Shown here: positions 1 through 34,044 of the stretch, piece after piece
Layout of the letters: every line of letters starts with the position of its first letter
Position numbering within the stretch: the first letter of the stretch is position 1
From: a virus
Length of the DNA: 34,044 nucleotides
Reading direction: 5' to 3' (one strand)
Virus record (IMG/VR): IMGVR_UViG_3300032288_000738
Span: 1 to 34,044 of that record
Program-made: the position numbers and the translations under genes
Notes under the pieces: generated by a model
Seen by the model: the letters and a program-made list of their open reading frames with translations, nothing else
Databases searched by the model: none
Told to the model about the DNA's origin: nothing

Positions 1-5
1 CCCGC

Positions 6-35
6 TACACTCACCCCGTGCGGCAACCGCCGCAC
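6..35 (+). promoter_or_regulatory. Candidate -10 (TACACT) and 5' hairpin leader
   Basis: TACACT at 6-11 matches the TAnnnT form of an actinobacterial -10 element. Six bases later, about where transcription would begin, lies a perfect 7-bp hairpin: GTGCGGC (18-24), loop AACC, GCCGCAC (29-35). A Shine-Dalgarno-like AGGGAG at 45-50 and the ATG at 58 follow. The -35 would lie outside the window, so the promoter call is tentative. A hairpin at the very 5' end would be expected to protect the mRNA or tune translation; that role is inferred. Confidence 0.45.
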
Positions 36-57
36 CCAACAGCTAGGGAGACACCCA

Positions 58-354
58 ATGCATACCGACACCGACCCGACACCGCCAACCGGCACCGCCC
101 GAACATGGCGTATCTACATGACCAACGGCGCATACCTCGCCGGTAACACCGGCACCGAATACCCGACACGCGAAGCCGCAACCGCCGCCGCAACCGTCCT
201 ATGGGAGAACGACACCCGCGACGGATGGAAGACACGCGGACTCATCGTCTCCGACACCCCCGAATACGCCCTCGCCGTCCTCGCCGTCACCCACGGCAAC
301 GCCGACCATTGCGCGCGGTGCATGGAACCCGACACCTACTGCACCTGCTACTAA
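58..354 (+). CDS. Hypothetical protein (98 aa)
   Basis: I do not recognise the family. The start is supported by AGGGAG seven bases before the ATG. The protein begins with a Thr/Pro-rich tail, then a compact region with the look of a small mixed alpha/beta fold (aromatic-rich around residues 18-30, then an Ala-rich helix with a Trp). It ends in a cysteine-rich tail with CARCM and CTCY around residues 87-98, so a bound metal is possible. It has its own candidate promoter and hairpin leader and is followed by hairpins, so it looks like a single-gene transcript or the last gene of an operon. Codon third positions are strongly C-rich, unlike the G/T-rich DNA that follows. Confidence is for a real gene, not a function. 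Confidence 0.7.
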   Translation: MHTDTDPTPPTGTARTWRIYMTNGAYLAGNTGTEYPTREAATAAATVLWENDTRDGWKTRGLIVSDTPEYALAVLAVTHGNADHCARCMEPDTYCTCY

Positions 355-367
355 CCCGACAGACATA

Positions 368-383
368 GGCGGGACTTCCCGCC
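368..383 (+). terminator. Short GC hairpin after the first gene
   Basis: GGCGGGA (368-374) is followed by CT and then TCCCGCC (377-383), a 6-7 bp GC stem just downstream of the stop at 354. No T-run follows, so alone it is a weak terminator or an mRNA-stabilising 3' hairpin. It precedes a larger hairpin at 400-430. Confidence 0.35.
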
Positions 384-399
384 GCGTACCGTGACGGCG

Positions 400-440
400 A
401 CCGCCCGTGCCCCGTGAGGGTGCGGGCGGTTCGCTATTTC
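400..440 (+). terminator. Probable intrinsic terminator, possibly bidirectional
   Basis: An 8-bp perfect stem ACCGCCCG (400-407) / CGGGCGGT (423-430) encloses an inner CCC/GGG pairing, and TTCGCTATTT follows. It would end rightward transcription from the first gene. Because the stem is symmetric, it could also stop leftward transcription from the promoter near 1111-1138. Confidence 0.6.
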
Positions 441-1110
441 CGGGCGGTGCGCGTTGTTCGGGCCGTGTCGTGCGGTTGGTGCGCGGTTGTCGTGCCCCCG
501 TCGGTTGTCGAGCGCACCGGATCGGGGGGCGGGTGCGCGGGTTCGAGGATCGCACGCGACGTTGCGCCTGGCGGATGTTGGGCAGCTCGCACCGGCCACG
601 CCGCCAACATGAACCGGGGTTCTGCCGAGGCGCGGGCGGGCGGGCGTGTTTATATGCGTTTCTGTCGCTGTGTGGTTTTGTGCTTCGGCTGGTGTGGGTG
701 GGTTTGTGGTTGGGTGTGCTTCTAACACTTGTGTGTTTGTCAGCTTTGAGCCCGTGCTGGGGGTACCGCTTGGCGGATCAAGGCCCGGTGTTTGGGCTGG
801 GGGTAGGGATGGTTTGTGGCTCCCCCCACGCTTCGCTCGTTGCCGAGACGGGTGGCCGTAGCCAATGGTTTTAGCCGACACCCTTATTGCTTGTCTTACC
901 CCTCAGTATCATCGTTGCCGTTGGGCGTATCGTTTTAGCCCGGTTCGATGGCTGTTTGGGTGCGTAGGGGTCGAACCCCGTTTCCGGTCACGTGTGGCGT
1001 TCCCATCCCATTGTTCCATCCTGCACCCTTAGTGGTGGATGGTGGTGTGGGGTCTAGCCCATGAGGGTTGGCTGCCGCCTCCCGGCGGGTGCCCTGCGGT
1101 TGTGGGGCTG
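441..1110. other. Gene-poor region of about 0.67 kb
   Basis: No convincing gene is visible on either strand; the only candidate is the 36-codon leftward ORF at 909-1019. Open frames here are proline/threonine/arginine-rich or cysteine/tryptophan-rich, as expected when GC- or GT-rich DNA is read in a wrong frame. The plus strand is notably G+T rich (long TGTGTG-like stretches around 640-740). The region lies between a strong terminator (400-440) and a good leftward promoter (1111-1138), and just upstream of the methyltransferase-terminase pair. It could hold a leftward non-coding RNA, a packaging site or an origin; nothing seen decides between these. Confidence 0.5.
909..1019 (-). CDS. Possible tiny basic protein (36 aa), doubtful
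   Basis: This is a short leftward ORF starting at ATG 1019 with a GGGTGCAGG stretch just upstream that could act as a ribosome binding site. The product is very basic (many Arg and Lys) and has no recognisable motif. It lies about 85 bases downstream of the expected start of the leftward promoter at 1111-1138, which is the main reason to list it. Length and composition are also compatible with chance, and a non-coding transcript is an equally good explanation. Confidence 0.2.
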   Translation of the reverse strand: MEQWDGNATRDRKRGSTPTHPNSHRTGLKRYAQRQR

Positions 1111-1138
1111 AGTGTAGCAGGTGGGGTGGCTAGTGCAA
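1111..1138 (-). promoter_or_regulatory. Strong candidate leftward promoter
   Basis: Read on the minus strand, TTGCAC (1138-1133) is followed after 16 bases by TACACT (1116-1111), and TGC sits directly before TACACT as an extended -10. This is one of the best -35/-10 pairs in the window. The -35 lies inside the last codons of the leftward gene 1130-1279. The ten bases GCTACACTCA around the -10 recur at the promoter at the left edge of the window. Transcription would run into the gene-poor region. Confidence 0.6.
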
Positions 1139-1279
1139 GCGTCCCCGCGCCTTTTCCTGCTGCCACTTCAATGCTTCTCGCATTGCTTGTGCCAACAGTT
1201 CTTTGTCGGACAGCTGGGATTCGGGCTTCAACTCTTTGCGGCGGATGACCCGCCCGGGGGTTCCAAGTTGCTTTGTCAT
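1130..1279 (-). CDS. Hypothetical small charged helical protein (49 aa)
   Basis: This leftward ORF is absent from most length-filtered gene calls but looks real. The product is Lys/Glu/Gln-rich with an amphipathic helix over roughly residues 22-46 (leucine spacing LLAQAMREALKW), a composition unlike the nonsense frames around it. I do not recognise the family. It is divergent from the methyltransferase gene; the start codons are separated by only about 30 bases, which must hold control signals for both. No clear Shine-Dalgarno precedes the ATG at 1279, so it may be translated from a near-leaderless mRNA. It could be a small regulator acting on the divergent promoter, but no DNA-binding motif is evident. 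Confidence 0.6.
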   Translation of the reverse strand: MTKQLGTPGRVIRRKELKPESQLSDKELLAQAMREALKWQQEKARGRLH

Positions 1280-1284
1280 AGGTC

Positions 1285-1304
1285 TATGATGATAGTGAGG
1301 GAGG
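1285..1304 (+). promoter_or_regulatory. Candidate -10 (TATGAT) and Shine-Dalgarno for the methyltransferase
   Basis: TATGAT at 1285-1290 is close to the consensus -10, and AGGGAGG follows at 1298-1304. The Shine-Dalgarno is six bases before GTG 1311 but only three before GTG 1308, which favours the second GTG as the start. No good -35 is visible. The element lies in the divergent gap with the leftward gene 1130-1279. Confidence 0.4.
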
Positions 1305-1310
1305 TTTGTG

Positions 1311-2324
1311 GTGGCAACTTGGTCTGTGTGGGTTGGGGATTGCCGTGTCCGTTTGGGCGAGTTGGGGGATGGGTCGGTGGATTCGGTGGTGTGTGATCCG
1401 CCGTATGAGCTTGGGTTTATGGGTAAAAGTTGGGATGCGTCTGGGGTGGCGTATGACGTGGGTTTGTGGGGGGAGGTGTTGCGCGTGTTGAAGCCGGGTG
1501 GTCACCTGTTGGCGTTTGGTGGGTCGAGGACGTATCACCGGTTGGCGTGTGCAGTTGAGGACGCGGGGTTTGAGATTCGGGATCAGATCATGTGGGTGTA
1601 CGGCAGCGGGTTTCCGAAGTCGTTGAATGTGGGGAAGCAGGATGGGTGTGAGGATTGGCAGGGGTGGGGTACGGCGTTGAAGCCCGCACACGAGCCAATC
1701 GTGGTGGCTCGGAAACCGCTTGTGGGGACGGTGGCTGGGAACGTGCTGGCATATGGGACGGGGGCACTCAACATTGACGGCTGCCGGGTGGAGACGGACG
1801 AAATAATCAGTAATCATTCACGAGGTTCTGAATCCGCTATAAGCAAAGGCAAGTATGGGGATAGCAAGCCCCAAGAAACGCATCAAACCAGCGGTCAGTT
1901 ATTGGGTCGTTGGCCTGCGAACCTGATCCACGACGGTTCAGACGAGGTGCTTGAACTGTTTCCCTCAGCCGCCCGGTTTTTCTACTGTGCGAAAACCAGC
2001 AAGAAAGACCGCAACGAAGGACTCGACGGAATGCCTGAGAAGCGTCCCGATCAGCGCAGTAAAACAGGGATGGGAACTTTTGATGAGAAAGGCGTCGCCA
2101 AACAAGCGAACCATCATCCGACTGTGAAACCGACCGAACTAATGCGTTACCTTGTCCGCCTTGTCACCCCACTCAACGGGCTGGTTCTCGACCCGTTCTG
2201 CGGATCAGGTTCCACCGGCAAAGCCGCCGTACTGGAAGGCTTCCGGTTTCTTGGCATCGAACAGGACACAGAATATGCGGCGATAGCCGAGGCTAGGATT
2301 CGGCACGCAAATGACGGCAGGTAG
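1311..2324 (+). CDS. DNA N4-cytosine/N6-adenine methyltransferase (beta-type motif order)
   Basis: The enzyme would transfer a methyl group from S-adenosylmethionine to the exocyclic amine of adenine or cytosine in duplex DNA. The catalytic motif DPPY lies near residue 29, and the AdoMet-binding motif (DPFCGSGSTG) lies near residues 294-303. A TVKP stretch precedes it, the layout of the N6_N4_Mtase family in which motif IV comes before motif I. The middle third is presumably the target-recognition part. The last 14 bases overlap the terminase gene, so the two are co-transcribed. No restriction endonuclease neighbours it, which fits a phage orphan enzyme that protects phage DNA or marks packaging sites (inference). 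Base composition changes sharply inside the gene near 1690-1800. Confidence 0.88.
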   Translation: MATWSVWVGDCRVRLGELGDGSVDSVVCDPPYELGFMGKSWDASGVAYDVGLWGEVLRVLKPGGHLLAFGGSRTYHRLACAVEDAGFEIRDQIMWVYGSGFPKSLNVGKQDGCEDWQGWGTALKPAHEPIVVARKPLVGTVAGNVLAYGTGALNIDGCRVETDEIISNHSRGSESAISKGKYGDSKPQETHQTSGQLLGRWPANLIHDGSDEVLELFPSAARFFYCAKTSKKDRNEGLDGMPEKRPDQRSKTGMGTFDEKGVAKQANHHPTVKPTELMRYLVRLVTPLNGLVLDPFCGSGSTGKAAVLEGFRFLGIEQDTEYAAIAEARIRHANDGR

Positions 2325-4290
2325 ATCGGGACGCAGACAAGTCCCCCCACAAGACGTAGCCCGCTTCTGGCAGGCCCGTGCATCGGGGATGACAATCAAA
2401 GAAGCCGCCAAAATCGCTGGGGTCCACTACAACACGGCTCAAAAGTGGGACGCGAAGAAACGTGAGGCTAAGGCCGAGCTGGAAATCGCCAAGTTGGACG
2501 GGCAGAAGGTGCGTCGGAAGGAAGGGGGCGTCCAAAATGACGCCTGGCAGAAGGTCATGGACGTGTCCGACCTGCCGCCCGTCATCCCATATGACCGGCT
2601 TTCTGAGGAAGCGAAGCGGGGACTGGTCGATTTTGACTATTTCCGCCGCCGCTATCTGGGCCGCATCCCCTCCCCGTGGCAGGTCGATGCCGCATACAAG
2701 ATCGAACAATGGTTGATGTCCGACGAGAAAGAGTTCCTCGTCCTCAACTGTCCCCCAGGAGCAGGCAAATCGACGCTGTTTCACGATGTTGCGGTATGGC
2801 AGATCGTGAAGAACCGGAAGATTCGTGTGATGATCGGCTCCGTTTCGCAGGCGTTGGCGAAGATGTATTCGCGGCGCATCCGAGAAACCCTTGAACGCCA
2901 GTTTCCGATTGACCCTGACCCGATTCTGATCGAGAAGGGGCTGGCAATCAAGGCCGAAGCCTGCCTTGCGATTGACTATGGGCGGTTCAAGCCTTCTCAG
3001 TCGGGTTCTTTGTGGCGGGCGGAGGAGTTCATCGTCGAACAAGAGGACTTGGGTGGGTTGGACAACAAGGAACCGACCGTTTCGGCGTATGGAATCGAGT
3101 CAGAGTTCATCGGTCACCGTGCCGACCTGTGCCTTTTCGACGATGTGGCCTCGCCGGAGAATGCGAAGGAGTCGGCGGCACGGGACAAGCTGATTGAACG
3201 GTGGGATTCGATGGCGGAAGCCCGTGTCGATCCGGGCGGTCTGCTGGCGGTGATCGGGCAGCGGCTCGGCCCGCTCGACCTGTACGCACATTGTCTTGGG
3301 AAGATCACCTATGAGGACTTTGACGACGACTACGACGGTTCGGATACCACCGATCCGACGGTTAGGGGCAAGGAACCGTTGAAAAAGCACAAGTACCACC
3401 ACCTGATCTACAAGGCGTACTACGACGAACTGGACACCGGGAAAGAATCACGGCGCAACACGGCACCCGCATGGCCCGACGGCCCCCTCCTCGACCCATA
3501 CCGGCTGTCATGGAAGGACTTGTCGTACGTCCGTTACTCCAACCCCGCCAAGTTCGCGGTCGTCTACCAGCAGGAGGACCAGGCAGAGGGCAACTATCTG
3601 ATCGAACGGGTTTGGGCAACCGGCGGAATGGGGCCAGACGGCGTGCTGTACCCCGGCTGCATCGACGGTGACCGGAAACCCGGCTACGTCCCCGGCGGCC
3701 TCAACCCGCCCGTCATCTCCATCGCCTCCGTAGACCCTTCACCCACAAAGTTCTGGGCGATCCAATGGTGGCTGTTCCAACCCGAAACGAACCTCCGCTA
3801 CCTGATTGACGTGGAACGGGTCGAGCTGACCGCCGAACAGTTGCTCGGCTACGACACCACCTCCGGCGAATATTCGGGCATCATGGAGGACTGGCAAAAC
3901 CGGTCGTGGGAGATGGGTTACCCCATCTCCCATTGGGTCGTGGAGATCAACGCTGCCCAGCGTTTCCTCCTCGCCCACGATTTCGTCCGCAAATGGCAGT
4001 CGCTCCAACAGGTGAACGTCATCCCCCACACGACGGCCCGAAACAAGATTGACGCCGACCTCGGCGTCGAGGCGATCCTCCCCCAACTGTTCCGCACCGG
4101 ATCGATCCGGCTGCCAACCATGAGGGAGAACTGGAAAACCCTCGCCTTCATCGACGAACACGCCTCATGGACTCGGGACAAGAAGAACGGAACCGACCTG
4201 GTGATGGCCTGCTGGATTGCGATGCTGAACATCCCGAACCTGTCCCCGGTGAAGCAGCCACCGAAACTGTGGCGTCCAAGTTGGATGTGA
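2311..4290 (+). CDS. terL: Terminase large subunit with N-terminal helix-turn-helix
   Basis: This is the packaging motor, which powers DNA translocation into the prohead and cuts the concatemer. Walker A is CPPGAGKST at residues 147-155, and Walker B is LCLFDDV at 273-279. The nuclease domain starts near residue 466 with ISIASVDPSP, where Asp475 is a likely metal ligand. At 659 aa it is longer than a typical TerL. The extra part is at the N terminus, where residues 14-53 look like a helix-turn-helix (GMTIKEAAKIAGVHYNTAQK). No separate small terminase is recognisable, so this segment may supply DNA recognition. The ATG overlaps the methyltransferase end, and its ribosome binding site is modest. 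Confidence 0.9.
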   Translation: MTAGRSGRRQVPPQDVARFWQARASGMTIKEAAKIAGVHYNTAQKWDAKKREAKAELEIAKLDGQKVRRKEGGVQNDAWQKVMDVSDLPPVIPYDRLSEEAKRGLVDFDYFRRRYLGRIPSPWQVDAAYKIEQWLMSDEKEFLVLNCPPGAGKSTLFHDVAVWQIVKNRKIRVMIGSVSQALAKMYSRRIRETLERQFPIDPDPILIEKGLAIKAEACLAIDYGRFKPSQSGSLWRAEEFIVEQEDLGGLDNKEPTVSAYGIESEFIGHRADLCLFDDVASPENAKESAARDKLIERWDSMAEARVDPGGLLAVIGQRLGPLDLYAHCLGKITYEDFDDDYDGSDTTDPTVRGKEPLKKHKYHHLIYKAYYDELDTGKESRRNTAPAWPDGPLLDPYRLSWKDLSYVRYSNPAKFAVVYQQEDQAEGNYLIERVWATGGMGPDGVLYPGCIDGDRKPGYVPGGLNPPVISIASVDPSPTKFWAIQWWLFQPETNLRYLIDVERVELTAEQLLGYDTTSGEYSGIMEDWQNRSWEMGYPISHWVVEINAAQRFLLAHDFVRKWQSLQQVNVIPHTTARNKIDADLGVEAILPQLFRTGSIRLPTMRENWKTLAFIDEHASWTRDKKNGTDLVMACWIAMLNIPNLSPVKQPPKLWRPSWM

Positions 4291-4296
4291 TACCGT
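4288..4296 (+). promoter_or_regulatory. Extended -10 (TGA-TACCGT) seven bases before the start codon
   Basis: TACCGT at 4291-4296 is preceded by TGA, which is the terminase stop codon and also fits the TGn of an extended -10. The ATG of the next gene is seven bases further on at 4304, and there is no Shine-Dalgarno in the gap. A transcript from here would start at or next to the ATG, a leaderless mRNA. Confidence 0.5.
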
Positions 4297-4303
4297 TCCG
4301 CTC

Positions 4304-5137
4304 ATGGCTGCCAAGAAGATGAAGAAGTCCTCCACCGCCCCTGCCCCTGCTCCGGCCCCTCCGCCGTCGTTGGAGGAGCAGCGCAAGAAGTTTGTTGCCG
4401 AGAAGGTGGCGCAGGGTGTGTCGCGTGAGGCGGCGAAGCAGCAGTTCTATGTGCAGACCCGTGTGAAGGAGTTGAAGGCTGCGGGCAAGGAGGTGACCCC
4501 TGCGGTGCGTGCCCAGCTCCGTCAGAACTGGCAGACGGGCAAGGTGAAGCGTGCCGCGTTTGGTGCGCCGAAGAAGGCGACGACGACCACGACTAGCACT
4601 AGCACGAAAGCCGCTACGCCATCGACGACGCGAATGGGTCCAGAGACGACTTCGTACACGACGAAGAAGCCGGATCGGATGGGTCAGGAGCCGATGGTAG
4701 GGATGATGTCCCCCGCCACCGGCAAGGTTGCGCGGACCGCCGCCCCGACCCCCGCAACGAAGGGCACCTCCAAGATGGATTGGATCAAGTCGTACCTCGG
4801 CTCGCAGAAGGACCAGTTCCCGAACCGCCTCGTTGCGGCCAGCCCCGTCGCCGCACTTGCACTGCCGATCATCAAGTCGGCCCGCAATCAGGGCGTGAAC
4901 CCGACCAATGTCACCTCGTTCACGCCTCGTGAGCTGGCAGGGAAGGCTGGCAGTTTCGTCGCTGATACGGCTAGGACGAATGCGCTGACTGGCGCGTCGC
5001 TGCTGGTCCGCCAAAGTCCAGTCCCGTTTGCGGCTGTGACTGCCTACCAGATGCAGAAGGCCGGTGCGTTCGGCAACACGACCAAGCCAGCGAAGCGCAC
5101 GTCTGGTGGCGGTGGTCGTTCCGGAACGAAGCGGTAA
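4304..5137 (+). CDS. Hypothetical basic head-module protein (277 aa)
   Basis: The family is not recognised. The N terminus is MAAKK followed by an Ala/Pro run, then a Lys/Glu/Gln helical segment (about residues 24-85), a Thr/Ser-rich linker (about 88-125), and a more ordered part with a short hydrophobic stretch around 183-191. The end is a Gly/Arg/Lys tail. The low-complexity, positively charged make-up suggests a disordered or DNA-contacting virion protein. Its position between terminase and portal fits a head-associated role, perhaps a small-terminase substitute, but nothing in the sequence proves it. The start follows directly after a -10-like element without a Shine-Dalgarno. Confidence 0.75.
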   Translation: MAAKKMKKSSTAPAPAPAPPPSLEEQRKKFVAEKVAQGVSREAAKQQFYVQTRVKELKAAGKEVTPAVRAQLRQNWQTGKVKRAAFGAPKKATTTTTSTSTKAATPSTTRMGPETTSYTTKKPDRMGQEPMVGMMSPATGKVARTAAPTPATKGTSKMDWIKSYLGSQKDQFPNRLVAASPVAALALPIIKSARNQGVNPTNVTSFTPRELAGKAGSFVADTARTNALTGASLLVRQSPVPFAAVTAYQMQKAGAFGNTTKPAKRTSGGGGRSGTKR

Positions 5138-5145
5138 CTGTCATC

Positions 5146-5154
5146 TGATACATT
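5146..5154 (+). promoter_or_regulatory. Extended -10 (TGA-TACATT) nine bases before the portal start
   Basis: TGATACATT lies between the stop at 5137 and the GTG at 5164. Nine bases separate the hexamer from the GTG, so any leader would be only a few bases, and no purine-rich ribosome binding site is present. The arrangement resembles that at 4288-4296. Confidence 0.45.
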
Positions 5155-5163
5155 TCGGTCGGC

Positions 5164-6927
5164 GTGCTTGATACCGACCAAATCGTAGAACTCTACAATC
5201 AGAGGCGGCGACTGCTTGGCCCTGTGCATGAGCAGATGCGTCGTGTCCGTGAACTGGCGAACGGCGATGTGATCGTCCCGCTCAACGAGTTGGATCGGAA
5301 CGCAAAGGCGTCGGTTGCCAACCTGCTCGTGCAGGGTCTGGATCAGATGTCGATGCGTGTGTCCTCGACCATGCCGTCCCCGTATTTCCCGGCGGTGAAG
5401 GAAGGTTCCGACCGGTCTAAGGGCAACGCCAAGATGCGGAAGCGGGCAATGCTGTCCATCTGGGATGAGAACCGGATGCAGATGAAGATGCGTCGCCGCA
5501 GCCGCCACCTGCTCGGCTACGCCTCGTCCGGCGTCATCATCCGCCCCGACTTCAAGACGCTGACCCCACGATGGGATGTCCGCAATCCGTTGGACACGTT
5601 CGCCGCACCCGTGGACGACCCAGACAACCCGCTGCCGGACGACTGCATCTTCTCGTCCCGTGTCACCGCCTCCTACCTGCTTCGCACCTACGGCGATCTT
5701 GTCGCACAGAAGTTGCGGTGGGGCAAGATTGACGCGGACACCCGTTACACGATCTTGGAGTACGTCTCCCCCGACGCCATCCAGATGGTCGTATTGGGTG
5801 CGGAGGACAACCCGAACTTCAACCCTGCCGAACGGTCAGGCGCAGAAGCCATCATGTTGGAATCCATCCCGAACCGCACCGGGATGCCGCTCGCCGTTGT
5901 CGCCAACCGGATCACCCTTGACCGGCCCCGAGGCCAGTTCGACGGTGTGCTGGGAATGTATTACACCCGTGCCCGTCTGCAAGCCCTCACCGAGATCGCC
6001 ATCGAGCGTGGCATCTTCCCCGAGGAATACCTGGTCGCCCGTCCCGGCGAGAACCCAGAAATCTTGCAGGTCGCGGACGGCAAGGCCGGACAGTTGGGCA
6101 TCGTCAAGGGTGGCGACATCCAGCAGTTGCAGCTGAACCCCGGCTACAAGACCGACACGGCTCTTGACAGGTTGGAGCGGCAGGAGCGGTTGGAGGGTGC
6201 GATCCCCGCCGAGTTTGGTGGCGAGTCGGCGTCCAACATTCGGACGGGTCGCCGTGGCGAGTCGGTGCTGTCCGCCACCGTGGACTATCGGGTGCAGGAG
6301 GCGCAGGCGACGTTTGAGCAGTCGCTGCTGATGGAGGACAAGATCGCCATCGCCATCGAGCGGGCATATTGGGGCGACCAGCCCAAGACGTTCTACATGG
6401 GTTTGCGCGGTGTGCGTGGCGTCGAAACCTATGTGCCGAACAAGATTTGGGAATCGGACTTCCACTATGTCGCATATTCGGCGGCAGGGTCGGATGTGAA
6501 CAGCCTGATCGTCGGGTTGGGTCAGCGACTCGGTACAGGTCTGATGAGCAAGGAATCCGCCCGTGAAGCCGACCCGCTCATCTCCGATCCCGATTTGGAG
6601 CATGACCGGATCATCGCGGAGGGTGTCGAGTCTGCCCTGCTGTCGTCAATCCAGCAGCAGGCGGCACAGCCGGGCGGCCCGTATCAGCCGGAAGATTTGG
6701 CGTATTTGACGAAGCTCGTGTTGCAGGACGATGTGCCGTTGTATGAGGCGGTGCGTCGGACGGATCAGCGTGCCCGTGATCGTCAGGCGGCGATTGCTCC
6801 TGCCGGTTCGCCGGAGACGATGCCCGGACTTGCGATGCCGGGGATGGGTGCGGAGATGCAGGCGGCCCCGCCGATGGCTGGTGGTGCGCCGCCGATTGAA
6901 GCGTTGCTCGCACAGTTGGGAGGCTAA
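5164..6927 (+). CDS. Portal protein
   Basis: The portal would form the dodecameric ring at one head vertex through which DNA enters and leaves, docking the terminase and later the tail adaptor. The call rests on position (after terminase, before the internal and scaffold genes), size (587 aa, in the range of short-tailed phage portals) and the character of the sequence. There is a charged helical N terminus, a central mixed region with many Arg/Asp residues, a helical stretch around 320-400 and a Met/Pro/Gly/Ala-rich tail. No single diagnostic motif was used. The start is GTG without a Shine-Dalgarno; the downstream gene begins one base after the stop. Confidence 0.8.
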   Translation: MLDTDQIVELYNQRRRLLGPVHEQMRRVRELANGDVIVPLNELDRNAKASVANLLVQGLDQMSMRVSSTMPSPYFPAVKEGSDRSKGNAKMRKRAMLSIWDENRMQMKMRRRSRHLLGYASSGVIIRPDFKTLTPRWDVRNPLDTFAAPVDDPDNPLPDDCIFSSRVTASYLLRTYGDLVAQKLRWGKIDADTRYTILEYVSPDAIQMVVLGAEDNPNFNPAERSGAEAIMLESIPNRTGMPLAVVANRITLDRPRGQFDGVLGMYYTRARLQALTEIAIERGIFPEEYLVARPGENPEILQVADGKAGQLGIVKGGDIQQLQLNPGYKTDTALDRLERQERLEGAIPAEFGGESASNIRTGRRGESVLSATVDYRVQEAQATFEQSLLMEDKIAIAIERAYWGDQPKTFYMGLRGVRGVETYVPNKIWESDFHYVAYSAAGSDVNSLIVGLGQRLGTGLMSKESAREADPLISDPDLEHDRIIAEGVESALLSSIQQQAAQPGGPYQPEDLAYLTKLVLQDDVPLYEAVRRTDQRARDRQAAIAPAGSPETMPGLAMPGMGAEMQAAPPMAGGAPPIEALLAQLGG

Positions 6928-7320
6928 ATGTCCGAGATGCAGTCGTATCCGAACAGGTCGGATTTGCGTGGTGGCGGCAAGGTTGCCCGTCAGGTGGCTA
7001 CCGGCCAGACGTATGGTGAGGCTGGCAAGCAGATGGAGGCGCAGCGTGCCGTCCCGATGGGGCAGTCCCCCACCGAGGTAGCCCCGCAGCGTCCCCGCCG
7101 TCAGCCTGGTGCGCTGGGTGGATTCACCCGTCCGTCGGAGCGTCCTGCTGAGCCGGTGACCGCTGGTGCGGATTTCGGGCCGGGTCCGAACGCTGCCGCC
7201 GCAGGGACGGCGATTCCCCGTGTGGACAATGCGTTGGCTGAGTTGCGTGCCATCTACCAGATGTTCCCGAACGATGATCTGCTCGACCTGATCGACTCTG
7301 CCATGCGCGAAGGACTCTGA
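6928..7320 (+). CDS. Hypothetical head-module protein (130 aa)
   Basis: The product is small, with a disordered Gln/Pro/Arg/Gly-rich first two thirds and a helical C terminus (about residues 98-130, AELRAIYQMFPNDDLLDLID). GGGAGG at the end of the portal gene supplies the ribosome binding site for the ATG at 6928. The helical tail could be a docking segment for the portal or for the giant protein encoded next. No family was recognised; the role as a minor virion or assembly protein is inferred from position only. Confidence 0.75.
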   Translation: MSEMQSYPNRSDLRGGGKVARQVATGQTYGEAGKQMEAQRAVPMGQSPTEVAPQRPRRQPGALGGFTRPSERPAEPVTAGADFGPGPNAAAAGTAIPRVDNALAELRAIYQMFPNDDLLDLIDSAMREGL

Positions 7321-7321
7321 C

Positions 7322-10300
7322 TTGCGGTGGATGCTCGATCCGGTCAGCGAACAGAACGTAGACCGGTACATTCAAGAGGAAGATAAGGTCGAGGAGCGGG
7401 CACGGAATAGTGCCACCCCCGAGCTGTCGGCTCGTATAGCGCAGATTTACCGGCAGAACCCGTGGATGACTCCGGCGCAGGTGCTTGCGCTGGCGAAGGG
7501 CAACGCCTCGCAGGAGGCGGTTGATTTTGCGTCGCAGCAACAGGCGAAGCGGGTCGGCAACGAGCTTGATCCGAACAAGCCTGAGCGTGGCTGGTTTGAC
7601 CGGAACATCATGGGGAAGGTGCGTGCCGGTTCACGGTGGGCGTTCGCTGCCCTTGATTTCATCCCGGAGTTTGTGCAGGGTGGTGTCGCCCAGTTCGGCA
7701 AGCCGGGTGACACCCTGTTCCAAGAGGGCTGGTTCACGGCAACCAAGTTGGGGACTGCGATCCAAAACCCTGAGATGCGTGGCGAGGGCTGGTTCATGGG
7801 GCGGTCGGAGACTGACCCCGAGACTGGCCGCCGGTACAACGTGCTGGAACGCAAGGCTGGTGAGAAGGCCCGCGCATATCGGGGTGAGATCAACGGCCAT
7901 GCGTGGACCATTGGGCGTGGGGCGGCGAACCTGGTGTTCACGCCGGGTACGAAAGCGTATGGCATTGCGTCGGGTTTGTTGGATGCTGTCGTCAATGTGA
8001 CGATGGACCCCACCGTGCTGGGTGGGAAGGCGATTGCACCGTTCAAGGCTGCTCGTGCCGCAACCCCATCGATCAAGGCGGCTGGTGAGGCGTCCGATGT
8101 TGCGGCGGCGTTGAAGGCCGGTCTGCGGACGCAGGCAGGCATCCAGAAGTCCGACCAGTTGCTTGCCGATGGGTCGAAGTTCATCAAGTTCTGGACTACG
8201 GATCGTCGTGCCCGCCGTCTTGTGGAGCGGCTTGCCGACCCGAACAACGATGACGCTTTCTCCATCATGATGGATCAGTTCGGCGGCAAGATTGACATTG
8301 CCACCGCCCTGCGGTTCTCCGAAGCCAAGACAACTGAGGATGTCCTCGGCGTGTTCGCAGATGTGGCGAACCGGTTGGATGACGCCAACCCGAACCTGAT
8401 CCCAGAGGACATCCGCCAGATTCGTGGTGCAAAGTCCCTGTTCCTGTCGGAGCGTGTTCCGTTCTTCAACAACTTCCGCAGGTCGAGCCTGCTGACGGAG
8501 ATGCCGAAGCAGCGGATCGTGATGGGTACCGCACAGGACAATGCGGAGGCTGTCCGCAACATGGGCAACTTCCTGAACACCATCAAGGGTGGCTACACGG
8601 CGACCGATGAGGGCAAGACCCTGATGGCGAAGATGATGCGGTCGCTGGAATCGGAGGACGCCCTCGACTTTGAGGGCATGAACGACGTGTACGACGAGGC
8701 GGTCAAGCTGCTGTTGAAGGCTGAGGGGGCAAGCGACAGGCAGATCAACGAGATTCTGGCGTCGGCGCGGAAGGCTGTCACCGAAACGGAGCGGTACTTC
8801 CTCGACATTGCGGGGCAGGCGACGGATGGCGGGTTCTTGAAGGCGGCTATCGCCTCGGGGATGATCGACCCGCAGCAGTTCAAGCATCTGTCCCCCCAGC
8901 AGATTGACGAACTGGAACTTGTCGGGCCGGGGACGCTGTTGGAGCTGTCCAAGCGGGTGAAGATTCTTCCCGATGTCCGGCAGGTGCGTCGCATCACCGC
9001 CAACCCGTTCATCAAGAAGGCGATGACCCGCAAGTCCGGCGAAGTCCGTATGCCGTTCGAGGTTGCGGAGACGTTGCAGAACGAGATTTGGAAGCCGCTG
9101 GCCCTGATGACCGGCGGGTACATCTTCCGCAACATGATCGAGGCGCAGGTCCGTATCGCCACCGTCGGGAAGGCTGGTTTCTTCAACCATCCGCTGCGGT
9201 ACATCCAGTATGCGACCGGACGCAAGGGCACCGGGACTATCACGGGACGCAACATCAAGGAACTGATCGACAGTTACGCCAACGATGTGACTTCCGACGA
9301 GGTTGGGGACACGACGTTTGAGTTGTTCAACGAGGTCGTCCGTTCCAACGTGAAGGACCCGGTGGCGGCAACCCGCAATGCCGCCCGTAACGGGGCGTGG
9401 AAAACGGTGGATCGCCAGTTGGAGCCGGAACTGTGGCGTCAGGGAATCATCGACGAGTCTTTGCAGATCGCTATGGACCCGGCGATGAACGCTATGGCGA
9501 AGGGCGTCGGCACCGACGAATACATCAACTATCTCCGCACCATGCCGAAGGGTCGCCGCTACTTGGAGGTTCTGGAACGGGCATTGAAGTCCGGGTTCAA
9601 GTATGCGTCGCCGGATGGCAAGACCACCTTCGTCAAGATCGACGATGTGAATGACGAGGTTCTGACCGAATGGTTGGAGCGGCTGAACCGTGCCCGTGTC
9701 GAACTGAAAACGGGTGGGGACGACGAGTTGAAGTTCGCGCTCGGTTACCGGCAGGTGCCGAAGGGTCCGGTGGACGACATTGACGTGAACGATGTCATTG
9801 CGAGGATTGACGGCCCGCAGACCGGGAAGGGGCGGCTCGTCCGGTACTACGGGCTGGACAACAACGGCAACGTGGTCGAGCGGGTCGGGGTGCAGATCAG
9901 CGACGACCCAGCGCAGGGTCTGGGCCGTATCCAGGTGCGGGAGACGAGCGGGAACGACGTGGTGGACAGCGTGGAGGGGCGCGAGGAACTGGCGGCGTTC
10001 ATCCGTTCCAAGATCGACGAGTTTGACGCCAACCCTGCCGCGACGGGGTTCCCGCCTTCGGTGAAGATTGCGGAACGGTCAATGTCGGCTGAGAAGCGCG
10101 GGATTATGGATCGGATGACCGACCGATTCTTCAACGGCCTGTACGGGACGTGGACCCGTAATCTGGAAAAGTCGCCGCTGTTCCGCCAGTATTACTACGA
10201 CTATGTGGTGAAGGAGGTCGATGCGATCTCTTTGGAGGACGCCCAGAAGCTCGTCGCACAGGTCAAGAGTTATGCCATGCAATACAAGGTTTCGCCTGCG

Positions 10301-11908
10301 AACTATGTGGGTAGCAAGGAGATTTGGGCGAAGTTGCAGAAGGCTGCCGTGTCCAACAAGGCCGATGGCTTGGGGACGTTGGATCAGTTGGATGACTACG
10401 CCAAGATTCGTGCGCTCCGTGGGGTGAAAGAAACCCTGTATGACGCTTCCAGCCGGAACAACTTGGAGGACATCGCCCGCGTCGTGGTGCCGTTCGGGAT
10501 TGCTTGGCGTGAGATCATCAGCCGTTTCGGTAAGTTCGCCATTGAGGACCCGACCCGTATCCGGCGTGCCCAGCTGATGTATTCGGGTGCGGAGAAGGCT
10601 GACTACGATCAGGATGGTCAGGGGTTCTTCTTCAAGGACCCTGTGAGCGGCGAAAACTCGTTCCTGTTGCCGTTGTCCGGCGAACTGTCCCAGTTGATTA
10701 CTGGTGTGGATGCACCGTTGAAGGGCGAGGTGCGCCGTATGTCAATGGGTTTGCAGTTCACGCCTGGTGCTGGGCCGATGGTGCAGTTGGCTGCTTCCCA
10801 GTTGATCCCTGATACGCCTAAGACGGATTCGCTGATGAAGTTCCTCGTCCCGTATGGGCGCAAGGAACCGACCGCTGACATTCTGATTCCGTCGTATGCG
10901 ATGAAGGTGAAGTCCGCCCTGTTCGACGATCCGAACCGCATGGACACCATCTACGGCAACACCTATTTGGACGTGGTGCGTGCCAAGATGACTTCCGGCG
11001 ACTACGGCATGGATGCCGACTCAAAGGCTCGGCTCATGGAGGAAGCCAAGACCCCGGCGAAGGTGCTGACCTTGATGCGTGCCCTTGCCCAGTTCATCGG
11101 GCCGGTCGCGCCGTCCAACGAGTTCATCATCAAGAACGCCGACAACATGGATATGTTGGCGTCTGCGGTGAGCCAAGAGTTCTACCGGATGCAGAACGAG
11201 AACTATGACACCGCCATCCCACGGGCGTTGGAAATGTTCGGTGAGGACGCATTCCTCTACCTTGCCGCCAAGACCGAAGCACAGGTCGGCGGCGTCGAGC
11301 CAACCGATGTATTCGTGGACTGGGAACGGAACCACGGCGGGTTCCTCGACAAGTATTCGCTGGTCGGCGGCTACTTCGCCCCCGGTGGCGATGCGTTCTC
11401 TTTTGAGGCGTGGGATCGGATGAAGAAGGCCGGTCAGATCAAGGAACTAACCCCGAAGGAGCTGTGGGAGAAGGCCCAGTATCGGGTGGGTGCATCGATC
11501 TACCGGTATTACAGGGAGCAGGTCGGGGCGTATCCAACGGATGAACAGCGGGCATGGTTGCGGGGTGTGCGTGAGGCGATCAACCGCCGTTATGCCGGGT
11601 TCCCTGCGGTGCCGGTGTTCACGGTTGGTGAGTTTGAGCAGAAGATTGTCCAGTTGAGGCAGGCTGTTGCCGATCCGCAGATGCAGGGCAATGAGGTCGC
11701 GCAGGCGATTGGTGCGTATCTGAACTATCGGGATCAGGCGATTGCACGCTATGAGGCGTCGGGTGGTTCGGCGCAGGGGTTTGGTACTGCGAAGGCGGCG
11801 GCACCTCTCCGTGAGTGGCTTGTTAGTATCGGTACTGCTATCGGTGACAAGACGCCGGAGTTCCAGCGGATTTGGGATCGTGAGTTGATGAACGAGGTTG
11901 ATAGTTGA
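7322..11908 (+). CDS. Giant putative internal/ejected virion protein (1528 aa)
   Basis: This is the largest gene of the window. Short-tailed phages lack a tape measure but often carry one very large protein inside the head that is ejected with the DNA to form a channel across the cell envelope; size and position after the portal fit that role. The protein is mostly helical, with Gly/Ala-rich amphipathic stretches around residues 103-125 and 196-228 that could contact membranes. I see no lysozyme, transglycosylase or polymerase motif. The start is TTG 7322, chosen because AAGGA lies seven bases upstream; ATG 7331 is the alternative. Its last four bases overlap the next gene. A different role, such as an unusually large head protein, is not excluded. 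Confidence 0.7.
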   Translation: MRWMLDPVSEQNVDRYIQEEDKVEERARNSATPELSARIAQIYRQNPWMTPAQVLALAKGNASQEAVDFASQQQAKRVGNELDPNKPERGWFDRNIMGKVRAGSRWAFAALDFIPEFVQGGVAQFGKPGDTLFQEGWFTATKLGTAIQNPEMRGEGWFMGRSETDPETGRRYNVLERKAGEKARAYRGEINGHAWTIGRGAANLVFTPGTKAYGIASGLLDAVVNVTMDPTVLGGKAIAPFKAARAATPSIKAAGEASDVAAALKAGLRTQAGIQKSDQLLADGSKFIKFWTTDRRARRLVERLADPNNDDAFSIMMDQFGGKIDIATALRFSEAKTTEDVLGVFADVANRLDDANPNLIPEDIRQIRGAKSLFLSERVPFFNNFRRSSLLTEMPKQRIVMGTAQDNAEAVRNMGNFLNTIKGGYTATDEGKTLMAKMMRSLESEDALDFEGMNDVYDEAVKLLLKAEGASDRQINEILASARKAVTETERYFLDIAGQATDGGFLKAAIASGMIDPQQFKHLSPQQIDELELVGPGTLLELSKRVKILPDVRQVRRITANPFIKKAMTRKSGEVRMPFEVAETLQNEIWKPLALMTGGYIFRNMIEAQVRIATVGKAGFFNHPLRYIQYATGRKGTGTITGRNIKELIDSYANDVTSDEVGDTTFELFNEVVRSNVKDPVAATRNAARNGAWKTVDRQLEPELWRQGIIDESLQIAMDPAMNAMAKGVGTDEYINYLRTMPKGRRYLEVLERALKSGFKYASPDGKTTFVKIDDVNDEVLTEWLERLNRARVELKTGGDDELKFALGYRQVPKGPVDDIDVNDVIARIDGPQTGKGRLVRYYGLDNNGNVVERVGVQISDDPAQGLGRIQVRETSGNDVVDSVEGREELAAFIRSKIDEFDANPAATGFPPSVKIAERSMSAEKRGIMDRMTDRFFNGLYGTWTRNLEKSPLFRQYYYDYVVKEVDAISLEDAQKLVAQVKSYAMQYKVSPANYVGSKEIWAKLQKAAVSNKADGLGTLDQLDDYAKIRALRGVKETLYDASSRNNLEDIARVVVPFGIAWREIISRFGKFAIEDPTRIRRAQLMYSGAEKADYDQDGQGFFFKDPVSGENSFLLPLSGELSQLITGVDAPLKGEVRRMSMGLQFTPGAGPMVQLAASQLIPDTPKTDSLMKFLVPYGRKEPTADILIPSYAMKVKSALFDDPNRMDTIYGNTYLDVVRAKMTSGDYGMDADSKARLMEEAKTPAKVLTLMRALAQFIGPVAPSNEFIIKNADNMDMLASAVSQEFYRMQNENYDTAIPRALEMFGEDAFLYLAAKTEAQVGGVEPTDVFVDWERNHGGFLDKYSLVGGYFAPGGDAFSFEAWDRMKKAGQIKELTPKELWEKAQYRVGASIYRYYREQVGAYPTDEQRAWLRGVREAINRRYAGFPAVPVFTVGEFEQKIVQLRQAVADPQMQGNEVAQAIGAYLNYRDQAIARYEASGGSAQGFGTAKAAAPLREWLVSIGTAIGDKTPEFQRIWDRELMNEVDS

Positions 11909-12654
11909 GCGACACCGGTACGACTGACCAGCCGAAGGACCCGTATGCGTTGGAGGGCATCCCTGCGATGCCGGGTGCCGACACGTCCCAGCAGGACCCG
12001 ACGCTTCCCCGTTTTATAACCCCCACCCCTGAGGAATACGCCATCCTCGAATCCGAGGGGACTGGGTATCTCATGGAAACCGCCCAGAAGGGCCGTTACG
12101 TCTATACCGGCCCGAGTCTTACGGACAAGCAAGGGCGCGTGCAGCGTCGCAAATACAACGAAATGTCCGAGTCGCTCCTTGAACTATCCAAGTTGAGTAC
12201 CGATGAACGGGTGGCTTTGCAACGGGAGTTGGCCCAGCGTGGGATGTACCCGAAGAATATGCGTCCGTCGCAGAACGGGTTTGAGCCTCACGACCTGCTG
12301 GCGATGAGCGAACTGTTGGCGACTTCCAACTATTACGGGTACACATGGAAGGACACTCTCCCCATCGTTCGCGCTCAGTTTGCATCGCGCGGCTCGGGGC
12401 GCGTCGCCCGTACTGCGAAGCAGATCAAGAAGTCATTGGACGATCAGGCTGTTGAGGCGTTGGGTCGCCGGTTTACGCAGGCTGAGGTGCAGGGTCTGAT
12501 TGCTCAGATTCGTCAGCGTGAGGCGAAGGGTGACACGTCTACTTTGGTGGAGATGGCTCAGGAGACGGTGGCGTCTGCGAATCCTGATGAGGCGAAGGCG
12601 TACCGGTTCGTGCAGGCGGCGAACATTCTCAATGAGATGCTGAGGACCGGCTAA
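11905..12654 (+). CDS. Putative internal or minor virion protein (249 aa)
   Basis: The TTG start overlaps the stop of the giant gene (TTGA), with GAGG a few bases upstream, so translation is probably coupled. The N-terminal 40 residues are Pro/Asp/Thr-rich and likely disordered; the rest is helical with many Gln, Arg and Glu (about residues 85-249). No enzymatic motif is visible. It is the second of four consecutive genes between portal and scaffold that resemble the internal-protein set of short-tailed phages. The specific role is unknown. Confidence 0.72.
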   Translation: MSDTGTTDQPKDPYALEGIPAMPGADTSQQDPTLPRFITPTPEEYAILESEGTGYLMETAQKGRYVYTGPSLTDKQGRVQRRKYNEMSESLLELSKLSTDERVALQRELAQRGMYPKNMRPSQNGFEPHDLLAMSELLATSNYYGYTWKDTLPIVRAQFASRGSGRVARTAKQIKKSLDDQAVEALGRRFTQAEVQGLIAQIRQREAKGDTSTLVEMAQETVASANPDEAKAYRFVQAANILNEMLRTG

Positions 12655-14363
12655 TGGACGAGATGACTGTCGAGGAACTTCGCGCCTATTTGGAGGCGTT
12701 GCGGTCGCCGGTCTATGTGCCGGGGCAGGGGTTCCGTGTCGAGGGTCCCGGCGGTACGCAGGTGCTGTCTGGCGACGAGTTGAAGGCTGCGGTTGCTGCG
12801 GTTGAGGCGCAGATTGACGCGCAGACCACCGGTTTCTGGGAAACGGTCGGCGGTGGGATCGCTGGCGCGGCAAGGGCTGTCGGGGAGAACCTGACTTCTC
12901 CTGCCGTGTCGGAGGCGGAACGCCGCCAGCAGGAGATCGCCGCCGCCCAGTCCAAGTTGTCAAAGGCGAACCAGAAGCTGATTGACGACTATCTGAAAGC
13001 CGAACAGAAGGTGCAGATCACCGCACAGGAAGTTGCGGGGGTCGTCGGCACCGGTCCGCAAAAGACGCAGGCTGACATTGACAGGTGGGTCGAGGCTGCG
13101 GCTAAGGCGAAGGAAGCGTTGGCGAAGAAGGGTCTGACCGTCACCGAGGACGGCTATGTGACCCGTAACGGCACCGCTGTCGCAGTTGTGCCGAAGTCAG
13201 CTCCTCCGGGAACTGTTACCGGATCAAGTCGGGGTACGCCGCGTGGCGTGCCCGGTCCGCTCGGTCCGACCCGTACCGGCCCTGAAACGGTGTCTGGTGC
13301 CCCGTCTACGGCTGTTCTGCCTGCGGGTACTGCGATGCCTCCGGCTGGTACGAGTACGGCTGCGGCTGGCACGGCTGCGGCTGTCGCTGCTGGCGGCACG
13401 ACCGCTGGAACACCGAGGGCTGCGGCAACTGCTGCCCGTCGCCGTCCGACCGACCCTGATGCGTGGAAGAAGATTCTCCAACAGTATTTCCCGTCCTACT
13501 CGGACACTTGGACGACCGCCGATGCGGTAAACACGTTTGGTCAGGACCTGCTGGACCTGATGACTAAGGCCGCCGATCCGAACGGCGTCTACGACCTGAA
13601 CAGCGCAGAGGGTCGGGAGCGGTTCAAGGCCGAGTTGCGTGGCACGACCTACTGGCGCACCACGGTCGAGGCGGCACGTTCGTTTGACCAAATGGTTGAT
13701 GCTGACCGGAACCTGCTGGTCAAGACGGTCAAGGATCGGATCGCATCTACCTATGGCGACCTGAACTTCGATGAGGCGACCCTCAACGATGTGGCGTTTG
13801 CGGTTGCTCGGAACGGTCTGACTGGTGCGTCGGAGAAGCAGGCTGTTTACAACACGCTGTTCCAGAGGAAGAACAATCCGCGTGGAATGCAGGATGTGTT
13901 GAAGGGTGAGGACGCAACCGCCCTGCGCCGTCTTGGGAAGGCGTATGGGTACAACGTGACGGACGCCCAAATCCAGTCTGTGCTGTCCGGTACGCCGGAG
14001 CCGTCCACCGGTCAGACCTTGACTGCCGATGCCCTGCGTCAGCGTATGCGCCTGTCCGTGAAGGGTGCGATGCCCCACCTGTCCGAGCAGATCGACGCCG
14101 GGCTGACGTTGGAGGACATTGGTGCGTCGTACCGTCGGTATGCGGCACAGCTGTTGGAGCGGGACGAGAACGAGATCGACATGATGAGCGGCCCGTATAT
14201 GCGGGCGTTTGGTGATCCGAAGAATGGGCAGATGTCGTTGTCGGAGTGGACTCGTCAGGTGAAGTCCGATCCGGTGTTCGGTTGGCAATACACGAAGCAG
14301 GCGAACGATCAGGCGACGGACATCGCTCTGACGCTTGCACGGGCGTTCGGTAAGGTGACCTGA
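12654..14363 (+). CDS. Putative internal virion protein (569 aa)
   Basis: The ATG overlaps the preceding TAA by one base. Residues 1-180 are largely helical and Ala/Glu/Lys-rich. Residues about 180-265 form a low-complexity Pro/Gly/Thr/Ala linker, and residues about 265-569 form a second helical domain that begins with a Trp/Tyr-rich segment. A two-domain helical protein joined by a flexible linker is consistent with a protein that must pass the portal channel. No catalytic motif was recognised. It shares the head operon with the giant protein 7322-11908. Confidence 0.72.
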   Translation: MDEMTVEELRAYLEALRSPVYVPGQGFRVEGPGGTQVLSGDELKAAVAAVEAQIDAQTTGFWETVGGGIAGAARAVGENLTSPAVSEAERRQQEIAAAQSKLSKANQKLIDDYLKAEQKVQITAQEVAGVVGTGPQKTQADIDRWVEAAAKAKEALAKKGLTVTEDGYVTRNGTAVAVVPKSAPPGTVTGSSRGTPRGVPGPLGPTRTGPETVSGAPSTAVLPAGTAMPPAGTSTAAAGTAAAVAAGGTTAGTPRAAATAARRRPTDPDAWKKILQQYFPSYSDTWTTADAVNTFGQDLLDLMTKAADPNGVYDLNSAEGRERFKAELRGTTYWRTTVEAARSFDQMVDADRNLLVKTVKDRIASTYGDLNFDEATLNDVAFAVARNGLTGASEKQAVYNTLFQRKNNPRGMQDVLKGEDATALRRLGKAYGYNVTDAQIQSVLSGTPEPSTGQTLTADALRQRMRLSVKGAMPHLSEQIDAGLTLEDIGASYRRYAAQLLERDENEIDMMSGPYMRAFGDPKNGQMSLSEWTRQVKSDPVFGWQYTKQANDQATDIALTLARAFGKVT

Positions 14364-15466
14364 TGAGCGACGTTCCCTACACGCCAGAAGCGAGTGGTTT
14401 TGCCGGTCTTGGCTACGGCTTCTATGGCGATGTGTCTGGCGTCGAGATTGGGCCGATCCCCGGCATTGATCTTGGCTATGGCCCCGGTGTCCTCCCGCCT
14501 GGCATCACCCCGCCGGAGGGTGCGCCTGAGCCTGAGCCGCGTGAGGAATCCGATGTCGAGCGGATTGAGCGCATCCGCCGCCAGCAGTACGAGGAGGAAC
14601 AGGCACGCCTCCGCGCCGAACGGCAACGCGACGCCCGCCAAACCATCAGCAAAGTCCTCGCAGACTTCGGACTCGCAGAACTTGGCGATTACGTCTACAA
14701 CGAGATCATCGTCAAGGAGACGGTGAACATTTCCAACCCCGATGCCATCATCTACGCCCTCCGTGAGCAGCCCGCCTACCAGAAGCGGTTCGCCGCCAAC
14801 ACCGCCCGTGCACGGAAGGGGCTGGCAGAACTTGACCCTGCCTCCTACATCGGGTTGGAGAACACCTACCGGACCCTCCTCCAAGCGAACGGTTTGCCCG
14901 CCAACTTCTACGACCAGACCGACGACTTCCAGACCCTCATCGAAGGTGACGTATCGCCCGCCGAGTTGCAGACCCGCATCGAGGAGGGGTACCGCGCCGT
15001 CAAGGACGCCGATCCCCAGGTCATCAACCAGATGCGTACCCTGTACGGGGTGGGTGAAGGAGAACTGGCCGCCTACTTCCTTGACCCGACTCGTGCCGCA
15101 CCGCTGCTGACCCGTCAGGCCCGTGCCGCCCAGATCGCCGCTAGGGGTGCGGAGCAGGCTGGCATCCAGCTGACCGGAGCGTTGGCTGAGAACCTCGCCG
15201 CCCGTGGGGTGACGGCAGCCGAGGCTGAGCGAGGCTTTGCGGAGATCGGCGGGATGGGCGAGTTGCGTCAGCAGTTCGGCGGCGAAGAAGCCATCACCGA
15301 GGAGGAACTGGTCATGGCGCAGCTCGGGTCGGATGTTGCTGCCCAGCAGCGGCTTGCCGCCCGTCAGCGTCGCCGGGTCGCGGCCTTTGAGGGCGGCGGT
15401 CAGTTCGCCCGCACCACGGGTGAGACTTCCGGCTCGACCCGCCTCGCCACCGGCCTCGCAGAATAG
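14363..15466 (+). CDS. Putative internal or minor virion protein (367 aa)
   Basis: The start codon overlaps the upstream stop (TGATG). The first 65 residues are Gly/Pro/Glu-rich with repeated Gly-Tyr/Phe pairs. A very charged helix (about 65-95) follows, probably coiled coil, and then an Ala/Glu-rich helical body with a basic Ala/Arg segment near 335-345. This is the last gene before the capsid promoter at 15472-15480, so the internal-protein operon seems to end here. The family was not recognised. Confidence 0.72.
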   Translation: MSDVPYTPEASGFAGLGYGFYGDVSGVEIGPIPGIDLGYGPGVLPPGITPPEGAPEPEPREESDVERIERIRRQQYEEEQARLRAERQRDARQTISKVLADFGLAELGDYVYNEIIVKETVNISNPDAIIYALREQPAYQKRFAANTARARKGLAELDPASYIGLENTYRTLLQANGLPANFYDQTDDFQTLIEGDVSPAELQTRIEEGYRAVKDADPQVINQMRTLYGVGEGELAAYFLDPTRAAPLLTRQARAAQIAARGAEQAGIQLTGALAENLAARGVTAAEAERGFAEIGGMGELRQQFGGEEAITEEELVMAQLGSDVAAQQRLAARQRRRVAAFEGGGQFARTTGETSGSTRLATGLAE

Positions 15467-15471
15467 GGGTG

Positions 15472-15480
15472 TGCTACTGT
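15472..15480 (+). promoter_or_regulatory. Extended -10 promoter of the scaffold-capsid unit
   Basis: TGC-TACTGT fits an extended -10. No convincing -35 lies 17 bases upstream. The element stands in a 129-bp gap ahead of the scaffold and capsid genes, which need the highest expression in the late phase, and a structured leader follows. Confidence 0.5.
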
Positions 15481-15595
15481 GACGGCATCCCACAAGGGAT
15501 ACCGTCAGGAAGCCCCGGTTCTGACGTGAAACAAAGGGTGATGCTTGCAGCCACACGGACTCCTCCGGTTCGTGTGTGGGCGGAAGGAGTGGGCC
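15481..15595 (+). promoter_or_regulatory. Structured leader/operator ahead of scaffold and capsid
   Basis: An interrupted palindrome GACGG-C-ATCCC (15481-15491), loop ACAA, GGGAT-A-CCGTC (15496-15506) starts right after the -10. It can be read as a 5' RNA hairpin or as a DNA operator at the transcription start. A second stem, CACACG with CGTGTG, lies near 15551-15577. GGAAGGAG then precedes the scaffold ATG at 15596. The gap is longer than any other in the head module, in keeping with dedicated control of capsid output (inference). Confidence 0.5.
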
Positions 15596-16036
15596 ATGTC
15601 TGACGACCATGAGTTTGAGGACGAGCAGCCAGATCAGCCGAAGGACCCGGTGCGCGCACATCTGCGCAAGCTGGAAGCCGAGAACAAGGCGTTGCGTGAG
15701 CAGGCCGCACAAGCGGACGCTGCCCGACGCGAGCTGACGTTCGTAAAGGCTGGCATCAACCCGGACGACCCGAAGGCGAAGTATTTCGTCAAGGGATACG
15801 ACGGCGAGTTGTCGGTCGAGGCAATCCGTTCTGCTGCCGAGGAAGCAAGCCTTCTCACACCGAACCGTGTGAACGATTCGGAGAAGCAGGCGTTCAACCG
15901 CATTGCGCGGACGACCGCCGCTGGGGAGACAAGCGAGCCGGTGGTGGACTATGCGGCGAAGATCAAGAATGCCCGTTCGCAGGCTGAGGTGATGCAGATT
16001 CTGGCCCAAGCACGAGCAGAAGCAGAAACCCTCTAA
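15596..16036 (+). CDS. Scaffolding protein (146 aa)
   Basis: It would guide capsid subunits into a prohead and then leave or be degraded. The sequence is acidic at the N terminus, has a classic coiled-coil stretch around residues 20-45 (HLRKLEAENKALREQAA) and an Ala/Glu/Gln-rich helical end. It lies immediately upstream of the major capsid gene, the usual scaffold position. ATG 15596 was chosen over a longer frame from 15545 because GGAAGGAG stands seven bases upstream and the extra N-terminal residues look untranslated. No protease gene is visible nearby. Confidence 0.8.
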   Translation: MSDDHEFEDEQPDQPKDPVRAHLRKLEAENKALREQAAQADAARRELTFVKAGINPDDPKAKYFVKGYDGELSVEAIRSAAEEASLLTPNRVNDSEKQAFNRIARTTAAGETSEPVVDYAAKIKNARSQAEVMQILAQARAEAETL

Positions 16037-16083
16037 CCCGTCGGGTCAGCCTGACGGGACGACCCGAAAGGCAATAAACCCCA

Positions 16084-17064
16084 ATGGCATATACCGAGCA
16101 GAGTTCGCTCTCGGTCGATCAGGCTGCATACGAGCAGATCGCGTACTTCGCGCTCCGCTCCGAGCTGCTGTTCGATCAGGCTGCGGACGTTCAGCCCACC
16201 AACCAGTCGATGCCCGGTTCGTCGGTCATCTTCACCAAGTTCGCTGACCTGTCGGCGGCGACCAGCCCCCTCGGGGAGACGACGGATGTGACCCCGGTTG
16301 CAATGTCGGATTCGCAGGTGACGGTCACGCTGGCCGAGTACGGCAACGCGGTGAACACGACCGCCAAGCTCCGTGGCACCTCGTTCCTCGACGTGGACAC
16401 GGCGGCGGCGAACATCATCGGCTACAACGCTGGCGACTCCATCGACCAGGTTGTCCGTGAGGTTCTCGCGGCTGGCACGCAGAACATCTTCTACGGTTCG
16501 GGTGGGGCTTCGCTCCCGACGAGCCGTGCGACGGTGGGCAGCGACGACATCATCACGGCGAACGACATCCGCAAGATGACGGCTTCGCTCCGCAAGAAGA
16601 ACGTCGCCACCTACAACGGCTACTACATGGGCTTCATCCACCCGGACGTTTCCTACGACCTGCGCCGTGAGACGGGGAATGCCTCGTGGAACGCTCCGCA
16701 CGTCGCCGTGGACACCGAGAACATCTACAACGGTGAGATCGGAACGTTCGAGTCGGTGCGGTTCATCGAGACGCCGCGCGCGAAGGTGTTCACCGATGCG
16801 TCGGATGGGTCGGGTTCCTCGACCGGTTCGTCCGCAAAGGTGGATGTCTACTGCACGCACGTCATGGGCCGTCAGTCGCTGGCGAAGGCGTACTCGATGG
16901 TGGACGGCAATGGCCCGTTCCCGCGCGTGGTGATGGGACCGGTCGTGGACGTTCTGCGCCGGTTCAACCCGACGGGCTGGTACTGGCTCGGTGGCTACGG
17001 TCGGTTCCGTGAGGAGTCGCTCGGACGCATCGAGTCGTCGTCCAGCATCGGAACGAACTCCTAG
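16084..17064 (+). CDS. Major capsid protein, N4-gp56 family
   Basis: This is the shell protein of the head. The sequence is typical of the N4-gp56 group of HK97-fold capsid proteins. Features include an N-terminal arm, the central segment with HPDVSYDLRRE near residues 190-200, a following Trp-Asn-Ala-Pro-His segment, and EIGTFESVRFIETPRA near residues 220-235. The length, 326 aa, is normal. GAAAGGCAATAA upstream gives a ribosome binding site. It ends just before a strong terminator, so scaffold and capsid form one short transcript. N4-gp56-type capsids occur in short-tailed phages and also in other tail types, so tail form is deduced from the tail genes. Confidence 0.88.
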   Translation: MAYTEQSSLSVDQAAYEQIAYFALRSELLFDQAADVQPTNQSMPGSSVIFTKFADLSAATSPLGETTDVTPVAMSDSQVTVTLAEYGNAVNTTAKLRGTSFLDVDTAAANIIGYNAGDSIDQVVREVLAAGTQNIFYGSGGASLPTSRATVGSDDIITANDIRKMTASLRKKNVATYNGYYMGFIHPDVSYDLRRETGNASWNAPHVAVDTENIYNGEIGTFESVRFIETPRAKVFTDASDGSGSSTGSSAKVDVYCTHVMGRQSLAKAYSMVDGNGPFPRVVMGPVVDVLRRFNPTGWYWLGGYGRFREESLGRIESSSSIGTNS

Positions 17065-17080
17065 TTCCGAGACAGGATTA

Positions 17081-17114
17081 GGGGGTCGGGCGTCTCCTCC
17101 TGCGCCCGGCCCCC
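17081..17114 (+). terminator. Strong terminator after the capsid gene
   Basis: GGGGG-T-CGGGCG (17081-17092) pairs with CGCCCG-G-CCCCC (17103-17114), a 12-bp stem counting one T-G wobble, with a 10-base loop. A GCTTCCTGTATTCT tail follows that is only moderately T-rich. It closes the scaffold-capsid transcript and stands directly before the next promoter. Confidence 0.75.
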
Positions 17115-17122
17115 GCTTCCTG

Positions 17123-17128
17123 TATTCT
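17123..17128 (+). promoter_or_regulatory. -10-like TATTCT six bases before a GTG start
   Basis: TATTCT is followed by GTCGTC and then the GTG start at 17135, with no Shine-Dalgarno. It follows the capsid terminator at once, so transcription must restart here; a leaderless mRNA is the simplest reading. Confidence 0.55.
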
Positions 17129-17134
17129 GTCGTC

Positions 17135-17401
17135 GTGCCTACGTTCATTCCGCCGACAGACGATTTCGTCCACTATGGGGACATGAGCCGTGGCGGATTG
17201 CAGCGTCGGCTGTGGAGGTTCTTCGAGCCGGAGGCTCGGGGCCGGAACGTGTATCGGCTGACCGATGGTACGTTCACCGAGGTGGATCAGCGGGACACCG
17301 GGCAGGTGTCCAAGATTTATGAGGGAGGTCATGTGCATACGGTGACGGCTGCTGAGGCTGCCGAACTGACGGCGGCAGGGTACGGTGCGTACATCACATG
17401 A
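17135..17401 (+). CDS. Hypothetical virion-region protein (88 aa)
   Basis: GTG 17135 is preferred over the longer frame because the longer version would run through the capsid terminator. The protein is compact with several aromatic residues (FVHYGD, RLWRFFEP), and its end, HTVTAAEAAELTAAGYGAYIT, has a small-domain look common in phage head-tail completion proteins. The stop overlaps the next ATG (ATGA). Function unknown; it may decorate the head or cap the portal. Confidence 0.78.
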   Translation: MPTFIPPTDDFVHYGDMSRGGLQRRLWRFFEPEARGRNVYRLTDGTFTEVDQRDTGQVSKIYEGGHVHTVTAAEAAELTAAGYGAYIT

Positions 17402-17688
17402 AGCACCGGGAGACTCATCCGAATCTGGATGTGCCGGGCTGCTTCGGGTGCAAGGTTTCCGGCCTGTCGATTGCAGCCTCCGCGACCCCGACGCGCCGTG
17501 GTGGTGCGAGGGCGGCGACGATCAACCAGAAGGACAAGATATTGGAGAAGGACCTTGACGCTTACAAGCGTTTGAGGTCGGAGGGTTTGCAGCCGAAGGC
17601 GATTGACGGGTCAGCTCAGGTGGAGCAGAAGGCGGAATACAAGTGGCAAGTGGAAACTGGTCTGGGGATAAACCGACCGTTGGTGTAA
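17398..17688 (+). CDS. Hypothetical protein with a CxxC pair (96 aa)
   Basis: The start overlaps the upstream stop by four bases. Near residues 15-18 there is a CFGC pair in a Pro/Gly setting, followed by an Ser/Ala/Thr/Arg-rich linker and a charged helix (about residues 41-60). Small proteins of this kind are frequent beside structural genes in actinobacterial phages, but I cannot name a function. The last 46 bases are shared, in another frame, with the start of the glycosyltransferase gene. Confidence 0.72.
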   Translation: MKHRETHPNLDVPGCFGCKVSGLSIAASATPTRRGGARAATINQKDKILEKDLDAYKRLRSEGLQPKAIDGSAQVEQKAEYKWQVETGLGINRPLV

Positions 17689-18338
17689 CGCTCGTCTCGA
17701 TGGTGTGGGGCGACTATTGGGGTCGCTTCGGGGATGAGTGGATTGACTCGGTGTGGGCGTTGGACCCTGCTCCGGCTGAGGTGATTCTTGCGACGGACAA
17801 GTTGCGGCAGTTGCCGGTCGGTTGGAAGCAGGTTGATCTGGTGGAGCCGAAGCATTGGGGGACGATCCACCATTTGTTTCGCTGTGCGTCGCAGGACTAT
17901 GTGGCTCCGCTGATGGTGGATGACCGGATGCCGCCCAATGGTCTTGCCGACTTGGTGTTGGAGGGCGACATCATTGTGTCCGGTCATTTGGATTCGTTTG
18001 ATGCGGTGAGGATGCCGAGGCGCGAGAACTATGAGCGGGCGTTTGACGCACCGTTCTACACGCTGTCGGGCTATGCGGTCTACAAGAAGGATGTGTTTGA
18101 GCGCATCCCGTACCGTCCGATCATGTGGGCTGATTGGGTTGCGTCCATCGAGTATTTGCAGCACGGGTTGGATGTGCGGTTTGAGGATAGGGTGCGGATG
18201 TTCTACACGTTGCACGACGATCAGCATTCCCGTAAGGGGAACTTTGATGTGGCGTTGAGGAACGTGGGGTTGGCGCAGATGATGGCGAGGAACGGCGGGT
18301 TGAAGCCGGGGGCGGTGTGGCCGCCGGAGTGGTTGTGA
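17643..18338 (+). CDS. Putative GT-A-like glycosyltransferase (231 aa)
   Basis: The first 55 residues have the hydrophobic strand, helix, strand order of nucleotide-sugar transferases (VGVTLVSMVWGDYW, then AEVILATDK). A VDDR near residues 92-95 could be the metal-binding DxD-like site. It probably moves a sugar from a nucleotide donor to a protein or glycan acceptor. GTG 17643 keeps the whole first strand; ATG 17700 would cut it. It overlaps its neighbours on both sides and is paired with a GT-B enzyme, so the two likely act in sequence. The location inside the virion module suggests a virion acceptor (inference). Family assignment is moderate because similarity was judged by eye. Confidence 0.6.
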   Translation: MASGNWSGDKPTVGVTLVSMVWGDYWGRFGDEWIDSVWALDPAPAEVILATDKLRQLPVGWKQVDLVEPKHWGTIHHLFRCASQDYVAPLMVDDRMPPNGLADLVLEGDIIVSGHLDSFDAVRMPRRENYERAFDAPFYTLSGYAVYKKDVFERIPYRPIMWADWVASIEYLQHGLDVRFEDRVRMFYTLHDDQHSRKGNFDVALRNVGLAQMMARNGGLKPGAVWPPEWL

Positions 18339-19420
18339 ACGTCCAGCATTGGCACGGGTTTACGGACGGCAGGTTCGGCTACGGGTCGATGCTGAACGGG
18401 TTCATCTCCGGTTTGCCGTCGGGGGTGCAGGTGTCTCCGATGGGTTCGGTGGATGTGCTGATGTCCGTGCCGTTCTCCATCAAGTCGTGGTATGAGGGGG
18501 CGCATCGTGTGATCTTTACGATGTGGGAAACCGATGTTCTGCCTGAGCGGTTCCGCCGGTGGATGTCCCAATACGATCAGGTGCTCGTCCCGTGCGCCCA
18601 CAATGTCGAGGTGTTCGGCCCGCACCATCCGAAGGTGTCTGCCGTGCCGCTGGGGGTGGATGCCCGGTTCTGGAAGCCGTTTGCCCGACCGGAGAATGAC
18701 CGGTTCGTGTTCACGGCTGGCGGGTCGTTGTGGAAGCGGAAGGGTCTTGATCTGGTGGTGGAGGCGTTCCGTCGGGCGAAGTTGCCGGATGCGGAGCTGC
18801 GGGTGAAGGCTGCGCCTCATGCGTCGGATGTGCCGAAGATGGATGTGCCGGGGGTCGTTTGGTTTCGTGAGTGGATGTCTGTGGAGGAGGAACGGAACTT
18901 CTACAACCAGTCGGACTGTTTCCTTGCGCCTGCGCGTGGCGAGGGGTTTGGGCTGATCCCGTTGCAGAACATCGCGTTGGGTGTGCCGACGATCATCACG
19001 GCTACTTCGGGGCAGGCGGAGTTCGCTCATTTGGCGTCTGCGGTGGTGCCGCATCGGAAGGTGCCGGGGTCGGTCGGCAGGTGGGATGAGGCTGATCTGG
19101 ACGGGCTGGTCGATCTGATGCGTGCCGTCTATGCGGATCGTGGCAGGTGGAAGGCGGCGGCGGTTGATGGTGCGCCGAGGGCTGGGGAGCAGTTTTCGTG
19201 GCGTCAGGCTGCGGAGAAACTGGTGGCCGCCGTGCCGGTGGGTGAGCGGCTCACGTCTCGGAAGGTGCGTCATCCGTCTGTGGAGTTTCCTGTCCGTGTG
19301 AAGGAGAAGGTGACGGTCGAGGTGAACGGCAAGCGGTGGGTGCTGTTGCCGGGGCAGGATAATGTGGTGCCCGAGAACGTGGCAGACATTGCTGCTGAGG
19401 CTGGAAAGGTTGTGGCGTGA
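18335..19420 (+). CDS. GT-B glycosyltransferase (GT4-like) with C-terminal extension
   Basis: This retaining-type transferase has a GT-B fold. The phosphate-binding segment GGSLWKRKGLDL is at residues 129-140, and the donor-site segment RGEGFGLIPLQNIALG is at 201-216. In the EX7E motif of this family, Glu203 is present but the second Glu is replaced by Gln211, which may alter activity or donor choice. GTG 18335 overlaps the upstream stop (GTGA) and has CGGAG nearby; upstream GTGs at 18317 and 18329 are possible. Residues from about 315 to 361 form an extra Val/Lys-rich segment that could bind the acceptor or the virion. Host-wall modification is the alternative to virion glycosylation. Confidence 0.8.
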   Translation: MNVQHWHGFTDGRFGYGSMLNGFISGLPSGVQVSPMGSVDVLMSVPFSIKSWYEGAHRVIFTMWETDVLPERFRRWMSQYDQVLVPCAHNVEVFGPHHPKVSAVPLGVDARFWKPFARPENDRFVFTAGGSLWKRKGLDLVVEAFRRAKLPDAELRVKAAPHASDVPKMDVPGVVWFREWMSVEEERNFYNQSDCFLAPARGEGFGLIPLQNIALGVPTIITATSGQAEFAHLASAVVPHRKVPGSVGRWDEADLDGLVDLMRAVYADRGRWKAAAVDGAPRAGEQFSWRQAAEKLVAAVPVGERLTSRKVRHPSVEFPVRVKEKVTVEVNGKRWVLLPGQDNVVPENVADIAAEAGKVVA

Positions 19421-19578
19421 AGAAAGAGTTTTGGGACAAGAAGAATCCGAAGAAGAAGTCGGCTCCGTTGTCTGCCGGTCAGAAGAAGGCGGCGCAGGCC
19501 CGGGCTAGGGAGGCGGGTCGTCCGTATCCGAATCTGGTGGACAATGCGTGGGCGTCCCGTCAGGGGAGGGGCAAGTGA
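19417..19578 (+). CDS. Tiny Lys/Ala-rich protein (53 aa)
   Basis: The GTG overlaps the glycosyltransferase stop (GTGA), and the GTGA at its own end starts the next gene. The first 15 residues hold eight lysines and the remainder is Ala/Arg/Gln-rich, so the protein is strongly basic and probably unstructured until bound. No motif was recognised. It may bind DNA in the head or a charged virion surface. Confidence 0.65.
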   Translation: MKKEFWDKKNPKKKSAPLSAGQKKAAQARAREAGRPYPNLVDNAWASRQGRGK

Positions 19579-19847
19579 CTATCGAGTATCGGGGTGAGCG
19601 GTTCGCCGGGTATAACAAGCCGAAGCGGACGCCGGGTGCGAAGAAGTCCCATGCGGTGCTGGCGAAGGAAGGGGGTCAGGTGAAGCTGATCCGGTTCGGT
19701 CAGCAGGGGGTTTCGGGGTCGCCTAAGAAGGCGGGGGAGTCTGAGGCGTATCGGAAGCGTCGGGAGTCGTTCAAGGCTCGTCATGCGAAGAATATTGCGA
19801 AGGGGAAGATGTCTGCCGCGTATTGGGCGGATCGGGTGAAATGGTGA
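19575..19847 (+). CDS. Conserved-looking small phage protein (90 aa)
   Basis: GTG 19575 has GGGGAGGGG just upstream and overlaps the previous stop. The pattern of the last 50 residues, KLIRFGQQGVSGSPKK then a charged helix and ARHAKNIAKGKMSAAYWA, resembles a small protein common in the structural modules of short-tailed phages. I know of no assigned biochemical function. It is basic throughout, in line with its neighbours. Confidence 0.72.
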   Translation: MTIEYRGERFAGYNKPKRTPGAKKSHAVLAKEGGQVKLIRFGQQGVSGSPKKAGESEAYRKRRESFKARHAKNIAKGKMSAAYWADRVKW

Positions 19848-19849
19848 TG

Positions 19850-19858
19850 TGGTAGCGT
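19850..19858 (+). promoter_or_regulatory. Extended -10 (TGG-TAGCGT)
   Basis: TGG followed by TAGCGT stands just after the stop at 19847. The expected transcription start near 19865 leaves a short leader with AAAGGAAAGG and GGAG before the ATG at 19889, so this unit has a conventional ribosome binding site. No -35 was recognised. Confidence 0.4.
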
Positions 19859-19888
19859 CCGCCACGTTCCCAAAGGAAAGGTGGAGCA

Positions 19889-20074
19889 ATGCCGAAGGTC
19901 GGTAAGAAGGAATACCCGTACACGAAGAAGGGTATGGCGATGGCTAAGGCCGAAGCCAAGAAGTCCGGCAAATCGATGAAAATGCACGAAAAGACCGAGG
20001 GCAAGAAGGAACGGATGATGGAGTACGGCAAGGGCAACAAGAAGAAGGCTGCCGGAAACAAGAGGATGAAGTGA
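19889..20074 (+). CDS. Lysine-rich small protein (61 aa)
   Basis: It starts MPKVGKKEYPYTKKGMAMAK; about one third of the residues are lysine, with several methionines. Small proteins with a PYTKKGMA-like segment recur among podovirus virion genes (recalled family resemblance, not searched). The charge suggests binding to packaged DNA or to acidic virion surfaces. A good purine-rich ribosome binding site precedes the ATG, and the stop overlaps the next start. Confidence 0.7.
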   Translation: MPKVGKKEYPYTKKGMAMAKAEAKKSGKSMKMHEKTEGKKERMMEYGKGNKKKAAGNKRMK

Positions 20075-20178
20075 AGAAGCAGGGCTACACCAGCACCAAG
20101 AAGATGAACGCCGTCTCCGTCCCCGCCTACGCGAAGCCTGCCGGTGCGTTGAAGAAGAAGGGCAAGAAGAAGAAGTAA
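20071..20178 (+). CDS. Lysine-rich micro-protein (35 aa)
   Basis: The GTG overlaps the upstream TGA. The protein opens with KKQGYTSTKKM and ends in a run of lysines, with a short Val/Pro/Ala/Tyr core between. It ends directly against the ATG of the adaptor gene, whose ribosome binding site is the AAG-rich lysine-tail DNA. It is below the usual gene-calling size, but frame, coupling and composition agree with its neighbours. Confidence 0.6.
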   Translation: MKKQGYTSTKKMNAVSVPAYAKPAGALKKKGKKKK

Positions 20179-21066
20179 ATGTCCACCGCTGGTGCGCTGC
20201 TTGACCGCGTACAACGCCAACTGCTTTCCGGGGTCGTCGAGGAACGGAACAAGCTTGCGACCGGCGTAGACGCTGACGACACCTCGTTCGTGACCACCTA
20301 CGAACTAGGTGGGTTGCGTGAGGGCACCGTCTTTGAGATCGATTCGGAACTGGTCTACATTTGGCAGGCCAACACCGGTTCCAAGACGCTGACCGTGGAG
20401 CGAGGCTATGCGGGCACCACGGCAGCATCCCATTCGGCTGGGGCGATCATCGTCCAGAACCCCCGGTTCCCGAAGGCACAGCTGCTGGATGCGTTGAATC
20501 AGGACATTGACGACCTCTCATCCCCGGCGAACGGCTTGTATCAGGTGGTGACGACGACCGCGATCTCGTACAACGGGTCGGATCGGCAGATCGACATGAC
20601 CGGTGTGACCAGCCTGCTTGATCTGATTGACGTGCGGGTCAAATACAAGTCGGACGATTTCCCGTATGTGCGGAATGTGCGTCTGCAACGGAACCTGCCG
20701 GTCGCAGATTTCCCGTCCACGTTCGCCCTCGTGTTCGACGAGGCTCCGGTCGCGGGAACGCTGGTCGTCCGGTACACGGCCCCGTTCGTCCGTACTTCTA
20801 CGTTGGCGTCGGACATTCAGACGGTGTGCAAGGTGCCTCAGACGATGGAGGACATCTTGGAGATGGGTGTGATGATCCGAATGCTCTCGGTGCGTGAGGT
20901 CAAGCGGAACTTCACGGAGGCGCAGGGCGACACCCGCCGTGCCGATGAGGTGCCGCCGGGTGCGATGCGGGATTCGTTCAACAACATTCTGCGTCTCCGC
21001 AGGGATCGTGTCATTGCGGAGAAGGCGAAGCTGGCGAGGCAGTATCCATTGACGATCAGGGCGTGA
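20179..21066 (+). CDS. Putative head-to-tail adaptor (295 aa)
   Basis: It likely bridges the portal and the tail nozzle, like the first tail tubular protein of short-tailed phages. Residues 1-110 are beta-rich with an N-terminal helix (TVERGYAGTTAASH in a beta-hairpin setting). Residues 95-115 form a helix that includes FPKAQLLDALNQDIDDL, similar in character to adaptor helices. The C terminus is a charged helix. It is the first gene of a three-gene tail set (adaptor, nozzle, fibre). The assignment rests mainly on order and size. Confidence 0.62.
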   Translation: MSTAGALLDRVQRQLLSGVVEERNKLATGVDADDTSFVTTYELGGLREGTVFEIDSELVYIWQANTGSKTLTVERGYAGTTAASHSAGAIIVQNPRFPKAQLLDALNQDIDDLSSPANGLYQVVTTTAISYNGSDRQIDMTGVTSLLDLIDVRVKYKSDDFPYVRNVRLQRNLPVADFPSTFALVFDEAPVAGTLVVRYTAPFVRTSTLASDIQTVCKVPQTMEDILEMGVMIRMLSVREVKRNFTEAQGDTRRADEVPPGAMRDSFNNILRLRRDRVIAEKAKLARQYPLTIRA

Positions 21067-21067
21067 G

Positions 21068-22927
21068 ATGGCTGCCCTAATCGACTTTACGACGAAACTT
21101 GACGGCGATGCTGCGTTCTATACGGGTACGGGTGCGACGACCCTCGTGCCGGATGTGTTCCCTGTGGCGGTGAATGGCCGTCCGTATATGTTGGATTTGA
21201 AGTCGGGTGACTTTGCCCGACAGTACGATGCTCGTGTCCGTGATTCGGTGGATCAGTCCACGGAGCCGGGTGAGGCGGCGATCAACCCGCAGGGGTTGTG
21301 GCGGCGCAGCCAGTCGTCTTGGCACTACGGGGCCGGTCAGGAGTATTCGGATACGGCTGATGCGGAGCCGTACCGGTTCTACACGTCGAAGGGTGTGGAC
21401 GTGTGGACTCGGGGCGAACTGTCGCTCCTGCCGGATGTGACCCAGTTCTATGCGTCGGCAAACTCCAACTTCTACATGGCGACCGCCGATGGGCGTCTCT
21501 ACATTACGGATGGGCAGACAGTCCAGTATTCGTCCGATCTCTCCACGTTCACGACGGTGACCGGGACGGATGCGTCCAACCTGTATTCGATGGCGTCCGA
21601 CGGCTACAACGTGTTCTACTCGTATGCGAACGGCGACATTGACCAGACGAACGCGGGGATCAGCACCAACTCCAACTACATCACCGGCATCGAGGCAGGC
21701 GTTCTTGCCTATGTAAAGGGCCGTCTGATGGTCGCCGGTCAGGGGGTGGACAAGCACAAGATTTGGAACATCACCACGACACCAGGTTCCAATGCGAACA
21801 ACCCCGGTGCCTTGTTCACCCATCCGAACACGAACTTCAACTGGGTCGGATTCGCCGCCGGGCAGAACCACATCTACTGTGCCGGGTATGCGGGCAACAA
21901 GACGCTGATCTACAAGACGACGATCAAGGCTGACGGAACCGCCCTCGACATCCCGACGGTTGCAGCCGAGCTGCCGTTGGGTGAGATCGTCACCAACATC
22001 GACGGCTATCTCGGGTTTGTCGTCATCGGCTTGGAGACTGGGTTCAGGTTCTGCACGTCGGACGGCGACGGGAACCTTGTGGTCGGGCCGCTGGTTCGGA
22101 CGGGGACAAGTACGGCGGCGTTCGGGTCTGTCGGCCAGTACGTCTATTTCGGGTGGACGAACTATGACGGTGTTTCGACCGGTATCGGCAGGATGGATAC
22201 TGCTACCCAGATTTCCACGAATCAGCCTGCCTATGCGTCCGATCTGATGGTGACTGGGCAGGGCACGGTCACGGATGTCCACGAGTTTGACAATGAGCCG
22301 GTGTTCGCTGTCGCCGGGTTGGGTTTCTACAAGAAGCACGCTACGGGCAAGGTGGCGTCGGGCACCTTGCGGTCGGGTATCTACCGGTGGGATGTGCCGG
22401 ATGCGAAGTTCATTCCGAAGTGGGATTTGCGTGCCGAGGCTCTGAACGGCTCGGTGTCGTTGGCGGTGTCCAACGACAAGGGGACGTTCGTGACGGTTGG
22501 GAACATGACCCAATCCGGTGACTTGGAGGAAACGTTTGACGGGTTTGAGACACGGGTGTTTGAGGCTGAGGTGCAGCTGACCTTGACCCGTTCTGGGTCA
22601 GATGCGACGGTCGGGCCGGTGGTGACCCGTTGGATGGGCCGTGCCTATGCTGCCCCGCTCCGTGCCCAAATCTTTTCGGTGCCGCTGCTGTTGCACCATG
22701 TCGTCACCCCGTCCAACGGGCGGGACTATTTCGTCGATGTGGACGACGAGCTGGATCGGCTGCGGAACCTTGTGGACAATCCGCGTGTGGTCACCTATCA
22801 GGAGGGGAACCGGTCGTATTCGGTGATTGTGGAGGATGTCCGGTGGAGGCCGGTGCGAGCCTATGATGCCCATTATCCGTGGGATTGGGATGGCACCTGC
22901 CTGCTGATTATGCGTAGTGTAAGGTAA
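21068..22927 (+). CDS. Putative tail nozzle/beta-propeller tail protein (619 aa)
   Basis: This large beta-rich protein has repeated short strands, frequent Gly-Asp/Asn turns and aromatic residues throughout residues 60-430, giving a propeller-like look. The C-terminal part (about 480-619) is again beta-rich with a VTRWMGRAYAAPLRAQ segment and a Trp-rich end. In short-tailed phages the nozzle beneath the adaptor is of this size and follows the adaptor gene, as here. A receptor-binding or depolymerase role is the alternative; no hydrolase motif was seen. The ATG lies one base after the adaptor stop. Confidence 0.62.
   Translation: MAALIDFTTKLDGDAAFYTGTGATTLVPDVFPVAVNGRPYMLDLKSGDFARQYDARVRDSVDQSTEPGEAAINPQGLWRRSQSSWHYGAGQEYSDTADAEPYRFYTSKGVDVWTRGELSLLPDVTQFYASANSNFYMATADGRLYITDGQTVQYSSDLSTFTTVTGTDASNLYSMASDGYNVFYSYANGDIDQTNAGISTNSNYITGIEAGVLAYVKGRLMVAGQGVDKHKIWNITTTPGSNANNPGALFTHPNTNFNWVGFAAGQNHIYCAGYAGNKTLIYKTTIKADGTALDIPTVAAELPLGEIVTNIDGYLGFVVIGLETGFRFCTSDGDGNLVVGPLVRTGTSTAAFGSVGQYVYFGWTNYDGVSTGIGRMDTATQISTNQPAYASDLMVTGQGTVTDVHEFDNEPVFAVAGLGFYKKHATGKVASGTLRSGIYRWDVPDAKFIPKWDLRAEALNGSVSLAVSNDKGTFVTVGNMTQSGDLEETFDGFETRVFEAEVQLTLTRSGSDATVGPVVTRWMGRAYAAPLRAQIFSVPLLLHHVVTPSNGRDYFVDVDDELDRLRNLVDNPRVVTYQEGNRSYSVIVEDVRWRPVRAYDAHYPWDWDGTCLLIMRSVR
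22920..22925 (+). promoter_or_regulatory. Possible -10 (TAAGGT) nine bases before the fibre start
   Basis: TAAGGT overlaps the last codons of the nozzle gene and is identical to the -10 of the exonuclease promoter at 27257. The AAGG within it could instead be the Shine-Dalgarno of the fibre ATG, ten bases away. Both readings are possible. Confidence 0.25.
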
Positions 22928-22934
22928 GCCCGCT

Positions 22935-24092
22935 ATGGCCTTGCCGGTTCGCAGACAATACAAGGGTGCGGCGGCGTCTACGACGACGACCATCAACATT
23001 GGTGTTGCCGACACTTCGGTGTCCATTGCGTCGAACACGGGTTGGCCGGTTGGGGCTGACCCGTTCTATGTGGTGCTGTCCCCCGGCACGTCGTCGGAGG
23101 AGAAGTGCCTTGCGACGATTTCGGGGACGAGCCTGACGCTGACGAGGGCGCAGGATGACACTTCGGCGCAGACCCATGCTTCGGGTACGACGATCTACCC
23201 GGTGTTCACCGCTGTCGATGCGAACCAGGCGAACGAGTTGGCGTCGAAGATGACGACGAAGGGTGACCTGCTGACGACGAACGGGACGGACATCAACCGC
23301 CTCGGTGTCGGGACGAACACCCATGTGTTGCAGGCTGATTCGACGGCGACGAACGGCGTGAAGTGGGGTCAGGTGGCGACGGCGGGTATCGCTGATGCGG
23401 CGATTACCACGGCGAAGATCGCTACGGGTGCGGTGGTCGCGGACGATTTGGCGACTGATTCGGTTATCACCGTGAAGATTCAGGATAGTGCGGTGACGAC
23501 GGCGAAGATTGCGAATGGTGCGGTGACTGCCGCCAAGCTGGATGCTGCCGCTGCGATTCAGCCGACGATTGTGGATGCGAAGGGTGATCTGATCGCTGGT
23601 ACGGCGGCAGACACGGTGGCCCGTCTTGCGGTCGGTACGAATGGCCAGTATCTGAAAGCCGATTCGACGCAGACGACTGGTTTGGCTTGGGGCACGATTA
23701 CGCAGGCTGTGTCGTCGGTGACGACGGCTGAGGTGTCCACCTCGCAGACCTACACGAGCGCATCATTCGGTGACCTATCCACGAGCGGCCCGGCGGTGAC
23801 GGTGACTACTGGGACGAGCGTGCTGGTGGCGATCACCGCCACCGTCTACAACGGAACTTCGCAGGGCATCGGTGTGGTCGGTGTGGCCGTGTCCGGCACG
23901 ACGACAACCGCTGCCTCGGACGCAAACGCCCTCTATGTCACGTCGTCTACGAGCAACGGCGCATACCAGATGACCGCGCTGATCCCGCTGACCGTGACCG
24001 CCGGATCAAACACGTTCACCTTGAAGTATCGGACGGGTGCGGCGACGACGGCGACGTTCGCCAACCGACGGATTACGCTGATCGCACTATGA
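22935..24092 (+). CDS. Tail fibre protein (385 aa)
   Basis: The likely receptor-binding fibre, a homotrimer in most phages. Residues 1-100 form a beta-rich attachment domain. Two related blocks, KGDLLTTNGTDINRLGVGTN (109-128) and KGDLIAGTAADTVARLAVGT (216-235), each continue into an ADST-Trp-Gly segment and flank a region of Ala/Ile/Thr repeats (about 152-203, ITTAKIATGAV, VTTAKIANGAV). That pattern is typical of fibre shafts. Residues about 260-385 are a Thr/Ser/Val-rich beta domain that probably binds the host surface. The stop overlaps the next ATG (ATGA). Confidence 0.8.
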   Translation: MALPVRRQYKGAAASTTTTINIGVADTSVSIASNTGWPVGADPFYVVLSPGTSSEEKCLATISGTSLTLTRAQDDTSAQTHASGTTIYPVFTAVDANQANELASKMTTKGDLLTTNGTDINRLGVGTNTHVLQADSTATNGVKWGQVATAGIADAAITTAKIATGAVVADDLATDSVITVKIQDSAVTTAKIANGAVTAAKLDAAAAIQPTIVDAKGDLIAGTAADTVARLAVGTNGQYLKADSTQTTGLAWGTITQAVSSVTTAEVSTSQTYTSASFGDLSTSGPAVTVTTGTSVLVAITATVYNGTSQGIGVVGVAVSGTTTTAASDANALYVTSSTSNGAYQMTALIPLTVTAGSNTFTLKYRTGAATTATFANRRITLIAL

Positions 24093-24259
24093 CCTTTGAG
24101 ATGATTGTTGCTATCCGGCAGGCGTGCCACAACCTCGGCATGACCGAACCGATCAGCATCGAGATGGACGGAACCGTCTGGACTGGCCCGGACGACAACC
24201 GTTACTACCCGGAGATGAAGCCGATCCTGCGGGAAGCCGGGCGGATTCTTACCGCCTGA
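24089..24259 (+). CDS. Hypothetical small protein after the fibre (56 aa)
   Basis: Four bases overlap the fibre gene, so the two are translated in sequence. The protein has an N-terminal helix, a WTGPDDNRYYPEMKPIL segment and a helical end; no motif was recognised. A fibre chaperone or attachment protein is possible from position alone. Its TGA stop directly abuts the -10-like element of the lysis cassette. Confidence 0.65.
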   Translation: MTFEMIVAIRQACHNLGMTEPISIEMDGTVWTGPDDNRYYPEMKPILREAGRILTA

Positions 24260-24265
24260 TAGTCT
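24257..24265 (+). promoter_or_regulatory. Extended -10 (TGA-TAGTCT) six bases before the holin ATG
   Basis: The TGA stop of the preceding gene serves as the TGn. TAGTCT (24260-24265) and GCCGCC follow, then ATG 24272, with no Shine-Dalgarno. A nearly identical string GATAGCCTGCCGCC lies at 25155-25168. This would launch the lysis cassette as a leaderless mRNA. Confidence 0.55.
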
Positions 24266-24271
24266 GCCGCC

Positions 24272-24463
24272 ATGAGTACCGAGACGCAGGAAATGGTCAA
24301 GTCGTGGTGCAAGGTGTTCGTCGCCTCCGCCCTGTCCCTCTATGCGGCGGGTGAACGGGACTATGTGGCCCTGTTCCACGCAGCCCTGATTTCCGTCCTG
24401 CCGCTCGTCTACACCTGGCTTGACCCGACCGACCTGCGGTTCGGGAAGTTCAAGAAGAAGTAG
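24272..24463 (+). CDS. Putative holin (63 aa)
   Basis: The small protein has two hydrophobic stretches (about residues 14-25 and 33-50), the second the clearer membrane segment, and ends in a basic FGKFKKK tail. Size, charge distribution and position directly before the endolysin fit a small holin that opens the inner membrane at the end of infection. The stop TAG is followed at once by the endolysin ATG. Number of membrane spans is uncertain; an antiholin is the alternative. Confidence 0.65.
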   Translation: MSTETQEMVKSWCKVFVASALSLYAAGERDYVALFHAALISVLPLVYTWLDPTDLRFGKFKKK

Positions 24464-24934
24464 ATGCGCCGCCTCTATGTGGCGGACAGTCTCCCTGTCC
24501 GACGGAAGGAACTGCCGCACCTGCGGGCATTGGTCGATGCGTTGTGCGCCAAGTATCCGGCCTTGTGGGACAACGGGACGTGGGGTGTCCGTCCGATCCG
24601 GGGCAAGGAGCAGATGTCGAACCATGCCCGTGGGATCGCTGCTGACGTGTCGTGGCGGTACATGAAGCACAAGGGTGTCCGGTTCGGCGGACGCAAACAG
24701 GCTGTTGAGGCGATGAACTTTCTGGTCGCCAACGCCGAAGCCCTCGGAATCCAGATGATTATTGACTATGGCTTCGGGAAGCATGGTCGGGCGTGGAGGT
24801 GCGACCGCTGGGATTGGAAGGTGTACGACAAGCCGACCGTCACCTTTGGCGGGGTCGGAGACTGGTTCCATGTTGAGGTGGACGGCAAGGTGAAGCCCAT
24901 TCAGGTGTCTGCCGTGTTTGCGGTGGGTGCGTGA
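24464..24934 (+). CDS. Endolysin, M15-like zinc D,D-/L,D-carboxypeptidase
   Basis: The enzyme would cleave peptide stems of peptidoglycan for host lysis. The zinc site of M15-type peptidases is visible: SNHARGIAAD at residues 52-61 (His54 and Asp61) and GDWFHVEV at 132-139 (His136). An intervening helix (about 77-96) also fits the fold. At 156 aa it is a single catalytic domain with no recognisable cell-wall-binding domain or signal peptide, so it needs a holin to reach the wall. It follows the putative holin with no gap. Confidence 0.78.
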   Translation: MRRLYVADSLPVRRKELPHLRALVDALCAKYPALWDNGTWGVRPIRGKEQMSNHARGIAADVSWRYMKHKGVRFGGRKQAVEAMNFLVANAEALGIQMIIDYGFGKHGRAWRCDRWDWKVYDKPTVTFGGVGDWFHVEVDGKVKPIQVSAVFAVGA

Positions 24935-24935
24935 C

Positions 24936-25151
24936 ATGGATCAGCCGATGGCAGTCATCGTCGCAGCCCTGATTGCGGCGGTTGGCTCCATCATCGTCGC
25001 CCTGCTGAACAAGGTTCGCAAGGAAAACAAGGGTGACCACGAGCTTGTCATGGGGCTGTTGAAGATGGTGGGCCGGAAGCAGGATCGGCTGGATCAGAAG
25101 CTTGACCATCTGGCGGAGCGGTTCACCGACCACTTGCACGGGCACAAGTAG
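24936..25151 (+). CDS. Membrane protein with coiled-coil tail (71 aa)
   Basis: Residues 5-27 form one strong membrane segment (AVIVAALIAAVGSIIVALL), followed by a highly charged helix (about 30-65) likely to be a coiled coil. ATG 24936 lies one base after the endolysin stop. In phages of Gram-positive hosts a second small membrane protein often accompanies the holin; this may be a second holin or a lysis regulator. The name stays open because sequence alone does not separate these. Confidence 0.7.
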   Translation: MDQPMAVIVAALIAAVGSIIVALLNKVRKENKGDHELVMGLLKMVGRKQDRLDQKLDHLAERFTDHLHGHK

Positions 25152-25179
25152 CCCGATAGCCTGCCGCCCTCTAAGGAGG
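25134..25179 (+). promoter_or_regulatory. -35/-10 promoter TTGCAC-N17-TAGCCT with strong RBS
   Basis: TTGCAC (25134-25139) and TAGCCT (25157-25162) stand 17 bases apart, ideal spacing. The leader then carries AAGGAGG at 25173-25179, ten bases before the ATG at 25190. The -35 lies within the 3' end of the preceding lysis-cassette gene. This is a clear start for the nucleic-acid module. Confidence 0.65.
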
Positions 25180-25189
25180 GTTGTTGCAT

Positions 25190-25357
25190 ATGGCACGGCA
25201 GTTCAGTACGGTGGAGTTGAAGTTCCTGCGGGACTGCCTCCGCAAATCCCAGATTGGGAGGGCGGAGGCTGACAGACTGTGGGGGCTGGTGGAGAAGATC
25301 GACCGGCTGATCGAGGAGGAGAAGCATGGGAGAACTGGCAAAGCAGTTTCAGGCTGA
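25190..25357 (+). CDS. Hypothetical small helical protein (55 aa)
   Basis: A strong ribosome binding site and a good promoter support expression. The product is an almost continuous charged helix up to residue 46, with LKFLRDCLRKSQIGRAEADR and VEKIDRLIEEE, so a dimerising coiled coil is possible. The end overlaps the next gene by 32 bases in another frame. Family unknown. Confidence 0.62.
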   Translation: MARQFSTVELKFLRDCLRKSQIGRAEADRLWGLVEKIDRLIEEEKHGRTGKAVSG

Positions 25358-25574
25358 ACGTGTCCCCAGCGGTGGGGTTCGTGAGCCTGTGCTGACGACG
25401 ATCCTGCGGGAGATGTCGGAGGACGACAGGAACGATCTGTTGGAGGCTCTGGGTGATCCGACGCTCAGTTCGGGGGCGATCCTCCGGGTGTTGTCGGCCC
25501 GTGGCTACAAGATCGGTATCACGTCAATCAAGGCTTACCGTCGAGGGGAGATCGCCAATGTCTATGAAGGATGA
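25326..25574 (+). CDS. Putative helix-turn-helix protein (82 aa)
   Basis: GAGGAGGAG precedes the ATG. The C-terminal half (about residues 40-75, LGDPTLSSGAILRVLSARGYKIGITSIKAYRRG) has the spacing of a helix-turn-helix in which the last helix would read DNA. A transcription regulator or a small-terminase-like DNA-binding protein is possible. It overlaps the phosphoesterase gene, with which it is co-expressed. The motif call was made by eye and is moderate. Confidence 0.6.
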   Translation: MGELAKQFQAERVPSGGVREPVLTTILREMSEDDRNDLLEALGDPTLSSGAILRVLSARGYKIGITSIKAYRRGEIANVYEG

Positions 25575-26604
25575 GATCGCAGCGCAGCAGAAGGACGAGT
25601 CGCTTGTCCGTAAGCAGCGTGACCAGTACGCCCGGCAGAACGGCCAGTTGCAGTCCCGTGTGGACGAGTTGGAGCAGGTGCTGGGGATCGTCGAGCGGGC
25701 GGAGACGCAGCGGTTGGAGCCTCCGATGTGGATGGTTCCGGCGAAGCCGAAGAAGTCTGCGGCGACCCTTGTGGTGATGCTGTCGGACACCCACTTTGAC
25801 GAGGTGGTGAATCCCGACGAGATGGAGGGGTTGAACGCCTACAACCGTGAGATCGCCGTGCTGCGGTTGGAGCGGTGGGCGCAGAACGTGGTCAAGTTGG
25901 CGCGCCACTACTTGTCTGGGGTGACCTATGACGGGGTGGTCGTCATCCTCGGGGGCGACATCTTCACCGGTGACATCCACGAGGAGCTGACGGTGACGAA
26001 CGAGGACACGATGATCGGGTCGCTCCTGTTCTGGTCGGAGCAGCTGGCCGCCGCCCTCGACCTGTTGGCAACCGAGTTCGGGAAGTGCCATGTGGTGAGC
26101 GTGGTCGGCAACCACGGGCGCACCACCCGGAAGCCCCGGATGAAGCAGCGTGTCCGCACCAACTTCGACTATCTGCTGGCGAAGATGGTGGAACGTCACT
26201 TCGCCAAGAATCCGAAGATCACGTTCACCATCCCCGAGTCCGCCGATGCGCTGATCCGCATCTACGACCACGGGCACCTCGTCACCCACGGCGACCAGGT
26301 GAACGGTGGCGGCGGTATCGGTGGCATCTATCCGCCGATCATGCGGATGCGTGCCCGCAAGTACCAGCGGTACATGGCGACCGGCAACCAGTTCGCAACC
26401 TTGTGGCTGGGTCATTGGCACCAGTACCTGTCCACCCCGTCGATGATCGTGAACGGATCGTTGAAGGGGTTCGACGAGTACGCCCTGCTGTCGGGGTTCA
26501 ACTTTGAGCAGCCTCAGCAGGCGTTGGCGGTGGTCACGCCGGAGAAGAACATCACGTTTCAGGCACCCGTGTTCTGCATGGATAGGAGGAAGGAGAAGTG
26601 GTGA
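25558..26604 (+). CDS. Calcineurin-like metallophosphoesterase (Mre11/SbcD-like)
   Basis: This is a two-metal phosphodiesterase. All signature blocks are present: DTH at residues 77-79, GGD at 132-134, GNHGR at 184-188, HGD at 244-246 and GHWH at 285-288. The N-terminal 55 residues are a coiled coil. Enzymes of this fold include the Mre11/SbcD nucleases, which process DNA ends. The nearby exonuclease and annealing protein suggest recombination or concatemer processing, but no SbcC-like ATPase is encoded here and RNA or protein substrates remain possible. ATG 25558 follows GAGGGGAG at seven bases; ATG 25564 is the alternative. Confidence 0.82.
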   Translation: MSMKDEIAAQQKDESLVRKQRDQYARQNGQLQSRVDELEQVLGIVERAETQRLEPPMWMVPAKPKKSAATLVVMLSDTHFDEVVNPDEMEGLNAYNREIAVLRLERWAQNVVKLARHYLSGVTYDGVVVILGGDIFTGDIHEELTVTNEDTMIGSLLFWSEQLAAALDLLATEFGKCHVVSVVGNHGRTTRKPRMKQRVRTNFDYLLAKMVERHFAKNPKITFTIPESADALIRIYDHGHLVTHGDQVNGGGGIGGIYPPIMRMRARKYQRYMATGNQFATLWLGHWHQYLSTPSMIVNGSLKGFDEYALLSGFNFEQPQQALAVVTPEKNITFQAPVFCMDRRKEKW

Positions 26605-26954
26605 ACGACGACAATGGGGCGGACGTGCTGTTGGAGGCACACCAGTTGGTGACCGGCCCACGGCAGGCGACCTACTCGCATCCGTATGACGACTACACGA
26701 AGGTGGTTACCATCTTTCGTGCCCTGACGGGGATTGACCTGACGTTGGAGCAGGCACTCCTGTTCATGGTGTCCGTCAAGATGGCACGGCTCCGCACCAA
26801 CCTTGCGGGCGGGAAGCTGCATCGGGACAGCCTCGTCGATGCCGCCGGATATCTGGCGTGCATGGCGATGGTGGACAAGGTGCGCCGGGAAAGCACCACG
26901 AACGAGTGGGAGGCTTACTACGACAAGGGATGGGCCGGGCAGACCGGCGAGTAG
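26601..26954 (+). CDS. DUF6378-like phage protein (117 aa)
   Basis: The pattern GPRQATYSHPYDDYTKVVTI near residues 19-38, then a helix with KMARL and later HRDSLVDAAGYLACMA, resembles the DUF6378 family found in phages; no function is known to me. Conserved His/Asp residues hint at a metal site. GTG 26601 was preferred to GTG 26598 because it overlaps the upstream stop as GTGA and leaves better spacing from AAGGAG. Its TAG stop forms the first three bases of the next -10-like hexamer. Confidence 0.68.
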   Translation: MNDDNGADVLLEAHQLVTGPRQATYSHPYDDYTKVVTIFRALTGIDLTLEQALLFMVSVKMARLRTNLAGGKLHRDSLVDAAGYLACMAMVDKVRRESTTNEWEAYYDKGWAGQTGE

Positions 26955-26957
26955 GAT
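26952..26957 (+). promoter_or_regulatory. -10-like TAGGAT containing the upstream stop codon
   Basis: TAGGAT starts with the TAG stop of the preceding gene and is followed by GTCCCG and ATG 26964. The ten-base gap between genes leaves no room for a Shine-Dalgarno, and none is visible. A leaderless start is the simplest account, though translational coupling from the upstream gene is possible. Confidence 0.5.
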
Positions 26958-26963
26958 GTCCCG

Positions 26964-27242
26964 ATGCCGTGGTCGCTGATCGTCGTCTATTGGGAAGATG
27001 CGTTTGACGGGCCGAACGGCTGGACAGACACGACCGAATACAAGACCGGCCCGGCGATGGTCGCCACCGTCGGCTGGCTATGGCCCGACTGCCTCGACGG
27101 GTATCTGACCCTGGTGAACAGCTACTTCCCGGACGACCTGCCGGACATTGACACGGTGGGGATGCCCGTCCACATTCCGTTGGGCATGATCCGCAAGACC
27201 GTCCTGCTAGATCAGCCGAGTTTCAGAAAAGAGTTGCAGTAA
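26964..27242 (+). CDS. Hypothetical protein (92 aa)
   Basis: No family was recognised. The sequence has a compact beta-rich character with many aromatic and acidic residues (VVYWEDAFDG at the start, GWLWPDCLDGYL in the middle) and a hydrophobic run near 70-85. An immunity-evasion or regulatory role would be speculation. The stop codon lies in the loop of an inverted repeat that overlaps the -35 of the recombination promoter. Confidence 0.65.
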   Translation: MPWSLIVVYWEDAFDGPNGWTDTTEYKTGPAMVATVGWLWPDCLDGYLTLVNSYFPDDLPDIDTVGMPVHIPLGMIRKTVLLDQPSFRKELQ

Positions 27243-27262
27243 CCCTGCAACACCCGTAAGGT
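27233..27262 (+). promoter_or_regulatory. Recombination-operon promoter with overlapping dyad
   Basis: TTGCAG (27234-27239) and TAAGGT (27257-27262) are 17 bases apart. A perfect 7-bp inverted repeat, GTTGCAG (27233-27239) / CTGCAAC (27245-27251) with loop TAACC, covers the -35 and part of the spacer, where a repressor dimer could bind. AGGAGG at 27276-27281 then precedes the exonuclease ATG. The repeat could instead be a weak RNA hairpin ending the upstream transcript. Confidence 0.6.
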
Positions 27263-27288
27263 ACAAGACAGGCATAGGAGGTGCCCGA

Positions 27289-28236
27289 ATGAACCATTAC
27301 ACAATCCCAAAGCCGCCCCACGGGTCGGCAGACTGGCTGGCAGCCCGCTGGCAGAACGAGGCAGGTGAGAAGCGGATCACCGCATCCGTCGCCGCCGCCG
27401 TCCACGGCTGCCACCCGTACGTCACGATGGCTGACCTTGCCGTCGAACTGCTGGCGGACGAACCGCCGCAGCCGAAGGAAGCGAACAGCGCAATGCGCCG
27501 GGGCACCATCCTCGAAGGCCCCATCGTCAAGTGGGCCGGAGAAATCCTCGGCGTCACCATCGTCGAACCGCAGCAGCTCTACTGCTACGAGGAGCCGGGC
27601 GTGCGGATGCTCGCCACGATGGACGGGCTAGACAGCGGCGGACAGTTTTACGAGGTGAAAACGTACAACCGCCGCTGGAAGGGGCAGTTGCCAGACCATT
27701 GGTACTGGCAGGGTGTGCACCAGGCGATCTGCGCGAACGTCCCAAACATCGAGTGGGTCGTGTTTGATTCCGATCTTGACTTGCAGTTCGTCGTACAGTC
27801 CGTCAGCTCCGACGAACGCCAGACCCACATCGAAGCGGTACGCAAGTTCCTGTCGTTCATCGACATGGGAATGATCCCAGAGGGAGCAGACGTGGGTTAC
27901 GACCATGCCGTCCGCCTGCACCCAATGGGTGATGGTCAAAGCGTTGCCCTCGATGCCACAGTCTACGACACGTTGGAGCGGATGGCGTTGGCCGATGCCC
28001 AGATCAAGTCGGCTGAGGCGATCAAGGAGCAATGCAAGGGCGAACTGGGTCTGTTGCTCGGAAATGCCGAGTATGGGCAGGTGGATGGGACTACGGTGGT
28101 GACGTGGAAGTCGGCCACCCGGTCGTCGTTCGACACGAAGGCGTTTGAGAAGGAGCATCCGGCTCTGTACGCCAAGTTCAAGAAAGAAACCACATACCGC
28201 ACCATGCGGATCACAGCGAAGGAGGCACAGCAATGA
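27289..28236 (+). CDS. YqaJ-like viral exonuclease
   Basis: A lambda-exonuclease-fold enzyme (PD-(D/E)XK superfamily) that degrades one strand at duplex ends to leave 3' single strands. Landmarks: SADWLAARW near the start, MRRGTILEG with Glu76, Asp112, YEVKT with Glu122 and Lys124 as the catalytic core, and HWYWQGVHQA (137-146), the glutamine motif following it. At 315 aa it is of usual size plus a charged C-terminal helix. It shares an ATGA overlap with the annealing protein, its expected partner. It has its own promoter, with a dyad. Confidence 0.85.
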   Translation: MNHYTIPKPPHGSADWLAARWQNEAGEKRITASVAAAVHGCHPYVTMADLAVELLADEPPQPKEANSAMRRGTILEGPIVKWAGEILGVTIVEPQQLYCYEEPGVRMLATMDGLDSGGQFYEVKTYNRRWKGQLPDHWYWQGVHQAICANVPNIEWVVFDSDLDLQFVVQSVSSDERQTHIEAVRKFLSFIDMGMIPEGADVGYDHAVRLHPMGDGQSVALDATVYDTLERMALADAQIKSAEAIKEQCKGELGLLLGNAEYGQVDGTTVVTWKSATRSSFDTKAFEKEHPALYAKFKKETTYRTMRITAKEAQQ

Positions 28237-29315
28237 GCAATCTCGTCATCCGTCCCGACCAGCAGGGGTTCACCCCGCAGCAGTTGGCGACGTTGAAGCA
28301 GCTGGGGGTGGAGAAGGTGTCCGAGGGTGACCTCGGCGTGTTCTTCCACCAATGCCAGCGCACCGGACTCGACCCGTTCGCCAAGCAGATTTACATGGTG
28401 GGCCGGTGGGATGGTCGGGCGAACGCGATGCGGTACACGATCCAGACTGGGATCGACGGCTACCGGCTGATTGCGGAGCGCACCGGCGTGTACGCCGGGT
28501 CGGACGAGTCGTGGGTGGAGAAGGACGGCAAGCCCGTGTCCGCGACGGTGACTGTCCGCAAGGTGGTCGCCGGTCAGGTGTGCGAGTTCACCGCCACCGC
28601 CCGTTGGGAGGAGTACGTCCAGTTGGGCAAGGACTCCAAGCCGATGGGTCTGTGGTCGAAGATGCCGCACCGGATGCTCGCCAAGTGCGCGGAGGCTCTC
28701 GCTCTCCGTAAGGCGTTCCCGCAGGACTTGTCGGGGCTTTACACGACGGAGGAGATGGCGCAGGCCGATGCCCAGCCCGAGCCGCAGCGTGTGCAGGCGA
28801 CCCGAGTGGACGCACCCCAGGCGGATGCTGATCCGTTGGTGTCGGTGGAGAACCTGACCCGGTTCCGTGAGGCGTGCAAGAAGGCGGGGCTGTCGCCGGA
28901 GCAGGTCGCGGACAACGCTGGCGTCACTCTGGCCGGGTTGCGTGAGTCCGAGATGCCCGCGCTGCGGGCGGCGTTCAAGGATTTGCAGTCGTTCGCCGCA
29001 CCGGACAACGCGCCGGAGCCGCCGTCCATCGACGAGATGGTCGCTGACCTTGCCGAGCAGTTCGGTGGGGAGATCATCGACGCCGAGGTCATCGAGGATG
29101 CGCCGAAGCCGAAGCCGTCCATCAAGGAGCCGGGTGCCCCGGCGTCCAAGCCGCAGATCGGTGCGATTATGGGCATCTTGAAGGATCGGAACGTGACTGA
29201 CCGCCGCGAGGTGTTGGAGGTCTGCTCCGAGGTGGTGGGCCGGGTGCTCGGTTCGTTCGACGAGATGACGAAGGGCGATGCGTCGAAGGTCATCTCCTAC
29301 TTGAAGGGGGAGTGA
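28233..29315 (+). CDS. bet: Phage recombination protein Bet (RecT/Red-beta family)
   Basis: A single-strand annealing protein that pairs the 3' tails made by the adjacent exonuclease. The family signature CQRTGLDPFAKQIYM lies at residues 41-55, followed by the strand-rich core (about 56-180). Residues about 185-300 are Ala/Glu/Asp-rich and flexible. The last 60 residues form a separate helical domain (SKPQIGAIMGIL..., MTKGDASKVI) of the type found at the C terminus of several phage annealing proteins, perhaps for partner binding. Overlaps on both sides (ATGA, TGATG) place it in the middle of the operon. Confidence 0.88.
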   Translation: MSNLVIRPDQQGFTPQQLATLKQLGVEKVSEGDLGVFFHQCQRTGLDPFAKQIYMVGRWDGRANAMRYTIQTGIDGYRLIAERTGVYAGSDESWVEKDGKPVSATVTVRKVVAGQVCEFTATARWEEYVQLGKDSKPMGLWSKMPHRMLAKCAEALALRKAFPQDLSGLYTTEEMAQADAQPEPQRVQATRVDAPQADADPLVSVENLTRFREACKKAGLSPEQVADNAGVTLAGLRESEMPALRAAFKDLQSFAAPDNAPEPPSIDEMVADLAEQFGGEIIDAEVIEDAPKPKPSIKEPGAPASKPQIGAIMGILKDRNVTDRREVLEVCSEVVGRVLGSFDEMTKGDASKVISYLKGE

Positions 29316-29554
29316 TGCGAACCCGTACATTCGGTCTTAGTGCCGATATTTCCTCTGCCGAGGCGGATGAACTTGTCCCGATTATTTCGGAGCAGATGAG
29401 TCGTCTGATTCTCAATGATGTGCGGATAGGCGGGATGATCCCGTTGTCCGAACCGTCTGTCCGTGTTGAGGATGTGAGTTGGGTGGACGATGAAACTGGC
29501 GAGCACTACGAGTTCAAGCGTGTCATTTGCCGGTGCGAGGGAGGCGCAAAGTGA
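29315..29554 (+). CDS. Hypothetical protein (79 aa)
   Basis: ATG 29315 overlaps the Bet stop as TGATG and follows AAGGGGGAG. A beta strand and helix open the protein (FGLSADISSAEADELVPII), followed by a second mixed segment with a Trp-Val-Asp-Asp turn and a CRCEGG end. The composition resembles small phage regulators of nucleic-acid enzymes, but no family is recognised. Confidence 0.68.
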   Translation: MRTRTFGLSADISSAEADELVPIISEQMSRLILNDVRIGGMIPLSEPSVRVEDVSWVDDETGEHYEFKRVICRCEGGAK

Positions 29555-29736
29555 CGTACGACCCGTTTGGTGAGGCGCATGTGTCGGAGTTGACGGTGGA
29601 GTCGGTGCGGGAACGGCTGCTGGAAATGGCAGACCAGTTCCCCGCTGGCCCCGTGTTCCAGCTTCTGATGGACACGGTGGATGTGATCGACTGGATGGAG
29701 CACCGGTTGGAGCCGCGTGTCTGGGAGGAGAACTGA
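29551..29736 (+). CDS. Hypothetical helical micro-protein (61 aa)
   Basis: GTG 29551 overlaps the previous stop (GTGA) and has GAGGGAGG a few bases upstream; a longer frame from ATG 29527 would extend into the previous gene. The protein is helical with acidic/leucine spacing (VESVRERLLEMADQF, FQLLMDTVDVIDWMEHRL). No motif recognised; its TGA overlaps the next ATG. Confidence 0.62.
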   Translation: MTYDPFGEAHVSELTVESVRERLLEMADQFPAGPVFQLLMDTVDVIDWMEHRLEPRVWEEN

Positions 29737-29936
29737 TGAGGGGCCGGATGTTGAAGAAGGCATGGAAGATATTCACCGTGTCGCCGTGGCAGTTGAAGGC
29801 AATGGCACTCGCACAGGAAGGCATGTGCAACCGCACCTATGCCGCACTCGACGAGGACGGTTGCATCGTCTATGTCCACCCCTGCGGCAACGACTGCCTG
29901 TGGTCGGACGCTTGGTACGAAACGATCAACCCGTGA
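29736..29936 (+). CDS. Hypothetical small protein with three cysteines (66 aa)
   Basis: It starts with a basic amphipathic segment (MRGRMLKKAWKIFTV) and continues with cysteines at about residues 31, 43, 50 and 54 around a YVHPCGNDC centre, possibly a small zinc site. It is coupled to both neighbours by overlapping stop/start codons. Function unknown. Confidence 0.6.
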   Translation: MRGRMLKKAWKIFTVSPWQLKAMALAQEGMCNRTYAALDEDGCIVYVHPCGNDCLWSDAWYETINP

Positions 29937-30010
29937 CCGACTTCATCATGACCGTCGGCTTCGGCATCTTCCTCGTGTCCGCCGCCCTCGCCTTGTCGAA
30001 GGTCGAGTGA
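29933..30010 (+). CDS. Single-span membrane micro-peptide (25 aa)
   Basis: GTG 29933 overlaps the upstream TGA (GTGA) and the stop overlaps the next ATG (TGATG). Nearly all residues between 5 and 21 are hydrophobic (MTVGFGIFLVSAALALS), enough for one membrane span. At this size it would be missed by most gene callers; the double coupling argues it is translated. It may modulate a membrane process or simply keep ribosomes moving through the operon. Confidence 0.5.
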   Translation: MTDFIMTVGFGIFLVSAALALSKVE

Positions 30011-30180
30011 TGCGCGGCATTTGGGCGATGCGTTGCAACAAGTGCGAGGCCGTCGTCATCCGTCTCCCCGACCGGACAGCCGGATGCCTGTGCGACCCCG
30101 ACGCACCCACATGGATCGCAATCCAAACGAACGGCAGGCTCATCACCATGTCACAAGCCGACTACGAGATCATCGACTGA
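30010..30180 (+). CDS. Small zinc-ribbon-like protein (56 aa)
   Basis: CNKC at residues 9-12 and CLC at about 27-29 could bind one zinc, followed by a short strand pair. ATG 30010 overlaps the preceding TGA and its own TGA overlaps ATG 30180. Such small ribbons are frequent in phage early operons and may bind nucleic acid or a host protein. Confidence 0.6.
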   Translation: MRGIWAMRCNKCEAVVIRLPDRTAGCLCDPDAPTWIAIQTNGRLITMSQADYEIID

Positions 30181-30638
30181 TGGACGAACGGAAGGGAGAA
30201 TGCGATGGCAACAAGGAGAAGTGTTCGCTTCCCGAATGCCCAAAGTACGGTTTGCTACGTCCAGCTAGCAAGGACGGGAAGCGACGGGTCAGGGGCTGCG
30301 GTGATCCTGTTGCACGAGGACAACGGAACCGTGCTAAGGGAGACGGGAAGGCTCGACGAGCGCGAAAGAAACTCGGTCTTACTGCGACAGGCAAGGCAGG
30401 TTCTCGGCACGAGGAACATTGGGCGGGTTTCTTTCGGGTGGAAGTCAAGGCGGGTGCCCAGATTGGCCCGATTGCTACTCGTTTCGCCGCTGCTCGTGCT
30501 CAGTCTGAGGCATCAAAGGCTTTGGGCGATATTCGACCGTTTCTAATGGTGGCAATGCCGGACGGAACTTCTGATGGAATCGTGCTGATGAGGTTGGAGG
30601 AGTTCGCAGAACTGGTTATGCTGGTCACACAGGCGTAA
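30180..30638 (+). CDS. Possible small nuclease/resolvase-like protein (152 aa)
   Basis: The N-terminal part has several Cys (CDGNKEKC, CPKYG, CGDP), a possible metal-binding knuckle, then an Arg/Lys-rich stretch (about 48-75). The C-terminal part, HWAGFFRVEVKAGAQ at about 83-97, has a VEVK like the catalytic strand of PD-(D/E)XK nucleases, followed by an Ala-rich helix and a MPDGTSDGIVLMRL end. A Holliday-junction or similar nuclease would fit the recombination operon. The motif is incomplete by eye, so the function is tentative; the gene itself is well supported by coupling and length. Confidence 0.6.
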   Translation: MDERKGECDGNKEKCSLPECPKYGLLRPASKDGKRRVRGCGDPVARGQRNRAKGDGKARRARKKLGLTATGKAGSRHEEHWAGFFRVEVKAGAQIGPIATRFAAARAQSEASKALGDIRPFLMVAMPDGTSDGIVLMRLEEFAELVMLVTQA

Positions 30639-30745
30639 GGTCAGTAGCACGGGTGCCCGAGTCCTAGTCTCGGGAGCTGACCTCCCCCACCCCATGCGGG
30701 CAATGCGCGAAGCATCAGGGGTGGGGGCGAGTCCCGGCACTACTG
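30639..30745 (+). ncRNA. Highly structured intergenic RNA candidate
   Basis: Fold A is a three-way junction. A closing stem CAGTAG-CA-CGGG (30642-30653) / CCCG-GCA-CTACTG (30733-30745) surrounds a hairpin CCCGAG/CTCGGG (30656-30674, 7-base loop). It also surrounds a very strong stem CCCCCACCCC (30684-30693) / GGGGTGGGGG (30718-30727), itself extended by ATGC/GCAT. Fold B pairs GGTCAG (30639-30644) with CTGACC (30677-30682), which cannot coexist with the closing stem. It starts right after a TAA stop and ends at a promoter-like element. It may be a switch, a processing site, a terminator without a T-run or a stable phage RNA. Confidence 0.5.
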
Positions 30746-30752
30746 CTAGGGT
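30744..30752 (+). promoter_or_regulatory. Extended -10 (TGC-TAGGGT)
   Basis: TGC followed by TAGGGT directly abuts the closing stem of the structured RNA, whose last base pair uses the TG of the element. TTAGGAGG overlaps the hexamer end and gives the transglycosylase ATG at 30765 a strong ribosome binding site, so a transcript starting near 30759 would lose that site. Expression from the upstream transcript is therefore also plausible. Confidence 0.35.
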
Positions 30753-30764
30753 TAGGAGGACCTG

Positions 30765-31370
30765 ATGCTGATGTTCCTGCGGCTCGGAGCCGTCGCCCTC
30801 ATGGGCGTGATTGGAACCGCCACCTACAAGGAAGCGGCCCACGCACCATCCATCCCACAAGACACGATCATCGTCGTGCCCGACAGGATCGCCCCAGACC
30901 CCGATTCCGGGGCTTCTGACGGGGGTATCAGCCGGATCGTGTTCCGGCATGGGGACGTTTCGTGGCTGCCCGTTCTGGCTGCCGAGGCAGGGTGGCCGGA
31001 AGCAACGTGGCCCCGGCTAGCGCACATCATCCTGCGGGAATCGGGCGGCTGCCCATACCGTCGAGGTGGGGACGTGGTGGACAAGGAATGCAATGTGCTG
31101 CGGGTCGCCACCCGTGTGAACCGGTCAGATACCGGGCTGATGCAGTTGAACGGTGTGCATTGGAAGCGCGACCACGCCAAGTATGAGGGGCTGGTGTGCG
31201 AGCGGATGGGGGTCTGCGATCAGGAAACGCTGATGGACCCGCTCACCAACCTGAAAGCCGGGTACCTGCTGTATTCGGTGGCTGGTTGGGCACCGTGGGA
31301 CCCGTGCCAATGGGGTCCGAAGTATGTGAAGCAATGCAAAAGCCTTGAAGATTGGCCTCCCGCCCCGTAG
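30765..31370 (+). CDS. Lytic transglycosylase-like protein with membrane anchor
   Basis: It would cut the glycan backbone of peptidoglycan. Residues 1-20 are hydrophobic and form a signal anchor or signal peptide; residues 26-60 are a Pro/Asp-rich linker. The SLT-like domain covers about 65-190: the catalytic glutamate lies in ILRESGG (Glu92), GLMQLN at 124-129 is the substrate-groove motif, and TNLKAGYLLY with a Trp-rich end follows. Cysteines suggest disulfides outside the membrane. It lies far from the endolysin and has a distinct domain, so it may act in entry, in superinfection control or as a second lysis factor. Confidence 0.75.
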   Translation: MLMFLRLGAVALMGVIGTATYKEAAHAPSIPQDTIIVVPDRIAPDPDSGASDGGISRIVFRHGDVSWLPVLAAEAGWPEATWPRLAHIILRESGGCPYRRGGDVVDKECNVLRVATRVNRSDTGLMQLNGVHWKRDHAKYEGLVCERMGVCDQETLMDPLTNLKAGYLLYSVAGWAPWDPCQWGPKYVKQCKSLEDWPPAP

Positions 31371-31373
31371 GGT
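31345..31373 (+). promoter_or_regulatory. -35/-10 promoter TTGAAG-N17-TAGGGT of the whiB-like gene
   Basis: TTGAAG (31345-31350) is 17 bases from TAGGGT (31368-31373). The TAG of the -10 is the stop codon of the transglycosylase gene. ATG 31381 follows after seven bases, GGGTGCC, with no proper Shine-Dalgarno; the transcript start would fall at the ATG. Confidence 0.62.
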
Positions 31374-31380
31374 GGGTGCC

Positions 31381-31725
31381 ATGTCCGAATGGGACGATGA
31401 CTACACAGGTTTGGAGGAACCTATGACGATAGACAGAGATCCGATGCTGCTCGCATTCGATCAGATCAAGAACACCGACCGAAGCTGGGTCGCCCAAGCG
31501 CATTGCAAGGGGATGGATCCGCAGATGTTCTTCCTTGAACACAACGAGAACGGTGCGAACTACGTCAAGTTGAAGAACGCCCGCATCGTGTGTGGTGGAT
31601 GCCCGGTCAGGCAGGAATGTTTCCAGTATGCGATGGACAACTGGGAACCTGCCGGTATTTGGGCGGGGACGACCCCGATGGATCGGCGCAAGATGAGGAA
31701 CGGAGGGATGAAGTATGGAATCTGA
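31381..31725 (+). CDS. WhiB-family iron-sulfur transcription factor
   Basis: WhiB-like proteins hold a [4Fe-4S] cluster and bind the primary sigma factor to alter promoter choice. All marks are here: cysteines 42, 71, 74 and 80 in the order C...CxxCxxxxxC, the turn GIWAGTT (92-98) and a basic tail RRKMR. The length of 114 aa is normal. The family is known only from actinobacteria and their phages, which supports the host assignment. ATG 31381 was chosen over a frame that extends upstream into the transglycosylase. Likely roles are control of phage late genes or of host genes, possibly with superinfection effects. Confidence 0.92.
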   Translation: MSEWDDDYTGLEEPMTIDRDPMLLAFDQIKNTDRSWVAQAHCKGMDPQMFFLEHNENGANYVKLKNARIVCGGCPVRQECFQYAMDNWEPAGIWAGTTPMDRRKMRNGGMKYGI

Positions 31726-31969
31726 GGACTACATCAGGCACCACAAGGAGAAGGAGGCTCGTATGAAGGCGTCGGATGTGCAGGCGTTGGAGATCGAGTT
31801 GGAGAAGTTGCGGCAGACCAACGAGACTTTGCTGGATCAGTTGTCGGATGCCCGTGACGTGGCTGACTCGCTGTTCTTGGAGTTGGAGGCGGTGCGTTCC
31901 GAGCAGCGGGGGTTGCAGGCGACCGTAGACAGGCTCCGCCTGCACATCCAGCAGGGGGTGGAACTGTGA
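31715..31969 (+). CDS. Coiled-coil protein (84 aa)
   Basis: It is almost entirely heptad-like: LEIELEKLRQTNETLLDQL and LFLELEAVRSEQRGLQ span about residues 26-68, so a parallel dimer is likely. GGAGGGATGAAG precedes ATG 31715, inside the end of the whiB-like gene (11-base overlap). A partner of the WhiB protein or of the following membrane peptide is possible; no family was recognised. Confidence 0.65.
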   Translation: MESEDYIRHHKEKEARMKASDVQALEIELEKLRQTNETLLDQLSDARDVADSLFLELEAVRSEQRGLQATVDRLRLHIQQGVEL

Positions 31970-32064
31970 CTCGCCGTGACAAGACGATCATGTTCGCCGG
32001 GATGAGCATCGGATTCTGGTCGGCACTCTGGCTCGTGTTCGTGGGGTTCTCGTGGGTGTTCTGA
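31966..32064 (+). CDS. Single-span membrane micro-protein (32 aa)
   Basis: The GTG overlaps the stop of the coiled-coil gene (GTGA). After a basic start (TRRDK) comes one hydrophobic segment rich in Phe, Trp and Gly (residues about 8-32, MFAGMSIGFWSALWLVFVGF), which fits one membrane span with the N terminus inside. Its 3' end overlaps the methyltransferase start by 13 bases. Function unknown. Confidence 0.5.
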   Translation: MTRRDKTIMFAGMSIGFWSALWLVFVGFSWVF

Positions 32065-33356
32065 GCTACGGTTCCCTGTTCGCCGGGGTCGGCGGATTCG
32101 ACATGGGGTTTGACCGTGCCGGATACGACTGCCGGTTCCAAGTGGAATGGGACAAGCATTGCCAGTCCATCCTCCGCAAGCATTGGCCCGAAGTCCCCAA
32201 GTGGGGTGACGTGTCCACCGTGTCCGGCACCGAACTGCCGCCGGTCGATGTGCTGATCTTCGGCTCACCATGCCAAGACTTGTCCGTCGCAGGCAAGCGT
32301 GCAGGGTTGGACGGTGCTAGGTCGGGTTTGTTCCACGAAGCGATGCGAATCATCAAGGAGATGAGAGATGCAACCGAAGATTCCTTTCCAAGAGTGGTCG
32401 TCTGGGAGAACGTGGTCGGAGCTCTCAGTTCCAACGGAGGTGCTGACTTCGGGACAGTCCTCGATCAAATGGCAGAAGCAGGGGCGATGGTCGTCGAGTG
32501 GGCCGTCTTGGATGCGCAACACTTCGGAGTGCCCCAGCGACGCAGGCGCGTGTTCGTCGTCGCTGTCTTTGATTCTGCAACCGCAGAAGGATGTCCCGAC
32601 CCGCTATTACCTGTCCGGGAAAGCGTGCGAGGGGATTCTGCGAAGGGCCGGAAGAAGTGGCAAGCAACTGCCAGCGAGATTGCAAGCGGCGTTGGAGGCG
32701 GTGGTGAGGGGTTCAGGATGCTCGCATTCGGAGCCTACGCAGACGACGACACCGCCTCTGCAATGAAGGCTCGTGACTACAAGGATGCGACTGACCTAGT
32801 GGTGGAGCCGTTCGTGAAGTCTCGTCGTGCCCAAACCTCGGACGACGACGGAACATGGGTGCCGGGACAAGTCAATCCGACCCTCAACCAGTTTGACATG
32901 GGTGACACACGGGCAACCACCGCCATCGTTCAACCAATCCCGATTCAGGATGGACGTGAAATCGACAAGCGGCAGAACGGGCTAGGCGTTGCGGAACCCG
33001 GCGCACCGGCATACACATTGGATCAGACAGGGGCACAAGCAGTTGCCTATTCGGTACGTGAAGATGCCAAAGCAAACACATTTAGCGCAACCGAACTTGA
33101 CCATGCGAACTCGCTGTCATCACTGTGGCCGTCACCCCAGTCACATCACGCACAAATGTTCATTACCCAGCCAATGTCAGTCCGCCGACTCACCCCAACC
33201 GAATGCGAACGGTTGATGGGGTGGCCCGACAACCACACCCGATGGACAGACACCGGCAAAGAACAAGCCGACACCCACCGCTACCGGCAGTGTGGAAACG
33301 GTGTCGCCACACCCGTCGCCCAATGGATCGCCGCACACCTGAAAGGAATCCTATGA
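32052..33356 (+). CDS. DNA C5-cytosine methyltransferase
   Basis: The enzyme would methylate carbon 5 of cytosine in a specific sequence. Motifs in order: I (SLFAGVGGFDMGFDRAG, about 8-24), IV with the catalytic cysteine (GSPCQDLS at 71-78, Cys74), VI (ENV at 119-121), VIII (PQRRRRVFVV at 161-170) and X near the end (GNGVATPVAQWI). Between VIII and X lies a long target-recognition region. GTG 32052 is the only practical start ahead of motif I and lies in the upstream micro-gene. With the N4/N6 enzyme at 1311 the phage would carry two modification chemistries and no visible restriction partner. Confidence 0.92.
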   Translation: MGVLSYGSLFAGVGGFDMGFDRAGYDCRFQVEWDKHCQSILRKHWPEVPKWGDVSTVSGTELPPVDVLIFGSPCQDLSVAGKRAGLDGARSGLFHEAMRIIKEMRDATEDSFPRVVVWENVVGALSSNGGADFGTVLDQMAEAGAMVVEWAVLDAQHFGVPQRRRRVFVVAVFDSATAEGCPDPLLPVRESVRGDSAKGRKKWQATASEIASGVGGGGEGFRMLAFGAYADDDTASAMKARDYKDATDLVVEPFVKSRRAQTSDDDGTWVPGQVNPTLNQFDMGDTRATTAIVQPIPIQDGREIDKRQNGLGVAEPGAPAYTLDQTGAQAVAYSVREDAKANTFSATELDHANSLSSLWPSPQSHHAQMFITQPMSVRRLTPTECERLMGWPDNHTRWTDTGKEQADTHRYRQCGNGVATPVAQWIAAHLKGIL

Positions 33357-33718
33357 CCACCGCAGAACTAGACCACATGATCGACCGGCTCTGCTCGTTC
33401 TGGCCGACCAGCAACATTGCCCGCAACACATTGAAGAACGGATGGGCATTCTCCTCGATCATTTGCGAAGCCCCCGTCCAACACCGGGAAACGATCCTCG
33501 CCAAGTGCAAGAAACTCCCCAACTTCCCGACCCTCGCCGCCATCGAGAAGATGCTGATGGACGAGATGGGTCGCAGCATCGAGACACGGGGACGGTGCCG
33601 CACCTGCTTCAACAACTCCGGCTGGGTCTATCCGGCGGAGACGAAGGCACTCATGGACGAGGGCAACACCCCCGACTCCGACCAGCGTTCCGTTATCCGT
33701 TGCCCCGACTGCGGCTAA
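33353..33718 (+). CDS. Hypothetical protein with C-terminal CxxC pairs (121 aa)
   Basis: ATG 33353 overlaps the methyltransferase stop (ATGA) and has AAAGGAA upstream. The first 80 residues are helical (ELDHMIDRLCSFWP, PTLAAIEKMLMDEMG). The end has CRTC at about 82-85, a Gly-Trp-Val-Tyr turn, and CPDC at the C terminus, a plausible zinc ribbon. The layout, a helical domain plus a ribbon, is reminiscent of replication accessory proteins such as helicase loaders, but this is only a guess. It is the last rightward gene in view. Confidence 0.68.
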   Translation: MTTAELDHMIDRLCSFWPTSNIARNTLKNGWAFSSIICEAPVQHRETILAKCKKLPNFPTLAAIEKMLMDEMGRSIETRGRCRTCFNNSGWVYPAETKALMDEGNTPDSDQRSVIRCPDCG

Positions 33719-33722
33719 CCGC

Positions 33723-33813
33723 TTCCGGTGCCGGAGCGATTCCGGTCACGGACCTGACTTGTGCCGATTCCGGTGCCGGAGTGTTGCGGGGCGGGGTGCT
33801 TCCGGTGCCGGAG
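33723..33813. repeat. Repeated near-palindrome TTCCGGTGCCGGAG
   Basis: Exact 14-base copies lie at 33723-33736, 33768-33781 and 33800-33813, and a degenerate copy (TTCCGGTCACGGA) at 33740-33752. Each copy contains the dyad TCCGG-TG-CCGGA. The cluster sits between two convergent genes. As RNA each copy gives only a small 4-bp hairpin, so repeated protein binding, replication iterons or a cluster of weak terminators are the options; none is proven. Confidence 0.6.
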
Positions 33814-33842
33814 ACAACCGGGCGGGGCCGGTCCAGGGTGCG

Positions 33843-34044
33843 CTACTTGTAGCGGCGGGGATGTCGGCGCGGCGGCAGCTTGTCCGCGCGGATCGGTTCG
33901 ACGTTGTGACCTGGCGGCCCGTACTCATGCCATAGGGCGGCGGCGGTTGCCGCTATCGAGCTACCGAACCGGTGCCAATACGACGGATCGGTAGTGAATG
34001 AGTCGCCCCGTTGTATGTCGGGGCCGCGCCAACCCTTACCGTCG
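33843..34044 (-). CDS. Hypothetical protein, 5' end outside the window (66 aa seen)
   Basis: This leftward frame is open from the window edge to a TAG at 33843-33845. The visible part has protein-like composition: a Trp/Gly/Asp-rich start, a DPSYWHRFGSS segment, an Ala-rich helix and a basic Pro/Arg tail. It is convergent with the CxxC protein gene, with the TTCCGG repeats between. Start, full length and family cannot be determined. Confidence 0.55.
   Translation of the reverse strand, partial: DGKGWRGPDIQRGDSFTTDPSYWHRFGSSIAATAAALWHEYGPPGHNVEPIRADKLPPRRHPRRYK

Follow-up and report, generated by a model that had tools for sequence, protein, structure and literature searches.

Candidate -10-only promoters at the module heads of an uncultured phage genome, predicted leaderless or short-leadered by start codon position

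Leaderless and -10-only promoters in described systems

Leaderless mRNAs were described as well known in actinobacteria in an earlier note on this DNA, in agreement with published accounts of operon-proximal leaderless genes in these bacteria (PMC3160421, PMC3898074). In leaderless genes of Actinobacteria the motif TANNNT precedes the start codon by around 12 bp (Zheng, 2011; PMC3160421), and these genes tend to be operon-proximal, with the distal genes led by a Shine-Dalgarno sequence (PMC3160421). In M. tuberculosis, TANNNT is present at 73% of the primary starts with no -35 element (Cortes, 2013; PMC3898074), 26% of the genes with a primary start are leaderless, and a TGn is found at 7% of the TANNNT promoters, where activity is higher (PMC3898074). 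For Deinococcus-Thermus, mutation and reporter tests have shown that a -10 motif located 6-7 bp before the open reading frame drives leaderless expression; those promoters lie on bacterial chromosomes of another phylum, and the part of that work considered here describes no hairpin fused to the promoter (PMC12340547). Among phages, the leaderless promoters PL1, PR2 and PL2 have been predicted in Cluster O mycobacteriophages (PMC4351075), and another was predicted for gene 90 of Adephagia, with a putative terminator nearby (PMC11373665). These mycobacteriophage predictions are of the two-box sigma-A type, whereas the candidates described here consist of a -10 element alone, and at orthologous promoters both leaderless and leadered forms occur.

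The window, that is, the whole stretch of 34,044 nucleotides that was analysed, is an IMG/VR virus record of 34 kb with a GC content of about 61%, in which every convincing gene, and every feature discussed below, lies on the + strand. Terminase, portal and capsid families were recognised, and neither DNA-level relatives nor close named phages were found among 50,697 phage records. The capsid is approximately 43% identical to those of the Streptomyces Manuelvirus phages and a gene with a WhiB domain begins at 31381, which together suggest that the host is an actinobacterium; genome scans with the portal and capsid proteins returned no host, or distant Clostridia matches only. Manuelvirus phages (Kumquat, RosePharie) share with the window the order terminase, portal, large protein and capsid, as well as a hairpin after the capsid gene, but in them no TAnnnT follows the hairpin and the next gene is Shine-Dalgarno-led. 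Nearly all the operon heads of Streptomyces phage Kumquat, the nearest cultured relative examined, are Shine-Dalgarno-led, and one (34615) is leaderless-like.

Compared with the leaderless genes of Actinobacteria, the sites in the window have the same hexamer at the same distance, no -35 box, no Shine-Dalgarno and an operon-proximal position; their spacing also equals that of the Deinococcus promoters. They differ in belonging to a phage and in the frequency of TGn, which precedes the hexamer in 36 of 49 promoters located after the capsid gene in relatives, against the much lower proportion in M. tuberculosis. The fusion of hairpin, -10 hexamer and start into one unit and the switching between leaderless and leadered forms at orthologous promoters were not found described in the literature compared; the remaining features are known in kind.

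TAnnnT hexamers at detached starts

The earlier note had listed six TAnnnT hexamers at cassette borders, each closely followed by a start codon without a Shine-Dalgarno. All six are present, at 4291, 5149, 17123, 24260, 26952 and 31368, the spacers to the start codon being 7, 9, 6, 6, 6 and 7 bases, in that order. None of these starts has a usable Shine-Dalgarno, since positions -20 to -4 are free of AGGA, GGAG and GAGG save for the AGGA inside TAGGAT (26952). A seventh site, missed by that note, precedes ATG 22935, where TAGTGTAAGGT (22915..22925) contains overlapping TAGTGT and TAAGGT. Across the seven sites the first T of the hexamer is located 12-15 bases 5' of the start codon, and a TGn precedes the hexamer in three of them (4291, 5149 and 24260).

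With the gene list fixed first, all 45 starts of the window were tested, considering as detached those separated by at least 5 bases from the upstream gene and as Shine-Dalgarno-less those lacking AGGA, GGAG and GAGG. TAnnnT was found at a spacer of 5-9 in six of the eight starts that combine both properties (4304, 5164, 17135, 22935, 24272 and 31381), compared with a mean of 0.37 and a maximum of 3 in 2000 dinucleotide shuffles, an enrichment over shuffled sequence. The start at 26964 fell outside the tested set for the sole reason that AGGA occurs within its own TAGGAT; counting it by eye gives seven of nine detached starts with a hexamer. The terminase start at 2311, with TAGGAT 11-12 bases upstream, was weighed and left out of the count.

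A comparison set of 270 related loci, and IMG/VR contigs of relatives totalling about 2 Mb, allowed the same search in other phage genomes, using deduplicated starts from families with at least three members and an expectation derived from the same upstream regions. Detached starts without a Shine-Dalgarno displayed 53 hexamers at spacer 6-9 for 8.6 expected, and 32 for 7.2 once the two gene families located after the capsid gene were set aside. No excess was seen at coupled starts, those with a gap of less than 5 (17 for 19.1 expected). Enrichment at detached Shine-Dalgarno-less starts and not at coupled ones supports the proposal that the hexamers behave as -10 elements with the predicted transcript start at the start codon. 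The detached starts led by a Shine-Dalgarno have no peak at spacer 6-8; in these, TAnnnT is instead more frequent than expected at 16-31 bases (57 for 21), the geometry of promoters with short leaders. When each family is given one vote the peak is modest (14.5 for 4.8 at spacer 6-8), which indicates that the signal comes from a restricted number of conserved borders, and TAnnnT ranks first among 64 motifs of the same form. No -35 box was detected: a two-box scan of 16900-34044 for a TTGACA-like element 16-18 bases upstream found none and nothing above shuffles, and the aligned promoters lack a -35 signal. An Rfam search found no family.

The unit after the capsid gene

The strongest predicted leaderless site is the hexamer TATTCT at 17123..17128, 6 bases before GTG 17135, the predicted leaderless start of a gene for an 88-aa protein of the MPTFxPPTDDF family (17135..17401). 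Between the major capsid gene and this -10 hexamer lies a GC-rich hairpin with a 13-bp stem (17081..17114), and the 58 bases preceding the hexamer have a fold energy of -38.3 (z -4.9). No clear U-tract follows the stem directly in the window, where the tail reads GCTTCCTG, and a strict U-tract scan did not flag the hairpin, which is therefore called terminator-like only; CTTTT follows it in some relatives. The hairpin is strong in 49 relatives, with a median z of -5.4 in single-sequence z-scores, which were used because a consensus fold on a MAFFT alignment misaligned the stems and was uninformative.

We read the region after the capsid stop in 52 distinct relatives, window included. The hairpin ends 0 or 1 base before TAnnnT in 29 relatives, and the hexamer itself varies (TATTCT, TATTAT, TACACT, TATCAT, TAGAAT, TAAAAT and others), in most cases with TGn in front. 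Leaderless geometry was found in 29 of the 52, with the start codon 6, 7 or 8 bases past the hexamer (6 or 7 in 28 of them) and diverged flanks. Another 19 are leadered, with the start codon after 16-42 bases, mostly 17, and a GAGG-type Shine-Dalgarno; four are unclear. It is difficult to see what other than a promoter defining the 5' end would hold the distance to the codon constant while both hexamer and flanks vary. The gene that follows belongs to one of two families, encoding proteins of 88 or 120 aa. By geometry, 22 of the 25 members of the 88-aa family are leaderless and three are unclear, and the 120-aa family comprises 19 leadered and seven leaderless cases. Well-supported branches of the 120-aa protein tree force at least three changes between leaderless and leadered forms, and the capsid tree needs five. 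In the proposed arrangement the terminator-like hairpin would take the place of the -35 element and run straight into the -10, and these approximately 70 bases would accommodate the end of one transcript, a promoter and the beginning of the following transcript.

Promoters at module heads and alternative explanations

The proposal in the earlier note that leaderless initiation is the rule at module starts proved too strong, given that three heads of the window combine TAnnnT 26-30 bases upstream with a Shine-Dalgarno. TGG-TAGCGT (19853..19858) is separated from ATG 19889 by 30 bases that include a Shine-Dalgarno, TAGCCT (25157..25162) stands 27 bases before ATG 25190 with AAGGAGG between, and TAAGGT (27257..27262) stands 26 bases before ATG 27289 with AGGAGGTG between; all three are candidate short-leader promoters. 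In homologues of 25190, TAGNNT is kept in most cases at about the same distance. The excess at 16-31 bases in Shine-Dalgarno-led relatives and the switching of orthologous promoters likewise speak against such a rule. Given these three heads, what module heads have in common is a -10-only promoter and not the leaderless mode; what decides between a leaderless and a short-leadered gene is the position of the start codon behind the hexamer.

We consider it probable, at roughly 0.78, that the module heads carry -10-only promoters used by a host sigma factor and giving leaderless or short-leadered transcripts according to start codon position. The analysis shows the sequence pattern, its enrichment and conservation, the stability of the hairpin and the switching of start type; we infer the transcript starts, the part played by the host sigma factor, the leaderless mode of translation, the function of the hairpin in termination and the actinobacterial host. 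For the housekeeping RNA polymerase of actinobacteria, which hardly depends on a -35 box, TAnnnT is a recognition sequence, and the host enzyme would read the phage hexamers in this manner, often assisted by TGn as an extended -10. In the leaderless mode the -10 would lie 6-9 bases before the codon, placing the mRNA 5' end on the AUG or GUG or no more than about 3 bases from it, and in the leadered mode the distance would be 16-30 bases, enough for a short leader that contains a Shine-Dalgarno. Within the modules, genes would be translated by coupling or from their own Shine-Dalgarno.

An alternative is that the short-gap borders hold no promoter, and that 4304, 24272, 26964 and 31381 each share a transcript with the preceding gene and are translated by termination-reinitiation 9-13 bases past its stop, the hexamer being a stop codon followed by a chance T. 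The gaps of merely 9-13 bases fit this explanation, as do two sites where the TA belongs to a stop codon. TAGGAT (26952..26957), with a spacer of 6 to ATG 26964, begins with the TAG of gene 26601-26954, and TAGGGT (31368..31373), with a spacer of 7 to ATG 31381 of the WhiB-like gene, begins with the TAG of gene 30765-31370. In relatives, the TAA and TAG stops at a gap of 9-11 also lack an excess of the hexamer's final T (5 of 31), for which reason the idea that such a stop is a selected part of the hexamer was ruled out. At the 26952 site, TAnnnT also occurs at spacer 8 in the nearest relatives whose upstream gene is another one, where a stop codon mostly supplies it, and the 31368 site has one close relative only, at 89% identity. 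The composition of these hexamers, with TA taken from the upstream TAG and a final T that is not in excess, makes both sites the weakest of the set, and both could be coincidence; as a putative leaderless promoter 26952 has moderate support and 31368 is the weakest site.

Reinitiation nevertheless fails to account for the start at 17135, with its gap of 70 and its hairpin, and two other borders argue against it. At TGA-TAGTCT (24257..24265, hexamer 24260), where the upstream stop TGA supplies the TGn and the spacer to ATG 24272 is 6, all six homologues examined retain TAnnnT at spacer 6-8 (TATTGT, TATGGT, TAAATT, TAGGGT), each preceded by TGC or TGA, although the upstream sequence differs. At TGA-TACCGT (4288..4296, hexamer 4291) the TGn comes from the terminase stop TGA, with a spacer of 7 to ATG 4304, an orphan gene for which no homologues were found. 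Most relatives carry TAnnnT 0-6 bases past the terminase stop whichever gene comes next, often with a TGA stop that provides the TGn, and the element is kept whether that gene is leaderless or Shine-Dalgarno-led. TGA followed by TAnnnT occurs in 14 of 134 cases and TAA or TAG followed by TAnnnT in 5 of 245 (p 0.0008), counts that are not independent, since most come from terminase borders. We regard reinitiation as unlikely. The persistence of the element while flanks and neighbouring genes change, at 17123, at 24260 and after the terminase gene, supports the reading of the hexamers as -10 elements, and 24260 and 4291 are well supported as predicted leaderless promoters.

It is about as improbable that these are ordinary promoters from which transcription begins a few bases short of the codon, so that the genes would have leaders of 2-10 bases and be short-leadered. 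Spacers of 9-10 are common, as in the portal clade and at 22935, and GGAG occurs in the interval between hexamer and codon in some cases. In the window, TGA-TACATT (5146..5154, hexamer 5149) lies 9 bases before GTG 5164 of the portal gene; one clade of relatives has TGATAACTTgtatctaaATG at this start (spacer 8) and the others have a Shine-Dalgarno, and 5149 is fairly supported as a putative leaderless promoter. At 22915-22925, TAGTGTAAGRT is retained in most of about 18 relatives even though it falls within the final codons of the gene before it. Spacers of 6-8 at 17135 and 24272, however, offer no room for a leader, and M. tuberculosis starts at most 5 bases from the codon are classed as leaderless (PMC3898074).

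A compositional artefact, with TAnnnT arising by chance in AT-richer intergenic sequence, is very improbable: 19 of the 67 TAnnnT of the window do touch the 5% of it that is intergenic, but the excess is limited to spacer 6-9 of the same upstream regions, exceeds both dinucleotide shuffles and motifs of the same form, is missing at spacer 6-8 of Shine-Dalgarno-led starts and involves hexamers conserved at several borders, which leaves chance as an option for single sites such as 31368.

Under the -10-only promoter reading, start sites that gene callers reliant on the Shine-Dalgarno could misplace in uncultured actinophages obtain a mechanistic explanation. The post-capsid promoter, which close relatives possess in either mode and for which the tree requires three switches or more, provides a natural experiment on the choice of mode. 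More speculatively, and in our opinion improbably, leaderless initiation at the heads of structural operons might constitute a control layer that selection has kept and repeatedly lost across a large environmental phage clade, for example by allowing late genes to be translated under limiting initiation factors, with the fused unit determining how much capsid is made relative to the downstream proteins.

As a separate observation, an RNA element resembling the HDV ribozyme pseudoknot was noted at 30639-30736, directly past the TAA (30636-30638) that ends the open frame 30021-30638. Its four helices show covariation and are arranged as P1, P2, P3, P1', P4, P2', an order that we take to be that of the HDV ribozyme, and a CGA(A) junction precedes P2'. 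P1.1 is not evident, and the junction C is replaced by U in one relative. HDV-like ribozymes have been described in gut phages (PMC10879173).

A conserved pseudoknotted RNA

The intergenic stretch at 30639-30736, lying between two flanking genes, holds a conserved pseudoknotted RNA. Compensatory changes were observed in each of its helices, P1, P2, P3 and P4, when the window was compared with the related loci L174, L166, L221, L217 and L219. P1 comprises 7 bp and begins immediately 3' of a TAA stop codon, and a CGA junction lies 3' of P4. We take this helix layout to resemble that of the HDV ribozyme, and the RNA is a candidate HDV-like ribozyme; no match to it was found in Rfam. Considering that no clear P1.1 was found and that the junction C is replaced by U in one relative, the assignment is treated as a lead rather than a result.

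A conserved site within a coding end

At 22910-22935 the nucleotides of TAGTGTAAGGT, which encode the final residues of the upstream protein, are conserved in most of about 18 relatives. This nucleotide-level conservation within a coding end suggests that an overlapping promoter imposes a synonymous constraint on the site.

Start units after the capsid gene

The start unit TAAGGT(6)ATG is common to L040, L055 and L079 after the capsid gene. Their closest relatives in the capsid tree are Shine-Dalgarno-led, and the start region of these three loci was possibly exchanged by recombination.

In the stretch after the capsid gene the relatives L011, L014 and L018 carry TGC-TACAGT or TGA-TACAGT 5' of the hairpin and not 3' of it, and the start codon that follows the hairpin has no TAnnnT at 6-8 bases. 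In L021 and L023 the hairpin-plus-TAnnnT unit is doubled in tandem, with a short leader behind the second unit.

Other genes

DNA methyltransferase genes are located near both ends of the window (1308-2324 and 32052-33356), and a glycosyltransferase-like gene lies within the structural region (18335-19420).

Follow-up and report, generated by a model that had tools for sequence, protein, structure and literature searches.

A conserved pseudoknotted RNA element at the stop codons of unrelated phage genes

The 34,044 bases of the window, i.e. the whole stretch of DNA analysed here, make up one virus record, the contig of an uncultured phage, in which no tRNA genes were found. The element under study sits between a gene for a 152-aa protein and a gene for a 201-aa protein, with RecT- and YqaJ-like genes on its 5' side and WhiB-like and DNA methyltransferase genes on its 3' side. 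The upstream 152-aa protein matched no Pfam or PHROG family, and its RHEE..RVEVKAG stretch resembles a PD-(D/E)XK nuclease motif. The downstream 201-aa protein gave a weak Pfam SLT match (E 0.0012, under the curated cut-off). The genes and the parts of the fold are listed below in the order in which they occur.

30180..30638, + strand: upstream gene, 152 aa, with a Cys-rich N-terminus and the RHEE..RVEVKAG stretch; its stop codon lies within CGTAA
30634..30638, + strand: CGTAA motif, adjoining P1 on the 5' side; the 152-aa gene uses its TAA (30636-30638) as stop codon
30639..30645, + strand: P1, 5' strand GGTCAGT; 7/7 pairs with 30676-30682
30646..30649, + strand: J1/2 joining bases AGCA; at most 5 bases in all parsed members
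30650..30653, + strand: P2 (pseudoknot helix), 5' strand CGGG; GGG:CCC nearly invariant, flanking pairs covary
30656..30674, + strand: P3 hairpin CCCGAG-TCCTAGT-CTCGGG, from the RNAfold fold; outer pairs change on both sides
30656-30661/30669-30674, + strand: P3 stem, 6 bp
30676..30682, + strand: P1, 3' strand GCTGACC; same basis as the 5' strand
30683..30683, + strand: invariant T (U) joining P1' and P4; 39/39, but required by the search descriptor
30684..30727, + strand: P4 hairpin CCCCCACCCC...GGGGTGGGGG; outer 5 pairs 99.5% paired across the family
30684-30693/30718-30727, + strand: P4 stem, 10 bp
30728..30731, + strand: J4/2, CGAG; the position of C30728 is C in 35/39 and U in 4/39
30733..30736, + strand: P2, 3' strand CCCG; same basis as the 5' strand
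30765..31370, + strand: downstream gene, 201 aa, secreted transglycosylase/lysozyme-like; Shine-Dalgarno sequence AGGAGG at 30754-30759

Folding of the element strand with RNAfold gave a minimum of -54.7 kcal/mol (z -2.74), matched by 1/200 shuffles. The view of the first-pass annotation that a structured RNA occupies the site, one explained neither by coding nor by an ordinary terminator, is strongly supported. Its 6-bp stem is present as P3 and its stem of 10–14 bp as the 10 bp of P4. The window continues from P4 into CGAGTCCCGGCACT, so that the reported lack of a T-run behind the hairpin is also borne out, and a scan of the window for terminator-like sites listed none at 30639-30745. The element had been placed one base past the stop codon; no such spacer base exists, as the element starts directly at the stop and CGTAA belongs to it. 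The P3 hairpin falls between the strands of P2 and P1 and the P4 hairpin between those of P1 and P2, one per large loop. P1 and P2 interlock into an H-type pseudoknot, and the comparison of members backs this fold very well.

The element is almost certainly a member of a genuine RNA family. This family comprises 39 distinct members of about 100 bases each from IMG/VR; counts of 39 include L141 (the L120 element cut by a contig end) in all but the covariation count, where L418 replaces it. Compensatory changes in homologues, suggested earlier as a check, were indeed found. P1 is paired in 39/39 members (100% of cells), with changes on both sides in 7/7 pairs, and the outer four pairs of P3 are paired in 82.7% of cells with 4/4 changing on both sides. 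For the outer five pairs of P4 the corresponding values are 99.5% and 3/5, again over 39 members. The covariation score for the 16 pairs of P1, P3 and P4 was 0.689 compared to 0.199 in shuffled data (0/500 as high) for an alignment of 39 sequences fitted to the P1/P3/P4 model and hence biased toward those helices, and it dropped to 0.04–0.13 once the partner strand was slid. A MAFFT alignment of 23 members from the same gene junction, prepared without model fitting, gave 0.498 versus 0.197 (0/500), and P1 is kept in 23/23 distinct junction members. The pairs of P2 were counted in a hand-set register, with L007, placed in register by eye, omitted. Here, GGG:CCC is nearly invariant and thus uninformative for covariation. 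The inner (4th) pair is standard in 28/38 sequences versus 17.7 when shuffled (1/5000), and the next pair outward in 23/38 versus 15.3 (7/5000), the shuffles ignoring relatedness in both cases. G-U pairs are common in P1 (19/39 at one position) and would read A.C on the opposite strand; the RNA is therefore assigned to the + strand.

Hundreds of IMG/VR proteins are related to the upstream 152-aa protein (430, 322 and 474 per search, the best 80 of each kept), as is one from a GTDB contig, and a set of 50,697 phage records contains none. Searched against the same phage records by BLAST, the element and both neighbour proteins gave nothing useful. Behind the stop codons of the kept best relatives, 110 distinct junctions were read, 26 with the element and 84 without it, i.e. 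closely related phages can lack it altogether. A next gene was called in 22 of the 26 element-bearing junctions, almost always a secreted lysozyme-like one, and none was called in the remaining 4. Mapped on the tree of the upstream protein, the presence of the element changes 13 times, and at least 6 of these changes are forced by well-supported branches. A mobile element was rejected as the main reading, given one copy per record and a fixed place within a phage group, which leaves the forced gains and losses unexplained. Two additional features were observed around the start of the lysozyme-like gene. TANNNT, often TGnTANNNT (window 30744-30752), lies 14–21 bases ahead of the start in 20/21 junctions with the element and 41/44 without it, compared to 9/30 for other next genes; it is very close to the Shine-Dalgarno sequence, and an ordinary promoter there would leave hardly any leader. 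It may be a leaderless promoter. Right behind the start codon, a CGGCT..AGCCG inverted repeat (window 30780-30792; L142, L185, others) is a possible hairpin or operator, with both arms altered in L185 (CGGATTGTTACCG).

Outside this junction, a first pattern from three sequences returned 51 stretches, of which only those in two already known contigs were real, and a first loose descriptor found 493 places versus 273 in shuffles, which was uninformative; the descriptor was tightened afterwards. In the collection scan, only CGTAA, TCCCC, GGGGCGA and CCC were fixed and the letters of P1 were left free, which returned 78 stretches. Among the new loci, 27/39 distinct cores have 7/7 P1 pairs. Over all loci of the C-form it is 31/43, with at most 4 pairs in every other core. 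With the 5' strand of P1 displaced in either direction by 2, 3 or 5 bases, at most 1/43 cores reached 7 pairs. Forcing the base after P4 to be non-C yielded 7/7 P1 pairs in 2/31 distinct cores, both with U and none with A or G. A model built from the junction type alone recovers all members from the new settings (E 1e-12 to 1e-20). The rows dropped were chance matches in L065 and L148, all non-CGTAA rows of a second junction reading, L017, L041 and a minus-strand match in L131.

Taken together, the gene settings of the members are unrelated and number about eight. The element lies between a 252-aa gene and a capsid-like gene in L312, L313, L315, L320, L327 and L344, and between a gene with a product ending like WhiB (a name read from the sequence letters) and an ssDNA-binding-like gene in L373. 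Further new settings are L331, L333, L345, L374 and L317, the last with a convergent next gene. The upstream genes are unrelated across settings (the nuclease-like gene, the one ahead of the capsid-like gene, a WhiB-like gene and others). Exactly one copy was found in each of 28 distinct positive records by whole-record search, these being contigs of up to 171 kb and many of them fragments. Annotated phage proteins matched by tblastn are the basis of the capsid and ssDNA-binding names. Our guess that the hosts are Actinobacteria comes from relatives of the capsid proteins in Arthrobacter, Microbacterium and Cellulosimicrobium phages and of the ssDNA-binding proteins in Gordonia and Brevibacterium phages. 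No copy was present in ten phage records, most of them carrying related neighbour genes and nearly all belonging to named actinophages, where the model gave just two chance-level matches (E 0.33 and 0.84); the collection searched contains no cultured phage closely related to the element-bearing ones. Behind the element, at L312 6512-6673 and comparable loci, the leader of the capsid-like gene carries several short CCGGATGG-type repeats as well as a TTGACA..TATGCT pair spaced by 19 bases.

What the settings share is the position relative to the upstream stop codon, which falls -4 to +64 bases from CGTAA on the same strand in 39/39 members, although near-copies within groups mean that these placements are not independent events. 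Counted from the C of CGTAA, the first base of the stop is at +2 in 20/39, where the stop is the UAA of CGUAA itself. It is found at -3 or -4, directly before CGTAA, in 10/39, at +13 within J1/2 in 7/39 and at +64 within P4 in 2/39. By setting, the UAA of CGUAA serves as stop in L317, L331, L333, L345, L373, L374 and most lysozyme-type members. Stop-codon read-through was considered as well and rejected, the window frame closing at once (TAG 30645-30647). The promoter or ribosome site of the next unit is often just downstream of the element. Promoter-like pairs scoring at least 8 occur within 70 nt downstream in 13/39 members versus 3.1% of background windows, a contrast flattered by a background drawn from whole, mostly coding contigs. 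As a separate observation, in L331 (3357-3485) the upstream frame is open past the UAA of CGUAA, across the element and into the next gene.

Several bases recur throughout the family: CGUAA before P1, a U after P1', the CC:GG closing P4, and then YGA (Y is C in 35/39 and U in 4/39) and CCC. CGTAA is present in 39/39 parsed members, a share that is partly built in, as are those of the other bases, since the later searches were bound to TAA, T and GA, as the collection scan was to CGTAA; in the junction set it was not required and was read by eye in every element. CGUAA is also kept where the gene reads through it to a stop 13 bases in (L007, L103, L104, L115, L121, L267, L274). The invariants CGUAA, U, CC:GG and YGA cluster at the base of P1, where P4 joins, and invariants such as CGUAA and YGA exceed the needs of a simple block. 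Natural variants of the base behind P4, with U in place of C, were noted in L130, L199, L209, L271 and L418.

Rfam 15, searched with the window element and nine relatives, gave no relevant match at the gathering score or at E up to 5 / 3; the weak matches to the element are to miRNA families at chance level only. Likewise, an actinophage RNA of this sort is not described in the portions of the literature consulted. The RNA class is new, as no known family tested takes the element in and the closest, the HDV-like ribozymes, fails on a defining helix (see below). Its function may still turn out to be of a known kind.

Our tentative reading, with a probability of roughly 0.4, is a pseudoknot that acts in cis and marks the 3' boundary of the mRNA of the upstream gene. 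Action at the end of the upstream message is most likely because of the tie to stop codons, the lack of a single downstream function and the one convergent case. A ribosome sitting on the stop codon would keep the 5' strand of P1 covered. After the ribosomes have left, the pseudoknot would close directly behind the stop codon and, in its closed form, would set or protect the 3' end of the upstream message and separate it from the next unit. Such action may consist in holding or in cutting the message end. Several observations run against a 3'-boundary device: one copy per record in 28 records is odd for phages, which have many transcript ends; the stop codon lies inside the element in 9/39, so that the fit to stop codons is not strict; and closely related phages do without the element, with the 13 changes on the tree.

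The main rival to this cis-acting boundary is self-cleavage, i.e. a ribozyme with HDV-like helix order that would cut directly 5' of P1 and split the phage transcript between two genes, which we consider rather unlikely. In the window, the putative cut would fall right behind the stop codon. The order P1-P2-P3-P1'-P4-P2' with a P1/P2 pseudoknot is shared with HDV-like ribozymes, and so is P1, which has exactly 7 bp in all members as it has in HDV. In 35/39 members J4/2 opens with C directly behind P4, with an adenosine soon after, a candidate counterpart of the HDV-like catalytic C. Moreover, the invariants cluster at the base of P1, the place of an HDV-like active site, and the occurrence in phages, beside stop codons, in single copy and among varied genes resembles that of phage ribozymes. 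Conversely, the P1.1 helix of HDV, which makes a second nested pseudoknot, is missing, a single U separating P1' from the P4 5' strand in 39/39. The P3 of the family, with its free loop, is also longer than in HDV, and Rfam gave no HDV-type match. Ahead of the presumed cut the family keeps CGUAA, a sequence that HDV is not known to need there. According to the report on theta ribozymes (Kienbeck 2024, PMC10879173), a C-to-U change at the catalytic J4/2 C inactivates HDV-like ribozymes; in the present family U is accepted in 4/39, and L130, L199 and L209 carry U yet keep the stems. Given the absence of P1.1, the tolerance of U where the stems are maintained and the position of CGUAA on the 5' side of the presumed cut, the element was not filed as HDV-like.

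Theta ribozymes themselves (PMC10879173) have no P4, are often found behind tRNAs, with the cleavage site at the tRNA 3' end, and occur mainly in gut phages of Bacteroidota and Bacillota. Like the element, they are pseudoknotted phage RNAs, mostly in non-coding stretches and on the same strand as the neighbour gene, whereas the present family has a long P4 in 39/39 and sits at stop codons, in the case of the window without any tRNA. The same report uses a control like our comparison of C-form and non-C cores (7/7 P1 pairs in 31/43 and 2/31, respectively; PMC10879173), and the outcome here would speak for the ribozyme. The narrower proposal of a new self-cleaving RNA class of actinobacteriophages, with the HDV helix order but lacking P1.1 and cutting polycistronic messages exactly where the stop codon ends, seems unlikely.

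A trans-acting phage small RNA, cut from the message 3' UTR, free in its position and acting on a host factor or host mRNAs, appears improbable. It would suit the conserved core and the single copy in 28 records, at differing places in different phage groups, as well as the UCCUUU-like letters that L3 carries in 27/39 members (loose pattern) and that resemble the tail of 16S rRNA. However, these loop letters are missing in 12/39, for which reason anti-Shine-Dalgarno pairing of L3 was rejected as not universal. Furthermore, the element is always beside a same-strand stop codon and is preceded by coding sequence that shows no relationship from one setting to the next, leaving no promoter of its own at a fixed place.

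That the element is a riboswitch or other leader controlling the next gene is distinctly improbable. The window-type element does lie 17 bases before the Shine-Dalgarno sequence of the secreted lysozyme-like gene, and at this junction a next gene was called in 22/26 element-bearing cases, almost always one of this kind. Still, the next genes in other phages are unrelated (capsid-like, ssDNA-binding-like, others), neither a terminator nor a partner sequestering the Shine-Dalgarno sequence is visible, and in several settings a promoter-like pair stands between element and next gene. At L317 a leader role is excluded, since the element lies between convergent genes with no next gene on the same strand. 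The general topology is shared with preQ1-II and others, which are H-type pseudoknot riboswitches with an inserted hairpin; the element differs in having no Rfam match and, across the family, no constant type of downstream gene, including one convergent case.

An ordinary transcription terminator, possibly of the U-tract-free kind proposed for Actinobacteria, is very unlikely. The place at gene ends and between transcription units, the strong GC-rich hairpin P4 and the promoter-like pairs downstream would all agree with it, whereas most members have no T-run after P4 or P2', and the strict 7-bp P1, the pseudoknot, the invariant single-stranded bases and the single copy per record would be left unexplained.

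Lastly, a switch between two mutually exclusive folds, as proposed in the first-pass annotation, can virtually be dismissed, because the bases shared by its closing and alternative stems lie solely in an outer part that is not conserved. The 12-base closing stem is really a 6-bp and a 4-bp helix with an internal loop; the 4-bp part, CGGG/CCCG, is kept in relatives. The outer CAGTAG/CTACTG can form in the window and in L003, sharing three bases with P1, but reaches at least 5 pairs in 7/39 members compared to 7.3 on average after shuffling of the 3' flanks. The alternative stem GGTCAG/CTGACC does exist, with 7 bp (GGTCAGT/GCTGACC, 30639-30645/30676-30682), and rather than an alternative it is the helix that the family conserves best, kept in 39/39 and pairing alongside P2.

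In summary, the analysis adds an RNA family with near-perfect covariation that is absent from Rfam 15. Its tie to stop codons across unrelated genes would make it either a small RNA device with which phages fix the end of a message once the last ribosome has passed, or a further self-cleaving class with an HDV-like layout. If the self-cleaving reading were true, it would give rise to an mRNA whose last base is the end of its last codon.
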